Source: Candidatus Aquiluna sp. UB-MaderosW2red (GTDB taxonomy: Bacteria > Actinomycetota > Actinomycetes > Actinomycetales > Microbacteriaceae). From it: a stretch of 64,000 bases of DNA. Position 1 is the first letter of the stretch; each line of letters opens with the position of its first letter. Where the stretch lies: contig NZ_LT627734.1 of assembly GCF_900100865.1 (NCBI RefSeq), positions 310,001-374,000 of the forward strand. Direction: 5' to 3'. The notes under the pieces were generated by a model, which was not told the DNA's origin, ran no database searches, and saw nothing but the letters and a program-made list of their open reading frames with translations. The translations under genes were made by a program, and so were the position numbers. Of this stretch, positions 1-64,000 are shown in pieces.

Positions 1-435
1 GAAACCCTAGCCAGCGATATCGGCGATAATAAAAATGCCCAAACCAGATTTATAGAAATCGGCAAGTCGGCAAAGCCCAACCCAAAAACCGGCTCCGATA
101 AAACCAGCGTGATTGTTGAGTTGCCGGATGATCGACCCGGAGGTCTATTGGGGCTTTTGGAGCAGTTCGCGGCCAGGGGGGTAAATCTTTCTCGCATCGA
201 ATCAAGACCGGTTGGTGACCACTTTGGTAGGTATCGCTTTAATCTTGACGCTCAGGGCCACATTGAAGATGAGGCAATAGCCGAGGCTCTCATGGGGCTG
301 CATCGCTTCAGCCCGAAGGTCATTTATTTGGGTTCTTATAAAAAAGCCGATCAGACCGAGTCTGTTCATTTAGGAAATAACGCCGATAGTGACTACACCT
401 CGGCCCAAGCCTGGCTCAATTCGCTAAGGAGCTAA
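1..435 (+). CDS. pheA: Prephenate dehydratase, C-terminal part (gene enters from the left edge)
   Basis: Frame 1 is open from the first base. It encodes the end of the catalytic domain, with the TRFIEIG segment typical of prephenate dehydratase, followed by an ACT regulatory domain (GLLGLLEQFAARGVNLSRIE, then SRP and GRYRFNLDAQGH). The enzyme converts prephenate to phenylpyruvate in phenylalanine synthesis, and the ACT domain with its ESRP motif normally binds phenylalanine for feedback inhibition. The N-terminal two thirds lie outside the window. Its TAA stop overlaps by four bases the stop of the convergent kinase gene. The family call is confident; only the last 144 codons are visible. Confidence 0.93.
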   Translation, partial: ETLASDIGDNKNAQTRFIEIGKSAKPNPKTGSDKTSVIVELPDDRPGGLLGLLEQFAARGVNLSRIESRPVGDHFGRYRFNLDAQGHIEDEAIAEALMGLHRFSPKVIYLGSYKKADQTESVHLGNNADSDYTSAQAWLNSLRS

Positions 436-1373
436 ACCCTAAGAATCAGCGCCTTTGGTAGAACGTAGAAATCAACTTCAAGAACTTCACCAATTGGGTC
501 GCCATCAAGCTGCATTGAAACTGGGTTGTGAGGTCGGACCCTAATCCGAGCCCCGTGCAGGTTTTCAATGGTTTTCAAATTCTGGGTTAGGTCAAGCAGC
601 TTTCTCCCCAGAACCAATGGCCTAACTATCTTGTTCTGCCAAGTGATGCGGGACAGTAAATCGACCCAGTTCCATAGCCCTCGGGGCCCAATTGCCGCGA
701 TGTCCAATCGCCCATCATCCAAACTCGCGTCGGGCATCATCGAAATCTGACCCGGCAGCCAGCCAGCATTGCCCACTAAAAACGAGTAACTCTTGAGGGT
801 TCGGGGCTCCTGGTCATCGACCGTCACATCAAATTTCTCAAACTTCAACGGCAGCGATAAAAACCCGCCTTCCACATAGGCAAACCAACCAACTCTGCGC
901 TTTCTTTCCGGAGTGGTTTGCTGCATGATCTTGGCGTCTAGGCCAAGGCCGGCAATACCGGTGAAGTAATACTCAGTGATGGTGCCATCGTGCTTCAGAA
1001 CCCTGGCAAACCCTATATCCACCGGATACCGGCTGGATTTGGCAACTCTTCTGGAGGCAGCATCAAGGCTATTGATTGGAAGCTTTAGGTTTCTGGCCAA
1101 AACATTGCCCGTGCCGATCGGTAAAATTCCCAGCTCACAAGGCTGGCCAGATTCGAGGATGGCCTCGGCGACTTCGCGAAGTGTGCCATCGCCGCCGGCC
1201 ACCGCAAATTTTCTATGGCCGGCCGCAATCGCTCTGGCAGTTGTACCTTTTCCGTGAGTTGCAGCATCGGTTGGAAAGAACACGGGTTTTTTCAGACCGG
1301 CCTTTATCAGGCTACGTTTGAGCTTCACTTCGGTGATTTTCTCTGGGTTGAAGATAACGGCTAGCTCTTGCAC
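432..1373 (-). CDS. Diacylglycerol kinase family lipid kinase
   Basis: 313 residues with the catalytic signature [14 protein letters not shown] near residue 60 and [15 protein letters not shown] about 25 residues later. These are the nucleotide-binding elements of the DAGK/sphingosine-kinase/YegS superfamily. The C-terminal half ([18 protein letters not shown]) matches the beta-sandwich lid of this fold. The predicted role is ATP-dependent phosphorylation of diacylglycerol or a related lipid at the inner membrane face. Length is normal for the family. The gene is convergent with pheA and divergent from serS, with only about 40 bp between the two start regions, so the divergent promoters must be very compact. 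The lipid substrate cannot be told from sequence. Confidence 0.87.
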
Positions 1374-1414
1374 CGCTAAAGCCTATGCCTTCTTCGGCGG
1401 GTAGGCTTGGTAAC

Positions 1415-2683
1415 GTGATTGACCTAAACCTCTTTAGAGAAAACCCAGAGCAAATTATCGCTTCTCAGCGCGCCCGCGGCAAAGAGGCTTCCTTGGTTTC
1501 TAAGGTCGTCGAGCTAGATCAGATCAAGCGCACAGCGCTGGCAGAATTCGAAACCCTAAGAGCAGCTCAAAACGCCCACGGGAAGTTAGTAGCCCAAGCT
1601 TCGAAAGAAGAAAAGGCGAATCTTGTCGCTCAGGCTCAAAAGCTCGCAAGCGACGTGAAGGAAGCCGATGCCAAGGCCAAACTCGCCGATGAAGAGCTTA
1701 TTAAAGTCGTGTTTCAAATTGAGAACGTGGTCATGGAGGGTGTTCCAGAAGGCGGAGCAGATAACTTTGTGGTTCTCAAAGAAGTTGGCAAAAAGCCAGA
1801 GTTTTCGTTTGAACCAAAAGACCACACCCAGCTCGGTGAGGCGCTGGATATTATTGACATTGCTCGCGGCGCCAAGATATCGGGCTCGCGTTTCTATTTT
1901 CTAAAAGGGCTCGGCGCTCGCCTGGAACTAGCGATGATGCAGATGGCTTTGGACCAAGCTTCAGAGGCGGGCTTCACCGCATTGATCACTCCGACTTTGG
2001 TTAAGCCCGAAGTGATGCAGGGGACCGGCTTTTTGGGCGAGCACTCAGCGGAGGTTTACTATCTTCCAGCCGATGACCTTTATCTAACCGGCACCAGTGA
2101 GGTGGCCCTGGCTGGTTATCACAGCGACGAGATTTTGGATGACCTAGAGACCCCTGCAAGATATGCCGGCTGGTCAACTTGCTATCGCAGAGAAGCCGGC
2201 AGCCACGGCAAGGACACCAAGGGTATTTTGCGCGTGCACCAGTTCAATAAGCTTGAAATGTTTAGTTACTGCAAGCCAGAAGATGCCGAAAAAGAGCATC
2301 AAAAACTCATGGCCTGGCAAGAACAGATGCTGCAAAAATGCGAGCTGCCCTATCGAGTGATTGATGTTGCCGCGGGGGATCTTGGGTCCTCAGCGGCCAG
2401 AAAATACGATATCGAAGCCTGGGTTCCAACCCAAGGGGACTTCAGGGAACTCACCTCAACCTCAAACTGCACCACCTTCCAGGCCCGCAGGCTAAACACC
2501 CGCTACCGAGATGAAAACGGCAAGACCCAAATTGCCGCAACTTTGAATGGCACTTTGGCAACAACCAGGTGGCTGGTTGCGATCTTGGAAAACCACCAGC
2601 AACAAGATGGCTCGGTAATAATCCCCAAAGCCCTGCGCCCATATCTCGGCGGCGTCGAGCGCATCACCCCGAAGGCGAAATAG
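1415..2683 (+). CDS. serS: Serine--tRNA ligase
   Basis: Class II aminoacyl-tRNA synthetase that charges tRNA-Ser and tRNA-Sec. An N-terminal coiled-coil arm (residues ~30-110, rich in Lys/Glu/Ala) is followed by the catalytic core: motif 2 around [16 protein letters not shown] and [11 protein letters not shown], and motif 3 around [18 protein letters not shown] reading frame is open from an upstream ATG at 1385. The GTG at 1415 gives the family-typical start [15 protein letters not shown], so it is preferred (422 residues). The stop overlaps the GTG of the HAD phosphatase by one base, so the two are translationally coupled. The tRNA-Ser(TGA) that this enzyme would charge lies just downstream. 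Confidence 0.96.
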
Positions 2684-3513
2684 TGACTGAACCAAAGCGT
2701 TGGCTGATTGGCCTAGACATCGATGGCACCTTGGTGCACGACGACGGCTACCTCTCTCCAAGAGTTTTGTCTGAGGTTAAAAGGATGCGCGCACTCGGGC
2801 ACCACGTGGTGGTTTCAACCGGCAGGGCTGCTGCCAACGCCTATCCGGTTATCCGAGAGCTCGGTATTGATACCGGTTTTGCGATCTGCTCCAACGGAGC
2901 GGTCACAATAAAACTTGATAGCTCTAACCCAAAGGGCTACGAGGTTTATGACGTCAAAACCTTTGACCCGGCAAAGGTTTTGACCGAGTTGATTGACAAG
3001 CTGCCAAATGCCCACTTTGCCGTTGAAGATATTGACGGCAGCTACCGCTTCCACAAAGCCTTCCCCACCTACGCGCTAGGTGATCAAAACTACGAGACCC
3101 CGCTAGAGGAGCTTCTGCACCACCCGGTCTCCCGAGTGGTTGTACTTTCTCCGGACCACGATGTCGATGACTTTGTCGGGCTGATGGACAAGATCGGTTT
3201 GCAGTCTGTTTCCTACGCCATTGGTTACACCGCGTGGCTGGATATCGCTCCAAAGGGTATCGATAAGGGCCACGGCCTAGAGCAATTGCGCCAGAAGTTT
3301 GATATCCCAGGGGACCGCATCTTGGTGATGGGCGATGGCAGAAATGACATCGAGATGTTCTTATGGGCCAAGGGCTTGGGTGGCTATGCCTATGCCATGG
3401 GTCAGGCTCCCGAGGAAGTGCAAATGGCTGCGACCGCCGTCACTGCGGCGGTTGAACAGGATGGGGTGGCCGAGGTGCTATCTGCCCTAGAGGGCTTACA
3501 GTTTTTAGATTAA
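2683..3513 (+). CDS. Cof-type HAD-IIB family hydrolase
   Basis: 276 residues if started at the GTG at 2683, which overlaps the serS TAG (TAGTG). A longer frame running back into serS is only an overlap. Motif I is LDIDGTLVHDDG at residues ~10-21, with the nucleophilic Asp in DxDGT. Motif III/IV is GDGRNDIEMF, matching the GDxxND metal-binding site. The large type C2 cap between them defines the Cof/IIB group, which dephosphorylates sugar phosphates, pyridoxal phosphate or flavin precursors. The substrate is not predictable. It is co-transcribed with serS, an arrangement I associate with actinobacteria. tRNA-Ser(TGA) starts 17 bp after the stop. Confidence 0.9.
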   Translation: MTEPKRWLIGLDIDGTLVHDDGYLSPRVLSEVKRMRALGHHVVVSTGRAAANAYPVIRELGIDTGFAICSNGAVTIKLDSSNPKGYEVYDVKTFDPAKVLTELIDKLPNAHFAVEDIDGSYRFHKAFPTYALGDQNYETPLEELLHHPVSRVVVLSPDHDVDDFVGLMDKIGLQSVSYAIGYTAWLDIAPKGIDKGHGLEQLRQKFDIPGDRILVMGDGRNDIEMFLWAKGLGGYAYAMGQAPEEVQMAATAVTAAVEQDGVAEVLSALEGLQFLD

Positions 3514-3530
3514 TCGCTAAACTTTGTCTC

Positions 3531-3618
3531 GGAGGCCTGTCCGAGCGGCCGATGGAGCTGGTCTTGAAAACCAGTGAACAGAAATGTTTCGTGGGTTCGA
3601 ATCCCACGGCCTCCGCCA
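3531..3618 (+). tRNA. tRNA-Ser (anticodon TGA), 3' CCA encoded
   Basis: A complete cloverleaf with a long class II variable arm. The acceptor strand GGAGGCC pairs with GGCCTCC at 3608-3614, followed by discriminator G and encoded CCA. The anticodon loop CTTGAAA sits between CTGGT and ACCAG arms, giving anticodon TGA. The T-arm is GTGGGTTCGAATCCCAC. The final 15 bases (3604-3618) are repeated at 4986, 6359 and 29985, which makes this gene the insertion target of everything up to 29984. The gene itself stays intact because the repeat regenerates its 3' end. Confidence 0.97.
3604..3618 (+). repeat. 15-bp target repeat, copy 1 (tRNA 3' end)
   Basis: CCACGGCCTCCGCCA, the last 15 bases of tRNA-Ser(TGA). 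This is the resident copy of the sequence that flanks each insertion unit downstream. Confidence 0.9.
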
Positions 3619-3667
3619 ATGTGATGTGTCGAGACATACTTGACAAACGGACCCCCGGCATCATGAT

Positions 3668-4840
3668 CTAAAGCTCCAGAGATTTCTCTGGAGCTTTTAG
3701 TTTTGGCCAGTAACTCGCTGTGGGTTCGATTTGATTTTCACTGAGTATTTCCCCGCTTCTGAGGTCGGTGACCATGACTCTTCTAGAGTCAATGATCAAG
3801 AAGACCTGCTTTCCAGCATGAGCTCTTCCAACTCCGATGTGGTGCTGTTTTCCAGCTCAAAGAAGTGAGACTTTGCCAGCGCTGTCAACCCGGTCAGTTC
3901 GAGTTCTTGCGGCCCCAAAGATTGGGTCTTTATTCGGTTTTGCCTTGGGCCTGGCGTCGTATGCCTGCCTCGGGGTTTGGCCATTAACGGCTCGATGGGG
4001 ACGCTCGGTGTTGTAGAGGTATTGGAATTGATCAAGTAGAACCTGGAGCTCTTGAATGCTTCTTGGTTTGGCCTGAGCCGCTAACCAGCGTTTCAGGGTC
4101 TGATGAAAACGTTCGATCTTGCCCTGAGTTTGCGGGTGATTCGGCCTTGAGTTCTTCTGTTCAATTCCAAGGCTTTCCAAAAGGTATTCAAAGGCATTTT
4201 TACCATTTCTGAATCTTGCTGTGAAGACCAGGCCATTATCGGTAAGCGTTGAATAGGGCGCGCCGAATTCAGTAACAAGCTTCATGAAGTCAGCAACCAC
4301 AATCCTTGCTGTGACGCGGTAGTGAGCCTGGCAGCCGAGTAATAAGCGAGAGTGGTCATCTAGGAAATTCAAGACCTCGATGTCCTGTCCGTTGGCCAGT
4401 TTGACGTGGGTGAAATCCGATTGCCAGGTTTCATTCGGCTGGTCGGCCTCAAAGCGCTGCCGGTAGGCAATTGGGCGTTTTTTGGGCTGATGCTGAACCA
4501 GCCCTTGGTCCCGCAGTGACCGCCAGATTGTTGATAACGCCGGAGCACGGGTGTGTTTTGCAATTAGGTAAAACTGGATTGATTGTGCTCCGGCGTCCAA
4601 CCCTTTTGCCAGAAGTTCTTGACGCAGTTGGAAAATCTCGGCGTGCATTTGTTCAGTCAGAGCTTTTGAATTGGATTGAGGTCTTTTGGAGCTTGGTTGA
4701 AATGAGTCTGCTCCCAAAATCCGATAGCGTCGGATCAATTCGTGAACCCATTGCCTTGTAACACCAAACTCCAAGGCGACCGCCGTGACGGACTTCTTCT
4801 GCTCCAAAACCGACATAACTATGAGTGCATTTTTCGACAT
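3668..4840 (-). pseudogene. IS481-family transposase of element A, in-frame nonsense TGA
   Basis: DDE transposase/integrase-core protein. It has an N-terminal helix-turn-helix (VTAVALEFGVTRQWVHELIR), then the rve core with WQSDFTH, LDDHSR, TLTDNG and the catalytic Glu in QGKIERFHQTLKRW. Translation from the ATG at 4840 stops at a TGA (3857-3859) after GKVSLL. Without that stop the same frame continues for 62 more codons (AGKQHHIGVGRAHAGKQVFL...) to a TAG at 3668-3670, matching the full C-terminus of the second transposase (GKVSLRRAGKLHHLGIGRAH). The lesion is most simply CGA (Arg) to TGA. Full length would be 390 residues against 387 in element B. Whether the shortened protein still works is unknown. 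Confidence 0.85.
3670..3698. terminator. Bidirectional hairpin at the 3' end of the transposase gene
   Basis: AAAGCTCCAGAGA and its complement TCTCTGGAGCTTTT form a near-perfect stem with a tiny loop and T-runs on both sides. It overlaps the transposase C-terminal codons. It could end both tRNA-Ser transcription and transposase transcription, and would also block read-through into the element. A near-identical copy is at 6425-6453. Confidence 0.75.
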
Positions 4841-4849
4841 GAAACAAAG

Positions 4850-4984
4850 TGTCAACTATGTCTCGACACATCAAAAACCCCACCAACACCGAACCCGCGC
4901 TCGGGTGTTGGCTTAATCAGAGAAACAGCCTGGGACTGTAAACTATGTCTCGGCACATGTGTCAACTATGTTTTGACACTAGAC
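4850..4984. repeat. Three tandem end-like repeats at the right side of element A
   Basis: TGTCAACTATGTCTCGACAC (from 4850), TAAACTATGTCTCGGCACAT (about 4938) and TGTCAACTATGTTTTGACAC (about 4959) are three versions of the same ~20-bp end motif. They match the left end inverted. Only the outermost adjoins the target repeat. They may be several transposase binding sites or remains of successive end-to-end insertions. Confidence 0.65.
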
Positions 4985-4985
4985 A

Positions 4986-5000
4986 CCACGGCCTCCGCCA
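4986..5000 (+). repeat. 15-bp target repeat, copy 2
   Basis: Exact copy of the tRNA-Ser(TGA) 3' end between elements A and B. Confidence 0.9.
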
Positions 5001-5030
5001 ATGTCATGAGTCGGGACATCGTTCCCGAAT

Positions 5031-5061
5031 GAACCCACGAAATTAGTTTTTTCGTGGGTTC
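5031..5061. terminator. Hairpin at the 3' end of element B transposase
   Basis: GAACCCACGAA (5031-5041) pairs with TTCGTGGGTTC (5051-5061) around a short loop containing the transposase stop codon. An AT-rich run follows on the minus strand. A terminator-like stem overlapping the gene end is also present in element A. Confidence 0.6.
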
Positions 5062-6206
5062 ATTTCATTTCTCCAATAGTTTCGATCCGGCTGGATTAAG
5101 TGTTCGCTTAGGTGTTCTCCAGTTTTTGGGTTGATAACCGACGCATGTGTTTTGTTTGTGAGTATCAGAACTTTGGTTCCGGCGTGAGCTCTGCCAATCC
5201 CCAAGTGGTGAAGTTTTCCGGCCCGTCGAAGTGAAACTTTTCCAGTTTGGTCGATCTTGTCATGACGGGATCTAGCGTGTTCAAAGTCGCTTTCATCACC
5301 AGGTGCTGCCTTTGGCGTTGAGCTGTAAGCATGGGCTGGGGTTTTTCCTTCTAGGGCTCTGTGTGGGCGGTCGTGGTTGTAGCGATCGCGGAAGTAATTC
5401 AGTTGCTGTTGCAATTGCCAAAGCGATTCGGCTTTGGGCTTTTGAAGTAGGTGCTTTTTCAGAGTCTGGTGAAACCGTTCGACCTTGCCTTGGGTCTGGG
5501 GATGATTCGGGGAGGAGTTTTTCTGAATGATCCCTAAGTCACTGAGTTTGTATTCAAACTCGTTTCTGCCTTTGCCAAACCGTGCCGTGAAGACCCTGCC
5601 GTTATCGGTCAGGGTTGATTTCGGAGGCTCAAACTCGACAACCAGCTCTAGAAACAAATCAACGACACTTCGCCCGGTGACTGGGATGTAGGCCCGGCAG
5701 CCCAGCAGGAATCTGGAGTGATCGTCTAAGAAGTTCAGGATTTCAACATCGGTTCCATCGGCCAGTGGCCAGTGGGTGAAATCGGCTTGCCAGGTCTCAT
5801 TTGGTTGGGAGGACTCGAATCTGATGTAGCTGGAGCGAGGTCGCTTTTTCGGTTGCGGAACTATCAACTGATGCTTGTGAAGGATCCTGTGGATCGTGGA
5901 GATTGCCGGTGGCTTTTTGCCAAGCAGTGAAAGTCTTGCTGCAATCGAGGCGGGGCCCGAGTCAAAACCAGCTTCAGTAAGCTCCAGCCGCAACTTGACG
6001 ATTCGATTCTCCAAAGCGGTGGAGGTCTTATTGGGATTCCTGCGAGGTCTTTTGCTCAGTGGCTCGAGAGCCTTTAGGCCTCCTGAGCGATAGCGACCTA
6101 GCAGTATGTTCACCCAGCGTTTTGAGACCCCAAACTTCTCCGCAGCTTGGGTTGCGCTAAGGCCTTGTTGAACAACGGACAAAACAATCACATTTGATTT
6201 CGACAT
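5043..6206 (-). CDS. IS481-family transposase of element B, intact
   Basis: 387 residues. The N-terminal helix-turn-helix is LSATQAAEKFGVSKRWVNIL. The rve/DDE core has WQADFTHW (first Asp), LDDHSRF, TLTDNGRV (second Asp) and QGKVERFHQTLKKHL (Glu), and the C-terminal tail GKVSLRRAGKLHHLGIGRAH typical of these actinobacterial IS481 proteins. The start ATG at 6206 gives MSKSNVIVL, matching MSKNALIV in element A. The catalytic triad is present and no lesion is seen, so this is the only transposase in the window likely to be active. It might act on the ends of the 23.6-kb unit, whose right end is of this type. Confidence 0.9.
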   Translation of the reverse strand: MSKSNVIVLSVVQQGLSATQAAEKFGVSKRWVNILLGRYRSGGLKALEPLSKRPRRNPNKTSTALENRIVKLRLELTEAGFDSGPASIAARLSLLGKKPPAISTIHRILHKHQLIVPQPKKRPRSSYIRFESSQPNETWQADFTHWPLADGTDVEILNFLDDHSRFLLGCRAYIPVTGRSVVDLFLELVVEFEPPKSTLTDNGRVFTARFGKGRNEFEYKLSDLGIIQKNSSPNHPQTQGKVERFHQTLKKHLLQKPKAESLWQLQQQLNYFRDRYNHDRPHRALEGKTPAHAYSSTPKAAPGDESDFEHARSRHDKIDQTGKVSLRRAGKLHHLGIGRAHAGTKVLILTNKTHASVINPKTGEHLSEHLIQPDRNYWRNEMNPRKN

Positions 6207-6358
6207 GTTCCATTTTCATTGAGAACTATGTCCTGAACATCAGAGATTTACCGAACCCACGATTGGGAGCAAAAAACGTGTTGAGGTGGGAATCATCTCC
6301 CGCATCATGCGGGAACGATGTCTTGGATAGAATGGGAACTATGTCCTGGCGTATGACA

Positions 6359-6373
6359 CCACGGCCTCCGCCA
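6359..6373 (+). repeat. 15-bp target repeat, copy 3
   Basis: Exact copy of the tRNA-Ser(TGA) 3' end between element B and the cargo unit. Confidence 0.9.
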
Positions 6374-6499
6374 TTGTGATGTGTCGAGACGTACTTGACA
6401 AACGGACCCCCGGCATCATGATCTAAAGCTCCAGAGAATTCTCTGGAGCTTTTAGTTTTGGCCAGTAACTCTTTGTGGGTTCGATTGCGTTTTCACTTA
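6374..6499 (-). pseudogene. Element-A-type left end with transposase C-terminal fragment
   Basis: These 126 bp repeat 3619-3744 with few changes: the left inverted repeat, the hairpin (6425-6453) and about 25 C-terminal transposase codons (SENAIEPTKSYWPKLKAPE on the minus strand, stop at 6423). The rest of the gene is gone. Similarity breaks at about 6500, where another IS end begins. Confidence 0.8.
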
Positions 6500-6503
6500 A
6501 GAT

Positions 6504-6562
6504 TGTCATGAGTCGGGAACCATGTCTCGACACATATGGGAACTATGTCCTGGCGTATGACA
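6504..6562. mobile_element. 59-bp mini-element made of two IS ends
   Basis: A left end of element B type (TGTCATGAGTCGGGAACC) is joined through an A-type motif (ATGTCTCGACACAT) to a right end of element B type (GGGAACTATGTCCTGGCGTA, TGACA). Nothing lies between them. It resembles a deletion derivative or MITE-like remnant. It is followed at once by a tRNA-Arg 3'-end-like sequence. Confidence 0.6.
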
Positions 6563-6614
6563 CCTCCAAGCGCACTGAGAGCCACGATGCTTTTCAAGAC
6601 TTCGTGGGTTTCTT
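6563..6614 (+). repeat. Decayed copy of the tRNA-Arg 3' end and its terminator
   Basis: CCTCCAAGCGCACTGAGAGC then a degenerate terminator ending CGTGGGTTTCTT resembles CCTTCAAGCGCACTGAGACC and the terminator of tRNA-Arg(ACG) at 51330-51379. It directly abuts an IS end, as the tRNA-Ser repeats do. This suggests the element once sat at a tRNA-Arg gene. Confidence 0.55.
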
Positions 6615-6996
6615 CATCTACTTAAATACCGGGCCAGAGACCCTATCCACCACGAAAGGCAGCCTGCCTGGAGGCGGAAGCCAGCACTCCTAAATCAATG
6701 AGTAGCGAATTCCAAGCATTCACAGCTAGGAGTGGCCAGTATTTGCTAGGCCTGGTAAACATGCGGGGTTATAAAACTAAATAAATTCAACTCGATCTTG
6801 CAGCAATTACGCACCGGCTTTATCGGGTGTGCCCCAGTGATGTTTTGCCTATCAAGCTCTGCCGGATGATAACTGGGCAAGATTGGCGCACTTTGCGACA
6901 AGCGCTTGATCTAAAGCGTCAAGAAAATCTGATTGCCGGGGTTGCCACCCGCAGTCGAAAGCCAACAATCGAGGAGCCCAGCCGTTCCGATCTGGC
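6615..6996. other. No recognisable gene
   Basis: A frame from 6827 on the plus strand is open but runs antisense through the TacA-like gene, and its N-terminal part (VLPIKLCRMITGQDWRTLRQ) was not recognised. The stretch looks like eroded DNA between the IS remnants and the TA genes. Confidence 0.4.
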
Positions 6997-7266
6997 TCAG
7001 CTCAAACTGGCGTTGGCCTTAGTGAGTTTCAAAAGTTCGCGCAATCTTGGATTCGGGACAACAGGCTCACTCAAAGCCCGTTCAAGTGCAAGGTACTCCA
7101 CTGCAGTGAGTTTAAAGATATTGCTCTCAGCAACAAGGCGCTCGGCTTTTTCCAGGGCAGCCGAGACCATAAATGTGGTTAAATCTTGCTCCGCTAGTTG
7201 AGCCGCAGCCTTGATTTCTTCATGATTTTTAGTAGAAATCCTCATGTTGATTCGTGAATCAGTCAT
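6997..7266 (-). CDS. DUF1778/TacA-type ribbon-helix-helix antitoxin
   Basis: 89 residues. The N-terminus RINMRISTKNHEEIKAAAQL is a ribbon-helix-helix DNA-binding motif, followed by a helix with LTTFMVSAALEKAERL and a C-terminal tail that in TacA proteins wraps the partner acetyltransferase. It would neutralise a GNAT toxin and repress its own operon. The partner lies at 7318-7818 on the same strand but upstream. This toxin-first order is reversed from the usual antitoxin-first layout. The toxin is broken, so this antitoxin is probably a leftover. The call is based on the DUF1778-like pattern. Confidence 0.8.
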   Translation of the reverse strand: MTDSRINMRISTKNHEEIKAAAQLAEQDLTTFMVSAALEKAERLVAESNIFKLTAVEYLALERALSEPVVPNPRLRELLKLTKANASLS

Positions 7267-7317
7267 CTGTTTCCCCTTCCAATGACAGCGTACATAGATT
7301 GTACGTACGCGTCAAAT

Positions 7318-7818
7318 CTACAGAGAGACTTTCAGCTGCTTCATGGTCATGAACATTCTGTTTGACTCCGAGTCAAGCCTGATAAATCCAAATCGGCCAT
7401 AGAAAGCGATTGCGTTGTTATCTATAGCGTCAACTATGACCATTTCCAATCCAGCAGATTCAGAGGCGCCAAGAGCCTTATGCAAAGCCTCTCCAAGCAT
7501 CAATTTGCCGATTCCTCGGCCTTGAGCGGCATGGTCAACAGCTAATCTCGCTATCAGAAATGCTGGCTTCGCGTAGTTCGAAACTGCTATCCCGTCTAAG
7601 TCAGCCCCGGGCTTTACCTCCCCAAAAACAGTTGTGAAGTTTCCCTGGAGCTGAAGAGAGTCTCGGTCAACAGCAAAAAACGTTCGAGTGCGAAACTTGT
7701 CTTCGTTTTGGCCAGCCTATGACCTCAGCCACTCATCCATGACCCTATTTCCGCAGGAGAAATTTTCCCTAGGCACATCTCGATCAAAAGGTATTACTTC
7801 GCTTGAATGAAAGTCCAC
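7318..7818 (-). pseudogene. TacT-like GNAT acetyltransferase toxin with an in-frame TAG
   Basis: Read from the GTG at 7816-7818, the frame gives VIPFDRDVPRENFSCGN and VMDEWLRS, then a TAG (7717-7719, codon 34), then AGQNEDKFRTRTFFAVDRDS, AFLIARLAVDHAAQGRGIGK and AIAFYGRFGFIRL. This is the whole TacT/GNAT toxin of about 166 residues. The acetyl-CoA loop QGRGIG and the C-terminal YxRFGF are present. TacT enzymes acetylate aminoacyl-tRNAs and stop translation. The TAG most simply derives from CAG (Gln in the usual LRxQA segment). The remaining downstream frame lacks the N-terminal substrate region, so the toxin is likely dead. Confidence 0.85.
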
Positions 7819-7928
7819 GTTCCAAGATTACTCAACCGCAAAATAACGCTAGGAGCAAATAAATCGCAACGCTGGCACTTATCTGTTACGCACAGATTCC
7901 CTTCGAAAGGAGGAAACGGACATATTTG

Positions 7929-7982
7929 CCAAGAGCAACCGGGCCATCGCCCAGCCTTGGTTATCAGCCAGGCCAGTTATAG
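7929..7982 (+). pseudogene. mazF fragment
   Basis: About 18 codons reading EQPGHRPALVISQASYS match the intact MazF at 59226 (EQAGHRPALVISPAAYN). The sequence then switches abruptly to a tRNA-Arg-like fragment. No other part of mazF is visible. A GGAGG motif about 20 bp before the fragment is not positioned for a start. Confidence 0.75.
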
Positions 7983-8019
7983 CGGATCAGAAGGTTGGGG
8001 CTCGAATCCCTCAAGGGGC
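7983..8019 (+). repeat. tRNA-Arg-like 3' fragment
   Basis: CGGATCAGAAGGTTGGGGCT then CGAATCCCTCAAGGGG matches the anticodon-arm-to-T-arm part of tRNA-Arg (CGGATCAGAAGGTTGGGGGT, CGAGTCCCTTCAAGCG), with decay. It cannot fold as a full tRNA. It is probably an old attachment-site remnant. Confidence 0.6.
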
Positions 8020-8167
8020 AGTTTGTCAAAGTGCTTGTCAGGGTCGCCGTACATACGACAAATCGCGAATTTCGAATCGCGTTTGCCCACAACTGAGCAG
8101 CATCGAGCCGGGTCTCTGCAGCTTTGCCTAATTTTACGGGTGATTCCGCACGATCATCAAATTTCAT

Positions 8168-8857
8168 TCAGAGCCGCGGGCGCTTTTCTTGTGAGCGTAA
8201 GCCATGCTGTTGCAGTTCGGCGATCCATGATTTCCTTGTCGAGGCGATTAGCTTCTGCTCAATTTTCGACAGCGGGATGATGGTACGTATCAAGTCGAAT
8301 GCATTACCAATCATGACTGGCAGATCCTCGATGCTTACGCTCGACGCTCGCCCAAGGATCTCTGCTGCGACTGTGGGGTCGACATTCTCGAGTTTCAACA
8401 GAGCGAGAATCTCACGTGCATCTTTTTTGCCCTTCTCTGAGAAGTGTCGGTCGAGCAGGGCTGCCATCTTGGTGGATATATGTGCTTCGATACAAAGCAG
8501 CGTCCACTTCTCAAACTTGAGATCGTCAGAGTACTCGGCGAGCACTTCGACTTTGAGGCGAAGCTTGTCGCCGAGTTGGGATTCGTAGGGAAGGTAGATG
8601 TCTAGGTGAACGTTGTCGATTGTGGCTCGAAGCTTTCTGCCTTGGTGGTTATGGCTCGACGAGAGGTCGGTCATCAGTTGCTCGAGTTTGTGGCGGCTCT
8701 GTTGGGAAGTGATGAGGTCAATGTCGAGACTGATCTCGCCGCCGACGCGAATAAATGTTGCCCACCCGCCGATGAGGATGGAAGGCTCAAGGTCGTGACC
8801 AAGCCGGTCGAGAAGAGCACGGATGACTCCGTTGTTATCTTCGTAGAGACTAGGCAC
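8168..8857 (-). CDS. AbiEii-like nucleotidyltransferase toxin
   Basis: 229 residues. Near the N-terminus ILIGGWATFIRVGGEISLDI then DLI gives the G-G-x-A and DxD pattern of the AbiEii/MNT-like nucleotidyltransferase fold, followed by an acidic segment (VHLDIYLPYESQLGD) and a helical C-terminus. Family members transfer nucleotides to tRNA or other targets and halt growth until neutralised. Its GTG start at 8857 overlaps the stop of the regulator upstream by eight bases, so the two are translationally coupled. A 14-codon stump of a paralogous toxin is preserved at 59577-59621. This is a divergent member; the closest family is inferred from motif and partner. Confidence 0.75.
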   Translation of the reverse strand: MPSLYEDNNGVIRALLDRLGHDLEPSILIGGWATFIRVGGEISLDIDLITSQQSRHKLEQLMTDLSSSHNHQGRKLRATIDNVHLDIYLPYESQLGDKLRLKVEVLAEYSDDLKFEKWTLLCIEAHISTKMAALLDRHFSEKGKKDAREILALLKLENVDPTVAAEILGRASSVSIEDLPVMIGNAFDLIRTIIPLSKIEQKLIASTRKSWIAELQQHGLRSQEKRPRL

Positions 8858-9461
8858 TGGTGCGCTGCTCCCAATCGGCTTCGGCGAACAGCTTTGTCTT
8901 TAGCGCGCGCAGGAACTCGGCGGACTGCCACCCGGGACTCGCCCACAGGTCCACGTAGGTCTGCGCGAGGCTGGCGTATCCGGATCGCCAAGTACGTGCC
9001 GCGACTGAGTCCTGGCCGAGGAGGATGACTTCGTCTGACTTTGGGAAGTCCTTTTGAGAGACGGGGTGGGTTGTGTAGAGGATCCGTCGTCCGAGATCGG
9101 CAACAGTATTGCGGCCACCGAGGTAATGCACGGCGGCACTGCTGCCGCTCAGTGCGTATTCGACTTCAGTGCCGTCGAGAAACTCTTGCGCTGCGGTCAA
9201 CGTGGTTGAGGCCACAGTGTCCGCGCGTAGATTGCGGTGCGCGGCGAGGGCCTCTATTAGCTTCTGCGGCGAAACGACGGTGTAACCACGAAGCGGGTTC
9301 GCGCGCACAGCCCCGATGTCGATAAGTCGTCCCAGTGCCTGGTGGGTAGTAGAAGGGGCGACCGAGGCGGCATCCGCAATCTCGCCGATGCTGCTCCAAT
9401 CTCGCTGACCACCCAGAGCGGCATCGGCCAGAGTGCGCCAAGTGATTTCCACGTTCTTCAT
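8850..9461 (-). CDS. AbiEi-like winged-helix antitoxin
   Basis: 203 residues. A winged-helix N-terminus (SIGEIADAASVAPSTTHQAL, then GRLIDIGAVRANPLRGYTVV) precedes an alpha/beta domain with ALSGSSAAVHYLGG and a tail WASPGWQSAEFLRALKTKLF. The layout of wHTH plus a larger C-terminal domain, placed before a nucleotidyltransferase, fits antitoxins of AbiEi type that bind their own promoter. A second full copy (59614-60225) and a C-terminal fragment (56815-56956) lie elsewhere in the window, and upstream AT-rich motifs are conserved between the two full copies. Annotation as AbiEi proper is uncertain because the sequence is unlike the classic AbiEi at 53193. Confidence 0.7.
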   Translation of the reverse strand: MKNVEITWRTLADAALGGQRDWSSIGEIADAASVAPSTTHQALGRLIDIGAVRANPLRGYTVVSPQKLIEALAAHRNLRADTVASTTLTAAQEFLDGTEVEYALSGSSAAVHYLGGRNTVADLGRRILYTTHPVSQKDFPKSDEVILLGQDSVAARTWRSGYASLAQTYVDLWASPGWQSAEFLRALKTKLFAEADWEQRTSA

Positions 9462-9476
9462 GGGACCAGTATTGCA

Positions 9477-9516
9477 GTATTTATATAAACATGGAAGCCT
9501 GCGTCTGTATTTATAT
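9477..9516. promoter_or_regulatory. Candidate operator of the AbiEi-like operon
   Basis: GTATTTATAT occurs twice as a direct repeat (9477-9486 and 9507-9516), 30 bp apart, just upstream of the antitoxin start. The same block, with ATGTAAACATGGAAGC and GCATTTATATGGA, stands before the paralogue at 60225. Non-coding conservation at two loci points to an autoregulatory binding site. Confidence 0.55.
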
Positions 9517-9547
9517 GGATGACGACGATGAAGTTCACCACAACTGT

Positions 9548-9712
9548 GGGCAAGCGATGCAGACGCTTGGTGTTACAGACCTCTCGAAATTCATCCAGCA
9601 GCTCATGCAGTTCTTTTAGGTCTTTATTGCCTTGGTCGAGCCGCTAACCATTTTTTGAGAGTTTTATGAAAGTGCCCTCGGTTGGCTTGGGTTTGCGGGT
9701 GGTTGGGAGGGC
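9548..9712 (-). pseudogene. Fossil IS481 transposase, C-terminal core fragment
   Basis: On the minus strand this reads SPPNHPQTQANRGHFHKTLK then KWLAARP, a stop, and after a frameshift KDLKELHELLDEFREVCNTK. It aligns with SRPNHPQTQGKIERFHQTLK and SIQELQVLLDQFQYLYNTER of element A. The catalytic Glu and several frames are lost. With the N-terminal fragment at 12062 it may be the two halves of one old copy. Confidence 0.75.
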
Positions 9713-9790
9713 TTTCATGAAAATAGAATTTCCGTCGCGGGCTGGAGCCTCGAAATGTTTAGCATTGAACGCCGCCGGCGTGACTGCAAA

Positions 9791-11071
9791 TCAAACACGT
9801 TGGAAGTCTTTGGCAATGGCGCCGAACACGCTGGTGGGGATTTTTGCGGTAGCGGCAAACATTGCCCAGGAGTCGACGGCATCATTCACTTCGTTGAGAA
9901 TATTCGCGGCCCCTGGAACATTATGACGCTCAGCGAACACCATGAGCTCTGCATGGGTTATGCCTTGAAATTTGCCTCCGATACTCATCAGATGCTGGAA
10001 TGTCCAAGGGCCTTGGGGGTTGAACGCATGTGTGACATCGTATGCGGGGGCGAGTGACCACTGCCCACTCGAGTTCATCAGGAACCCAAAGTTTTTGGTG
10101 TGGTCGTCACAATTTGCAGCCGCCAAGTTGAACGCCATCCGGCGAAATCCCTGAACCGCAGCAGCTTCACCGAGATCGAGAGCGACAATCGCGTTTTGAT
10201 ATTGGGCATAGTCGTGAACACCAACCGCGTTGTAATCCAACTCGCTCATGGCACACAGCGACTGCATATGCAGCTTTGTCAGACCGTCCGGACGATCGAA
10301 GCGGCGGGTCATAAAATGTGCCCGCCCGTTTTCTTCCAATAGACGCGTCTGTGCCATCGTGACACCCGCAGCCTGCGCCATAAGGGAATACGCATACTCA
10401 ATGCGTCCATACAGCTGAGTGGCACCAAGCTGCCTATCCACACCGATGCCGTCGAACTTCAGCAGCCAAGGCTCCAAGCCGGGCACTGCTTGCTGGCCCG
10501 GATAGAGCGCCCCTGTGTCCGGATCGATATTCACAACCGCTTTGGCGCGGGCCCCTCCAGCGCTAGTGCCCACAGCAAGGATCTGCTGCAACGCGGCTTC
10601 AGATTCGCTGTCCGTGCCGAGCTTGCCAGCTACCACCTTCCGGGCCGCCTTTACAAGCTCGCCGATGTTGAGCATGGATGCTTCCGGCGCGCCTGGGCCG
10701 ACATCAGGAACAAATTCAAGAGCCCCCATGCTGCGCGCACCGGCATAAGCCAGCCGGTCCAGCGCACTGAGGTTGCCAAGACTGGCACCTTGGCGCTCCA
10801 GTTCAGCAGTAACAATGCTGTGACCGAAACGGTCCGGAAGGGCATCAGCGATTGCCGAAGGCAGCCCATAGAACGTCTCGACCGGCAGTCCTGGGAACGT
10901 GTAGCTCCGAGTCCGGCCCGGCATCGTTAATGGCGCGAATTCGATACCGGTACGAACCCACTCCGGTGTGTACTCAAAAACATAGGCACGGGATCGGGTG
11001 CCGCGTGCAAGAGCACCGACATACTGCCCCCAAAGGTAGACCTTGATGAGCTGCGCCGATTCAAACGCCAT
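9791..11071 (-). CDS. hipA: HipA-type serine/threonine kinase toxin (copy 1)
   Basis: 426 residues from the ATG at 11069-11071, giving MAFESAQLIKVYLWGQYVGA. A longer open frame upstream overlaps hipB and is not preferred. The HipA N1 region is followed by AVGTSAGGARAKAVVNID (the loop that carries the autophosphorylated Ser in HipA) and the kinase motifs AANCDDHTKNFGFLM and LAPAYDVTHAFNP. HipA kinases phosphorylate aminoacyl-tRNA synthetases such as GltX and cause persistence. The start overlaps the hipB stop by 11 bases. A close paralogue at 54958-56241 shares most residues. Both kinase motifs are intact. Confidence 0.92.
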   Translation of the reverse strand: MAFESAQLIKVYLWGQYVGALARGTRSRAYVFEYTPEWVRTGIEFAPLTMPGRTRSYTFPGLPVETFYGLPSAIADALPDRFGHSIVTAELERQGASLGNLSALDRLAYAGARSMGALEFVPDVGPGAPEASMLNIGELVKAARKVVAGKLGTDSESEAALQQILAVGTSAGGARAKAVVNIDPDTGALYPGQQAVPGLEPWLLKFDGIGVDRQLGATQLYGRIEYAYSLMAQAAGVTMAQTRLLEENGRAHFMTRRFDRPDGLTKLHMQSLCAMSELDYNAVGVHDYAQYQNAIVALDLGEAAAVQGFRRMAFNLAAANCDDHTKNFGFLMNSSGQWSLAPAYDVTHAFNPQGPWTFQHLMSIGGKFQGITHAELMVFAERHNVPGAANILNEVNDAVDSWAMFAATAKIPTSVFGAIAKDFQRV

Positions 11072-11414
11072 GGGTGCTCGTCTTCTTCCCAACTCGTTTC
11101 CTCGGTGCGCGTTGTCTATTGCCAGGTTGGAGGGAAAGCTCCCGCGCCAAGGCCAAAGGGCTGATCTCACCGCCGGTTTCGTCAAGTAGCTCAAACCAAT
11201 CGGTTCGTCCCAGCGCGCGAACCACTTTGATGAGGACCGCCAGAGTGCCCGGACCGCCATTCTCCAGTTTGCTTAGTGTGGCTCGACTGATGGATGCTCG
11301 ATCTGCCAAGCTTTGCTGGTCAATCTCACGAGCAAGCCGCGCGCCACGCAGCGATGCACCAATAAAGACCTGCCACTCCGCGGTTGTTCGAGTAATGCCG
11401 TTCATACTGGTCAC
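11061..11414 (-). CDS. hipB: HipB-type XRE-family antitoxin (copy 1)
   Basis: 117 residues. The Cro/C1 helix-turn-helix is LAREIDQQSLADRASISRAT then LSKLENGG, followed by AVLIKVVRALGRTDW. HipB neutralises HipA and represses the operon. It precedes hipA with an 11-bp overlap. The C-terminus RAPRKRVGKKTSTHGV is basic. The paralogue at 56228-56581 has the same length. Confidence 0.9.
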   Translation of the reverse strand: MTSMNGITRTTAEWQVFIGASLRGARLAREIDQQSLADRASISRATLSKLENGGPGTLAVLIKVVRALGRTDWFELLDETGGEISPLALARELSLQPGNRQRAPRKRVGKKTSTHGV

Positions 11415-11432
11415 TATAGCCTAAACCATAAA

Positions 11433-11461
11433 CAATGTATAATAATTCAGACGTTATATTG
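11433..11461. promoter_or_regulatory. Candidate HipB operator (copy 1)
   Basis: CAATGTATAA (11433-11442) and TTATATTG (11454-11461) form an AT-rich inverted repeat 18 bp upstream of the hipB start, where an autoregulatory site and -10 box are expected. Confidence 0.5.
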
Positions 11462-12061
11462 CATGGCCCGCCGCACTCAGGCTCTGGACACACTTCGCGA
11501 GAAAAGCCTTCACCGCACCAGCGACACCCCGAACGATGTGCAGTCCGAGCCCTGCAGGAATTTGTTGCAGTGCTAGAAACTCTCGATGTCATGCTCTTCG
11601 AGAAATGCTACGTGAAGCTCACTCCAGGCATCCTGGAAAATAAAACCCGCGAAAATTTCACCAGCGGACAATTTATTGCCCTCGCTCTCGCTATTGCCGA
11701 CGGAGTCAATTTCACACACATCGACGTTCTAGTCGACATCAACAACGTCGAGGAATAACTTGACAGTGGCTACAGCGGTAGGTCAGAAAATTACGAATAT
11801 CCCACCGACCGTGCCGAATATATGGAGATTTGTTACATCTCAGTCCTAGAAATGATCAACATCGGAACTGACTCTTTCGGCCAAGTTTTACCCGAAATAG
11901 CTGGCCTGCGCCATGCCTGAGCGGCAACAACCGTCTTGGCGGTCAAATACCCGGCTACCACTCAATACAACGTTCAGGTTAGCGGCTTGGTTCAACCAGC
12001 CTCGGTTCAGACAGGGAGCTATGAGGGCTTCTTCCCCAATTAGTCGATGTCGTTTCAGTGA
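11462..12061. other. No confident gene
   Basis: A plus-strand frame is open at 11435-11758. Its second half (LTPGILENKTRENFTSGQFI, ALALAIADGVNFTHIDVLVD) reads protein-like, but it overlaps the hipBA operator and matches nothing I know. Nothing else is supported up to 12061. Confidence 0.35.
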
Positions 12062-12165
12062 CTAATAAACCCAAGTCCTAGAAACTCCATACTCTTTGGC
12101 AACCTGTGAAACAGGTATTCTGTGCTCCAAAATCCAATCAACGCATTTTTTTTGGCACAAAGTTT
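12062..12165 (-). pseudogene. Fossil IS481 transposase, N-terminal fragment
   Basis: The minus strand gives KKNALI, then after a frameshift ILEHRIPVSQVAKEYGVSRT then WVY and a stop. It aligns with KNALIVMSVLEQKKSVTAVALEFGVTRQWV of element A split at the same points. An AACTATGAG end-like motif follows at 12167. It lies upstream of the C-terminal fragment (9548) on the same strand, with hipBA between. Confidence 0.7.
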
Positions 12166-12265
12166 CAACTATGAGGTTGAAAATGAAATTCAAAGTTTTA
12201 AGGGGCGTCTCAGCGGTGCTTCGCCCGGACCATGAGGCCTGAACGCCGAGGCCGTAAGGGTTTCA

Positions 12266-12373
12266 ATGGAAGAGTTCGCAGCCTCACAGTGGGGGTTTGA
12301 AAAAACGAACCCGGTCGGAACGTGGGAAGCCGCGTGGGAGAGACTCATTCCGTTCCACACCTTCGCGCCCAAT
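12266..12373 (+). pseudogene. IS256-family transposase fragment
   Basis: The frame reads EEFAASQWGFEKTNPVGTWE then AAWERLIPFHTF, matching the conserved FAASEWG...ATWExAWERFIPFLAFP block of IS256/Mutator transposases. The downstream frame (NNEGESEPPSKAFGGHAEG) is no longer recognisable. A second transposase family was therefore once present in this block. Confidence 0.7.
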
Positions 12374-13357
12374 AACGAGGGGGAATCCGAGCCACCAAGC
12401 AAAGCCTTTGGGGGCCACGCCGAGGGTGTCATCACAGCGAGCTGGAAACCGGCCCTCGCCTTCCCTGAACAAATAAACCCCCAAATCAGCTAACCAAAGA
12501 TCCGCTCGCTTACACAAAGAATTTGACAAGCTCATCCTGACCGATGATAAGAAGGTAACAGCCGTCGGGTTCTGGCACCGCGCATACGTCTAATGCGTCG
12601 GCATTGGCCTAAACACACCCGTCCTTGCCTACTTCGGCACCACTGAAATTAGAGCTGCAAAAGGAGCCGCGCGACCCTAGCGGCGTGCAAGAAGCCCCGA
12701 ACGATTCGCTAGCAACGCCGACCAGTATCGCGCCTACCGTGGCAACGCGAACGATTTTCTGCGTGTGCGCAATAGTCGGATTGATGCTTAGGCAAGGTCA
12801 AACGTGGGCCTATAGTCGGCGAGTGATAGCGCGTATTTCGGCTCGTTCAAGGGCTTTGGAGTCGACGTTTATTGCGAAAGTTGGTTCATATCGGAAGGTG
12901 AAGCCTTGCACAACTGCGCGATTCTGGAGAAGCGAAAAGGCTTCGTTCAACTTTCGCCTCAATTTTACGCTGAATTCCAGATCGGGCCATGCCCGCAAAT
13001 GGGGCGGAAGCCAGGAAGGGCCAGCTTTCTGCCCCGATTCTACGAGCTGTTTTCGATGAGCGCCTATTAACGCTCGTCAACCAATCGGAAAAAAGGCCCC
13101 AAAGCGAAGGCCGGCAGTTCAATGGCTGGCGATGTCGCATCCGTCCTCATCGCACCTAACCGATCTCCCAGATCCTTGGCGTTATTTACTTTAGTTCTCA
13201 AGATAAGCGTCGTCTCAGCATCGGCTTGGGGCTGTAACGATGGATAGTTGGTATCTCACATATTCGTTGCCAAGCAGTTCGATTGAGATCCGTCAAATTG
13301 ACCAAGTCGCTCACAATACAGGAGTAGACGAAGACACAAGGCGAGCCATTGATGGAT
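12374..13357. other. Eroded DNA without a supported gene
   Basis: Several open frames exist on both strands (for example 12625-13059 plus and 12810-12998 minus), but none shows a ribosome site with a recognisable protein. The minus-strand frame at 12810 (FSVKLRRKLNEAFSLLQNRA) is the most protein-like and may be a gene remnant. This closes the TA/transposon graveyard before the catabolic cluster. Confidence 0.4.
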
Positions 13358-14497
13358 TCAGTCTTCAAAGTCCGTGAACTCGGCCCGAATTGCTTCAGTG
13401 TGCTCACCAAGGCGCGGCACCGGATCCCAGCGGTAGTCGTAGCTGGTGACTTCGACAGGCGGTTTGATGACCCTGATCGGGCCTCCCTCTGTTTCGATCT
13501 GGTGCCATCGATTCCTGTACTCTAGCTGTGGGTGTTCAGCGAGCCCTTCGATTGTGCGCAACACCGCGTTTGCGATTCCAGCGCTTTCCAGCAACTCAAT
13601 CGCCTCCGAAGTCGTGGTGCGTTCGAAGCGCTTGCTGAGGATTTCTTGCAGTTCTTTCCGGTGCTGCACTCGCAAGCCGTTGGTGCGGAAATGACTATGG
13701 TCGCAAAGAGTGGTGTCCTCCAGTACTGTGCTGCAAAGGCGCAACCACTCGCCCTGATTTTGGACGCTCAAGAAGACCGCTCCGTCGCTCGTTTCCACGG
13801 AGCCATAGGGAGCCAGCGTGACATGGTTCGCGCCCGAGCGCACAATCGGCTCACCCGAATAGGTTGAGAAGAGGTAGGGCTGTCCCATCCACTCGCCGAT
13901 GGCATCGAGAAGCGAGATGCGCAGGTGATCTCCTTGCCCAGATCTTGCACGCGCGAGAAGTGCGGTGAGGATGCCGCTGAATGCGTAGGTACCTGCCGCT
14001 ATATCCACCACCGAGATTCCGACGCGGGCAGGTTCAGCCGCGGTGCCTGTAATGCTCAGGAGGCCACCCTCACAAGCCACGAGGAGATCGTAAGCCTTCT
14101 TATCGCGGTATGGGCCGGTCTCACCGTAGCCGCTGATTGAGGTGTAAATGATTGTCGGGTTAATTGACTTCACTTCTTCATACCCGAACCCCAGCCGATC
14201 GATCGCACCTGGCGCGAGGTTCTGGACGAAAACGTCAGCTCGCTTCAACATGGCACGAAGCAGAAGCTGATCCTCTGCTTTTTTTATGTCGAGTACGATG
14301 CTCTCCTTGTTGCGATTAAGCCAGACGAAGTAGCTTGATTGGCCGTTCACCGAGGTGTCGTAGTCGCGGGCGAAGTCGCCAGTGGGGCGCTCCACCTTTA
14401 GCACCCTAGCTCCGAGATCGGCGAGATGTCTTGTGGCGAAGGGCGCGGCGACGGCCTGTTCAATCGATACGACTGTGATGTTATCCAAGGGTTGCAT
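13358..14497 (-). CDS. Class III (CaiB/BaiF) CoA-transferase, copy 1
   Basis: 379 residues from the ATG at 14497, which gives MQPLDNITVVSIEQAVAAPF. Family motifs are DLGARVLKVERPTGDFARDY, QNLAPGAIDRLGFGYEEV, ISGYGETGPYRDK and the catalytic Asp165 in ISVVDIAAGTYAFSGIL. These enzymes move CoA from one carboxylic acid thioester to another. It is last in a four-gene minus-strand run with the ADH, ALDH and CitE-like lyase, and its start overlaps the lyase stop by one base. It would therefore activate the acid made by the dehydrogenases for the lyase to cleave. Substrate not predictable from sequence. Confidence 0.9.
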   Translation of the reverse strand: MQPLDNITVVSIEQAVAAPFATRHLADLGARVLKVERPTGDFARDYDTSVNGQSSYFVWLNRNKESIVLDIKKAEDQLLLRAMLKRADVFVQNLAPGAIDRLGFGYEEVKSINPTIIYTSISGYGETGPYRDKKAYDLLVACEGGLLSITGTAAEPARVGISVVDIAAGTYAFSGILTALLARARSGQGDHLRISLLDAIGEWMGQPYLFSTYSGEPIVRSGANHVTLAPYGSVETSDGAVFLSVQNQGEWLRLCSTVLEDTTLCDHSHFRTNGLRVQHRKELQEILSKRFERTTTSEAIELLESAGIANAVLRTIEGLAEHPQLEYRNRWHQIETEGGPIRVIKPPVEVTSYDYRWDPVPRLGEHTEAIRAEFTDFED

Positions 14498-15333
14498 TAT
14501 TGCTCTGACCGCTCGCCCATGATTCTGCGAGCTCTTTTGAATAAGGGCGCATCGACCATCTCGTCTCCGACACGGGTCACTCCTGCAGAACTCTCGGCGG
14601 CATGGATTCTTTCCGCCCACTGCCTCTCTGCCTCCGACGGCATGTAGCCGGTTCGAATCGGAGCGATTTGGAATGGGTGGATGCAGAGAGATCCTCCGAA
14701 CCCGAGTTCGCACCCGTGCCTCCCGTGCTGCTCGATTGTTGCTAAATCCCCGATGTTAAAGCAAGGTGAGTCGAGGGGTGCCTCAAGGCCCGCCGCGGCC
14801 GAGGCGACAACCAGTACGCTCCTCGCATAGAGCAAACTCATCTCGGTCATCCGACATCCAGTATCTGCAGCAAAGTCCGCTGCACCAAACGCGAGCCTGC
14901 TCACTCGGTCGTGCTGCGCGAGAGACGATGCTGCTTCGACACCCGCGCCAGATTCAATCAACGCGATGAGCGCGCATGCATCAGGTAGTAGGTCTCCCAA
15001 TGCATCAATAGATTCGCGGTGTTCGGCTTTAGGAAGGATCACCGCGGCGGGAAACCGGTCGTTGTGTCGGAGGTGCCCGAGAAAGGCAGCGTCTTCGTCA
15101 AAGAAGGGGCTGCCAAGAGAGTTGAGCCGAACCCACGTGCGGGAAACCGCTGCCTCAGGTGAGGACAGCAACCATCGCGCAGCTGTATCCCGAGCCTGCT
15201 GCTTGTGCCCTGGAGCAACCGCATCTTCTAGGTCAATAATGATTGCATCTGCTCCGGAGGCGAGCGCCGTGTCAAAGCGTTCGCCGTGCGTACCAGGTAC
15301 GAACAGTGCTGTGAGAACAGGCTCCATCCTCAT
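14497..15333 (-). CDS. HpcH/HpaI aldolase / CitE-like CoA-ester lyase
   Basis: 278 residues. The N-terminus ALFVPGTHGERFDTALASGA, the metal and CoA region DAIIIDLEDAVAPGHKQQAR, ALIALIESGAGV and LAFGAADFAADTGCR are typical of CitE, malyl-CoA and citramalyl-CoA lyases, together with CIHPFQIAPI near residue 230. It would cleave a 3-hydroxyacyl-CoA to acetyl-CoA or propionyl-CoA plus a keto acid, using Mg2+. Its stop overlaps the CoA-transferase start (1 base) and its start overlaps the ALDH stop (4 bases). The pairing with a class III CoA-transferase resembles itaconate or methylmalate-type pathways, but no hydratase is present. Confidence 0.88.
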   Translation of the reverse strand: MRMEPVLTALFVPGTHGERFDTALASGADAIIIDLEDAVAPGHKQQARDTAARWLLSSPEAAVSRTWVRLNSLGSPFFDEDAAFLGHLRHNDRFPAAVILPKAEHRESIDALGDLLPDACALIALIESGAGVEAASSLAQHDRVSRLAFGAADFAADTGCRMTEMSLLYARSVLVVASAAAGLEAPLDSPCFNIGDLATIEQHGRHGCELGFGGSLCIHPFQIAPIRTGYMPSEAERQWAERIHAAESSAGVTRVGDEMVDAPLFKRARRIMGERSEQ

Positions 15334-16757
15334 CCGCCCAGAGCACCGACTTTGAAGATAGTGGTCTTGGTTTGTGTCGTCGCAAACAGAGCCTCGAGGC
15401 CCTTCTCTCGACCGTAACCGGAATGCTTGAACCCCCCAAACGGCAACTCAACCCCCCCGCCAGCGCCGAAGTTATTTACGAAGACCTGTCCCACGTGGAC
15501 CCCCTGGGACACCCGATAGGCGATGTCGATGTTTTGAGTCCATACGGCCGCGATGAGTCCGTACTCTGTCGAATTGGCGAGTTCAATAGCTTCAAGCGTC
15601 GTGTCGAAGGGCATAGCGACAAGAACCGGACCGAAGATCTCTTCCTGCGCTATGGGAGAGAAAGGGTCCACATTGTCGATAAGCGTCGGCGAGTAATAGA
15701 ATCCTCCGGCCTCCCCGACTACTGCGTGGCCGCCGGTCAGTACCTTCCCCGATGCACCTGCAACGTAGTTCTCCACCCTCGCGAGTTGCTTCTGTGAGAT
15801 TAGCGGACCAAGATCAGGGTCTTCGCGACCTGGGCCGATTCGCACCTTCTCCATTTCGGCTGCGATCCTCGAGACTACTTCTTCGTGCACGCGACGGTCC
15901 ACGATTAGCCGTGACCCAGCGGAACAAGTCTGGCCTGCATTCTGAATGATGGTCCTGACCGCCGTGGGAACGACCTCGTCCAGATCGGCGTCTGCAAAGA
16001 CAATGTGTGGCGACTTCCCGCCGAGTTCGAGGATTACAGGTATCAGTTGCTGTGCGGCGGCGGCGGCGATTGCCTTCCCCACCTCGGTGGAGCCGACGAA
16101 GCCGATGTGATCGATTCCCTCTTGCGCTGAGAGCGCCGCGCCCGCTTCGGTTCCGATTCCGGTGACGACATTGATGACACCCGCGGGGATACCAGCCTCC
16201 ACTGCGAGTTGTGCGAGACGCACCGCCGTGCGCGGTGTTTCGTCGGCGGGCTTTACGACAACGGCATTGCCCGTGGCGATTGCAGGCGCGACTGCCCGAG
16301 CAAATAGTTGGAGTGGGTAGTTCCACGCGAGGATGTGCGCAATCACGCCAAAAGGTTCCCGCGTGGTTACCGCTTGATACTGCGGGTCAAGGGGAATTTG
16401 GTATCCATAGAACGATTCAATCGCCCTGGAGTAAAACTGGAAGTAGCGAGCGCAAACATTGACGTCGTTACGAGCCTGTGAAATCGGCTTTCCGGTATCT
16501 TCACTCTCGAGCAAGCTGAGCTCGTCTATGTGCGTGCGGATGAGACGCGAAAAATTGTCGAGCGCGTCTGCGCGACGCACCGTGGAGGTCGCGGCCCAGC
16601 CAATTTGTGCTTCCCGTGCCGAAGCGACAGCAAAAGAGGTTTCCACCACACTTCCGCGGGCAACGTCGCCAAGGACCTTTCCCGTCGACGGATCGATGTT
16701 GACATAAGTGGTGGAAGCAGGAACATCTACGCCATTTATAAAGCAGTGAGTGGTCAT
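15330..16757 (-). CDS. NAD(P)-dependent aldehyde dehydrogenase
   Basis: 475 residues of the ALDH superfamily. The N-terminal coenzyme region has AWNYPLQL and VVVKPADETP, then GFVGSTEVGKAI at 219-230, the general-base Glu244 in ILELGGKSP and the catalytic Cys278 in NAGQTCSAGSR. The C-terminus PFGGFKHSGYGREKG is standard. It oxidises an aldehyde to its acid, plausibly the product of the neighbouring alcohol dehydrogenase. It overlaps the CitE-like gene by four bases and follows the ADH by 24 bp, which supports one transcript. The exact aldehyde is unknown; the protein resembles betaine-aldehyde-type ALDHs. Confidence 0.92.
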   Translation of the reverse strand: MTTHCFINGVDVPASTTYVNIDPSTGKVLGDVARGSVVETSFAVASAREAQIGWAATSTVRRADALDNFSRLIRTHIDELSLLESEDTGKPISQARNDVNVCARYFQFYSRAIESFYGYQIPLDPQYQAVTTREPFGVIAHILAWNYPLQLFARAVAPAIATGNAVVVKPADETPRTAVRLAQLAVEAGIPAGVINVVTGIGTEAGAALSAQEGIDHIGFVGSTEVGKAIAAAAAQQLIPVILELGGKSPHIVFADADLDEVVPTAVRTIIQNAGQTCSAGSRLIVDRRVHEEVVSRIAAEMEKVRIGPGREDPDLGPLISQKQLARVENYVAGASGKVLTGGHAVVGEAGGFYYSPTLIDNVDPFSPIAQEEIFGPVLVAMPFDTTLEAIELANSTEYGLIAAVWTQNIDIAYRVSQGVHVGQVFVNNFGAGGGVELPFGGFKHSGYGREKGLEALFATTQTKTTIFKVGALGG

Positions 16758-16781
16758 AAGGTTTCTCCTGTACTCAGATCG

Positions 16782-17882
16782 TCAAATTGAGGAATCAAAG
16801 ACGATTCCACCGCGGGTGATGGATCGTTCCGCCACAGCGTTGATACCGTCCATTGCTTGGTCGAATGTGTATTCCTGATCGACCAGGGTCTCCCAGGGAA
16901 GATCAGTTGTAGACGAGACGAACTCGATAGCACGTCCCAGGACGGGTGCTGGGTAACGGAGCGCTGCGCGCATCTGGATGCCGCTGCGCGTGAAATAGCC
17001 AGGGTCGAAGTCGGTGTACCGACCTGGGCTGATGCTTCCGATCGAGATGAAAATACCACCCTTGCGAACCGATTGGACGCCCTCCCAGAAGGCCGTGGCG
17101 GCGCCGGTGAGATCGATGACGACGTCGGCACCCTCTCCACCTGTGGCTTCTCTAAGCTGAGCAACTCGACCCTCGGAGGAGTCCGGAATGGATAAGTCAA
17201 TCGCGTTATGGGCTCCGAAATCAAGTGCCTTTGGCAGTCGGCTGGTCACCACCTCCGCGACATGTACCTCCGCGCCACGTTTTGAGGCGACGGCGCTCGC
17301 GCAGACCCCGAGACCGCCTGCGCCGAGAATGAGGACCTTCTGCCCTCGAGTTACCTCGGCCAGTTCCACGCCAAATGTCACCTGAGATAGTGCGCAGTTT
17401 GCGGACGAAATGGCACGGCTCGTCACATGGTCGGGCACCTTATATACGTATTGATTCGGCCCGATGGCCCAGTGCGTTCCGTATGTTCCATGGAAATGGG
17501 GTGCCTCATTGGCCGTCTTGCTCCAACCCTCGTATCCGTTGCGGCATAGGTTCAGGTTGCCGGAGTTGCACTCTGGGCATCGACGACACGCTTGGAAGTA
17601 TGTCGCGACGACCCGATCGCCCTCTTGGAGACGGTGGCCTGCGAAGTCGGTGTTAACTCCTGAACCCAGAGCATGGACAGTGCCAATGCCCTCATGTCCC
17701 ATGCAGCACCCGACGTTGATAGTGGGGTGCCGTCCGTTCAGAATTGCAACGTCTGACCCACAAACGTTTGCTCGTACCATCTTTAGGATCATTCCGCCGG
17801 GTACGGGAGCCGGAACCGCATACTCGCGCTGCTCCACTTTTCCGGGCTCGGTGATTACGGTGGTGATTCCAGTAATAGTCAC
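16782..17882 (-). CDS. Zinc-dependent alcohol dehydrogenase (MDR superfamily)
   Basis: 366 residues. Catalytic zinc ligands are Cys41 (NVCGSDV) and His63-Glu64 (MGHEGIGTV). The structural zinc site has Cys99, 102, 105 and 113 in ACRRCPECNSGNLNLC. The Rossmann motif is VLILGAGGLGVCASAVA. It oxidises a primary or secondary alcohol or polyol with NAD(P). It is first in the minus-strand operon ADH-ALDH-lyase-CoA-transferase and divergent from the importer operon across a 213-bp region, so uptake and oxidation are probably regulated together. The sequence is unlike simple ethanol dehydrogenases and resembles the threonine/sorbitol-type branch. Confidence 0.9.
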   Translation of the reverse strand: MTITGITTVITEPGKVEQREYAVPAPVPGGMILKMVRANVCGSDVAILNGRHPTINVGCCMGHEGIGTVHALGSGVNTDFAGHRLQEGDRVVATYFQACRRCPECNSGNLNLCRNGYEGWSKTANEAPHFHGTYGTHWAIGPNQYVYKVPDHVTSRAISSANCALSQVTFGVELAEVTRGQKVLILGAGGLGVCASAVASKRGAEVHVAEVVTSRLPKALDFGAHNAIDLSIPDSSEGRVAQLREATGGEGADVVIDLTGAATAFWEGVQSVRKGGIFISIGSISPGRYTDFDPGYFTRSGIQMRAALRYPAPVLGRAIEFVSSTTDLPWETLVDQEYTFDQAMDGINAVAERSITRGGIVFDSSI

Positions 17883-18095
17883 TTTGACTCCATTCTTAAG
17901 TTCCTCATTGAACTATTTACAACTTGCGTAAACGTTAGTTCGAAGCGATGCATTCCGTCAAGCCTGAATTGCAACAATTCAATTAATCATTGGCTTTATA
18001 ACATTTACGTAATTATACTTGCGTTCATAGTGTCGCCCCCATAGATTTCAAGTGCGCTCCTGCCTAACAGGAGTTAGCTGATCAAGGAGGATCAT
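17883..18095. promoter_or_regulatory. Divergent regulatory region between ADH and importer operons
   Basis: It holds the palindrome GAATTGCAACAATTC at 17966-17980, the palindrome TTACGTAA at 18005-18012, and two copies of ACTTGCGT (about 17924 and 18017). These are candidate operators for the GntR/FCD regulator at 22827. A strong ribosome site, AAGGAGGA, precedes the binding-protein ATG. No gene is present. Confidence 0.55.
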
Positions 18096-19259
18096 ATGAC
18101 AATTCGGAACACACCTCACACGAGGCGATCGAGTTTCTTACGCCGGGCAAAGTGGATCGCAACCATTATGGCTGCATCGATGGCGTTGGCCGGTTGCACG
18201 AACGCTGTTAGCGAAACAGCCACCAGCAGCAGCGCAGAAACCGCCCCTGTAATCTCGGGTGACATCTGCGCCGACTACAGCGGCAAGACAATCGGCGTAG
18301 TCCACCTCACCTCTGCGGATGAGAATGAGGGAACTCTAGTTGCAGCACTTAGGCAGGCTTCGGAAAAGGCCGGCCTTAATTGGACATTCATAGAGTCGGA
18401 CTCTCAGGGCTCAGCGGCAAAATCCCAGCAGGCGATTTCGGCATACGTGAACCAGGGCGTCGACGCAATCATCCTGATGGTGGTTAGCGCGCGCGACGTG
18501 CAGTCTCAGCTTCAAGACGCCGCAGCTGCTGGAATTCCGGTATTCGGTCAGTGGTCCTTCTCTGCGCTCGATCCTCTGATCAACAGTGATTACACCGTCC
18601 CAATGGGAATGGAAGCTGCGGATCTGGCCACGTACATGTACTCGGACCTTTACCTCCAACATCCCGAAGGTGATATCGAGGTCGCGCTAGTGAACTCGAG
18701 CGCTGACATTTTCGGCCCCCGCGTCCAAATTGTGCGCAGCCTCGCGGAACTATATCCGCGCATCAAAATTGTCGATAGCGCAGACATCGACTTCACCGAT
18801 CTCAATGGCAGCACCACCAGGATCGCGGAAGCCTTCATGTCCAAGCATCCAGACCTGAAAGCCATCTGGAACATCTACCCAGTGTCGGTGACAGCAGCAG
18901 CTCAGGCTGTAATTGCGGCGGGCAAAGCTAAAGATATCGCAGTTTACGGTCCAGTTGCTCAGTCGGTTGGAATTGCCGCGCTCGCCGATCCGGAGAACCC
19001 ATTCAAGGCCATGCCGTGGATGGACTTCGACTACGAGTCCTTCAAGACTGTTGAAAGCATCCTCGGCAAATTCGCCGGCCTTGAGGCTAATCGCCTGGAG
19101 GCCTTCGAGGATCCAGCCCCGATGAAGCTGTTCACCAAGGAGACCGCTTACCAACTCAATGGAGAGGGCGTTGCTTCCGGCATCGGCTGGACTCAAAACC
19201 AAGGGGCCTGGAAGGACCCAATGGTGAAAAGTTGGGGTGCATCGTTCCCTTGCTCGTAG
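18096..19259 (+). CDS. Sugar-type ABC transporter substrate-binding lipoprotein (RbsB/PBP1 family)
   Basis: 387 residues. A basic N-terminus (RRSSFLRRAKW), a hydrophobic stretch and the lipobox ALAGC with Cys34 mark an exported lipoprotein. The periplasmic-binding-protein I fold follows: GKTIGVVHLTSADENEG, AISAYVNQGVDAIILMVVSA and VALVNSSADIFGPR. It captures a small solute outside the membrane and delivers it to the permease/ATPase encoded immediately downstream. The ATG at 18096 is preceded by AAGGAGGA at optimal spacing. Family relatives bind pentoses, hexoses and polyols. The ligand here is unknown, but the catabolic neighbours suggest a hydroxylated small compound rather than a plain sugar. 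Confidence 0.9.
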   Translation: MTIRNTPHTRRSSFLRRAKWIATIMAASMALAGCTNAVSETATSSSAETAPVISGDICADYSGKTIGVVHLTSADENEGTLVAALRQASEKAGLNWTFIESDSQGSAAKSQQAISAYVNQGVDAIILMVVSARDVQSQLQDAAAAGIPVFGQWSFSALDPLINSDYTVPMGMEAADLATYMYSDLYLQHPEGDIEVALVNSSADIFGPRVQIVRSLAELYPRIKIVDSADIDFTDLNGSTTRIAEAFMSKHPDLKAIWNIYPVSVTAAAQAVIAAGKAKDIAVYGPVAQSVGIAALADPENPFKAMPWMDFDYESFKTVESILGKFAGLEANRLEAFEDPAPMKLFTKETAYQLNGEGVASGIGWTQNQGAWKDPMVKSWGASFPCS

Positions 19260-19298
19260 AGTTATAAAGTCAACTGAGATTCAAAGGAGAATGATCGA

Positions 19299-20300
19299 AT
19301 GAGTAACACTGAGGAGTCGACCCTGACCCAACGGAGGTCAGGGTCGACGCGGGCCAGCGTTCTTCGGCGTCGGCTAGGGCCGTGGGGTGTCCCATTAATC
19401 CTGGTTGCCGTAGTTGTCACATTCCAGCTAATTAACGAGCGGTTCCTATCGATGGAGAACATCGCCACCATACTCGAGGGGGCCATGCTTCCAGCCATCG
19501 TGGCCTGTGCGTTAACGGTGGTCCTGATCATGGGGCAATTTGATCTTTCGATTCAAGCGATGGCCGGGTTTGCGACGGTGTTCTTTGCCGTTCTGATGGC
19601 TAACTTTAACTTGACGGTCATATCGGCCCTTCTCATCATGGCCGTCGTGGCAGTAATCTTGGGTCTGGTGAATGGTTGGTTCGTGGCGTATCGAGGGCTC
19701 AACGCGCTGGTGGTCACCATCGCCACGGCATCGCTGCTTAATGGTGGTGAGTTCTTTGTCTCAGATAGCAAGTCGATCTCGGTGGGGATCGACAAGTCGT
19801 TTGTCGGGTTCGTGCGCTCCGACGCTTTGGGTGTGCCGATCTTGGTCTGGATTACGCTGGCAATCGCGGGTCTTGTGTGGCTGATGCTGGACCAGACCCG
19901 CTTCGGTCGGGAGCTCAAGGCCGTCGGCTCGAACTCGGAGGCCGCAAGGTTTGCCGGGGTCAACGTACGCCGCGTTGTCATGCTCGGTTTTGTCGTCTCC
20001 GCAGCGCTCTGTGTGATAGCGGGGGTACTCTACACGGGACGGCAGGCGCAGGCGTATCCGCTAACAGGGCTCGAAGTTCTCCTCCCATCATTCGCTGCGT
20101 GCTTTATCGGGGCCGCGATGTTCAAGATGGGTAAATTCAACATCCCGGGCACCTTAGTAGGAGCATTGCTTGCCTCTATTGTTGCAAATGGTCTTCTCCT
20201 CGCGAATGTCGGCGGTTACACGAGCTACTTCTTTCAGGGCGCGATCTTGCTCGGCGCCGTGTGGTTCGCTCGGATCGTTACCGGCAAGGGGGGCATGTGA
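19299..20300 (+). CDS. ABC transporter permease (RbsC/BPD_transp_2 family)
   Basis: 333 residues, almost entirely hydrophobic, with about eight to ten predicted membrane segments. The conserved stretch GLVNGWFVAYRGLNALVVTI and the later ELKAVGSNSEAARFAGVNVR are hallmarks of RbsC-type permeases. The segment after GxN contacts the ATPase. The ATG at 19299 follows an AAAGGAGAA ribosome site. One base separates its stop from the ATPase start. Together with the flanking genes it makes a complete importer. Confidence 0.92.
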   Translation: MSNTEESTLTQRRSGSTRASVLRRRLGPWGVPLILVAVVVTFQLINERFLSMENIATILEGAMLPAIVACALTVVLIMGQFDLSIQAMAGFATVFFAVLMANFNLTVISALLIMAVVAVILGLVNGWFVAYRGLNALVVTIATASLLNGGEFFVSDSKSISVGIDKSFVGFVRSDALGVPILVWITLAIAGLVWLMLDQTRFGRELKAVGSNSEAARFAGVNVRRVVMLGFVVSAALCVIAGVLYTGRQAQAYPLTGLEVLLPSFAACFIGAAMFKMGKFNIPGTLVGALLASIVANGLLLANVGGYTSYFFQGAILLGAVWFARIVTGKGGM

Positions 20301-20301
20301 G

Positions 20302-21795
20302 ATGACAAACCCGACTAGTCCGGTTCTGAGAGCTCAAGGTCTGACGAAGCGGTATGGCGGGGCGCTCGCGCTCTTGGACTTCCGGCTGGAGTTGGCCCCC
20401 GGGGAAGTCGTCGCCTTGGTCGGCCACAACGGCGCTGGGAAGTCAACTGCGAGCAAGATTATGGCTGGCTTTGTTCGGCCGGATGAGGGGTCGCTCGAGA
20501 TTGCGGGGGAGACCGTCGAACGATGGAGTCCTTGGCAGGCCCGCAAGCATGGCGTGGCGCTCGTGCCGCAGCAATTTTCTATCGTTCCGGAAATCACTGT
20601 CGCGGAAAATATCTCGCTTGGCGGTCGAGTGGACCGTGAGGTGTTGAATTCAGTGGCGGTGGAGCTAGGTCTAGAGCAGGTGATGTCTCGGCACGCGAGC
20701 GAAGTATCCCCGGCAACTCACCGATTGACGATGATCGGCCGTGCTTTGGTGCGCGACCCGCGCGTCATAATTTTGGATGAGCCGACGGCGGCCTTCTCAA
20801 GCGCGGAGACGGAGCGTTTGTTCGCGATAATCGAACGGCTGCGGGATCGCGGGATCGCCGCTATCTATATCTCGCATCGCCTACAGGAGGTACTCGATAT
20901 CTCTGACCGCGTTCTCGGAATGTCTGCGGGAGCGATAATCTGCGATCAACCATCGAGCGAACTCACAAAGGACGCTCTCGCCGATATCATCTCAGGAAAC
21001 CACGGTTCATTGCTAGAGAGGCGAGCTGTGACTCAGGCTGAGTCTGAGAGCTCATCGGGAAACCAAGAGGTCCTAATGCGGGTGCGCGGAATGTGCACCC
21101 CAGAGAAGCTTCGCGACGTGAATTTCGAGGTTCATCGGGGCGAGGTTCTTGGCATAACTGGGCTGATCGGCGCTGGTCGAAGCTCACTGTTAAACACGTT
21201 GTGGGGTATGTATGGACAGCCTGAAGCCGAGGTGTTGGAGTTGGCTGGTGTCCCGTTCGTGCCTAGCTCCGCCATGGCTTCAGTGAGACAAGGGCTCGCC
21301 TTCGTGCCCGAGGGGCGCATGCGCACCTCGGTAATCCCAGACCTCAACGTGACTGAGAACGTAACGCTTGCGACGCTTCGCGTCGGACGCAAGTTCAAGA
21401 ATCCCCTGCTCAATAAGTTCGCAGAGATCAAGATCGTATCGAAAATGCTGAACGCACTTGACACTAAGCCGGAAGGGGCAGCACGCATGCAAATGAGCGA
21501 ACTCAGCGGTGGTAACCAGCAGAAGGTGGTCATTGCACGCTGGCTACTCAGCGACGCGCAAGTATTCATGTTCGACGAGCCAACTGAGGGCGTTGACATC
21601 GCTGCGCGGCGAGAAATTTACTCCGTGATCAGGGACCTAGCAGGCAAGGGATCCGCGGTGATTATATCCTCGTCTGATGTCGAAGAGGTCGTGGAATTTA
21701 CTGATCGGATTCTCATCATGCGTGGTGGAGAACTCGTCGAGGAGATCCCCAGGGAGCATCAAAATGTGGCCTACGTCAGCCGAGCGTGCCTGTGA
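20302..21795 (+). CDS. ABC transporter ATPase, two nucleotide-binding domains (RbsA family)
   Basis: 497 residues from the ATG at 20302 (MTNPTSPVLRAQGLTKRYGG). A frame open upstream overlaps the permease. Domain 1 has Walker A GHNGAGKST and Walker B VIILDEPTAAF. Domain 2 has the degenerate loop GLIGAGRSS usual for the family, signature LSGGNQQKVVIARWL and VFMFDEPTEGVD. The domain 1 signature, normally LSxGxxQ, reads EVSPATHRLTMIGRAL, so the LSGGQ-like motif is lost and one composite ATP site may be non-hydrolytic. The C-terminus looks complete. It energises the importer at the inner membrane face. Confidence 0.92.
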   Translation: MTNPTSPVLRAQGLTKRYGGALALLDFRLELAPGEVVALVGHNGAGKSTASKIMAGFVRPDEGSLEIAGETVERWSPWQARKHGVALVPQQFSIVPEITVAENISLGGRVDREVLNSVAVELGLEQVMSRHASEVSPATHRLTMIGRALVRDPRVIILDEPTAAFSSAETERLFAIIERLRDRGIAAIYISHRLQEVLDISDRVLGMSAGAIICDQPSSELTKDALADIISGNHGSLLERRAVTQAESESSSGNQEVLMRVRGMCTPEKLRDVNFEVHRGEVLGITGLIGAGRSSLLNTLWGMYGQPEAEVLELAGVPFVPSSAMASVRQGLAFVPEGRMRTSVIPDLNVTENVTLATLRVGRKFKNPLLNKFAEIKIVSKMLNALDTKPEGAARMQMSELSGGNQQKVVIARWLLSDAQVFMFDEPTEGVDIAARREIYSVIRDLAGKGSAVIISSSDVEEVVEFTDRILIMRGGELVEEIPREHQNVAYVSRACL

Positions 21796-21847
21796 CTTCG
21801 GGACTTAGGCGACTTCAGATTGAAAAACTACAAAGGAGTATCAAATT

Positions 21848-22705
21848 ATGAACGACAGACTGCAAGACGTGGTAACTGGGATGCGTTTCCCCGAGGGAAA
21901 CCGGTGGAGGGACGGTAAGCTCTGGTTTTCCGACATGCACACGGGAGAAGTCTTCGTCTTAGACCCTGTGCATGAGGATACTCCCCGGCTCCTTACGACA
22001 CTCGACTGCCAGTCCTCTGGGCTTGGCTGGCTTCTTGACGGGCGTTTCATCGTTAGTGCGATGAATGAACGAGTACTTCGGACGATAAACGAGGACGGAA
22101 CGACCTCCATTTTTGCGGACCTCACAAAGGTAAGCGAATCACTGATTAACGACCTCATGGTTGACGCGGAAACAGGGCGGACATATGTGGGCGCCTTCGG
22201 ATACGACGTTTACGGCGGGGAGGAAGCAAAGACAGGACCGCTTTACGTAGTTGAGCCGGATGGATCTGCCCGCCTCGCCGCCGACGGCTTTGTTTTTCCC
22301 AACAGCGCGAACATAGTGCCTGGGACTCGGACCCTCGTGCTTGGAGAGACGTGGGGCCATGTCATGACAGCTTTTGACATCTTGCAGAACGGCAACCTAG
22401 ACAACCGCAGGATTTGGGCTCAGCTACCCGAAGGGACGACTCCAGATGGAAGCTGCGTAGACCTCGAGGGTGGAATTTGGATTTCATCGCTCGAGACAGG
22501 AGAGTTTCTCCGCGTGCTCGAGGGTGGCGAAATCACTGACCGTATTGAAGTCCCTGGCCGCTGCGCCATCGACTGCGTTCTTGGGGGAGACGACGGCCGT
22601 ACACTCTTTATTTCGACTGCTGACAGTTACATGCCGGCGGTTACGGAGCGCACACGAGATGGGAAGATCCAGGCAGTCCGGGTGTCGGTGGCGGGGCCGG
22701 TGTAG
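21848..22705 (+). CDS. SMP-30/gluconolactonase/LRE-family hydrolase
   Basis: 285 residues. The six-bladed propeller signature is visible: VTGMRFPEGNRWRDGKLWFSD with the metal-ligand Glu16, LINDLMVDAETGRTYVG (Asn-Asp), GFVFPNSANIV and TTPDGSCVDLEGGIWIS with the catalytic Asp. These enzymes hydrolyse lactones, typically aldonolactones, with a divalent metal. It follows the ATPase by about 50 bp with its own AAAGGAG site. A lactonase beside dehydrogenases suggests that oxidation of a cyclic or lactonised substrate is part of the pathway. The lactone is not identified. Confidence 0.88.
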   Translation: MNDRLQDVVTGMRFPEGNRWRDGKLWFSDMHTGEVFVLDPVHEDTPRLLTTLDCQSSGLGWLLDGRFIVSAMNERVLRTINEDGTTSIFADLTKVSESLINDLMVDAETGRTYVGAFGYDVYGGEEAKTGPLYVVEPDGSARLAADGFVFPNSANIVPGTRTLVLGETWGHVMTAFDILQNGNLDNRRIWAQLPEGTTPDGSCVDLEGGIWISSLETGEFLRVLEGGEITDRIEVPGRCAIDCVLGGDDGRTLFISTADSYMPAVTERTRDGKIQAVRVSVAGPV

Positions 22706-22826
22706 CTATTGGGCCAGCATGCAGATTTTTATCCGATTGTTCCGAGCGTTGCACATAGGAACCTCAGCGGTAGTTCCTGTACCTTATATATTTTATAGTC
22801 GATGCGGATAGTGAATTAGGTGATCA

Positions 22827-23483
22827 ATGTCATTGCTTGGCAGATTCGATGACGCTGTAACGAAGAGCTCTATGGCCGCGAGAGTGCTTCGTGAAGCGAT
22901 TCGGGATGGAACATTTCCACCTGGCATGCAACTAAAACTGACGGTGTTGGCGAAAGAGCTCAACATGAGCTACACCCCTCTTCGCGAGGCGCTGCAGATC
23001 CTCAGCGCTGAGGGGTTTGTCGAGACTCGGGCACACTCAAGCGCGGTGGTGCTCGGATTTGACCTCGAAAGAGCTCGTGAAATTTATGAGCTCCGGTTGG
23101 TGCTTGAGCCGTATGCGGCTCGAGCAGCCTGTGGCCGCGCGACTTATGACGATATATCGAGCCTGATTGCGATCAACGAAGACATGCTTCAGGCAGCGCA
23201 GGACGATCGCCTTGATCTAATTCCGTCACTGAACAAGCAGTTTCATATGCTCCTATACACACTCTCGGGCATGTCGGTTCTTCTTGAGTTTATTCAGAAG
23301 CTCTGGAATGGAGTGCCATACCAGGCCATTAGCTTGAGCGACCGGGTGCACGAGTCGATAGGGGGGCACGAAGCTGTTCTGTCTGCGTTGAGAGCAAATG
23401 ATGCCGACAAAGTCGCGGCGGCACTTTATGAGCACATCTCGGCGGGCGCTCAGGCCGCCATGACGCAGCTCGAGGCTGGGTAG
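22827..23483 (+). CDS. GntR-family transcriptional regulator with FCD domain
   Basis: 218 residues. The winged helix-turn-helix spans residues ~15-75 (LREAIRDGTFPPGMQLKLTV, LAKELNMSYTPLREALQILS, AEGFVETRAHSSAVV). The all-helical FCD domain follows, with the metal/ligand residues EIYELRLVLEPYAARAA, FHMLLYTLSGM and the C-terminal H-x3-H region (GGHEAVLSALRAND, ALYEHI). FCD regulators bind organic acids. As the only complete regulator in the catabolic block it probably controls both divergent operons, and palindromes at 17966 and 24805 are candidate sites. Confidence 0.9.
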   Translation: MSLLGRFDDAVTKSSMAARVLREAIRDGTFPPGMQLKLTVLAKELNMSYTPLREALQILSAEGFVETRAHSSAVVLGFDLERAREIYELRLVLEPYAARAACGRATYDDISSLIAINEDMLQAAQDDRLDLIPSLNKQFHMLLYTLSGMSVLLEFIQKLWNGVPYQAISLSDRVHESIGGHEAVLSALRANDADKVAAALYEHISAGAQAAMTQLEAG

Positions 23484-23518
23484 CACTCGGGCGCAGCTAT
23501 GAACTGCAGCGGGCAGCC

Positions 23519-24721
23519 TTAAACCGCTCCTTCTTTCCGGAGAGCTGCAATCTCGTGCGGGTCGAGATGAAGAATTCGGCTGAGGACGCTATCTGTATCG
23601 GCACCGAGATCCGGCCCAGCGTGAACGATTGCTCCCGGTGTCCGCGAGAGGCGCGGCATTGGAGCTGGCATCGGCACCACTCCGATGCCTTGCGCGGGCA
23701 CCCAGGCAACGGCTGCACGCTCTTGGACGTGGGGGTCTGTCAGGATGTCGGCGGCGGTATTGATACCGCCCGAGGGCACTCCTACGTCGTTTAGAAGAGC
23801 GATGACGTCCTCCGAGGGATGCTGAAGTGCCCATTGAGCCACGATTTCATCGATCTCGGTCTGTCGCTCTCCCCGCGCGATGTGGGTTTTGAAACGAACA
23901 TCCTCTGCGAGTTCGGGCTGCCCCATGGCAGATGCGAGGCGCGAGAACACGGTGTCTTGGTTCGCAGCAATCACAACGTAGCGATCGTCGGCTGCGAGAT
24001 ACGCATTCGATGGGGCGATTCCTGGTAGCGTCGGCCCGGTGCGCTCGCGAATCACATCGAAGATCGCATAATCGGCTAGCAGAGACTCAGTCAAGGCGAG
24101 CACAGATTCGTATATCGCTGTGTCGACCTCTTGTCCCTTTCCCGAATGCTCGCGCTCGTACAATGCAGTGATTATACCGAGGGCCGAGTAAAGTCCCGCG
24201 AGAGAGTCCCCGAGTGATAGACCGACCCTCACTGGTTGTCGGTCTGGATATCCGACCAGGTGTCGGAGACCAGCCATCGCCTCGCCGATCGCTGCGTAGC
24301 CGGCGCGCTGGGCATAAGGTCCATCCTGACCGTAGCCGCTAACGTGAGCGATGATTAGGCGAGGATCCTTCTTCATGAGATCTTCGGGTGCCAGGTTCCA
24401 CTTCGCAAGAGTGCCGGGGCGAAAGTTTTCGACGAGCACATCGGCTTGCGATATGAGCTCGCCCGCGATTCGCTGCCCGCTTTTCATGCGCAGGTTGCAC
24501 GTGACCGACTGCTTGTTCCGCGCAAGAGTGGACCACCAAACCCCTTTCCCGTCCTCGCTTTGCCGTCCCCAGGAGCGGAGAGCATCGCCCTGATCAGGAG
24601 GTTCAATTTTTATTACCTCGGCGCCGAGGTCACCAAGGATTTGCCCACAATAAGGGCCAGCGATGAGTGACCCCATCTCAATTACGCGTATACCTTCTAA
24701 AGGTCGGACGGCCATAGTCAT
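23519..24721 (-). CDS. Class III (CaiB/BaiF) CoA-transferase, copy 2
   Basis: 400 residues from the ATG at 24721, preceded by GGGAGA; an alternative start lies 10 codons upstream. Motifs are VIEMGSLIAGPYCGQILGDL, GAEVIKIEPPDQGDALRSWG, VENFRPGTLAKWNL, VSGYGQDGPYAQRAGYAAIG and the catalytic Asp172 in VGLSLGDSLAGLYSALG. It is only modestly similar to copy 1, so the two probably use different acids. It lies divergent from the GMC-small-subunit-HMG-lyase operon, which suggests it makes the CoA ester that the HMG-CoA-lyase-type enzyme cleaves. SUGCT-type members of this family use succinyl-CoA and hydroxymethylglutarate. Confidence 0.9.
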   Translation of the reverse strand: MTMAVRPLEGIRVIEMGSLIAGPYCGQILGDLGAEVIKIEPPDQGDALRSWGRQSEDGKGVWWSTLARNKQSVTCNLRMKSGQRIAGELISQADVLVENFRPGTLAKWNLAPEDLMKKDPRLIIAHVSGYGQDGPYAQRAGYAAIGEAMAGLRHLVGYPDRQPVRVGLSLGDSLAGLYSALGIITALYEREHSGKGQEVDTAIYESVLALTESLLADYAIFDVIRERTGPTLPGIAPSNAYLAADDRYVVIAANQDTVFSRLASAMGQPELAEDVRFKTHIARGERQTEIDEIVAQWALQHPSEDVIALLNDVGVPSGGINTAADILTDPHVQERAAVAWVPAQGIGVVPMPAPMPRLSRTPGAIVHAGPDLGADTDSVLSRILHLDPHEIAALRKEGAV

Positions 24722-24804
24722 TCTTAGGTCTCCCTTGATTGACTGCAACACTACACCGCCGAACGGGCCTCATGGGAGAAGACGCACCGCTTAGGAAGTC
24801 TTAT

Positions 24805-24815
24805 TACATAATGTA
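24805..24815. promoter_or_regulatory. Palindrome between divergent CoA-transferase and GMC operons
   Basis: TACAT-A-ATGTA is a perfect odd-centred palindrome in an AT-rich patch between the two divergent starts. The position suits a GntR-type operator covering both promoters. No experimental link. Confidence 0.45.
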
Positions 24816-24933
24816 TTTATGCTGAAACAATTGGGTATTATATCTAGCAGAGGTGAGCGATGTGGGCCCTTATCAGCACCTCCGAGAACCCATTACGACA
24901 CGAGGCGAGACCGAAGACGGAGGCCGGCAACCC

Positions 24934-26523
24934 ATGACCGAATCCACGCACACGGATGTAATAGTCGTCGGTGCAGGGTTGGCCGGATCAATCACGGCAA
25001 CGGAACTGGCTCGAGCGGGATACTCGGTGCTGTGCCTTGAGCAGGGCGACTGGCCCCACTACGGACGTGACGGAGTGGTGCACGACCTTGAGTCAGAGAC
25101 GGCAGCTGAGCGCTGCTGGAAGCGCGATCCGAACGATCGAGACAACTCTTCTGACTATCCAATTGATGATTCAGAGTCGGATGTCGCAGCGCTCATGTGG
25201 AATGGTGTCGGAGGGAGTACCGTCCTCTATCTCTCTAAGTGGAATCGCATGACACCCGGAGACTTCCGTGTGAAATCGCAGGACGGTGTCGCGGAGGATT
25301 GGCCAATTAGCTACGAGGACCTTGAGCCTTTTTATGTGGAGGTAGAGAGTCAACTCAAAATCGGTGGTTTGAGTGGAGATCCCGCCTATCCCAAAGGCGA
25401 AGGACCTCTTCTCCCGCCGATTCCTCTCCGTGATTTCGGTCGTCTCATAGCGAAGGCCTTCAATGACCGTGGCATGGCTTGGTGGCCTGGTGCAAGCTCT
25501 GTTTTCCCGGGAAAGCGCCGCCTCAAGTCGAGCGAAATGGATGGCGCGGTCAAGATGTCGACCGATGTACGTCTCTGGCCAGAGGCGTTGAGCCTTGGTG
25601 TGGAGCTCCGCACTCATTCTCGTGTCAGCCGGGTACTGACTGAAGGGGATCGAGCAGTTGGGTGTGAATATGTCGATAGGGGCGGTAAGCGTCACAGCGT
25701 CTACGCGGATTCCGTGATTCTTTGTGCGAACGGCATCGGTACGCCCAGGATTCTTTTGATGTCAAAGTGCGAGCAACACCCAGACGGACTCGCAAATTCA
25801 TCAGGGCTCGTCGGCAAGCGTCTCATGATGCACCCGTTTGGCGCAGTCGCAGGAGTCTTCGACCACGATATTGAGTCCGCGGTAAGTCCGCTTGGTCAGC
25901 AACTCCAGAGCATGCACTTCTATGAAAGCGACCCATCGCGTGGATTCGTCCGCGGGGTCAAGTGGGGGCTCCAACCGACTGGGGGTCCTCTCAGCCTTAC
26001 GCGTTCCTATCCTTGGGAGGCAGCGAACGAGTCCCTTTGGTACGAGAACTTTCACAGTACGGTGAAGCGACGGTACAACAGGTCCGCCATGTTTAGTTTC
26101 GTCGGCGAAGACCTCCCGCTCGAATCGAATCGTGTCGAGCTCGACGAAGAGTCGAGCGACGACAGCGGGCTCCCCGGCGTTAAGATACGGTACCGAGCGG
26201 ATGACAATTCGCGGGCCCTGCTCGAGTGGCACACGCGTGAGGCAAAAGAGGTCTTCTTGGCGGCGGGCGCAATCGACGTGGTTGCAGCCCCGATGGTGAG
26301 ACAGAGCGGCTGGCACCTCATGGGAACAGCCGTCATGGGCGATGACCCCCGTACCTCGGTCACTGACAAACATGGCCGGTGCCACGATATTTCCAACCTG
26401 TACATCTTCGACTCAAGCACCTGGGTCACCTCAGGCGGACTCAACCCAGTCGCTACGCAGGCTGCGCTTGCGCTGTGGTCGACGAGGGCTTTTATAGCGG
26501 AGGGTAAAATCCATGAAAAGTGA
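24934..26523 (+). CDS. GMC-family FAD oxidoreductase
   Basis: 529 residues from the ATG at 24934, which follows a GGAGG; a GTG at 24853 would add 27 residues before the FAD site. The N-terminus has the dinucleotide fold VIVVGAGLAGSITATELARA and an acidic end LCLEQGDWP. The middle has VGGSTVLYLSKWNRM and ADSVILCANGIGTPRILLMS. The C-terminus has GWHLMGTAVMGDDPRTSV (catalytic His region) and STWVTSGGLNPVATQAALAL. It oxidises an alcohol or polyol, passing electrons to a quinone or carrier. Its end overlaps the next gene by 11 bases. Similar to the large subunit of gluconate/sorbitol-type dehydrogenases. Confidence 0.9.
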   Translation: MTESTHTDVIVVGAGLAGSITATELARAGYSVLCLEQGDWPHYGRDGVVHDLESETAAERCWKRDPNDRDNSSDYPIDDSESDVAALMWNGVGGSTVLYLSKWNRMTPGDFRVKSQDGVAEDWPISYEDLEPFYVEVESQLKIGGLSGDPAYPKGEGPLLPPIPLRDFGRLIAKAFNDRGMAWWPGASSVFPGKRRLKSSEMDGAVKMSTDVRLWPEALSLGVELRTHSRVSRVLTEGDRAVGCEYVDRGGKRHSVYADSVILCANGIGTPRILLMSKCEQHPDGLANSSGLVGKRLMMHPFGAVAGVFDHDIESAVSPLGQQLQSMHFYESDPSRGFVRGVKWGLQPTGGPLSLTRSYPWEAANESLWYENFHSTVKRRYNRSAMFSFVGEDLPLESNRVELDEESSDDSGLPGVKIRYRADDNSRALLEWHTREAKEVFLAAGAIDVVAAPMVRQSGWHLMGTAVMGDDPRTSVTDKHGRCHDISNLYIFDSSTWVTSGGLNPVATQAALALWSTRAFIAEGKIHEK

Positions 26524-26968
26524 GCTCACCTCTGTGCAACGCGATACGTTGCGATTATTCGCCCTAACTCTGATCCCGTCTAGCCCCGATGGCCCCTCCG
26601 CCGATGAGGCCGAGGTTGCACCAACCTGGATAGACGTGACCTTGGCCGAGCGGCCGGACTTAGTACCCGGAGTGCTGCGGATTCTTGACGCCTATGACGG
26701 TTCCGAGCCTCGTCTGTATCTCGAGCGGCTGGAGCGTGAGGCAAAGGGAGACTTTGCGAAAATTACCTATGCCATCGCGGGGTCATACTTCAAATCGCCG
26801 GTGGCCAAAGAATGGCTGGGGTTCGCTAGGATCCTTGACGAGTATGAGAGCGCCGAGCCGGAGCCAACGAAGGAAACGATGGAACTGCTGCAACCGGTGC
26901 TTGCGCGCGGGGCATTTTACCGCCCAACTTCGCTGCGTAGGCACCCCTTGCCCGAGGAGCTGTCATGA
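26513..26968 (+). CDS. Small partner of GMC oxidoreductase (gluconate 2-dehydrogenase subunit 3-like)
   Basis: 151 residues, largely helical, with the pattern LRLFALTLIPSSPDGPSADE near the N-terminus that is common in gluconate 2-dehydrogenase subunit 3-like proteins. No Tat signal is visible, unlike many relatives, so the complex may stay cytoplasmic. It overlaps the GMC gene by 11 bases and the lyase by 4 bases, which implies strict co-translation. Its expected role is assembly or stability of the GMC subunit. The family assignment rests mainly on context and the LIP motif. Confidence 0.6.
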   Translation: MKSELTSVQRDTLRLFALTLIPSSPDGPSADEAEVAPTWIDVTLAERPDLVPGVLRILDAYDGSEPRLYLERLEREAKGDFAKITYAIAGSYFKSPVAKEWLGFARILDEYESAEPEPTKETMELLQPVLARGAFYRPTSLRRHPLPEELS

Positions 26969-27879
26969 AGCACGTCGAAATCTTGGAAGTGGGTCCACGA
27001 GACGGACTGCAAAATGAGGACAGGGTTCTCGATGTCGACACACGTGTCGAGCTCATCAATCGTTTGGTGAGCGCCGGTGTTCGGCGAATGGAAGCCGTGA
27101 GTTTCGTGCGCCCTGATCTCGTGCCGCAGATGGCTGGCGCGGAAGAGGTAATGGCACAGGTGCCGCACTCGGCTGATGTCTCCTACGTTGGTCTGGTGCT
27201 GAATCGCCGCGGTGCTGAGCGGGCCGTCGAGACGCAGGTGCAGGAGCTCAACATGGTTGTGCCCGTCACGGATACCTTTGCTATGCGTAACCAGGGTAGG
27301 ACTGTCGAGCAGCTCCTAGTAGAGGCTGCAGAAACGGTGCAGATAGCGAAGGAAGCCGGACGATTCGCAAGTGTCACGCTGGCGGTATCGTTTGGGTGCC
27401 CGTTCGAGGGAGTGGTATCGCTGGAGCGGGTGGAAGAAGTCGTGCGGGCTATCCTCGACATGGGTTGCGACGAGATTGCCTTTGCCGACACCATCGGCGT
27501 CGGCGGGTCGAGACGCGTGCGCGAGTTCGCTCAAATGGCGAAGAGCCTATTCGGTCCGGAGCTCTTGCGCTTTCACTTCCACAACACTCGTAACACGGGT
27601 TATAGCAATGCCGTGACGGCTGTGAGTGAGGCAGCCGCTCTTAATATGCCCTTGGTGATCGATGCCTCGGTTGGAGGGTTTGGTGGTTGCCCCTTTGCGC
27701 CGGCGGCTACTGGTAACATAGCGACCGAGGACGTTCTCTACGGATTCTCCGTTGATGGGGTTTCTATGAAAGGCAATCTCGATGCTGTCGCGCTCGTCGA
27801 ACATGCCAGGTGGTTGAGCTTGCAATTAGACAAGCAGGTTCAGTCCCTCATCCCGAAAGCTGGGTGGTTCCCCGCCTGA
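26965..27879 (+). CDS. Hydroxymethylglutaryl-CoA lyase-type enzyme
   Basis: 304 residues, DRE-TIM barrel. The signature VGPRDGLQNE carries metal ligand Asp13. His204 and His206 lie in LRFHFHNTRNTGYSN. The catalytic Cys242 sits in the loop GGFGGCPFAPAATGNIATED, with Asn251 as ligand. All residues needed by HMG-CoA lyase are present, so cleavage of HMG-CoA to acetyl-CoA and acetoacetate, or of a close analogue, is likely. It overlaps the small subunit gene by ATGA. Length is normal. It could serve leucine degradation, but no other leucine gene is nearby, and the CoA-transferase next door points to a free hydroxy-acid as the source. Confidence 0.9.
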   Translation: MKHVEILEVGPRDGLQNEDRVLDVDTRVELINRLVSAGVRRMEAVSFVRPDLVPQMAGAEEVMAQVPHSADVSYVGLVLNRRGAERAVETQVQELNMVVPVTDTFAMRNQGRTVEQLLVEAAETVQIAKEAGRFASVTLAVSFGCPFEGVVSLERVEEVVRAILDMGCDEIAFADTIGVGGSRRVREFAQMAKSLFGPELLRFHFHNTRNTGYSNAVTAVSEAAALNMPLVIDASVGGFGGCPFAPAATGNIATEDVLYGFSVDGVSMKGNLDAVALVEHARWLSLQLDKQVQSLIPKAGWFPA

Positions 27880-28480
27880 CTCGCCCAAATTGGCCGACAT
27901 AGGGTGGTGTTGATGTGAGACCGAATTGCAGGATGGTTTCTGGGCCAATGGCTGCATTCCCAACGAGTCACTTTGTGGCGAATAGACCCCTAGAACTCCT
28001 TACTTTCAATATGTTGGATGAGAGTCTGAACTTGACGGGAGAATACGGTTTGGTGCCGGAGGGTCGCTGGTTCGGTTTTTACTCAGGGCATCGCTGAGCC
28101 AGGCGACTGGCATTTGGCACCCATAAAGACGCGGTAGCTGGCAACCAACGCACCCGGGGTAGGTTTATGGCTTCGAGACCGGCCCCGCTTGGAGCGCGCT
28201 GAGTTCTTATGGAACGTCCTCGGTACGGATGCCTAGGAGAATTTTGGCTGTTCATTTCGGCTCGTACTTTTGCAGAGAGCTTTCGATCCAACCTCCCAAT
28301 TGCTCACTGCCGAATCGCCAAGGCTGCTTTTTAAAGTACCGCCAAGGTGCAGTTTTTGAGTGCCACGGAGGTCTGTTTCATGGCTTGCTCCTTGACGAAG
28401 TCTCCTGCGTCGACTAGACATGTGTGTGTGCATCTCTAAGAAAACGTGGAGCCTCGAGAATTACGGAAGATGATTCAAAT
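27880..28480. other. Intergenic, no supported gene
   Basis: About 600 bp separate the lyase from the cyclase. Small open frames exist but none has a recognised product or a good ribosome site. A short gene may have been lost here, or the cyclase has its own promoter. Confidence 0.4.
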
Positions 28481-29350
28481 ATGAGTATTGTGGGCGGTCG
28501 CATCGAAGTAGCTGGGCTGATGGACTTATTGAAGCTTCCCAAGCAAGGTGAGGTTTTCGATTTGGATCCGGGACGCTGGCCTGGAATGCCGATTTGGGCT
28601 GGTCATCCTCCATTTCAGGTTCTCACCTACCGAAGCCCTCGCGGTATTAGGGTCGATGGGGATCAGGATTGGCTTGCGCCCGAGATCAATTCGGCGAACA
28701 TAGGTCTGATATCGGAGATGATGATCGCCACAAATCACTCGGGTTCGCATGTCGACGCGCTGGGTCACATCTGCAGCGGCGCCGACGATGAGTGGTCCGG
28801 CGGGCGGGCTTCAGAGGACCTCGGAGACTTCGGAGTGCTCAAAGGCGATGCGGCGTCAATCGTTCCGTTTATCACGCGGGGCGTGATGGTCGACATACCC
28901 GCTTATCTCGGTGTCCCACAGCTCGAGGCCCATTACCCGATCTCGCTCGAAGAATTCCTTGGCGCGGCCAAAGCGCAGAATGTCGAAGTGCGCGAGAACG
29001 ATGTTGTGTTTGTGCGAACTGGGATGATGGCGGGTTGGCCAGACCCCGAGCGTCTCGCTCTGACGGCAGGCGCGGGTATCACTCGACCAATCGCTGAGTA
29101 CTGCGCTTCGAAAAAAGTGCGGGCGGTCGGCGCAGACACGGAAGGCTGCGAGGTGATGCCCTCGATCATAGAGGGAAACCCGCACCCCGTGCACGAAACG
29201 CTTCTAGTAAAGAATGCGATCCACATTATGGAGAATATCTATCTCGAGGAGCTCGCCAGTGAGCACGTGCACGAGTTCCTCTTCATTGGGTTACCCCTGA
29301 AGATCCGCGGAGCGACGGGATCCATGATGCGACCTATCGCCATCACGTAG
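28481..29350 (+). CDS. Cyclase-family metal-dependent hydrolase (kynurenine formamidase-like fold)
   Basis: 289 residues from the ATG at 28481; a frame open 19 codons upstream lacks a ribosome site. The family metal motif H-x-G-x-H-x-D-x3-H is present as NHSGSHVDALGH with His86, His90, Asp92 and His96. VRTGMMAGWP and GADTEGCEVMPS follow. Members hydrolyse amides, lactones or cyclic esters. With the SMP-30 enzyme this gives the cluster a second possible ring-opening hydrolase. It is the last catabolic gene before the right end of the 23.6-kb unit. Confidence 0.85.
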   Translation: MSIVGGRIEVAGLMDLLKLPKQGEVFDLDPGRWPGMPIWAGHPPFQVLTYRSPRGIRVDGDQDWLAPEINSANIGLISEMMIATNHSGSHVDALGHICSGADDEWSGGRASEDLGDFGVLKGDAASIVPFITRGVMVDIPAYLGVPQLEAHYPISLEEFLGAAKAQNVEVRENDVVFVRTGMMAGWPDPERLALTAGAGITRPIAEYCASKKVRAVGADTEGCEVMPSIIEGNPHPVHETLLVKNAIHIMENIYLEELASEHVHEFLFIGLPLKIRGATGSMMRPIAIT

Positions 29351-29984
29351 ATAAGGCGTGAATTGGGGCCTACGCAGGTAGGCCCGAAGCGGGCCTATCA
29401 AGTGATCGAGAATACCATCGGACAGTTTCGAGCCAGTCGAGGTCGCAATGAATCTCATTGCCAACGGTCGAAAAGTGTTCATGCCGATGTTTTGTTTACG
29501 AATAAGCCCTCCGCCATCGCAGTCGCGTCCAACATTGGGTGCTTGGCGCGTCAGATAGGTGAGACCCGCACTACCGCTAACGGCGGGCCCATGCGTGACT
29601 TCTGGACTTGTGTAATCCGCAGGCGGCGAGCGCCTACCAGCAGTACTTAGATAGATAGGCGGCAGCTGCTTGTTGCCTGCAGCAAGGGCAGCGTCCAGTT
29701 TGAACGGGCGTCAAATGGTTTGTGTAAGAGGTGGCTTGTCAGACTGGAGGAATGAATTAATGTTTTGCCTTTGAATGAAAAGAAGAATATTGCAGCCGTC
29801 TCGACTGCGGGGCGGCGGTGTTTTCTTTTGGCCAGAGTCTGCAGTAAACGATTCGCCAGATTACCGATGTGGGCTTGTTGGACGCTCTGGACCAGAACAT
29901 CCATGCCGGTCAGGCGTCTAATTTCACTACACCGGTCACATTGTGACGCCGATACATAAGGGAACTATGTGCTGGCGTATGACA
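29351..29984. other. Gene-free right end of the cargo unit
   Basis: No confident gene. The last 25 bp (29960-29984) are the right-end motif GGGAACTATGTGCTGGCGTA plus TGACA of element B type, touching the 15-bp tRNA repeat. A minus-strand frame at 29647-29904 was not recognised. Confidence 0.5.
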
Positions 29985-29999
29985 CCACGGCCTCCGCCA
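29985..29999 (+). repeat. 15-bp target repeat, copy 4 (right border of the island)
   Basis: Exact copy of the tRNA-Ser(TGA) 3' end. Chromosomal sequence, starting with A-rich DNA and a terminator, resumes here. Confidence 0.9.
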
Positions 30000-30022
30000 A
30001 AAAAGTTGAATTTCAACACTTG

Positions 30023-30053
30023 AAAAACCCAGACTTCGGCCTGGGTTTTTTTA
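30023..30053 (+). terminator. Intrinsic terminator, probably the original one of tRNA-Ser(TGA)
   Basis: AAAAACCCAG and CTGGGTTTTT pair around ACTTCGGC, followed by T7. It lies about 25 bp after the last tRNA repeat, where the terminator of an uninterrupted tRNA-Ser gene would be. The island therefore separates the tRNA from its own terminator. Confidence 0.75.
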
Positions 30054-30203
30054 TTATTTGAAGGCGATATCAACTCAAGCTTTTGGCTGAGCGGGAGCTG
30101 GCCGGAGGCCATAATTGAAGGAGCAACGCTAACCAGTTTCGAAGCCTCTTATAACTGAGGAGCTTTCTAGCTAGTTCATTTAGTTCAAGGTTCAAATTAT
30201 TAG

Positions 30204-33209
<3,006 letters not shown>

Positions 33210-33367
33210 AACATCAACTCGGGGCGCGACTCGCTAAATCAGAAGCAGCTCTAAATCGGCCCGCTTGGCCCACGTGCTCCAAGACTGAGTTTCCCGCGAG
33301 TGGAATTGCAAAAAAACTTGAACACACTCATAGCGCTTCCTCAGCTATAAGTCTCTAGAATTCATAG

Positions 33368-34630
33368 GTGAGTGATTTGCAGTATCAATTTGCCGCCCCG
33401 ACTAAGCGCCCGAAGCGCAGGGGTTGGCTCAAAATAACCCTAATCTCCATGCTGAGTGTCGTTGGTTTGGTCGTCGCAGTCGGAGCTGGCGGTTACTGGT
33501 ATCTCACCTCTACCCTTTCCGCCAGTGGGATTGATGTCTACGCAACCGACGGCAGCACCTTCGAATTGCCCACCCCCGCCGAGATTAATGGCCCAATAAA
33601 CGTTCTTTTAATTGGCTCTGACACAAGAGCTGGCCAGGGCACTACCGAATTCGGGCCAGTGGGCAATGCGCTGGCCGATGTGATTATTTTGCTCCACGTT
33701 TCCGAAGATAGAAAAAATGCTGTCGCACTAAGTTTCCCAAGAGACCTTATGGTCCCAGTGCCAGGTTGCCCGAACCCCGATGGTGGCGAGGCCTACGGGC
33801 CAAAAGACCTCTATCAAATCAATGCCACGATGAATCGTGGCGGACCAGCCTGCACATTGCTAACCGTTCAAGCGCTAACCGGAGTCACCATCCCCTATCT
33901 TGCGATGATCGACTTCAAGGGCGTTATCGCGATGAGCGAAGCGGTCGGCGGAGTTGATGTTTGTGTGGCAGAGCCAATCAACGATAAGTACACCAACTTG
34001 CAACTCGAGGCCGGCGAGCACACTCTTATTGGAGCCGAGGCGCTGGCATTTCTAAGGACTCGCCACGGGGTTGGAGACGGCTCTGATCTGTCTCGAATCT
34101 CTAACCAGCAGGTATTTCTAACCTCCTTGGTTAGAAAGCTCAAGGATGAAGGCGCGCTAACCAACCCGTTTAAGACTCTGAGAATCGGCACCGCAGTCCT
34201 TGACAACATGACCCTTTCGAACTCGCTTACCAAATTGAACGTTATTTTGGGAATGGCTAGAGAAGTCAACGATGTGGACCTCGACAAAATTACTTTTCTA
34301 AAACTTCCGGTGAGAGACATGACCGGTGAGTTTGCTGGCCGGGTGGCTCTTATCGATGACCGAGCGCAATTGCTATTCGACAAGATTGCCAACGATGAGC
34401 CACTCGTGCTCGCCAAGGCCAACGTTGGAACTGGAGCCGTAGTTTCCGAGGAGCCTGCTGCCACTCAAAGCCCCACCGAAACAGCCACCGAGGAGCCTGC
34501 TGCCACTCAAAGCCCCACCGAAACAGCCACCGAGGAGCCTGCTGCAAGCACCTCTGCAACCGCAAGTGAACCTGCGCTGCCCGAGTGGGTGCAGGGCACA
34601 AACGCCTCCGTGAAGAGCTGCTCTAAATAA
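33368..34630 (+). CDS. LytR-CpsA-Psr (LCP) family cell-wall ligase
   Basis: 420 residues from a GTG. A basic N-terminus (RPKRRGWLKI) and one membrane segment (residues ~20-45) anchor it with the LCP domain outside. The motifs INVLLIGSDTRAGQG, VALSFPRDLMVPVPG, DFKGVIAMSEAVGGVDVCV and LAFLRTRHGVGDGSDLSRIS carry the Arg/Asp residues that bind pyrophosphate-lipid substrates. It should attach glycopolymers to peptidoglycan. After about residue 355 a low-complexity tail contains two identical 14-residue repeats (EEPAATQSPTETAT) and ends in an ASVKSCSK tail. Other genes in the area are unrelated in function. Confidence 0.88.
   Translation: MSDLQYQFAAPTKRPKRRGWLKITLISMLSVVGLVVAVGAGGYWYLTSTLSASGIDVYATDGSTFELPTPAEINGPINVLLIGSDTRAGQGTTEFGPVGNALADVIILLHVSEDRKNAVALSFPRDLMVPVPGCPNPDGGEAYGPKDLYQINATMNRGGPACTLLTVQALTGVTIPYLAMIDFKGVIAMSEAVGGVDVCVAEPINDKYTNLQLEAGEHTLIGAEALAFLRTRHGVGDGSDLSRISNQQVFLTSLVRKLKDEGALTNPFKTLRIGTAVLDNMTLSNSLTKLNVILGMAREVNDVDLDKITFLKLPVRDMTGEFAGRVALIDDRAQLLFDKIANDEPLVLAKANVGTGAVVSEEPAATQSPTETATEEPAATQSPTETATEEPAASTSATASEPALPEWVQGTNASVKSCSK
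34449..34532 (+). repeat. 42-bp tandem repeat coding for the LCP tail
   Basis: Two tandem 42-bp copies starting GAGGAGCCTGCTGCCACTCA, followed by a partial third (GAGGAGCCTGCTGCAAGC). Each encodes EEPAATQSPTETAT. The repeat preserves frame and could vary in number between strains. Confidence 0.85.
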
Positions 34631-34762
34631 CCCCCACTCACTGATCTGGCCACGCCAGAGTGATATTTGCATGCAATCTTGCGCCACCAGTGCCGAGGGC
34701 GGATGCGTTGTAAAAACTGTAAGTGAGTATCACTCATAGGGTCTTGCCCATTGTTATTCAAA

Positions 34763-34776
34763 TGTAACCGCTTTCA
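34763..34776. promoter_or_regulatory. LacI-type operator upstream of the sugar importer
   Basis: TGTAACCGCTTTCA matches the palindromic pattern TGNAANCGNTTNCA used by LacI/GalR repressors, with only the third base and its symmetry mates differing. It lies about 90 bp before the binding-protein ATG. No LacI gene is in the window, so the repressor acts from elsewhere. Confidence 0.65.
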
Positions 34777-34868
34777 ATTCAGTGCCATGCCAACTCTCCC
34801 TAGTGTTATAGATAAACCCTGATCCCGGGTTTTGGGTGGAAACCCAAATCATTTTCGAAAGGACAAAT

Positions 34869-36230
34869 ATGTCAACATTGCGTCGTCGTTTTGTTGCGCT
34901 AGGCGCGACTGCGATTGCTGCCTCCTTGGCACTTGCTGGATGTGCAGCAACCGATGAGACTCCAATAGCATCACCAACCGATTCAGCCTTATCTGAGGAC
35001 TGCGCTGCATTCGCAGACTACCTAGGTAATGAAGGCTCTGAGGTTGAGATCTACACCACCATCATTGACCCAGAAGCAACCCTATTCATTGAGTCCTTCG
35101 CAAAGTTTGAGGAGTGCACCGGCATCACCATCAACTGGAACGGTACTCAGGAGTTCGAAGCTCAGATTGCTGTTCGCGTTGAGGGTGGAACTGCACCAGA
35201 TCTAGCCATCTTCCCTCAGCCTGGGCTACTGGCAGCATTTGCTGACAGCCTGCAGCCAGCTGATGCGGCTCTAACCGCTTCGGTTGATCAGAACTACACA
35301 CCTGACTGGAAGAACTACGGAACCGTCGGTGGGACCTTCTACGCTGCTCCACTGGGCGCAAACGTAAAGTCTTTTGTTTGGTACTCACCTAAGACCTTCG
35401 CTGATAATGGCTGGGCCATCCCAACCACTTGGGACGAGCTCTTGGCTCTTTCCGACCAGGTCGCCGCTGAGGGCAATGTTCAGCCATGGTGTGTTGGTAT
35501 CGAATCTGGTGAAGCTACCGGTTGGACTGCCACCGACTGGATGGAAGACCTAATGCTTCGCTTCCAGGACGGCGCAACCTATGACGCATGGGTTGACGGC
35601 TCAATGCCATTCAACGACCCTAAGGTCCTTGAGGTTATCGGCGAAGCCGGCAAGATCATCAAGAACCCTGCTTATGTAGGGGATGTTAAGTCGATTGCTA
35701 CCACTGCATTCTCTGCGGCTGGTGCCGGAATCGTGGATGGCACCTGTGCCATGCACCGCCAGGCATCATTCCTAGGCGGAATCCTTGTTGGCGACTACGG
35801 TGCAACCGTTGTTACTCCAGAGGACACCACCGTCGAGGGTGGAATTTCAACCTTCTACTTCCCAGGTGTTTCAGCTGACAATAAGCCAGCTTTGGGTGGT
35901 GGCGAGTTCGTAGGTCGCTTCACTGAGAACCCAGCAGCCGCTGCCGTTCAGCTGTACCTAACCTCCCCTGAGTGGAACAACGAGAAGGCAGCCTTGGGTG
36001 GCTGGTTCTCCGCCAACTTGGGCCTAGACACTGCAAACGTGGCTGACCCAGTAAACGCAGTTGCCGTTGAGATTCTTCAGAACGCAACTCTGTTCCGCTT
36101 CGACGCATCTGACGTAATGCCAGCAGCCGTGGGCGCAGGTTCATTCTGGTCAGAGATGACCGCTTGGGTTGCTGAAGACAAGTCAGACCAGGCTGTTCTA
36201 GATGCAATCTATGCAACCTGGCCTTACTAA
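34869..36230 (+). CDS. Carbohydrate ABC transporter substrate-binding lipoprotein (family 1)
   Basis: 453 residues from the ATG at 34869, which follows AAAGGA; an in-frame start 33 bp upstream lacks one. The signal MSTLRRRFVALGATAIAASL leads to lipobox LALAGC, Cys25. The mature part has VEIYTTIIDPEATLFIESFA, ITINWNGTQEFEAQIAVRVE and GGTAPDLAIFPQPG, matching alpha-glucoside/cellobiose-type binding proteins. It delivers oligosaccharides to the two permeases downstream. Codon usage is strongly biased to a few preferred codons (GCA, AAC, GAG), as expected for a highly expressed binding protein. Confidence 0.93.
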   Translation: MSTLRRRFVALGATAIAASLALAGCAATDETPIASPTDSALSEDCAAFADYLGNEGSEVEIYTTIIDPEATLFIESFAKFEECTGITINWNGTQEFEAQIAVRVEGGTAPDLAIFPQPGLLAAFADSLQPADAALTASVDQNYTPDWKNYGTVGGTFYAAPLGANVKSFVWYSPKTFADNGWAIPTTWDELLALSDQVAAEGNVQPWCVGIESGEATGWTATDWMEDLMLRFQDGATYDAWVDGSMPFNDPKVLEVIGEAGKIIKNPAYVGDVKSIATTAFSAAGAGIVDGTCAMHRQASFLGGILVGDYGATVVTPEDTTVEGGISTFYFPGVSADNKPALGGGEFVGRFTENPAAAAVQLYLTSPEWNNEKAALGGWFSANLGLDTANVADPVNAVAVEILQNATLFRFDASDVMPAAVGAGSFWSEMTAWVAEDKSDQAVLDAIYATWPY

Positions 36231-36246
36231 CGCTAATTAGTTGAAA

Positions 36247-36276
36247 GCCGTGGGGCCTATTTTTAGGCCCCACGGC
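36247..36276 (+). other. Strong intercistronic stem-loop
   Basis: GCCGTGGGGCCTA and TAGGCCCCACGGC form a 13-bp perfect stem with a 4-nt T loop between the binding-protein gene and the permeases. No T-run follows directly. Such hairpins commonly stabilise the binding-protein mRNA and lower permease expression. Confidence 0.75.
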
Positions 36277-36299
36277 ATTCTTCATTTAGGATTTGGAAA

Positions 36300-37310
36300 A
36301 TGCTGAACTTCAGTTTTATCGCAGCTAGAAAAACTCCTTGGGACATCATTGGGGAGAACTTTACCCTGCTGGCAATCTCGCTGTTGGCCTTTGGTGCGGT
36401 CTTAGTTTTATTATTCTTGCTCGCTGGAAGAGCAAGCGTGAAAGCCCAAGAGTGGCTGAAGTACCTGGTGTTTTTAGTTCCAGCCCTTCTCTTATTACTC
36501 ATTGGTCTGATTTACCCAACCATTCGGACCATAATTTTGTCCTTCATGGACGCCAAGAGCGAGAACTTTGTCGGTTTCGACAACTATGTGTGGGCCTTCA
36601 CAATCCCCGAGATCCTGATTGTTTTGCGCAATACGGCGATTTGGGTATTCCTCGTGCCATTTCTTGCCACCACCACGGGGCTCGCAATTGCCTATATGAC
36701 CGATCGCATGAAGCGACCGGCAATAATCAAATCTTTGATTTTTATGCCGATGGCCATCTCCTTTGTTGGAGCCAGTGTTATCTGGCGCTTCGTCTACTAC
36801 TTTGAACCAAATGAGAATCGCCCAGATTTGGGTCTTTTTAGCACGATCGTGAAAGCCTTCGGCGGCACTCCGCCCAACTGGCTGCTGGAAGCCCCGGGAA
36901 ACACCTTCTTATTAATCGCAGTGATGGTTTGGATTCAAACCGGTTTCGCCATGGTTGTGTTATCGGCAGCCATGAAAAACGTGCCGGAAGAAATCATTGA
37001 GGCCGCCATGCTTGATGGCGCAAGCCCAATGAACAGGTTCTTTAGGGTGACGGTGCCACTAATCAGGGCAACCCTGATTGTGGTTTTGACCACAATCATC
37101 ATTGCAACTCTGAAGGTCTTTGATATCGTCCGCACCATGACCGGGGGAAACTTCCAGACCAACGTAATCGCCAACGAAATGTATTCACAGGCCTTCAGGC
37201 AGATGAACTACGGAACCGGGTCCGCACTAGCCATCATCTTGTTCGTGGCAATCATCCCCGTGATCCTCTACAACGTGAAGCAATTGCGTCTTGAGAGGAC
37301 GGAGCGCTAA
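36300..37310 (+). CDS. Sugar ABC transporter permease (MalF-like)
   Basis: 336 residues with about eight membrane helices, two of them in an N-terminal extension (residues ~20-75). The EAA loop IEAAMLDGASPMNRFFRVTV then PLI contacts the ATPase. It forms a heterodimer with the product of the next gene, whose ATG overlaps this TAA by one base. No ATPase gene follows; these importers often share one MsmK/UgpC-type ATPase coded elsewhere. Confidence 0.92.
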   Translation: MLNFSFIAARKTPWDIIGENFTLLAISLLAFGAVLVLLFLLAGRASVKAQEWLKYLVFLVPALLLLLIGLIYPTIRTIILSFMDAKSENFVGFDNYVWAFTIPEILIVLRNTAIWVFLVPFLATTTGLAIAYMTDRMKRPAIIKSLIFMPMAISFVGASVIWRFVYYFEPNENRPDLGLFSTIVKAFGGTPPNWLLEAPGNTFLLIAVMVWIQTGFAMVVLSAAMKNVPEEIIEAAMLDGASPMNRFFRVTVPLIRATLIVVLTTIIIATLKVFDIVRTMTGGNFQTNVIANEMYSQAFRQMNYGTGSALAIILFVAIIPVILYNVKQLRLERTER

Positions 37311-38275
37311 TGACCACCACAGCACCAAAGCCGGCTAAGCCAAACGGCAAGCCAGAGCTAGCCTCAACCATTCGCGCCAAAAAGCGCGCGAAAGACATCT
37401 TTAGTTCACCGATTGCATCAGCGGCCGCGTGGATCATCGCGGTTATCTGGACCGTGCCAACCTTTGGCCTATTGGTCTCATCAATCAGGCCGGAAAAGGA
37501 CATCAACTCTTCGGGTTGGTGGACCTTTTTCACGAACCCAAATGTCTCCTTTGAGAACTACCAAAAGGTGCTATTCGAAGGAACCACCACTAACCCACCG
37601 CTTTTCCAGTTCTTCTTTAATTCTTTCGCGGTCACAATCCCGGCGGTAATTTTTCCCATCACGCTCGCCGTGTTTGCAGCCTACGCATTGGCCTGGTTCG
37701 ATTTCAAGGGTCGCGATGTCTTGTTCTTTTCAATCTTTGCTTTGCAAGTTGTGCCACTGCAGCTAACGCTGATTCCACTTCTTCAGCTTTTCTCACAGGG
37801 CTTAGTAATCGGCGGGGTGACTCTGATTCCGGATCTTGGGATTACTGGTACTTACATTCCGATCTGGATCGCTCACACTATTTTCGCTTTGCCTTTGGCG
37901 GTTTTCTTGCTACACAACTTCATTAGCCAGATTCCTAAAGAGCTAATTGAAGCAGCCAGGGTTGATGGCTGTGGCCCCTTCACTTTGTTCTCAAAGATTG
38001 TTCTGCCGCTATCGGTCCCAGCAATCGCCTCGTTCTTGATCTTCCAGTTCTTGTGGGTTTGGAACGACCTATTGGTCGGGTTGACCTTTGGGGCAGGCTC
38101 TAAAGAGGTTGCTCCGATGACGGTGAGAATTGCCGAGATGGTTGGAACCCGAGGCTCCGGTTGGGAAGTTCTAACCGCCGGTGCATTCGTCTCAATGATC
38201 GTGCCGCTACTGGTGTTCTTCGCATTGCAGCGCTATTTTGTTAGAGGCCTATTGGCAGGATCCGTTAAGGGCTAG
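37310..38275 (+). CDS. Sugar ABC transporter permease (MalG-like)
   Basis: 321 residues with six membrane helices after a basic, Lys-rich cytoplasmic N-terminus. The EAA loop reads LIEAARVDGCGPFTLFSKIV then LPLSVPAI. Second half of the permease pair. It converges on the GH1 gene with only 17 bp between stops. Confidence 0.92.
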   Translation: MTTTAPKPAKPNGKPELASTIRAKKRAKDIFSSPIASAAAWIIAVIWTVPTFGLLVSSIRPEKDINSSGWWTFFTNPNVSFENYQKVLFEGTTTNPPLFQFFFNSFAVTIPAVIFPITLAVFAAYALAWFDFKGRDVLFFSIFALQVVPLQLTLIPLLQLFSQGLVIGGVTLIPDLGITGTYIPIWIAHTIFALPLAVFLLHNFISQIPKELIEAARVDGCGPFTLFSKIVLPLSVPAIASFLIFQFLWVWNDLLVGLTFGAGSKEVAPMTVRIAEMVGTRGSGWEVLTAGAFVSMIVPLLVFFALQRYFVRGLLAGSVKG

Positions 38276-38292
38276 GTAGCGAGTACCAGATT

Positions 38293-39672
38293 TTATTTGT
38301 TTCTCTTGCAAATTTCCTTGAACATCTTGGCGCTGTCTTTTGGAATTCGCGCTTGGTTTTTGGGATCTACGTAGTAGATACCAAAACGCTTTTCTAAGCC
38401 TTCGGCCCACTCGATGTTGTCCATCAGTGACCAGGCGAAATAGCCCCTTACATCAACGCCTTGATCTTTTGCGTCCATGACGGCATTGAGGTGGCCCAGG
38501 TAGAAATCGACTCGGTCCTGATCGTGGATTTCGCCATCAACTAGCTGGTCGTCAAACGCCGCTCCGTTTTCAGAAAGGTACAGCGGAATATTTGGCAAGC
38601 GTTCAGCCGTTTGCTTCAAAGTTTCGGTGAGTGAGGCTGGAAAAATCTCCCAACCCATCTCGGTTCTTGGTTCACGCGATGCCATTTGAGCGCCCTCAGG
38701 AACACCCGGGTAAAGGCTGAAGTCTTGGCCAAGGGCTGCTTTTTGGTCGCCTTCGCTAGCCGGTGCAATTCTGATTGGTGTGTAGTAGTTGATGCCCAGC
38801 CAGTCAATCGGTTGAGCAATGTCCTTGAGCTGGGCTTGATCAATAAATGACCAATCGGTGAACTGGCTCGTGCGCTCAATCAGAGCTTCTGAAACACCTC
38901 TACCAGCCAGTAGGTCTAGCCAAAAGCGATTCTGCAGGCTGTCAACGTGGTCGGCTTGAGCCCTGACTCTCTCATCCTCAGTTATGACCTCGGTTAGATT
39001 CAGAGCGATGCCCGGCATGTTTGCTTTGTGTTCTCTAAGCACGCTCATGGCTGCGCCATGAGCACTCATGAGACGGTAGCCGGCTTCGAAACCGGCTGCA
39101 GGGTTTCCCAAACCAGGTGCGTGGAGTTTGGTGGCATAACCCAAATACGCGCTCACCCAGGGCTCGTTCAATGTCGCCCACATGCCAACCCGATCGGCAA
39201 AGTTCTCAGCTAGCAAGTTGGCGTAGTTTTGAAAGTGCTTGTGGATGTCTTTATTGAGCCAGCCACCTATGGCCTGAAGCTCACTTGGCATATCCCAGTG
39301 GTACATGGTCAAAACGGGCTTGATGCCCCGCTCCAGCAATCCGTCAATCAGTCGGTTATAAAAACCAATACCTTCGGGATTTGGTTGATTATTGCCAGGC
39401 ATAACCCTCGGCCAAGAAACCGAGAAGCGATATGAGTCAACCCCCAAGTCCTTCAGGATGTCTAGATCGCCCTCGACTCGATTGACGTGGTCACAAGCTG
39501 GGTCGGCCACAGACCCATCTTTTATGTTCCCCGGGACCTTGGCAAAATCATCCCAAATACTAGAGCCTCGGCCCTTACTATCGCCCTCGATCTGCCAAGA
39601 GGCAGTTGCCACCCCTAAGTCAAAATCCTCTGGAATCCTGGCGGCTAACGCGGCTATTTTTGAATCAGTCAT
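38293..39672 (-). CDS. GH1 beta-glucosidase / beta-glycosidase
   Basis: 459 residues, full GH1 length. N-terminal GVATASWQIEGDSKGRGSSI then WDDF, acid/base Glu in WATLNEPWVSAYLGY, nucleophile Glu in LYLSENGAAFDD, and YFAWSLMDNIEWAEGLEKRF near the end. A cytoplasmic enzyme that hydrolyses beta-glucosides or beta-galactosides, probably those brought in by the convergent importer. A Gfo/Idh/MocA dehydrogenase lies upstream on the same strand, 35 bp away. Confidence 0.94.
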   Translation of the reverse strand: MTDSKIAALAARIPEDFDLGVATASWQIEGDSKGRGSSIWDDFAKVPGNIKDGSVADPACDHVNRVEGDLDILKDLGVDSYRFSVSWPRVMPGNNQPNPEGIGFYNRLIDGLLERGIKPVLTMYHWDMPSELQAIGGWLNKDIHKHFQNYANLLAENFADRVGMWATLNEPWVSAYLGYATKLHAPGLGNPAAGFEAGYRLMSAHGAAMSVLREHKANMPGIALNLTEVITEDERVRAQADHVDSLQNRFWLDLLAGRGVSEALIERTSQFTDWSFIDQAQLKDIAQPIDWLGINYYTPIRIAPASEGDQKAALGQDFSLYPGVPEGAQMASREPRTEMGWEIFPASLTETLKQTAERLPNIPLYLSENGAAFDDQLVDGEIHDQDRVDFYLGHLNAVMDAKDQGVDVRGYFAWSLMDNIEWAEGLEKRFGIYYVDPKNQARIPKDSAKMFKEICKRNK

Positions 39673-39707
39673 GGCAATAGGTTATCCCGAGCCGCTAGCA
39701 ACTTTGG

Positions 39708-40778
39708 TTAGTTTTTAGCCCATGCTTCAGTGTTTGTTGTGACGGCGATCCCCTTCGCTAAAGAGTCATCAATTGCCAGTGAAATCAGGTGGTCTTGGGA
39801 AGCCTGTGCAAGTGGATAGGGTGCAGGACCTGAGCCTTTGACCCAATCAGACATCTCAAGCATCAGGCTCGCGATAGCAATCTCCTCATCCATTAACCGA
39901 AGACCAACAAATGGATTTTGATGAAAGACTTTGCCATCAAAAGAAATATTTTCGGTGTCATGGCCATCGAGGTTTAGGTCGTGCCCAAGTTGGTATCGGG
40001 CAAATTGAGATTTGGTTATTGCCGTTGGTTCAATAAGCCTGATGCAGTCGTTATCCACAATCTCGCCTAGGCTCCCCCGCACCACGAGCCTGCGATGCCG
40101 CAGCTGGTTGTGCCACTGATTATCGGTGAAGTCGTAGAGGCCAGATTTGCCTTCTCCAAAATCAATGGTTGCCAAGACAGTGCTTGCAATTTTCGGCTCA
40201 AGATCTTGATTCCAACCACCTCGAGTCAGAGGGTCAACCAGTGGTGCTTTGAAACTCGAGGCACTGACTTTGGTTTCACCAAAGCCAGCTTCCAGAAAAC
40301 TTCTCATTATCGCAACGGCATGATAGCCGTGGGTCGAGGAGACCTGCACCGAGCTCACTTGCCCAATCACGCCCTGCCGAGTCACAGCTAGCCGAGCGGC
40401 ATGCATCGGCAGTCGCATATATTGCTCTGCGACCTGAACTAAATTTTTCGCACCAACTGCCGACCAAAGTTTTCTTAGGGCATCAGCATCGCTGGCAGGT
40501 GGAGTTTCAGACAGAACCGGAATCCCAGCCTCAACCAACTGAGTCAAAACATCTGGGCTGGATAGCCAGGTCACCGCGCTAATGACATAGTCAGGTTTCT
40601 CTTGAGCTAAAAGTTCACTAGCGCTGGAGTAAGTCTTGACCGGCAATGCTTTGGCCTTTGCCTGATCTCGAACCACCCAGCCGACAACTTCAAATCTATC
40701 CGGCATCAAGAGAGCCAGGCGAAGGTAGAAATCGGCGCGCCAGCCAGCGCCGATTATGGCAATTTTGGTTTGATTCAT
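39708..40778 (-). CDS. Gfo/Idh/MocA-family oxidoreductase
   Basis: 356 residues. The Rossmann fold starts TKIAIIGAGWRADFYLRLAL. PDYVISAVTWLSSPDVLTQL, LSETPPASDADALRKLW and VAEQYMRLPMHAARLAV follow, with AEQY in place of the usual EKP-type catalytic segment. The second half is the alpha/beta dimerisation domain. Such enzymes oxidise or epimerise sugars with NAD(P). It likely shares a transcript with the GH1 enzyme and may process the released sugar. Activity cannot be specified. Confidence 0.85.
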   Translation of the reverse strand: MNQTKIAIIGAGWRADFYLRLALLMPDRFEVVGWVVRDQAKAKALPVKTYSSASELLAQEKPDYVISAVTWLSSPDVLTQLVEAGIPVLSETPPASDADALRKLWSAVGAKNLVQVAEQYMRLPMHAARLAVTRQGVIGQVSSVQVSSTHGYHAVAIMRSFLEAGFGETKVSASSFKAPLVDPLTRGGWNQDLEPKIASTVLATIDFGEGKSGLYDFTDNQWHNQLRHRRLVVRGSLGEIVDNDCIRLIEPTAITKSQFARYQLGHDLNLDGHDTENISFDGKVFHQNPFVGLRLMDEEIAIASLMLEMSDWVKGSGPAPYPLAQASQDHLISLAIDDSLAKGIAVTTNTEAWAKN

Positions 40779-40861
40779 GGCGTCAGCCTAAACCTCGGGA
40801 ATGATGAAATCAGTGGGGGTTTCGCATCTGAGCTTTATGGCGATAAACTCACGGGGTACTT

Positions 40862-40955
40862 GGAGACGTCGCATAGCCCGGTCGAGTGCGCCTCACTGCT
40901 AATGAGGTAGGGGTGTTAAAGCCCCTCGGAGGTTCAAATCCTCTCGTCTCCGCCA
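40862..40955 (+). tRNA. tRNA-Ser (anticodon GCT), 3' CCA encoded
   Basis: Acceptor GGAGACG pairs with CGTCTCC, then G and CCA. The anticodon loop CTGCTAA lies between CTCA and TGAG arms, giving GCT. A long variable arm (AGGGGTGTTAAAGCCCCT) and T-arm GGAGGTTCAAATCCTC are present. No copies of its 3' end were seen nearby, so unlike tRNA-Ser(TGA) this gene is not occupied. Confidence 0.95.
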
Positions 40956-41360
40956 ATTGGACTCATTGAAAAAATGAAGTCAATAGTCCGCACTTAACTT
41001 TGATTCGATCCTCGGCAATGCCTCTGGCAAGGCCCGGCTTAATTCAATGCATTTTGCCAAAAGTCACAATCAAGTGAAAACCATATGTTTTCTTACTTAT
41101 GGGTGTAGTGTCAAAAATTACTTGGGGGTTTACTCAAAAAATGCGGGGATAGACATCGCGGCTAAAAAACCGGGGATTACAACCTTTGGTAAAAGCTGGG
41201 GTCGGCAAAACTGTTGAGTGTTAATTTTCTGAAAGTGCGAGGACCCCTGACGGGTGGTTTTCCAGAAGCCAAGTGCGCTCACCGTTGTTCAGGCAGCGAG
41301 GGGATTTGCAATCAAACTTGTTGCTTTTCTGCGAAAACTATCGATTGAAATGGGGAAAGA
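40956..41360. other. Long leader of the ice-binding-like gene, no gene seen
   Basis: About 400 bp without a supported reading frame. It must contain the promoter of the next gene. The segment 41225-41330 is GC-richer and could fold, but no known RNA family was recognised. A GGGAAAG ribosome site stands at its end. Confidence 0.4.
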
Positions 41361-42773
41361 ATGAAAAATATAAATAAATTACTGATTGGGGTTTCTGCAA
41401 CCCTGGGGATTCTCGCAAGTGGAGCTCTTCCAGTGTCTGCAGCCACGACGACGACCTTGGTCGTTCCTGGAATTATGCAAGGCTGGGCATTTGTTCAAGA
41501 AGCACCACTTTTGTCCACATCTGTGGGCGCAATGGTGGCAGGCCCGGGCGCAGGGGTGGGCAGTGCAAATCTAAAAGTTGGTGCTACAGGTGGAATGACT
41601 CTCGCCAAAGCTGGGTACGGGGGCGTGAGATTGGACTCTCTCAATAGTCTCGAATACAACACTTATCGCACGAGTGGTCCGGCTGCAGCCGCAATTTCCC
41701 TTCAGTTGAACATAGATTCTGATCTCACGGATGCGGACGTTAGTTTCCAGGGACGCTTAGTTTTTGAACCATATCATTCTCAGACAGTGACCACCGGACA
41801 ATGGCAAACATGGAACACGTTGAGTGGCGTGGGGACAGGTAGCTGGTGGGGGACTAGGGCTCCCTTGAATGCAACCGGCAAGTGCCCACAATCTAACCCT
41901 TGCACGTGGAATGAAGTCCTTGCCAAATTCCCCAATATCGGAATACGTAATGTTTTCGGTGGAGTTGTTCTTAAAGTCGGAAGTGGGGGAGGCCCCATGG
42001 AGATTAACGTGGACAAATTGGTGATAAATGATGACATTTACGATTTCGGACCAGTTCTCGCACTTGACCTTGGAAGCTCATTCGACTATTCCCTGCTTGC
42101 AGGAGCGGCAATCACGACTGGCGCTTCGAATTCTTTTACTAACAGTCTCGGAGCAGGAGCGGCAATCACTACCGGTGCCGGTAACGTCATTCCGGGGAGC
42201 CTCAATGCTGGAGCGGCAATTACTACCGGTGCCGACAACGTCATCGGGGTAGACCTTAACGCCGGTGCTGCAATTACCATCGGCGCCTCCAACACCATTT
42301 CAGGATCGCAAAACTTCGGTGTGGTGACGCCCATCTCTGGATACTCTGTAGCGATGGCAGCTTTTGATGTTGCTATGGCAGATTCTTTGAGTCGACCTTC
42401 GACGCTTCTAGCTGCAGAACTCGGTGAAACCACGCTGGGGGCTGGGGTTTATTCCGCACCCGCATTCTTCACTCTGACTGGAGCACTGACGCTGGATGCG
42501 AAAAATGACCCTACTGCTGTCTTTATCATCAGAAGCCCGGGGTACATTTCCACTGCGGCAGGTGCTTCTATAGTGCTTGCAAATGGGGCGCAAGCCAGCA
42601 ATGTCTTCTGGGTTTCGGGTAGTTACTTCTCCGCAGGTGCGGGTGCCGTTTTGTCGGGAAACATTCTGGCAACGAGTTATGTGACCCTAGGCGCAGACGC
42701 TGGACTAACAGGCCGCATCTTTTCGCAGTCTGGATACATAACCCTGGGTGCAAATGTGACGGTGAAGAACTAA
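41361..42773 (+). CDS. Secreted ice-binding-like (DUF3494) protein with beta-helix-type repeats
   Basis: 470 residues. The signal peptide MKNINKLLIGVSATLGILAS leads to a cleavage site around PVSA-A. Residues ~30-240 form a beta-rich domain of a type often found on surface proteins (QTVTTGQWQTWNTLSGVGTG, a disulphide-prone CPQSNPC). Residues 245-316 hold four tandem 18-residue repeats (LxAGAAITTGAxNxIxxx). Residues ~325-470 match the DUF3494 ice-binding fold: ELGETTLGAGVYSAPAFFTL, TLDAKNDPTAVFIIRSPGYI, GAQASNVFWVSGSYFSAGAG. No sortase motif or C-terminal membrane helix is visible, so the protein is likely released or bound non-covalently. Ice binding or adhesion is plausible but untested. Confidence 0.85.
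   Translation: MKNINKLLIGVSATLGILASGALPVSAATTTTLVVPGIMQGWAFVQEAPLLSTSVGAMVAGPGAGVGSANLKVGATGGMTLAKAGYGGVRLDSLNSLEYNTYRTSGPAAAAISLQLNIDSDLTDADVSFQGRLVFEPYHSQTVTTGQWQTWNTLSGVGTGSWWGTRAPLNATGKCPQSNPCTWNEVLAKFPNIGIRNVFGGVVLKVGSGGGPMEINVDKLVINDDIYDFGPVLALDLGSSFDYSLLAGAAITTGASNSFTNSLGAGAAITTGAGNVIPGSLNAGAAITTGADNVIGVDLNAGAAITIGASNTISGSQNFGVVTPISGYSVAMAAFDVAMADSLSRPSTLLAAELGETTLGAGVYSAPAFFTLTGALTLDAKNDPTAVFIIRSPGYISTAAGASIVLANGAQASNVFWVSGSYFSAGAGAVLSGNILATSYVTLGADAGLTGRIFSQSGYITLGANVTVKN
42093..42308 (+). repeat. Four tandem 54-bp repeats in the ice-binding-like gene
   Basis: Each 54-bp unit codes 18 residues built on GGAGCGGCAATCAC(T/G)AC. The protein period of 18 equals one coil of three hexapeptides. 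DNA identity between units is high in the GAAITTGA part and lower outside. Confidence 0.8.
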
Positions 42774-42810
42774 TCCAGAACCAACTTTCAGAATAGCTCT
42801 GATTTAGAAA

Positions 42811-42837
42811 CGGGGAGGCTATAGCCTCTCCGTTTTT
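42811..42837 (+). terminator. Intrinsic terminator of the ice-binding-like gene
   Basis: CGGGGAGGC-TATA-GCCTCTCCG followed by TTTTTATTT, about 40 bp after the stop. Confidence 0.85.
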
Positions 42838-42948
42838 ATTTAAGATCAGGGGTCGTCGATTGGCATCCACAATTCGTGGAATTCCCGTGCCACAACCTGA
42901 ATGCAGATCAACCGGGCCATGGGTAAAAAAATCTAAAGGGGGCCTTCT

Positions 42949-43254
42949 TTAGGCCTGCATGGTGCCGGCGAAGTTGGTGGTGATCTCCACGAGCTTTTGG
43001 GCGGCTGGGGAGGATTTCTCCTGATTTCTTCTTGCCAAATACACCCGCGAAAAAGCCTCTTTATGATCAATTTCTAGAAATTTCACATTTGGTAGCTGAA
43101 TTGCCGTCAGGCTCTTTGGAACAATCGCAATGCCGGCATTGCTTGAGACCAGCCCGAGGATTGTTGCAAACTGAACTGCCTGCTCGACAATGTCGGGGGT
43201 GAAACCGGCCGAGCTGCAAAGTTGATAAATGTGCACGCCGTTACAAAAAACCAC
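42949..43254 (-). pseudogene. LysR-family regulator, C-terminal fragment
   Basis: About 100 codons encode the end of a LysR effector-binding domain: IYQLCSSAGFTPDIVEQAVQ then FATILGLVSSNAGIAIVPKS. The DNA-binding N-terminus and the first half of the sensor domain are absent, and the frame begins abruptly near 43254. LysR genes usually sit divergent from the genes they control, and the tricarboxylate operon lies just beyond, so this is probably its lost regulator. A short expressed protein is unlikely. Confidence 0.75.
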
Positions 43255-43630
43255 CCGGTTCAGGGCTCAGTATTCAACGCCCCAGCTCCTGATGACCGCG
43301 TGGGCTGATTAGGGGCCTTGAGTATTACAGTTCTGAATCCCAACCCTTTGTAGCCTCGTCGCGACTTGGGAATCCAAAAATAACAAATTGGTATATCTGG
43401 TTACCGGTTCGTTACTTAGGAGTAATCTCATAAATTACTGGGGGAGTATTCCCGAAGCAAATGTTTCGTCATCACGGCTGACAACCCGGAGCATTTGGCC
43501 ACAAGTAATTGTGGTGGAAGAGACTCAGTCTTCGGTCAACAATGGGGTTGGCAAAGGCTTTTTAACCCTGATTGTGCTCCGATGTTGGGACCCTCACTGG
43601 AATCCCTGACGTCTACAAGGAGGACACACT
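43255..43630. promoter_or_regulatory. Leader and promoter region of the tricarboxylate operon
   Basis: No gene. It should hold the operon promoter. GGTTACCGGTTCGTTACTTA (43397 on) has short GTTAC repeats. A strong ribosome site, AAGGAGGA, stands at 43618 before the TTG start. The LysR breakpoint is at its left edge. Confidence 0.4.
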
Positions 43631-44746
43631 TTGAAAAAACTACTAGTAGCAGCCTCGGCCCTTGCGCTTATCGCGACGGGACTTTCGGCTGCGCCTGCCT
43701 CGGCGAATGTAAGCCCCGCACAGTCTAAATACGGGGCTTCCTGCTCAACTCTCAAGCAGGTAGCTGCTAAGCGAGGCGCCGATGGAAGCAATTTAATTTG
43801 CAAAAAGGAAACCGAGGGAACCTTCAAGGGCAAGCAGATATGGGCTTATGCGAAGTACCCATCCCTCAAGACAATCAACTTCAAATTGGGAGCAGGCCCC
43901 ACCTCAGGATATGCCGGGTTTGCCAATGACGTGACTCGGGCCCTCAAGGCTGAGAAATTAGTGACTGGAAACATAACCAACGAATCTGTTCTCGGCGGAA
44001 GCGGAGCCGCTGCGCTTAACGACTTCATGCTCAAAGAGCGTGGCAAATCAGGCCAGGCATTGATTACCGGTTACGCAATGTTGCTCGGTATTCAGAACAA
44101 CAAGAACCCAGCAAGGGTCTCAGACGCGGTTCCAGTAGCACGCCTAATGGCGGAATACGAAGCCATTGTCGTGTCGGCTAAGTCGCCAATCAAGAACATG
44201 AAGGATCTCACTGCCGCAATCAAGAAAGACAACACCATCGCCATCGCTGGCGGAAGCGTTGGAACTCTTGACCACGCCACGATTATTCAGATCTACAAGG
44301 CGATCGGTGTTGACTCTTCAAAGCTCAACTACGTAGCCCACTCCGGCGGTGGTGAGGTAATTACATCCCTACTAAGCGGCGCAACTTCGGTCGGTGTATC
44401 TGGTTGGGGCGAATTTGAACAGTACGTTACGTCGGGTGATCTAAGAGTCATTGGTATCACCGCCCCGACAAAGCAGAGTGCAATTCCGGCAGATACCCTC
44501 AAGGGTCAAGGAGTCAACGTGGTCTCCCAAAACTGGCGTGGAATCATGTTGCCCTCGGGGACCTCGCTCGCTAACCGGAACCTGGTTATTCGGGCAATCG
44601 ATGTGATGCACAAGGGTAAGACATGGAAATCAATTCTTACGGAACGCAACTGGGGTGACAACTTGATTGTCGGTGATACCTTTACACGCTTCCTCAAAAT
44701 TGAGGAAAAGAAGGTAGTTTCACTTTACGCTCAGCTTGGCTTGTGA
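43631..44746 (+). CDS. tctC: Tripartite tricarboxylate transporter substrate-binding protein (TctC/Bug family)
   Basis: 371 residues from a TTG preceded by AAGGAGGA. The signal peptide MKKLLVAASALALIATGLSA ends near PASA-N. A small Cys-containing domain (residues ~30-70, CSTLKQVAAKRGADGSNLIC) precedes the Bug fold, with AVPVARLMAEYEAIVVSAKS, IAIAGGSVGTLDHATIIQIY and NYVAHSGGGEVITSLLSGA as typical ligand-loop motifs. Bug proteins bind citrate and other carboxylates for the TctAB carrier. There is no lipobox, which is odd for a monoderm unless the protein is retained by the carrier or the wall. GTGA overlap with tctB. Confidence 0.88.
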   Translation: MKKLLVAASALALIATGLSAAPASANVSPAQSKYGASCSTLKQVAAKRGADGSNLICKKETEGTFKGKQIWAYAKYPSLKTINFKLGAGPTSGYAGFANDVTRALKAEKLVTGNITNESVLGGSGAAALNDFMLKERGKSGQALITGYAMLLGIQNNKNPARVSDAVPVARLMAEYEAIVVSAKSPIKNMKDLTAAIKKDNTIAIAGGSVGTLDHATIIQIYKAIGVDSSKLNYVAHSGGGEVITSLLSGATSVGVSGWGEFEQYVTSGDLRVIGITAPTKQSAIPADTLKGQGVNVVSQNWRGIMLPSGTSLANRNLVIRAIDVMHKGKTWKSILTERNWGDNLIVGDTFTRFLKIEEKKVVSLYAQLGL

Positions 44747-45303
44747 GTTCAAGCACCGTAAAAGTTGCCAAGGGGGAGCTGGTTTTTACCAGCTTCCTTT
44801 TGGTGATTTCCCTAATTGTTCTCTACGACACTTTCACTTTGGATGAACAGGGCCTAAACGTAATCGTTGGGCCAAGGGCATTCGCCTTGGTAATCGGCTT
44901 TTTATTATTCGGCCTGACTTCGCTGCAACTGATCTCTGTGCTGCGGGGTAACAAGGGGCAACCAGATGCCATCGAAGGCGGCGAACTGGTCACAAGGCCT
45001 AATTGGAAGAGCCTATTCATTGTGATTGGCGGAATTGTTTTTCACATTCTTGCCATCGAATTGGTGGGCTTTATTCTTGCCACGATTCCGCTATTTTTTG
45101 CAGTCTCTTTAGCCCTGGGCGAGAGGCGTTGGTTTAGGACTCTAATAATTGCCGCCATAGTTGCGGGCGGCACGTTTCTAACTTTCACACAAGGTCTTCA
45201 GCTGGATCTTCCCGTGGGATTCGAATTTCTCGAACAGGAAACTCCAATCGTTTTGGACGATAACGGAGAGATTGTCATTGAAGAAGATCAGGAAAGCTGG
45301 TAG
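44743..45303 (+). CDS. tctB: Tripartite tricarboxylate transporter small membrane subunit
   Basis: 186 residues, four membrane segments, GTG start overlapping the tctC stop by four bases. [20 protein letters not shown] then [15 protein letters not shown] matches the TctB pattern with the conserved GP near the first loop. It has an acidic C-terminal tail ([15 protein letters not shown]). It forms the carrier with TctA. Confidence 0.88.
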
Positions 45304-45305
45304 AA

Positions 45306-46808
45306 GTGGATATCACTAACTTCCTCTTGGGGTTCAGTAATGCCCTTACTGTCACGAACTTACTATTTGGATTGCTTGGAACGGTTTTGGGTACCCTGGT
45401 AGGAGTGTTGCCGGGAATTGGCCCGGCTCTTGCAATCTCCCTGCTTCTACCGGTCACTTTGGTGGCGGACCCAACGGCATCCCTAATCATGTTTGGTGCC
45501 ATTTATTACGGCGCTATGTACGGTGGATCGACAACCTCCATCTTGCTTAACACACCCGGCGAGTCTGGATCTGTCATGACGGCCATCGAAGGCAATAAGA
45601 TGGCGCGGCGGGGGCGAGCGGGTGCGGCACTTGCTACGGCGGCAATCGGCTCTTTCGTGGCGGGAGCTATCGCTACAGGACTTCTAGCACTGGGTGCCCC
45701 CTTTCTAGCAAAGCTCGGTCTGCTTTTGACCCCGCCGGACTATCTTGCTCTGATCATCGTTGCATTTGGAACTGTGGGTGCCGTGATGGGGTCCAGTCCA
45801 CTTCGAGGACTCATTGCGCTAAGCCTTGGTCTCGCAATTGCGCTGGTAGGGATAGATTCGCAATCGGGGGTGTCAAGGCTCACATTCGAGAACATTTACG
45901 CCTCCGATGGCATTGAGACAATAGTGATTATTGTCGGCCTGTTTGCTGTCGGCGAGACTCTCTACATCGCATTCCGTGGACGGCTTGGTAAGGGCGAGAT
46001 GAATAATTTTTCTGGACTCGCATTCATGACCAAGGAGGACTGGAGGCGCTCGTGGAAGCCATGGCTTCGGGGCACTGCAATCGGCTTCCCGACCGGAGTT
46101 TTACCGGCTGGTGGGTCGGAAATACCGACTTTTTTGAGTTATACACTCGAGAAGAAACTGGCTAAGGGTAGGCAAGACGAGTTTGGCAACGGAGCCATCG
46201 AAGGCGTCGCCGGCCCTGAGGCTGCCAATAATGCAAATGCTGGCGGCGCGCTCGTGCCGTTGCTGGCATTGGGACTTCCGACTTCGGGGACCGCCGCGGT
46301 AATCCTGGCGTCGTTCCAGATGTACAACATAAATCCAGGACCCCTGCTATTCACCGAACAGCCACTTTTGGTCTGGACTTTGATCGCCTCTTTATTTATT
46401 GGCAACATCCTTCTCTTGGTCATAAACCTTCCGCTTATTGGTCTCTGGGCGAAACTTTTACAAATACCAGCACCGTTTCTCTATTCAGGGATTTTGGTCT
46501 TTGCGATGGTTGGCGCATACGCCTTGAATAATTTCGTCTTTGATCTTTGGATGCTCCTTGCAATTGGAGTATTGGGTCTCTTATTCAGAAGGTTTGGCTA
46601 CCCAATTACACCTCTTATTCTCGGGGTGATACTGGGCCCGATGGCTGAAGTTCAATTCCGGAGAGCACTTCAGATCTCCTACGGGGACTATTCCATTTTG
46701 GTGAGCACTCCTTTCACATGGGTCGCTTACGCGGCATTGGTGATCATTGTTTCGATTCCGATTCTGTCTCCATTGATCAGAAAAAAACTGGGTACCCAGA
46801 GTAAGTAG
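45306..46808 (+). CDS. tctA: Tripartite tricarboxylate transporter large membrane subunit
   Basis: 500 residues, about 12 membrane segments. The family signature [40 protein letters not shown] and [20 protein letters not shown] is complete, as is the internal repeat [23 protein letters not shown] start two bases after tctB. It moves carboxylates with Na+ or H+. Confidence 0.95.
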
Positions 46809-46817
46809 GTAGCTCAA

Positions 46818-48029
46818 TTGGCCCGAACAAAAACGGGCGATAGCCCATGGCTATTGCCCGTTCTTCTTAATGCAGGATTTCTCCAGGGCGCGGTGTATGT
46901 GGTGAGACCAATGGTCACCTATAAAGCGGTGGACATGGGAGCCGACCCTTGGCTGGTAGGCATAGTTGGGGCCACCTTCGCCCTCGCACCATTTATATTT
47001 GCAATTCAGATCGGTCGCTGGATTGACAGGGGCAATGCAGGCCGAGCGCTCTTTTATGGAACCCTGATTGCATTAGCGGCGAGCGTGGGGCTAATTTTTG
47101 TAGAGAATATAACCTTGCTGCTATTGGCCATGCCGGTATTGGGGATCGGGCACTTGCTAGTGATGTCGGGCGGGCAAACCATGACCGGCAACTTATCCAT
47201 AGACAGAAATTACGAAAAGAACTTCGGCTTATTAACCTTTTACGCTTCGTTGGGTCACGCGGCTGGACCGTTCCTAGGCGGCCTGGTCGCAGACCGCGGG
47301 GACCTAGCGGTTGACGTCGATTCGGCTTTCTTGCTTGCGAGCCTTTCGTTTTTAGTGGCGGCGATTGTGATTTGGCCGCTTTTTGAAACAAAACGCCCCG
47401 TCTCGGGCACCAAAGAGAAAATCCCGAAGGGCAAAGTCTCGGAAGTCTTCGCCATTAGGAGCTTTGGATCAGCAATCTTTGTGTCGGGCTCTGTCACGGC
47501 TGTGATTGACGTGATGCTTGTCTTTTTGCCACTGCTTGGAAGGGAGTTGGGATTCAGTGTGACCCAGGTGGGCATCTTGCTGGCCGTTAGAGCCGTTGCC
47601 TCCATGATGGTCCGACTTGTTCTGGAACCCATTTCTACTCGTTTCGGCATGCGAGTTACCCTGAACTTCGGGACGGTTTTCACAATTGTGGCTACTGTGG
47701 CAATAGCGATTACCGGAAACTATTTAGTCATGGCGGTTTTGATGTTCATCGTCGGTTTTGCATCAGGCATTGGGCAGCCCTTAACAATGGCTTGGGTTTC
47801 TCGAATATCTAGACCTGAAATTCGAGGCTTGGCCATTTCGATAAGGCTAACTTCGAACCGTTTGGGTCAGGTGGTCTTGCCGGCTCTCGCCGGAGTTTTG
47901 GCAGCCTCAGGTGCGGGAACAATCTTCTGGCTTTTAGCCGGGATGCAGGGCCTGAGCCTCGTGGTGACAGAAAAGTCGTTAGGTAAAGGAAAAAATGGAA
48001 ACACCGAGACGGATACAGAGGCAGAATAA
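46818..48029 (+). CDS. Major facilitator superfamily transporter
   Basis: 403 residues, 12 predicted membrane helices, TTG start. The loop 2-3 motif reads [16 protein letters not shown] (G-x-x-x-D-R), and the middle loop is basic ([20 protein letters not shown]). The last base of its stop is the A of the prpD start. It could bring in or expel a carboxylate linked to the prpD/prpB reactions. A second transporter inside a Tct operon is unusual. Substrate unknown. Confidence 0.82.
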
Positions 48030-49552
48030 TGATTAGGCACAGCGTCAGAACATATAAAAGCTCCGAGAATCTTGAGATCAAAGACCAGTTGGCATGGAAA
48101 ATAGCCGAGGTTGCCACTGATTTGGTAGCGGTGGAGCCACAGGTTATTGAGATGATCTCGAACCGAATCGTGGACAACGCCTCTGTGGCGGTAGCATCCT
48201 TGATGCGCGGGCCGATTATTTCGGCTCGGTCCCAAGCGTTGGCTCACCCACATTCGACAAGCGGAAACGGGTCCACAATTTTTGGTCTTCCAAGCACGGA
48301 CCTCTTTGCACCGCAATGGGCGGCCTGGGCGAATTCGGTGGCTGTCAGGGAGCTGGACTTTCACGATACGTTTTTGGCCGAGGATTATTCACACCCTGGG
48401 GATAACATCCCATCGATCCTGGCCGTGGCCCAACACCTGGGCAAAAGTGGCATGGACCTAGTCAGGGGGATCGCTACCGGCTACGAAATTCAGATTAATC
48501 TAGTTCGGGCGATATCTTTGCACAAGCACAAGATTGACCATGTTGCCCACCTTGGCCCTTCGATAGCCGCGGGCCTTGGGACCCTGCTCGGACTCCCCCC
48601 TCAACAGATATTTCACGCCATCGGTCAGGCACTACACACGACCACGGCAACACGCCAATCCCGGAAAGGCGTTATTTCAACCTGGAAGTCACACGCCCCA
48701 GCATTTGCGGGAAAAATGGCAATCGAGGCTGTGGATCGAGCTATACGTGGTCAGACCAGCCCGACTCCAATTTATGAAGGAGAGGACGGCGTCATTGCCT
48801 GGCTGCTTGGTGGAACCGAGGCACGCTACACGGTGCCACTGCCAAGAACGCTAGAACCCAAAAGGGCGATTCTCGATAGCTACACCAAAGAGCATTCCGC
48901 TGAGTACCAGGCCCAAGCGCTTATTGATTTGGCTCGTCGAATAGGAGAAAAATACCCAATCGCAAAAATTTCTGATCAGGTGCAAAAGGTTGTGATATTT
49001 ACCTCCGACCACACTCACTTCGTTATTGGCTCAGGTTCCAATGATCCGCAGAAGTACGACCCGGAAACCTCGAGGGAGACCCTCGATCACTCTGTGCCTT
49101 ATATCTTCACCGTTGCTCTTCAGGACGGCGTTTGGCACCATGAACGCAGCTATCTTCCCGAGCGAGCTAGAAGAGGCGATACGGTTTCACTCTGGCAGAA
49201 AGTTACCACCGAGGAAGATCCCTACTGGACCAAGCGCTACCACTCAACAGACCCAGACCAACTAGCTTTTGGCGGTCGAGTAGAGATCACATTGCTAAGT
49301 GGAGAGCGCATAGTCGAGGAAATTGAGGTTGCCGATGCTCACCCCAGGGGCGCTAGGCCTTTTGGGAAGCAGCAGTATATTCAGAAGTTCATGACGCTCT
49401 CCGAAGGGATTATCACACACCAGGAGGCTGAGAGGTTTATCGCTTCGGCTTATAGAGTTTCAGAAATGCAACCTGCAGAGCTCAAAGACTTAAACGTAAC
49501 CGCAAGGCCAGGACTAATTGAGTCCGCTTCTTATCCGAAAGGTATCTTCTGA
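48029..49552 (+). CDS. prpD: 2-methylcitrate dehydratase
   Basis: 507 residues of the MmgE/PrpD family. EDQLAWKI-type N-terminus ([20 protein letters not shown]), [20 protein letters not shown] and [46 protein letters not shown] and [20 protein letters not shown] are what I know from actinobacterial PrpD. It dehydrates 2-methylcitrate to 2-methylaconitate/methylisocitrate intermediates in propionate oxidation. It overlaps the MFS stop and the lyase start by one base each. The usual third gene, methylcitrate synthase prpC, is not downstream. Confidence 0.93.
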
Positions 49553-50457
49553 TGCTGCACACGACCAATTCACCGGAACAGAAGCGCGTCGCGCTTCGGG
49601 CGGGGCTGGCAAGCAATACGATCCTGCAACTTCCCGGCGCCTTTAACGCTCTTTCGGCAAGGCTGATTCAAAAGCATAATTTTGAAGGTGTGTATGTTTC
49701 CGGAGCTGTGGTGGCGGCGGATTTGGGGCTGCCCGATATTGGTCTGACCACCTCGAGCGAGGTATCGCAGCGGGCAGCCCAAATTGGAAGAATGACCGAT
49801 CTGCCGACCCTGGTTGATGCCGATACCGGCTTCGGTGAAGTATTAAATCTGGCCCGCACAATTCAGCTCTTCGAAGATGCTGGAGTGTCAGCCCTGCACA
49901 TAGAAGATCAAGTAAACCCAAAGCGCTGCGGTCACCTGGATGGGAAAACCGTGGTGGATGATTCGATTGCTAGCAAGAGAATAGCCTCCGCAGTGGCAGC
50001 AAGGAGAGACCCAAACTTGGTGATCATGGCCAGAACAGATATTCGTGGGACTTCGGATATCAAAACGACAATCGACCGCATCAAGATGCTTGGGGATGCG
50101 GGAGCCGACGCCATTTTCCCTGAGGCGCTAGCCTCGCTGGCAGAGTTCGAAGCGGTCAGAGGTGCAACAAATCTTCCAATCCTTGCAAACATGACCGAGT
50201 TCGGTAAAAGCGAGCTGTTCTCGCTTGATGAGCTTAGAAATGTGGGAGTGAACTTAGTTATTTACCCAGTTTCCCTTCTTCGGGTGGCCATGGGAGCCTC
50301 GGAGCGAGCGCTACTGGCGCTCCGTTCTGAGGGTAGCTTTAGGTCCGAGGTGGCTGGAATGCAGACCAGGGCTGACCTATACGATTTAGTCAACTACGAA
50401 GGCTACGGTGCATTCGATGATGAAATATATAATTTTGATCTTGATTCCCAGCTTTAG
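49552..50457 (+). CDS. prpB: Methylisocitrate lyase
   Basis: 301 residues of the isocitrate lyase/PEP mutase superfamily. The catalytic loop KRCGHLDGK (K-[KR]-C-G-H) and the metal site VDADTGFGEVLNLART are present, then MARTDIRG and LANMTEFGKSELFSLDEL. PrpB cleaves 2-methylisocitrate to pyruvate and succinate. Cofactor Mg2+. Last gene of the operon; 95 bp then separate it from the convergent lipoprotein gene. Confidence 0.93.
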   Translation: MLHTTNSPEQKRVALRAGLASNTILQLPGAFNALSARLIQKHNFEGVYVSGAVVAADLGLPDIGLTTSSEVSQRAAQIGRMTDLPTLVDADTGFGEVLNLARTIQLFEDAGVSALHIEDQVNPKRCGHLDGKTVVDDSIASKRIASAVAARRDPNLVIMARTDIRGTSDIKTTIDRIKMLGDAGADAIFPEALASLAEFEAVRGATNLPILANMTEFGKSELFSLDELRNVGVNLVIYPVSLLRVAMGASERALLALRSEGSFRSEVAGMQTRADLYDLVNYEGYGAFDDEIYNFDLDSQL

Positions 50458-50552
50458 ATTTGCGACTCTGCGCTTCCCACCGAAAGTCCCACAATCTAGA
50501 AGAATTTGACCCATCGGGCAGGTAGAGAGCGAATACACCGAGCCGTTAGAGG

Positions 50553-51143
50553 CTAGCTTCCAACAGCACCCAAGAGGTAACCATCAAGGGTTGATAGCGG
50601 TTGAGATTGGCCGCCGTGTTGACCCTGAAACCTAGAAGTTGCATCAGTGCCACAGATACCCGTAATTGCCCCTGCTCCTCCCGGGTGGCCTGCAATCCAC
50701 TTGGTTAGGTCATAGGCATTGCCAGATATCGCAACCCAGCAACTAGCTGTCGAATTGTTCTTAGCGATATTTGCCATCGAGAGTCTTGACTCGATGGGAG
50801 TCTGAGTTTGAGTGGGGGTTGCAGTAGGGGTAGCAGTCGCCTGCGTTTTAGTCGGGCTAGGGGTTTGAGAAGGGGTTGCAGTAGTCGTGGCTCTTGGGGC
50901 TGCGGCTGTGGTTTCCTGGGGCTGAGCTTCAGTAGCTGAGGTTTCGGTTCTAACTTCTTGCTCCACCGCTTCTTGCACAGTTTCGGTGGGCATGTCAGTT
51001 TCCGGGGCCGCGGGTGACTCGGTGGCCTCCGGCGGCGCATCAGTTTGTGACTGAGTGGGTTGCTGGGTTTCCAAGGTCGCTGGCGAAGGTGAGGTACAGC
51101 CGGTTAGCAGTGATGCAAAAGCTATCAAAACCAGAATTCTCAT
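50553..51143 (-). CDS. Cytochrome b5-like heme-binding lipoprotein
   Basis: 196 residues. The signal MRILVLIAFASLLTGC gives a lipobox with Cys16. Residues ~17-118 are a Thr/Pro/Gln/Ala-rich linker with ATPTATPTQTQTP-type repeats that would span the cell wall. Residues ~120-190 form a cytochrome b5-type domain: NIAKNNSTASCWVAISGNAY, DLTKWIAGHPGGAGAI and RFQGQHGG. The two axial histidines are expected in HPGG and QHGG. It would hold heme outside the membrane and take part in redox reactions or heme handling. Similar exported b5 lipoproteins occur in actinobacteria; the role is unknown. Confidence 0.85.
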   Translation of the reverse strand: MRILVLIAFASLLTGCTSPSPATLETQQPTQSQTDAPPEATESPAAPETDMPTETVQEAVEQEVRTETSATEAQPQETTAAAPRATTTATPSQTPSPTKTQATATPTATPTQTQTPIESRLSMANIAKNNSTASCWVAISGNAYDLTKWIAGHPGGAGAITGICGTDATSRFQGQHGGQSQPLSTLDGYLLGAVGS

Positions 51144-51267
51144 CGTTACTTTGTCTCCTTGGGCTTATAAAGGCTAAATACCTGAACTAACTTTTACTTG
51201 AAGGTAGTGAACTAAATCGACAATTTCTTTCTTCCCCAAAATAAGTTAGACTTTGGCAGTCCCACTC

Positions 51268-51340
51268 GCGTTTGTAGCTCAACGGATAGAGCATCTGACT
51301 ACGGATCAGAAGGTTGGGGGTTCGAGTCCCTTCAAGCGCA
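51268..51340 (+). tRNA. tRNA-Arg (anticodon ACG), CCA not encoded
   Basis: Acceptor GCGTTTG pairs with CAAGCGC (one G-T wobble) plus discriminator A at 51340. The anticodon loop CTACGGA lies between CTGA and TCAG, anticodon ACG. T-arm GGGTTCGAGTCCC. From the anticodon loop onward (51298) the sequence is duplicated exactly at 54331, showing that a mobile unit entered here. Confidence 0.96.
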
Positions 51341-51379
51341 CTGAGACCCAAGAAGACTTCACGACTTCTTGGGTTTCTT
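51298..51379 (+). repeat. 82-bp direct repeat, left copy (attL-like)
   Basis: Covers the tRNA-Arg from its anticodon loop, the 3' end and the terminator. Identical to 54331-54412. The length suggests classical tRNA-directed site-specific integration rather than a transposase target duplication. Confidence 0.92.
51345..51379 (+). terminator. Terminator of tRNA-Arg
   Basis: ACCCAAGAAG and CTTCTTGGGT pair around a short loop, followed by TTCTT. The same hairpin ends the right repeat at 54412. Confidence 0.75.
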
Positions 51380-52252
51380 AATTTAATGAGTTGTAGACAA
51401 GAAAAAGCCAAAGCAAAGAGACCTAAAAATGAGTATTTTTCGCCAATTAAGCAGAGAGCATGCAACGCGAATCAAGTTAAGAGTTGAACGAGGCAAATAA
51501 TGAATGACGAAATGCTTGTTGAGCTCTCAGGCGTTGAGTAGGCAACGTTTACCGAATCCAGAGACGGTAACTTATGGCTGCTCTACAGAAATTATTACCC
51601 AGAAGATGCGACGCCAACATCTCTCTCTCTATGCCAGTGGGGATTATGAAGTATCCCAAAAAAACCTCATTCAATGTCTTCAAGGGCTACTGCCCGACAA
51701 GCCGCGGATGCATTTGCAGATTGCTACTTGGATCCTGAAAGCTAGGAATAGGCCGAAAGGTTCAGAATCCTTCCGGATGCCTAGGGTTGATATCTCGTGA
51801 GGGGAAAAACGAACCTTCACACTCGCCTAGCAAATCTAGATTAGATCAATCCTGATAGCTCTGCTTCTGTGAGAAAACGACCCTGCAGCTTGCTGCTTGT
51901 AAATGCGGGGCCATTTTTACACCGACGATTAGCTAGTTGACCCCTTGTCCTGTCAGTTGATTCGCACCAAACACGCCACGGACATTGCCGAAAAAGGCTT
52001 ACACGGTGCGCAGAGTAAATGGTCAAGACTAAACATGAACGGGTATCTCACTTTCGTCCACCTGTGCGCTTATCGTGCTGCCTGTTAGCGCTCCATAGGA
52101 GATCGTTTCAGAGGCGAATTTTTATCAGTCAAGAGATCTGGCAGGCAAAAATTTCCCATCCTGAAACCTGTCTTCGCAGCGAATTCAGAAAGGCTACACA
52201 TAAATGAGACGATGAAGAGACCTCTTGCGAAATTGAGAGGCTTTTGTATTAC
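51380..52252. other. No supported gene
   Basis: About 870 bp of AT-richer sequence in the mini-island. Frames such as 51504-51800 (plus) and 51841-52026 (minus) have no recognisable product or ribosome site. An integrase gene could have been lost from this side. Confidence 0.4.
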
Positions 52253-53200
52253 CTACTGACGGCTTAAGTCTGTAATCCAATGATTCACCTGTGCTACTGC
52301 TTCACCTAGGGAAAGTGTTAGGCCAACTTCATCCGCGGCTCGATGGTATGAATACGCCCAGTGCTGATGCGCCACTACTTGGGGCGGCCAGTACCTTGGT
52401 GTGAGACCAAGGGCTAGGGAATCTTCCGCGCGCGCGTCGAAAACAGCCTTCGCGGCAAGCACTAATGCGATGCGTGCTGGGTGCCCAGTGGCAGCGACCA
52501 AGTCTCTAAGGAGGATTAGGTCTACTACGTCTCGGGGGCGGTCGTTGACGGCTTCAGGTGGATTGTGAGGGTCGCTGACTGCATGAAACTTCTGCGCTAT
52601 TTGGTGACGCAGAGTGAGGCCGACAAGCCCATCCAAGTCCGGTAGGCCGAACCCACTGAGCGGCATCGACTCTATCGATTCCGATTCTTCGCCGATACCT
52701 GCCTCGTCATGGGAAATCTCAAACTGTACTCGTCTCCAAGTTGTCCCACGCAACTCGATGTAGACTTCGAAGCGTTTTGGCTTCAGCAACCGGGTCGGAA
52801 CATTAATCACTTGAATCGCCCCTCGGCGGAGAGTGAACGGCCCCCAAGGTTCACGAAATACTTCATCTAAGACGCCTATGAAATCATCGATGTCACCACG
52901 AACGAGTCCATCAATGTCTTTCGTGGTGCGAGCTGGGACATCGAGGCGATGCTGAAGCAGATTGCCACCCTTTAATAGAAAAAGTTGGCGACCATCCTTG
53001 CCCAAGGCTCGTTGTACGGCCGCCACCGCAACCGACGAGGCAATCAACCATCCCAGGCGCCCGCCACCGGCTTCGTTCCCAAGTCGCGATTCAGCTTGGG
53101 TGATCCAGTTAGTCAGGATACTTGCCGAGGCAGGTTGCGATTCCTTCGCTTTTAGTTCCCGCAGCATTGCCGCAAGGCGAGAAGGAAATGGCTCAGCCAT
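52253..53200 (-). CDS. abiEii: AbiEii nucleotidyltransferase toxin
   Basis: 315 residues. The nucleotidyltransferase core is QLFLLKGGNLLQHRLDVPAR then TTKDIDGLVRGD (G-G-N-x-L and D-I-D), followed by an effector-sized helical region with RPRDVVDLILLRDLVAATGH. AbiEii toxins are bacteriostatic and protect populations from phage. The start overlaps the antitoxin stop by eight bases. Length is normal for the family. Confidence 0.9.
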   Translation of the reverse strand: MAEPFPSRLAAMLRELKAKESQPASASILTNWITQAESRLGNEAGGGRLGWLIASSVAVAAVQRALGKDGRQLFLLKGGNLLQHRLDVPARTTKDIDGLVRGDIDDFIGVLDEVFREPWGPFTLRRGAIQVINVPTRLLKPKRFEVYIELRGTTWRRVQFEISHDEAGIGEESESIESMPLSGFGLPDLDGLVGLTLRHQIAQKFHAVSDPHNPPEAVNDRPRDVVDLILLRDLVAATGHPARIALVLAAKAVFDARAEDSLALGLTPRYWPPQVVAHQHWAYSYHRAADEVGLTLSLGEAVAQVNHWITDLSRQ

Positions 53201-53747
53201 CTCGCTGCGCTAATCTTGTCGCAAGTTCTTCACGCTGTTCTTGTGTGATGCGGCCCTGCTGGAATCCACGCTCGAGCGCCTGTCGAATCAAATGAGTCGG
53301 GGTTCCGTAGTCGATGCACTGAGCGATAGCCGTGGCAGGCTTCACGGAAGGAACCCCCTCCCACCAACCAATCTGCTTCGTATCGAGGTTTTCGTAGTGA
53401 ATAGCGTACGGGCTGCTGTCGGCGCGACGGAGTCGACGACCCTTTGCGATGGTGATGTGGTATTTGCTTGGGTTGATGTCACTGATCTCATATAGGTCCA
53501 AAGCCGTTTCATGGCTGAGCGCCGCTTCGGGCGCGCGCGTCCACAGGACCGCGAGCATGAGCCGATCCGCAGCGCTGTAAGGAAAGTTCGGTAATCGGTA
53601 AACACCGAAAGTGGCGCGATTGATTGTTCCGCGTTGAGCCAACATGGTTAGAGCGCCCTTGTTGATTCCGAGCTTGGCGGCCTGTTGAATCGTGACATAT
53701 CCATGCTGGTTGGCCGCGAATTCCCAGAGCTTGTCGCGAGCTAGCAT
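53193..53747 (-). CDS. abiEi: AbiEi antitoxin / autorepressor
   Basis: 184 residues. The winged helix is HGYVTIQQAAKLGINKGALT then MLAQRGTINRATFGVYRLPN, followed by the C-terminal domain APEAALSHETALDLYEISDI and HITIAKGRRLRR. AbiEi silences AbiEii and binds inverted repeats in its own promoter, and such repeats are present at 53753-53798, six bases from the start. Confidence 0.92.
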   Translation of the reverse strand: MLARDKLWEFAANQHGYVTIQQAAKLGINKGALTMLAQRGTINRATFGVYRLPNFPYSAADRLMLAVLWTRAPEAALSHETALDLYEISDINPSKYHITIAKGRRLRRADSSPYAIHYENLDTKQIGWWEGVPSVKPATAIAQCIDYGTPTHLIRQALERGFQQGRITQEQREELATRLAQRDG

Positions 53748-53752
53748 TTTAG

Positions 53753-53798
53753 TACCATGTCAAAAGAATAACACTTTCGTGGTCTTTTTGACATGGTA
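53753..53798. promoter_or_regulatory. AbiEi operator: 13-bp perfect inverted repeat
   Basis: TACCATGTCAAAA (53753-53765) and TTTTGACATGGTA (53786-53798) are perfect arms 20 bp apart. A half-site, GATGTCAAAAC, follows at 53803, and ATAACGATAACGTTAT at 53815. The location over the promoter matches cooperative AbiEi binding to paired repeats. Confidence 0.8.
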
Positions 53799-53852
53799 AG
53801 GTGATGTCAAAACGATAACGATAACGTTATTCTTTAGGCAAAAGCGAAAGGC

Positions 53853-54272
53853 TTGCAAAGCAGATGGGCAGGGGAAATAGGCCCATTTCTGGACAAGTTG
53901 GAAATCCTGGAGGAGCATATCGGTTCACGTGACGAATTTTTGAAGTCGCGAACAAATCTTGGACTGCAGATGAGACACGTACATGCTCACGGCGATGGTC
54001 GATTTGATGCCCTGGCAGTCACCCGCTTGTTAGAGCCCTTTGTTGGGGCGTTTCATGAGGGGCTGAGGATCCCCCTCGGCACGCAAACCCATGACCTTGG
54101 AGCTGAGTTTTTTATTTATTTCTATGCGGCGCTAGTCGTCACTCTATACAGGGATTTATTTTCAGTATTACGCCACGAGGCAACTCGTGAAGCAAGGTGT
54201 TTGAATCCGTTTATATTCCGTTCAATGGACGGAAACGGACGGAGTTGGGCGCGTCTGCAAAGGGTGGCTTGA
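53853..54272 (+). CDS. Hypothetical protein in the mini-island
   Basis: 139 residues from a TTG. Contains GLQMRHVHAHGDGRFDALAV, a His-rich segment, and a hydrophobic patch FFIYFYAALVVTLYRDLF. It is divergent from abiEi and shares its operator region. Not recognised. It could be a remnant, since no ribosome site is evident. Confidence 0.4.
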   Translation: MQSRWAGEIGPFLDKLEILEEHIGSRDEFLKSRTNLGLQMRHVHAHGDGRFDALAVTRLLEPFVGAFHEGLRIPLGTQTHDLGAEFFIYFYAALVVTLYRDLFSVLRHEATREARCLNPFIFRSMDGNGRSWARLQRVA

Positions 54273-54330
54273 CTAATAAAATACCGGGGTACATTGCCAC
54301 GGCCCCTACATATAGAGGTACTGCAACATA

Positions 54331-54412
54331 ACTACGGATCAGAAGGTTGGGGGTTCGAGTCCCTTCAAGCGCACTGAGACCCAAGAAGACTTCACGACTT
54401 CTTGGGTTTCTT
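54331..54412 (+). repeat. 82-bp direct repeat, right copy (attR-like)
   Basis: Identical to 51298-51379: tRNA-Arg 3' half plus terminator. It cannot form a tRNA by itself because the 5' half is missing. Confidence 0.92.
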
Positions 54413-54524
54413 TATTTCAAGGGTCTCGGTCAGGTCCAACGGCGAAAAATCGTAATTCAGCCAACGGTCTTCATGAAGTTGCCTAACTCAGAACTGGCAC
54501 CGCGACTCTAATTAGGACAACTAG

Positions 54525-54827
54525 ATGATCCCTCAAGAAAAATCATCGGAACCCAAAGATGAGCCAATCGTTCTCTCATTCAATTGGACATCTTGGCCAT
54601 TCGTTGAGGTTGGTGACGAACATTCTCTATCGTTGCGGGAGCAGCTTCACCCGGCACTTGTGTCAGACCTAGAGGCCTAGTGTGAATTTATGCTTCAAAA
54701 CTACAACGAGGACGAGGGTTTCCTTAGCGCTAAAGCGGAGCAATTCTCTAATGCCCAGTATTTGGAACTCGCTGGCCGCCTTGAAGCGAGCAAGATTAGG
54801 TTCATCACCATCAACTGGTGGAGCTGA
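54525..54827 (+). pseudogene. Small unknown gene with in-frame TAG
   Basis: The frame starts ATG with MIPQEKSSEPKDEPIVLSFN, meets TAG at 54678-54680 after 51 codons, then continues in the same frame with CEFMLQNYNEDEGFLSAKAE, QFSNAQYLELAGRLEASKIR and FITINWWS to TGA. Both halves read as one acidic helical protein of about 100 residues. The family was not recognised. The TAG could come from CAG, AAG, GAG or TGG by one change. Confidence 0.6.
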
Positions 54828-54957
54828 GAGCGGAGTTAATCGAAAAACTTGTAGAGGTTAATCACCCGGACTCTATTCAGCTACAACATCTCTTGAAGTC
54901 AAGAATTCAGTCATGAAGGCGCCAATAAGTGCCTTGAAAATACAGCTTGCCTAGAAT

Positions 54958-56241
54958 TCAAACCCGCTGGAAGTCCTTAGCAATGGTGTCCCTGTCGGTT
55001 GTTGGAAGCTGAGCCTGCGAGGCAAACGTCGACCAAGAGTCAATGGCGTCATTTATCTCATTGAGTATCACTAGCGCTCCTGGAACACTATGACGCTCAG
55101 CGAAAACCAATAGGTCTTTCCTGGTTAGTGCTTGATACTTTCCGTCAATGCCCATTAGATGCTGGAACGTCCAGGGCCCTTGGGGGTTGTAGGCGTGGGT
55201 CACATCGTAGGCTGGAGCTAGCGACCATTGCCCATTCGAATCCATCAAAAATCCGAAGTTTTTGGTGTGGTCATCACAATTTGCTGCCGCTACATTAAAT
55301 GCCATTCTTCGAAATCCTTCAGCCGCAGACTCTTCACCGAGCCCGAGTGCAGAGATCGCGCTTTGATATTGGGCATAGTCGTGAACTCCAATGGCGTTGT
55401 AATCCAGAGCCGCTAGTCCACATAAGGACTGCAAGTGCAGCTTGGTAAACGCATCCGTGCGATCAAAGCGCCGAGTCATGAAATGTGCCCGGCCGTTCTC
55501 TTCCAAAAGGCGAGTTTCTGACATCTGCAACCCCGCAGCCTTTGCCATCAATGAGTACGCGTATTCAATGCGGCCATACTGCCCAGTTTCACCAAGTTGT
55601 TTGTCTACACCAACGCCGTCAAACTTCAGAAGCCATGACTCTAAGCCCGGTGTTGTTTTGTGGCCAGAGTAGAGATACCCATTTCCTGGGTCGATGTTCA
55701 CAACAGCCTTGGCCCTAGCGCCTCCGGCGCTGGTCCCCACGGCAAGAATCTGATCGAGCGCGGCCTCTGATTCCACTTCTGTGCCAAGACTTCCCCCAAT
55801 CACGTCACGAGCAATGCTTACTAGCTCACCTATGTTGAGCATTGAAGCATCTGGTTTATCGGGTCCGGCGTCTGGCAAGAATTCAAGAGCGCCCATGCTC
55901 CTAGGCCCGGCATAAGCCAAGCGGTCAAGAGCACTTACACCGCTGGCGCTGACCCCTCTTCGTGCCAACTCGGCTGTAACGATGCTGTTTCCGAAGCGAT
56001 CGGGAAGTGCGTCAGCGATGGCCGAAGGCAGGCCGAAAAACGTCTCAGGTGCCAGCCCGGGAAAAGAATAGGTGCGTGAGCCTGTTGGCATGGTGAGTGG
56101 TGCGAACTCGATTCCTGTGCGAAGCCATTCGGGGGTGTATTCAAAAACAAAGGATCGTGAACGCAAGCTTTGCGCAAGCGCCCCCACGTAGTTCCCCCAA
56201 AGGAAGACTCTAATTAGTTTTGTGGATTCAAACTCCATCAA
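54958..56241 (-). CDS. hipA: HipA-type serine/threonine kinase toxin (copy 2)
   Basis: 427 residues, one more than copy 1 at 9791 and highly similar along its whole length. VGTSAGGARAKAVVNIDPGN, AANCDDHTKNFGFLMDSNGQ and LAPAYDVTHAYNPQGPW keep the phosphorylation-loop Ser and kinase residues. Its start overlaps hipB by 14 bases. Its codons are AT-richer than copy 1 at many third positions, so the two copies have diverged in different backgrounds or come from separate transfers. Confidence 0.92.
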   Translation of the reverse strand: MMEFESTKLIRVFLWGNYVGALAQSLRSRSFVFEYTPEWLRTGIEFAPLTMPTGSRTYSFPGLAPETFFGLPSAIADALPDRFGNSIVTAELARRGVSASGVSALDRLAYAGPRSMGALEFLPDAGPDKPDASMLNIGELVSIARDVIGGSLGTEVESEAALDQILAVGTSAGGARAKAVVNIDPGNGYLYSGHKTTPGLESWLLKFDGVGVDKQLGETGQYGRIEYAYSLMAKAAGLQMSETRLLEENGRAHFMTRRFDRTDAFTKLHLQSLCGLAALDYNAIGVHDYAQYQSAISALGLGEESAAEGFRRMAFNVAAANCDDHTKNFGFLMDSNGQWSLAPAYDVTHAYNPQGPWTFQHLMGIDGKYQALTRKDLLVFAERHSVPGALVILNEINDAIDSWSTFASQAQLPTTDRDTIAKDFQRV

Positions 56242-56581
56242 TGCCCACTCTTGATTGTGTTCGTTTCCTTGGAGAGCGTTGGCGCTTGCCCGGTTGGCGG
56301 GACAGCTCTCTTGCCATGGCCAAGGGGCTTACATCTCCTCCTGATTCATCAAGCAGCTCTAACCAGTCGGTCCGTCCAAGGGCTACGAGAACCCTAATCA
56401 ACACTGCCAAATTAGAAGCCCCACCATTCTCTAGCTTGCTTAGGGTGGCACGGCTTATCGAAGCTCGATCTGCCAGGCTTTGTTGGTCAATTTCGAGGGC
56501 GAGGCGTGCACTTCGAATCGATTCACCAACAAGCTCCTGCCACTCTGCAGTTGTGCGTGTAATGTTAGACATACTAGACAT
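56228..56581 (-). CDS. hipB: HipB-type XRE-family antitoxin (copy 2)
   Basis: 117 residues with the helix-turn-helix LALEIDQQSLADRASISRAT then LSKLENGGASNLAVL. Same length and layout as copy 1, with a different basic tail (KRQRSPRKRTQSRVG). Whether each HipB can neutralise the other HipA is an open question given their similarity. Confidence 0.9.
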   Translation of the reverse strand: MSSMSNITRTTAEWQELVGESIRSARLALEIDQQSLADRASISRATLSKLENGGASNLAVLIRVLVALGRTDWLELLDESGGDVSPLAMARELSRQPGKRQRSPRKRTQSRVGIDGV

Positions 56582-56624
56582 TATACTCTATAAATAAGAT
56601 AATGTAAGTAATTCTAGACATTAT
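56574..56624. promoter_or_regulatory. Candidate HipB operator (copy 2)
   Basis: CTAGACATTAT occurs at 56574-56584, covering the hipB start codon, and again at 56614-56624. The inverse AGATAATGTA lies between them. The sites differ from the copy 1 operator in sequence but not in AT-rich design. Confidence 0.5.
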
Positions 56625-56814
56625 GAAGGCTAGTTGTGAAGGCCTCGAATCTCCAAGGACACCTGCCGAAGTTATCAGTGATACCCCGTGCAGAAAGTTT
56701 TCACCACCGACACCCTACGCAGCCAGGTGAAAGACACACGCTAAGTCAACGACGGACGTTACTCCAGAGCAGGAAGGGGTAAGTCAGTCGATTATTGAAT
56801 TAGAAAAAATGACA
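56625..56814. other. No gene seen
   Basis: Short spacer between hipBA and the antitoxin fragment. A frame fragment around 56690 (CRKFSPPTPYAA) looks like transposon debris but was not identified. Confidence 0.3.
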
Positions 56815-56956
56815 TCATGGTGTTGCCTGCTCCCAATCGGCTTGAGCGAACAGCTTTGTCTTTAGTACTAGCAGGAACTCGGCGGACTGCAAGCCGAGAC
56901 TCGCCCACAGGTCCGCGCAGGTCTGGGCCAGACTTGCATAACCAGATCTCCAAGTG
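56815..56956 (-). pseudogene. Fragment of an AbiEi-like antitoxin (third copy)
   Basis: The last ~47 codons of the same family as 8850-9461 and 59614-60225 (WKSGYASLAQT-like through SAEFLLVLKTKLF and DWEQATP). One changed codon and a shifted end are visible. No upstream part and no toxin gene remain. Confidence 0.8.
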
Positions 56957-57088
56957 CAGCCAACCTATCGTGCAGTTTTTCACTGAAACAGACTTGGATA
57001 GTTTTAGTCGAATGCTGAAATCCTGAGTCTAGCCTGTGAGTTTCTTGTGAATCAAAAATGTGCAGGTTTGCCCACTTACTCTTAGCAA

Positions 57089-57517
57089 ATGAAAAACACA
57101 CTGTCCTCTCTTGAGGCCCATCTGCACAACCGTCGAAGCAACGTAATTCTTGGTCTTTTTGGATTGGCTGGTGTCCACGTAATGGACTTGCCGGCCAAGT
57201 GGGAGGAAACCTTTTACATAGCCATCGCCTACATAGCGGTGATAGTTTTTTCCGCCGTAATCATCGAGCGATTGACAGTGAAGGGCTCCGCTATTGATTA
57301 TCTTGGCGCTGCTGGGGCCTCGGCCGCGGTCCTTTTGGGTTATGTGGTGAATCGAACTACAGGGATGCCTGGCGCAATGGACGACATCGGCAATTGGTTT
57401 GAACCTTTAGGCCTATTATCACTGGCAGTCGAGATCTTTACTCTTTGGCACTCTCTGTTTGCTCTGCGAACAATTATGCAGATTAGGAAGTTGAAGGCTT
57501 TTGAAGCCATTTCATAG
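57089..57517 (+). CDS. Small integral membrane protein of unknown function
   Basis: 142 residues with about four hydrophobic segments: VILGLFGLAGVHVM, TFYIAIAYIAVIVFSAVIIE, LGAAGASAAVLLGYVV and PLGLLSLAVEIFTLW. A short charged N-terminus (LEAHLHNRRSN) precedes them. No motif recognised. It stands alone, converging on the photolyase-like gene across a strong terminator. Confidence 0.65.
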   Translation: MKNTLSSLEAHLHNRRSNVILGLFGLAGVHVMDLPAKWEETFYIAIAYIAVIVFSAVIIERLTVKGSAIDYLGAAGASAAVLLGYVVNRTTGMPGAMDDIGNWFEPLGLLSLAVEIFTLWHSLFALRTIMQIRKLKAFEAIS

Positions 57518-57560
57518 TCTGGAGTCACCGACCAAGTCTTGACTCAGTCTGATATTTAGC

Positions 57561-57594
57561 GACACCTGCGGTGCCCTAGGGCACCGCAGGTGTC
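57561..57594. terminator. 34-bp perfect palindrome, bidirectional terminator
   Basis: GACACCTGCGGTGCCCT and its exact complement form an uninterrupted palindrome between two convergent genes, with short T-runs outside (TAACTTT). Confidence 0.8.
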
Positions 57595-57643
57595 TAACTT
57601 TAAGCCGAGGTTCGTGGCCAATGATTACGAGCAGGCTTCTGAT

Positions 57644-58828
57644 TTAGCGCAGCTTTCCTCGCCAAGCACTGAAGGACTTCACTGAACCAGAGTGCGGCAG
57701 CTTTAGCCAGGGGTAGGGGTGAACCTCGGCCAGATTCTGGAACTTAGCGAAACTTGGCACGGGCGCATGGGTAACCGCAACCCGGTTCGTCTTGGCAAAT
57801 TCCACCGGGTCGCCAAGGTAAACAGAGAGCTCTCGCCGATTAGCCAGGTCTTGAAGTGTCTCTAGGTAGAAATAGATGCGCTTAGAAGAAAGCTGTAACT
57901 TCTCAAGCGCCGGCTGATTGAAAACAAATGCCACGGTTAGCTCCGGGTTTGCCACCATCGCAGGATCCATGTCCCCTAAAGATTCAATGGTGAGTAGCAC
58001 CACATCGGGCTTTTGGTTTCGAATTGGGCTTAGCGGCCCGGTTGTCAACTCGGGTGTTGGGTCAAAACTAAGTAGTGGATCTACCGGCAAAGACTCAAGT
58101 TGTGTTTCGGCTGGAAAATTCTCAATTGGGCAGGCCTTATTCAAGGGGCAGGTTCGGCAAAGACTCGGCGCTCGCTTTTGCACCTGCCAGCGGGCAAAGC
58201 CGTAGGGCTTTCCGGTGCCAGTGCCCACAGTCCATTGCCAACCCAAAAGATTGGCGGCACGCGAGCCGTCAATCAGCTCTTGATGCATGCGCTCTTGGCC
58301 GTGGAGCCAACCCTTGTTATTGCGCACGCTCCAGTGTGAAGCTAGCCACATTCTGGTTTGGTTCACGAGCCAACCGTCTTGGTTTAGTTCGTCCAAAACA
58401 AAGTCAATGCAGGCCATGCCCCTTGGCCAACCATCGCCGGGAGTATCCCAGTTCTGCTCGAACCTCAGGTTCTCAAATAACCTCGTCCCAATGCGTGCAT
58501 ATAAGTGTCTGGCGTATTCCTGCCATAACAGCTCGTCTCGAAACTTTTCTTTATCGTATTGCGGGGCTTTGGCGGCCAGCTCCCAGAGCTTTGGAAGCTG
58601 AATAATGTTGTGCCGAATATAAGGCGATAAAACCGTTGCTCCCCTATTTTGAATAGGTAACACCTCAGAGCGATTTTTGGCATAGCCCTTTAGGCTCAGG
58701 CTCTCGAGCGCCAAGTTCGCTGCAGTTTGACCACCGGGGATTGAACTTCTACCGCCACCCGAATGCAGCCCTTCAAACGCATCGCCGAGGAGCGACTCGG
58801 CATCGGTGTTGATATCAAATTGCTTCAA
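57644..58828 (-). CDS. Photolyase/cryptochrome-like flavoprotein with permuted domain order
   Basis: 394 residues. Residues ~60-225 match the helical FAD-binding domain of DNA photolyases: VLSPYIRHNIIQLPKLWELA, FRDELLWQEYARHLYARIGT, WPRGMACIDFVLDELNQDGW, VNQTRMWLASHWSVRN and ANLLGWQWTVGTGTGKPYGF. Cys224, 227 and 233 (LCRTCPLNKACP) could bind a metal or Fe-S cluster, perhaps with Cys140. Residues ~270-390 look like an alpha/beta domain (PDVVLLTIESLGDMDP, AFVFNQPALEKLQLSSKRIY, YLETLQDLA) that in ordinary photolyases comes first. So the two domains appear swapped. DNA repair or light sensing is possible. Confidence 0.75.
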   Translation of the reverse strand: MKQFDINTDAESLLGDAFEGLHSGGGRSSIPGGQTAANLALESLSLKGYAKNRSEVLPIQNRGATVLSPYIRHNIIQLPKLWELAAKAPQYDKEKFRDELLWQEYARHLYARIGTRLFENLRFEQNWDTPGDGWPRGMACIDFVLDELNQDGWLVNQTRMWLASHWSVRNNKGWLHGQERMHQELIDGSRAANLLGWQWTVGTGTGKPYGFARWQVQKRAPSLCRTCPLNKACPIENFPAETQLESLPVDPLLSFDPTPELTTGPLSPIRNQKPDVVLLTIESLGDMDPAMVANPELTVAFVFNQPALEKLQLSSKRIYFYLETLQDLANRRELSVYLGDPVEFAKTNRVAVTHAPVPSFAKFQNLAEVHPYPWLKLPHSGSVKSFSAWRGKLR

Positions 58829-58980
58829 TTGGGTAAGACCCCTTCGGTTTCAGTGTCATAAGTTTATGTAAACCCACCTTCGTCCTGTGGACTCGGACAA
58901 GCAGAGATTACTTTGCGCTCAATTGTTGACTACGGGCTGTTCTGTTTCTACAATGTAGAAACAACGAGCGGAGGGATTCA

Positions 58981-59226
58981 ATGGCGAAGGCAGCAATTGG
59001 CAAGTGGGGCAATAGTGCAGCACTGCGCATTCCGGCCGGCGTCATGAAGGACGCCCGCTTCAGCGCGAACCAGCAGGTAAACATAAGCGTGTCAAAAGGG
59101 AGCATCATAATTGAGCCGGCACCAGACGTGAATTTTGACCTGGAAGACCTGATTGCTGGCATCACCCCTGAGAACTCGCATTCCGAGGTCAGCTTCGGGG
59201 CGCCAGTGGGCAAAGAGACCCTCTAA
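58981..59226 (+). CDS. mazE: MazE-type antitoxin (AbrB-like)
   Basis: 81 residues. The swapped-hairpin DNA-binding part AAIGKWGNSAALRIPAGVMK is the MazE signature. The acidic C-terminus (DLEDLIAGITPENSHSEVSF) would thread into the MazF dimer. Stop and mazF start overlap by one base. Confidence 0.9.
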   Translation: MAKAAIGKWGNSAALRIPAGVMKDARFSANQQVNISVSKGSIIIEPAPDVNFDLEDLIAGITPENSHSEVSFGAPVGKETL

Positions 59227-59570
59227 TGGCACCGAGTAGCTACATTCCAGAGGCCGGAGATTTGGTCTGGTTGGAGTTTGATCCGCAAGCCGGCCATGAG
59301 CAGGCTGGCCACCGACCAGCCTTGGTAATTAGCCCTGCCGCCTACAACGCTAAATCGGGACTAATGCTTTGTTGCCCGGTGACCACAAAGATAAAGGGTT
59401 ATCCATTCGAGGTGAGAACAGAGTTGGCTGGAACTTCAAGCGTCATAATCGCTGACCAAGTCAAGTCTCTTGATTTCAAGGCCCGAAACGCCAAAAAGAA
59501 GGGCGAGGTGTCGCGTGAGGTTCTAGCCCAGGTCCGACGCAAAATACTGTCCTTGGTATCAGGGCTCTAG
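59226..59570 (+). CDS. mazF: MazF-type endoribonuclease toxin
   Basis: 114 residues: GDLVWLEFDPQAGHEQAGHR then PALVISPAAYNAKSGLMLCC, PVTTKIKGYPFEV and SVIIADQVKSLDF. The conserved Arg (GHRP) and Thr (PVTT) of the active site are present. It cuts single-stranded RNA at short motifs. A 54-bp fragment of a homologue is at 7929. Complete module, likely functional. Confidence 0.93.
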   Translation: MAPSSYIPEAGDLVWLEFDPQAGHEQAGHRPALVISPAAYNAKSGLMLCCPVTTKIKGYPFEVRTELAGTSSVIIADQVKSLDFKARNAKKKGEVSREVLAQVRRKILSLVSGL

Positions 59571-59576
59571 TTCAAC

Positions 59577-59621
59577 CTAGGCTCGGATGACTCCACTACC
59601 GTCTTCATAGAAACTAGGCAA
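59577..59621 (-). pseudogene. Stump of an AbiEii-like toxin (14 codons)
   Basis: From TTG at 59619-59621: MPSFYEDGSGVIRA then TAG, matching MPSLYEDNNGVIRA of the toxin at 8857. It overlaps the antitoxin stop by eight bases, exactly as in the intact pair. Homology ends at the TAG, six bases from the mazF stop, so the rest was deleted. Confidence 0.85.
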
Positions 59622-60225
59622 CTACTCCCCGTTCCCAATCCGCTTGAGCGAACAGTTTTGTCCTCAGTGCCCGCAGGAACTCGGCGGACTGCCAGCCGGG
59701 ACTCGCCCATAAATCCGCGTAGGTCTGGGCGAGACTTGCATAACCAGACTTCCAAGTGCGTGCAGCTAGCGGGTCTTGTTTGAGAATGACGACCTCGTCT
59801 GATTCGGGAAAGTCCTTCTGAAGGACATTGTGAGTTGTGTAGAGGACCCTTTGGCCAAGATCTGCAACGGTGTTTTGGCCACCAAGGTGATGCACAGCAG
59901 CACTTGTGCCGCTTAGTGCATAGTTCACCGAAACTCCATCGAGGAAGTTTTGCGCTGCCGCTAGCGTTGTTGAAACCAATGTGTCTGCACTGAGATTGCG
60001 ATGTGCGGCGAGAGCCTCTAGTAGTTTCTGTGGAGAAACGACGGTGTAACCACGAAGCGGATTTGCGCGCAAGGCTCCGATCTCAACTAGCCGACCAAGT
60101 GCCTGGTGGGTAGTTGATGGTGCAACCGATGCAGCATAGGCAATCTCGCCTATGCTGCTCCAGTCTCGCTTGCCACCCAACGCTGCATCAGCTAGCGTGC
60201 GCCAGACTACGTCTAGGTTTTTCAC
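59614..60225 (-). CDS. AbiEi-like winged-helix antitoxin, orphan (copy 2)
   Basis: 203 residues from a GTG at 60225, equal in length and start position to the copy at 8850-9461. Residues KRDWSSIGEIAYAASVAPST and the wing ALRANPLRGYTVVSP are conserved, as is the C-terminus WASPGWQSAEFLRALRTKLF. Its toxin is reduced to 14 codons. A frame open further upstream was not chosen, because homology begins at the GTG. A standing antitoxin could neutralise the related toxin at 8168 or keep repressing both promoters. Confidence 0.75.
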   Translation of the reverse strand: MKNLDVVWRTLADAALGGKRDWSSIGEIAYAASVAPSTTHQALGRLVEIGALRANPLRGYTVVSPQKLLEALAAHRNLSADTLVSTTLAAAQNFLDGVSVNYALSGTSAAVHHLGGQNTVADLGQRVLYTTHNVLQKDFPESDEVVILKQDPLAARTWKSGYASLAQTYADLWASPGWQSAEFLRALRTKLFAQADWERGVVA

Positions 60226-60283
60226 CGTTTCATTATCGCAGTTTTTATGTAAACATGGAAGCACATTTCCGCATTTATATGGA
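60226..60283. promoter_or_regulatory. Conserved upstream block of the orphan antitoxin
   Basis: ATGTAAACATGGAAGC (60247-60262) and GCATTTATATGGA (60271-60283) repeat the block found at 9475-9518 in front of the paralogue, with the same order and similar spacing. Confidence 0.55.
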
Positions 60284-60461
60284 AGTATTCCTATTTCTCT
60301 TAAATATAAAACAGGCAATCTGGGCTTCTCTGGCGAGAACGTTTCTGGCCAATGGCCAGAGAGCTCTCAACGCCAATGCCTAATGAGGCTTAGATCTCGG
60401 GTTCCGGGCAGCCGGAAGTCGTTCCCTCTGAATCAGCATCTGGTCAACGAAATTGCATCGA

Positions 60462-60920
60462 CTAAGACCTTCTAATGCTCCTTGCATATTCGTCGAGGAT
60501 GTTCAGGATCTCGCTTTGTTGCCACACCCTGTTACGCCTAAGGCCAGTTGCCTCGGTGAGTATCCCGGCATCGGTGAGTTGGGCTAAAGCTCGAGCAGCG
60601 CTCATCGCATTCATGCCCAACCTCTCCTGCACATAAGTGGCGTTCACCACCGGTTGAGATATCAGATGCGGCAGTAGTTCCCAGCCTCCAGCTTGGCTGC
60701 GCAAGTTGCCAAGTCTTTCTCGTGCCGAAGCTTGCTCTGCCGAAAGATCGTCCACCAGCTTTTTACCAGTGACCGCGGCATAGTGTGATGCCGCAGCGAA
60801 CTCACGGATAATCTTGGCGGCATCACCGTCCCGATAGGCGCCGAGTGCTTCAAAATAAGATTTGGTATTGCGCAAAAGACCCACCTTGAAAGTGTTGTTG
60901 AGATCGGTTCTTAGTAACAC
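60462..60920 (-). pseudogene. Fic-family protein, C-terminal fragment
   Basis: 152 codons from a GTG. KSYFEALGAYRDGDAAKIIR then EFAAASHYAAVTGKKLVDDL matches the helices after the Fic core. The end ERLGMNAMSAARALAQLTDA then GILTEATGLRRNRVWQQSEI is the winged-helix tail of large Fic proteins. The catalytic motif HPFxDGNGR lies in the missing N-terminal part. A palindrome covers the present start, so the fragment may have been captured by recombination there. Confidence 0.75.
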
Positions 60921-60942
60921 TTTCTCAGTAAGTGTTACTAAG
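60910..60942. repeat. Perfect inverted repeat at the break of the Fic gene
   Basis: CTTAGTAACACTT and AAGTGTTACTAAG, 13-bp perfect arms with a 7-bp loop. It overlaps the GTG of the Fic fragment. It may be an operator formed at, or the cause of, the truncation point. Confidence 0.7.
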
Positions 60943-61011
60943 GCCCTTACTCAATAACAGTTAGCCTGACTTCCTAAACGAAGCAATGAATGATTTGGCT
61001 CAACTCGAGTG

Positions 61012-61086
61012 CGGCAGTTTGATCGCCGGGGACAGGGCTTCTGCCACCTGAAGCGTGCAGCTCCACAAACACATCGGCCCGGAGAG
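61012..61086 (-). pseudogene. Decayed copy of the 5' end of the photolyase-like gene
   Basis: The minus strand gives VELHASGGRSPVPGDQTA, resembling EGLHSGGGRSSIPGGQTAAN at residues 19-38 of the photolyase-like protein. The flanking non-coding DNA is also shared: GTGTCATAAGT and GGACTCG occur at 58853/58889 and 61093/61133. This makes an imperfect direct repeat on either side of the mazEF-abiEi-fic block. Confidence 0.7.
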
Positions 61087-61171
61087 ATTGGGCATCGGTG
61101 TCATAAGTGCAGGCAAACCTGCCCTTGTTTTTTGGACTCGAGCAATCGGTCAAGCACTTATTGTTGGAGTC

Positions 61172-61825
61172 ATGGATTCACTAAATCGACACGAAGACTA
61201 CGGTCAAGAAGCACTAGATGAGACCCAACTACTCGCCGACCCAATTGCCCAGTTCAAGCTCTGGCTAAAGGATGCCGAGGCCCAAAAGATTTATGAACCA
61301 AACGCATTTGTGCTGGGCACGGTCACAAAGGAGAACACACCAAGCGCCAGAACCGTTTTACTCAAGGGTGTTGATGAACACGGTTTCTTCTTTTTCACAA
61401 ATTTTGGTTCACGTAAAGGCAGGGCAATCGCTACTAACCCTGCGGTGAGCGCGGTGTTTGGTTGGTACTCGATGTATCGACAGGTTCTAATCGAGGGCGT
61501 TGCTAAAACTGTGCCAGGCATTGATTCCGATGAGTATTTTCATTCTCGGCCGCAAGAGTCGCAAGTTGCCGCTTGGTCAAGCCAGCAGTCTCAACCCATT
61601 GCAAACCGTGACGCTTTGGATGCTCAGTTTGAAACGGCTCTCGAAAGATTTAAAGACGCCCAGGTGCCAAGACCCGATTACTGGGGCGGTTATCGAATTG
61701 TGCCAACCAGAATCGAGTTCTGGAAAGGCCGCTCCAACCGCATGCACGATCGCATCGCCTTTACCCGCATAATCGATGAAGCCGGCCTAATTGGGCCTTG
61801 GAAGATCGAACGCTTGCAGCCCTAG
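61172..61825 (+). CDS. pdxH: Pyridoxamine 5'-phosphate oxidase
   Basis: 217 residues from the ATG at 61172, which follows GGAG; an upstream open frame runs through the photolyase remnant. Motifs: DPIAQFKLWLKDAEAQKIYE, PSARTVLLKGVDEHGFFFFT then NFGSRKGRAIATNP (FMN binding), SQPIANRDALD and the C-terminal IEFWKGRSNRMHDRIAFTR that binds PLP. It oxidises PNP/PMP to PLP with FMN in the cytoplasm. Complete and normal in length. It was probably divergent from the photolyase-like gene before the TA block entered. Confidence 0.95.
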   Translation: MDSLNRHEDYGQEALDETQLLADPIAQFKLWLKDAEAQKIYEPNAFVLGTVTKENTPSARTVLLKGVDEHGFFFFTNFGSRKGRAIATNPAVSAVFGWYSMYRQVLIEGVAKTVPGIDSDEYFHSRPQESQVAAWSSQQSQPIANRDALDAQFETALERFKDAQVPRPDYWGGYRIVPTRIEFWKGRSNRMHDRIAFTRIIDEAGLIGPWKIERLQP

Positions 61826-61840
61826 TAAATTCATTTTTGG

Positions 61841-63679
61841 CTAATCGGTCTGGAACTGCTGGTTCACCAGTTTTGAGTAAAGGCCTTTGGCCTTTAGTAA
61901 TTCGGTGTGGGTGCCTTGCTCCACCACCTCACCACCACTAATGACAAAAATCACATCGGCGTTGATCACTGTCGAAAGCCGGTGCGCAATCGCGATGGTG
62001 GTTCGGTTCCGCGACAAAGTATCTAGGGCCTCTTGCACGATGCGCTCACTCTGGGTGTCCATCGAGCTAGTGGCTTCATCGAGTATCAAAATCGGTGGGT
62101 CTTTTAGTAGAACCCTTGCAATCGCGATTCTTTGCTTCTCTCCACCAGATAGCCGATAACCACGCTCACCAACCATGGTGTCGTAACCTTCGGGGAAGCT
62201 CGCAATAGTCTCGTGAATGTTCGCGGCTTTAGCCGCGGTAATAATTTCTTGATCCGTTGCCTCGGGTTTGGCATAGGCCAAGTTCTCTTTGATGGTGGCG
62301 TGAAAAAGGTAAGTCTCCTGGTTCACAATCCCCACCTGATCAATCAGGTCGCCTTGGGCAATATTGCGCACATCAACCCCTGCAAAAAGCACCTGACCCT
62401 CGCTGGCCTCATAGAGCCTTGGAATCAAATAGCTAATGGTTGTTTTGCCCGAACCCGATGGCCCCACAAGGGCCGCGTATTGACCTTTTTCTACCTTTAT
62501 GTTCAAGTTCCTTAGGGTCGCCACCTCGCTCTCAGAGCCCGGGTAGCTGAAGGTGACATTGCGAAGCTCTACTGACCCCAAATCCTCGGCTTTTAGTTTC
62601 TCGGGGTTTTCCGCATCAATGATTGCCGGATTCAAATCCATGTACTCAAAAATACGAGCGAATAAAGCCTCGCTGGTTTGCAGATCTAAAACCACTCGCA
62701 TCAGGCCCATCAAGGGAAAAAGCAACCTGGCCTGCACCGTGGTGAACGCCACCACGGTGCCAATTGAAACCACGCTGCCATCGGTGATCAACCAGCCGGC
62801 AAATAAATAGATGATTGCGGGAATCGCAGAAAAGAAAATCTGCACCATAGCGAAAAACCACTGGCCACTCATTGTTTGGCTAACCTGCAGCCGAATCTGA
62901 ACCTTGTTTTCGGCGGCATATCGATCGACTTCGATCTGCTGGCGACCAAAGCTCTTTGCCAAAAGGATGCCGCTAACCCCGAGTGCTTCTTGAGTAATGG
63001 CGGTCATCTCACTCAAAGACTCTTGAGTCTTCCCGGCAATCTTGGCCCTGACCTGACCGACTCGGCGCTGCGCCAAGATCATCAGTGGCATTACCACCAC
63101 GGCAACCACGGTCAGTTGCCAGCTCAATAGCAGCATCGCGATGAAGGCGGCAATCACCGTTACGGTGTTGCCCAGCACGCTAGAAACGGTATTGCTCAAC
63201 ACATTGGCAACACCACCGACATCATTTTGCAAACGCGACTGAATGGTGCCGGTCTTGGTCTTGGTGAAAAACGCCAACTCCATTGCTTGCAGGTGGGCAA
63301 AAAGCCGCTCCCTGAGCTGCCCCATGACCTCGTTGCCAACCTTGGCTGTTAGGTAGGTTTGCCAAACCCCAATAGCGGCTGCACCGATAAATATTGCCAC
63401 CATCAAACTCACTAGCTCAATCAAGAGCGGCATGTTTGGCGGTCCAATTGGTGGAAATAAACCTTCATTAAAGGTGCGCTCAATCAGTAGCGGCGGAATT
63501 ACGGTGAGGGCGGCACCAATCAGCACCAAAATGACCGTGCCAATTAGGGCACCCCGGTGGTTTTCAAATAAAGCGGCAATGCGCTTTAGCAGATTCTCAA
63601 CTTTTGGTGCCGCAGCGTTTTCTGCTTTTCTCTTATCGGAATCAACCATGTAGCTACCCGATCCACCACGCGTTCTCAT
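61841..63679 (-). CDS. ABC exporter, fused membrane and ATPase domains
   Basis: 612 residues from the ATG at 63679; an ATG 10 codons later is an alternative. Six membrane helices in residues ~40-330 (ABC type I exporter fold, e.g. GALIGTVILVLIGAALTVIP). The ATPase domain has Walker A LVGPSGSGKTTISYLIP, Q-loop VGIVNQETYLF, signature YRLSGGEKQRIAIARVLL, Walker B PILILDEATSSMD and H-loop IAIAHRLSTV. Works as a dimer that exports lipids, drugs or peptides. A homodimer or a heterodimer with a partner outside the window is possible. Substrate unknown. Confidence 0.92.
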   Translation of the reverse strand: MRTRGGSGSYMVDSDKRKAENAAAPKVENLLKRIAALFENHRGALIGTVILVLIGAALTVIPPLLIERTFNEGLFPPIGPPNMPLLIELVSLMVAIFIGAAAIGVWQTYLTAKVGNEVMGQLRERLFAHLQAMELAFFTKTKTGTIQSRLQNDVGGVANVLSNTVSSVLGNTVTVIAAFIAMLLLSWQLTVVAVVVMPLMILAQRRVGQVRAKIAGKTQESLSEMTAITQEALGVSGILLAKSFGRQQIEVDRYAAENKVQIRLQVSQTMSGQWFFAMVQIFFSAIPAIIYLFAGWLITDGSVVSIGTVVAFTTVQARLLFPLMGLMRVVLDLQTSEALFARIFEYMDLNPAIIDAENPEKLKAEDLGSVELRNVTFSYPGSESEVATLRNLNIKVEKGQYAALVGPSGSGKTTISYLIPRLYEASEGQVLFAGVDVRNIAQGDLIDQVGIVNQETYLFHATIKENLAYAKPEATDQEIITAAKAANIHETIASFPEGYDTMVGERGYRLSGGEKQRIAIARVLLKDPPILILDEATSSMDTQSERIVQEALDTLSRNRTTIAIAHRLSTVINADVIFVISGGEVVEQGTHTELLKAKGLYSKLVNQQFQTD

Positions 63680-64000
63680 CCGTTAAGGATACTTGAGTGC
63701 TTGCAAGAGGTATTGCCTGCAAGCCGCTTGATCAATCTCCTCAAAACGCTGCTAATCGGGACCGACTCGGCCGACTAGCGGGTAGCTCTAAAGACCCACA
63801 TTACCTTTTGGAGCAAAGTAAACGCTCGCGGCTTTAATGATTTTCTAGCCAGATCAAAGAGAGAGTTTGGCTCAATATTCTTAGATTAAGAGGCGAATAA
63901 CGCCGAAATTTCACCTAAACCTTCGGGTATCCGAACATGTTAGAAGTCCGCTAAAACGGGGTGCTTATTATTATTTTTGATTACAAATTCGCACCATTTT
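63680..64000. other. Right edge, no gene seen
   Basis: No supported reading frame in the final 320 bp. TTGCAAGAGGTATTGCCTGC then AAG near 63702 forms a weak hairpin. It may be the promoter side of the exporter and of a gene outside the window. Confidence 0.35.

Follow-up and report, generated by a model that had tools for sequence, protein, structure and literature searches.

Simple insertion sequences usually pick their targets loosely or by short motifs. Members of the IS481 family carry one gene between TGT...ACA terminal inverted repeats in about 1-1.4 kb, and their target duplications are 4-15 bp. ISLxc2 and ISLxx4 share with the elements described here the single DDE transposase and the TGT...ACA ends, and according to PMC2516522, NCTAGN is the site that ISLxc2 duplicates, and ISLxx4 is flanked by it too. 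The subgroup described in this study, in contrast, uses the T-arm of tRNA genes in one orientation and register, and usually has a terminator-like hairpin at its tRNA-facing end. Genomic islands and prophages with tyrosine integrases likewise restore the 3' end of their tRNA and leave it directly repeated. Their enzymes exchange matching att sites at one or a few tRNAs; here a DDE enzyme creates a new duplication, and 12 isotypes are used by the group. Casposons have a similar median duplication of 15 nt, but they use a Cas1 enzyme, carry PolB in the element, and their overlap stops short of the T-arm. In eukaryotes, certain retrotransposons also target tRNA genes with other machinery. The Dada DNA transposons of eukaryotes target tRNA genes and insert close to the anticodon loop, as described in part of PMC4046053. 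Tn7-like transposons and CASTs, which also have a TnsB/IstA-type DDE transposase and TGT/ACA ends, use target proteins or guide RNAs (TnsD/TniQ, CRISPR), whereas here one protein is encoded in about 1.3 kb and the 15-16-bp duplication includes the tRNA end; an excerpt of PMC11406308 describes tRNA genes as their safe attachment sites. Our literature search of open-licence PMC papers found no report of IS481 elements at tRNA genes, or of such a habit in a one-enzyme insertion sequence. The locus described here is very probably a stack of insertions by a tRNA-specific IS481 subgroup, which uses a single DDE transposase and a fixed T-arm register.

Stacked units behind tRNA-Ser(TGA)

The window, i.e. 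the whole 64-kb stretch of DNA analysed, contains the following features at the target gene:

3531..3618, + strand: tRNA-Ser(TGA), target gene, sequence kept whole (ARAGORN)
3604..3618, + strand: 15-bp tRNA 3' end (nucleotides 62-76), duplication copy 1, directly after TTCGAATC
3620..4985, - strand: element A, IS481-type, 1366 bp, TGT/ACA ends (from the sequence)
3670..3697, + strand: terminator-like hairpin of A, same sense as the tRNA transcript (own rule and tool scan)
3857..4855, - strand: open frame of transposase A, 332 aa; the homologous frame extends to 3683 across one in-frame stop
4986..5000, + strand: duplication copy 2 (exact match)
5002..6358, - strand: element B, IS481-type, 1357 bp (from the sequence)
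5028..5064, + strand: terminator-like hairpin of B (own rule only)
5043..6206, - strand: transposase B, 387 aa, frame open, with HTH domains, RNase H core and C-terminal beta domain
6359..6373, + strand: duplication copy 3 (exact match)
29985..29999, + strand: duplication copy 4 (exact match)
30023..30050, + strand: terminator-like hairpin past the last duplication (own rule)

Exact matches of CCACGGCCTCCGCCA in the window were found at the four places listed, as the preliminary description of this locus had said of the last 15 bp of tRNA-Ser(TGA). At up to three mismatches there were seven matches, the three non-exact ones all with three mismatches, as compared to a mean of 2.5 in 100 shuffles, one of which reached seven. 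The four copies bound three stacked units, which run from TGTGATG to AGACA (3620-4985), from TGTCATG to TGACA (5002-6358) and from TGTGATG to TGACA (6375-29984), and the TGT[G/C]ATG starts and GACA ends noted earlier are seen in all of them. The single-copy empty site predicted for sister strains was present in 17 of 19 same-genus loci (2-4 kb examined each), where one tRNA-Ser 3' end is followed by non-IS DNA; L129 has a one-base variant followed by non-IS DNA, and in L139 the sequence ends before the tRNA.

Both transposases pass the NCBIfam IS481 model NF033577 (B 253.3 bits, A 229.9 bits; cut-off 224), and all other transposase models matching them stayed under their own cut-offs. Pfam rve and rve_3, which describe the DDE/RNase H core, were also matched. 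D142, D201 and E243 were invariant in a 28-row alignment, and from family knowledge we take them to be the catalytic triad. The top Foldseek matches of the transposase were IstA and TnsB, at whole-chain TM-scores of 0.28-0.42, and Mu-type folds were matched as well. The homologous frame of A is interrupted by a single in-frame TGA, which makes it unlikely that A still works autonomously; of the two complete IS481-like elements claimed earlier, both belong to the family but A is damaged.

A and B have the IS481 layout in ends, length and gene number, and the duplication, which measures 15 bp in the window and in relatives is mostly 15-16 bp long, is at or 1 bp above the IS481 limit of 15 bp. 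The T-arm junction (TTCRANTC-N14-16-TGT, transposase 3' end toward the tRNA) is found directly at A, and through the array at B and the third unit. The label that fits best is a tRNA-T-arm-specific subgroup of IS481, and the reading given in the preliminary description is largely right. Exactly one open frame of at least 100 aa is present in each of A and B, with no separate TnsC or TniQ/TnsD-type gene among frames of this size; relatives are similar in length, most complete ones being 1.22-1.39 kb. Because elements of about 1.3 kb hold no second long gene, the target may be recognised by the transposase alone.

The junction pattern is observed, and the strand-joining chemistry it suggests would be as follows. 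One strand would be joined after nucleotide 61 (between TTCRANTC and the next C) and the other 15-16 bp further downstream, beyond the CCA. When the stagger is repaired, the T-stem 3' strand, the acceptor 3' strand and CCA would be copied; since this duplicates the tRNA end, the tRNA-proximal copy would remain whole and the distal copy would mark the far end. The element lies with its transposase gene ending toward the tRNA, and a terminator-like hairpin is usually present just inside that end. The restored T-arm would again be a target, so insertions could stack, the youngest probably nearest the tRNA. The preliminary description held that each insertion leaves the tRNA functional; the sequence is indeed intact, and from this we infer function.

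Insertion sites in the clade and its outgroup

Ninety-nine clade copies, the window included, had a tRNA-side junction that could be judged. A tRNA T-arm directly precedes 87 of them, a further 9 belong to arrays and sit on the duplicated tRNA end, and 3 are unclear (L096, L145, L167). None of the 99 is at a clearly unrelated site, so the search for homologues at random sites with unrelated duplications, the counter-case named in the preliminary description, did not turn up any among them. Junctions were not judgeable in 19 further copies of the main set. All 10 copies judged later fit the T-arm, namely L207, L190, L234 and 7 of 12 left-over places, the other 5 having no judgeable junction.

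The junction pattern (TTCRANTC, a gap of usually 14-16 bp, then TGT) gave 82 distinct T-arm junctions, with gaps of 14, 15 and 16 bp in 3, 44 and 35, respectively; 5 more were found by eye. A whole tRNA adjoins 63 of the 82 junctions (12 isotypes, 22 anticodons) and a partial tRNA adjoins 19, many of which resemble anticodon-to-3' halves. Several copies sit on partial tRNAs in which the 5' half is missing; one of these copies is on a plasmid and another is a relic in the genome studied here. A right-hand duplicate was found for 68 of the 82, with at least 14 identical bases in 65. The repeated use of one tRNA 3' end, as claimed earlier, holds for the stack at tRNA-Ser, but the feature shared by the sites is the T-arm and not one tRNA. 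Insertion was in one orientation only, with the transposase gene 3' end toward the tRNA; the pattern stood at the tRNA-facing end in 84 of 139 rows and at the opposite end in 2, neither of these at an IS end. No tmRNA genes occurred in the oriented loci, and annotated phage records gave no match at 1e-30.

Since tRNA 3' ends are safe sites, near-random insertion with survivors only at harmless places might leave a similar distribution. We set this explanation aside as extremely improbable, because the register is fixed within 1-2 bp over 82 distinct junctions, a single end faces the tRNA, and a sister branch uses other sites in genomes of the same class. In the tree, the 16 non-tRNA-site transposases form a single branch (support 100/95) apart from the other 74, a split that was read once the rows initially labelled 'none' or 'array' had been inspected again. 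If the raw tags are taken unchanged, 12 changes are required for the tRNA label, and the tree carries a long-branch warning (L142, L167 and others). None of the 18 outgroup copies lies on a T-arm, and 7 of them have duplications of 14-15 bp, at other sites. The sequence data support T-arm targeting as a trait of one IS481 branch, not of the whole family. Dedicated target recognition, as proposed earlier, is supported as regards the fixed T-arm site but is confined to this branch. Residues specific to the clade were listed as well. Comparison with sister enzymes that use other sites offers a direct test of how target specificity evolved, and one small DDE transposase that inserts in exact register in a sequence common to tRNA genes, leaving the gene unaltered, could be a compact means of inserting DNA at safe sites.

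tRNA genes are highly transcribed, and the T-loop and T-stem form an inverted repeat that could extrude. Both would suit guidance of the transposase by a host factor, the tRNA transcript or transcription complex, or a T-arm cruciform, instead of by the T-arm sequence. Tn7-like relatives likewise pick targets via dedicated partner proteins or guide RNAs, according to the same excerpt of PMC11406308. We consider such indirect targeting unlikely, and the copies at partial tRNAs that lack a 5' half speak against it, though insertion may predate the loss. The T-arm motif is kept in targeted and untargeted tRNAs alike, so its conservation separates neither reading. No preference was seen for G52, C62 and C74 (51, 51 and 53 of 53 targeted tRNAs vs 41, 41 and 42 of 42 untargeted), and A73 was present in 39 of 53 vs 17 of 42; the untargeted set is small, contains many same-genus tRNA-Ser, and leaves out 4 tRNAs without the motif.

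By a rule drawn up after examples had been seen, a hairpin lies inside the tRNA-facing end in 62 of 71 copies (9 lack it), as compared to 3 of 58 distal ends, 46 of 355 shuffles and 1 of 15 outgroup copies. The terminal repeats themselves form 6 of the 62 hairpins. The tool scan of the window gave 8 terminator-like sites vs 4.1 (sd 2.4) in shuffles and missed the hairpin of B. The hairpin probably replaces the displaced tRNA terminator and may separate the two convergent genes; that at 30023..30050 is perhaps the original terminator of the tRNA, displaced by about 26 kb. If tRNA transcripts do end at the hairpin, these elements would clearly exemplify evolution toward being tolerated.

The 23.6-kb unit and its catabolic genes

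The third unit has the following parts:

6375..29984, no strand: third unit of 23,610 bp with an A-type end on the left and a B-type end on the right, tRNA-Ser duplication outside
6375..6562, no strand: mini-element, 188 bp, with an A-type end on the left; its right end is B-type and matches B at 27/27 positions
6563..6577, + strand: CCTCCAAGCGCACTG, identical to the tRNA-Arg(ACG) 3' end occupied by the same-genus copy L234
13358..27879, no strand: catabolic cargo (domain matches)
29958..29984, no strand: right border of the unit, a B-type end that matches B at 25/27 positions

The order is thus mini-element, tRNA-Arg 3' end and cargo. The tRNA-Arg(ACG) of the window itself, at 51268-51341, differs from CCTCCAAGCGCACTG by one base, whereas the 3' end of the same-genus relative is identical, so the left part of the unit probably lay elsewhere earlier. 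The unit may have moved as one composite, in which a mini-element once at tRNA-Arg supplied the left end and a B-type IS the right end, with 23.6 kb of catabolic genes between. Assembly in place, by nested insertions and deletions that left IS ends at the borders, is a real though somewhat less than even possibility. The outer ends differ in type, the right B-type IS is recognised over 27 bp only, and the cargo was not seen in the other long loci examined, all of which would fit such assembly. On the other hand, each outer end is a TGT/ACA terminus that abuts the tRNA-Ser duplication, and the tRNA-Arg 3' end suggests an earlier place elsewhere for the left part. Twenty long loci were examined and no cargo was seen in the 17 with a pattern junction, which leaves a single case behind the composite reading. 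Fifteen of the 17 close inside about 3 kb and hold no cargo, and the outermost element of L208 and that of L219 had no closing copy within 20 kb; the 3 without a pattern junction include L210, read as an array. Fourteen of the 82 junctions had no right-hand copy nearby, and cargo behind them was checked where they were among the 20 long loci. The earlier claim that a cargo unit uses the same tRNA end stands as to its IS-type ends and duplication there, but it is a single case with two end types.

A 15-bp tRNA 3'-end repeat on both sides of a foreign-looking 26-kb region also resembles a tyrosine-integrase island at tRNA-Ser, with the repeats as attachment sites and the IS elements as mere passengers, and the 19 junctions beside partial tRNAs recall integrase-made anticodon-to-3' halves. 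Every IS, however, has its own flanking copy and IS ends adjoin each copy, whole tRNA genes stand at 63 junctions, and single 1.3-kb insertions with the same repeats occur at many tRNAs. A scan of 19 cargo proteins found no recombinase or integrase domain, and a cyclase of 308 aa is the protein closest to the right repeat. The island reading was set aside as very improbable.

For the IS481 branch as a whole, we tentatively suggest, at a little under even confidence, that a one-protein element reads the universal T-arm in one orientation, brings its own replacement terminator, stacks, and is harmless at any tRNA gene, and that foreign DNA of more than 20 kb can be brought to tRNA loci between its ends, as a DDE counterpart of integrase islands. 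This would be a second possible route, besides integrases, to islands at tRNA genes.

When a 14.7-kb piece of the cargo was compared with 396 genomes of the order, 7 others matched, with no more than 66-67% identity along about 1 kb in each. The GC content of the cargo is 54-59% vs 51-54% outside. Its genes encode a sugar-type ABC transporter, SMP-30 and GntR-FCD proteins, CoA-transferases, an aldolase, ALDH, Zn-ADH, a GMC oxidoreductase and an HMGL-type lyase.

Elements stacked behind tRNA-Ser(TGA)

The window comes from a genome consisting of a single contig of 1.66 Mb, and the final 15 bp of its tRNA-Ser(TGA) recur as exact copies at 4986, 6359 and 29985, which confirms the preliminary description of a tRNA end present four times with elements between the copies. 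The gene and the three intervals are as follows.

tRNA-Ser(TGA), 3531-3618, target gene
Element A, 3620-4985, TGT start and ACA end
Element B, 5002-6358, TGT start and ACA end
Third unit, 6375-29984, TGT start and ACA end

The transposases of A and B are both IS481, over the curated model cut-off, and share 51% identity. Both elements had been described as complete; their family and ends were upheld, whereas the homologous frame of A is interrupted by one in-frame stop.

The left 188 bp of the third unit form a mini-element whose left end is A-type and whose right end is B-type. It is followed immediately by CCTCCAAGCGCACTG, the tRNA-Arg(ACG) end occupied by the same-genus copy L234, and the tRNA-Arg(ACG) of the window differs from it by one base; from this match and this difference, the left part of the unit was probably once located at the tRNA-Arg of a relative. 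The cargo, with a GC content of 54-59% as compared to 51-54% outside, encodes catabolic enzymes and a transporter. We favour the reading that the third unit moved by transposition as a composite. The alternative that it was assembled where it now lies must be taken seriously, and the other long loci lend weight to it, as the cargo was not seen in any of the 17 examined, 15 of them closed by a right-hand duplication copy. A HipA-like protein is encoded within the unit (9791-11260, minus strand).

T-arm junctions among the relatives

Transposase B was searched against 199 genomes of the family (33 with a match at 1e-40, 53 places) and the named GTDB contigs (39 loci), and a 28-row profile against 393 genomes of the class (42 with a match at 1e-70). 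The DNA around the matches was retrieved, each copy was oriented by its own transposase, and a junction pattern, TTCRANTC or CTCRANTC followed by 14-18 bases and TGT, was sought on the transposase-3' side. It was present in 84 of 139 rows; L053 (the place of L095), L078 and L079 (no usable transposase) had been left out, as had twelve places from the family and class searches, which were examined separately later. These 84 rows represent 82 distinct junctions, with a TTCRANTC-to-TGT gap of 15 in 44, 16 in 35 and 14 in 3. A whole tRNA lay beside 63 of them, covering 12 isotypes and 22 anticodons, and in 19 the tRNA was recognised by its 3' part only, one of these being masked upstream. Many of these partial tRNAs resemble the anticodon-to-3' halves that integrase islands leave.

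The 55 rows without the pattern comprised 18 outgroup copies, 19 rows at contig edges or truncated and outside the judged set, five clade copies whose T-arm had been missed by the pattern or its range (L062, L117, L166, L176 and L180), nine array copies that, like B, sit on a duplicated tRNA end behind another copy's right end, an extra array row (L060, a repeat of the L056 sequence), and three clade copies with no clear T-arm (L096, L145 and L167). Homologues at random sites had been named as what would refute dedicated targeting; with the recovered copies added to the pattern rows, a T-arm is the site of 87 of the 99 judged clade copies (A, B and a relic of the same genome included), a duplicated tRNA end that of 9, and 3 have no clear T-arm. 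Copies seen later were used as a test, and a T-arm was found in 10 of 10 judged: L207 on an Arthrobacter plasmid, L190 on an IMG/VR contig and L234 had such a junction, and among the twelve left-over places it was found by pattern in 6 and by eye in 1 (L238), the remaining 5 not being judgeable. The plasmid and IMG/VR contig, whose copies are both at a tRNA end, are possible transfer vehicles. The relic, L117, at about 126.7 kb of the window's own genome, is the decayed remnant, about 580 bp long, of a B-like element; it lies next to the 3' part of a tRNA-Arg(ACG), and its duplication is decayed as well. In G295, pieces at the ends of two contigs, L177 (C3) and L241 (C2), have a tRNA-Pro duplication in common and could be the halves of a single element that the assembly broke up.

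The duplicated stretch runs from tRNA nucleotide 62 to nucleotide 76 or one base beyond, i.e., the T-stem 3' strand, the acceptor 3' strand and CCA. On the right-hand side, its second copy could be located for 68 of the 82 junctions, with at least 14 identical bases in 65. Scanning from the opposite end of the element gave matches in only 2 of 139 rows, neither with an IS end; the element is thus oriented with its transposase gene directed at the tRNA. Among 19 same-genus loci inspected, the tRNA-Ser 3' end was single and unoccupied in 17, as had been predicted for empty sites; L129 has a one-base variant and L139 is cut short. Arrays were found in several genomes. In G181 (L210) four duplications bound a long element with a short one on either side of it, and in G030 (L208) a short element, about 380 bp in length, lies between tRNA-end duplications; these short forms (about 360-380 bp, same kind of ends) show that non-autonomous elements too sit between duplications.

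The outgroup and the transposase

In a tree of 90 transposases, the 16 rows from non-tRNA sites formed one branch (support 100/95), and the other 74 were tagged tRNA (61), array (4) or none (9), the last being contig edges, one array copy, L145, L167 and L180. A program count on these raw tags gave 12 changes for the tRNA label. In our reading the target would have changed once on this tree, in a direction that its arbitrary root does not fix. None of the 18 outgroup copies has a T-arm at its junction. A script resolved duplications in 9 of the 18: 14-15 bp of unrelated sequence in 7, one of 8 bp and one of 6 bp. The long stagger is therefore common to both groups, and the difference is the T-arm target. 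Within the outgroup, the branch of L178, L179, L181, L183 and L187 (G379, G424) has similar flanks, with a GATCGCTSAGCGAC-like palindrome in several, which suggests a separate dedicated target.

In the AlphaFold2 model of the transposase (mean pLDDT 82, pTM 0.61), the N-terminal domains are helical and match HTH families, the core is of the RNase H type and the C-terminal domain is a beta domain. The PDB structures that score highest against it are IstA and TnsB, at whole-chain TM-scores that are modest. Since no second long frame was found inside A or B, the T-arm would likely be read directly by the transposase. Text searches of the open-licence literature listed no paper describing IS481 elements at tRNA genes.

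Terminator-like hairpins facing the tRNA

By a hairpin-plus-T-run rule applied to the first 170 nt of each element end, and devised after examples had been noticed, a terminator-like structure was present in 62 of 71 distinct tRNA-facing ends against 3 of 58 distal ends, 46 of 355 shuffles and 1 of 15 outgroup ends. In six of the 62 ends (L042, L055, L083, L160, L162 and L164), it is the terminal repeats that form the hairpin. An insertion would displace whatever DNA stood behind the tRNA, and we infer that the element's hairpin may serve the tRNA; that it acts for the convergent transposase gene instead is just as possible. A separate tool scan listed 8 terminator-like sites over the stretch against 4.1 (sd 2.4) in shuffles, including the hairpins of A (3670) and the mini-element (6425) and omitting that of B. 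A terminator-like hairpin also lies past the last duplication, about 26 kb from tRNA-Ser(TGA).
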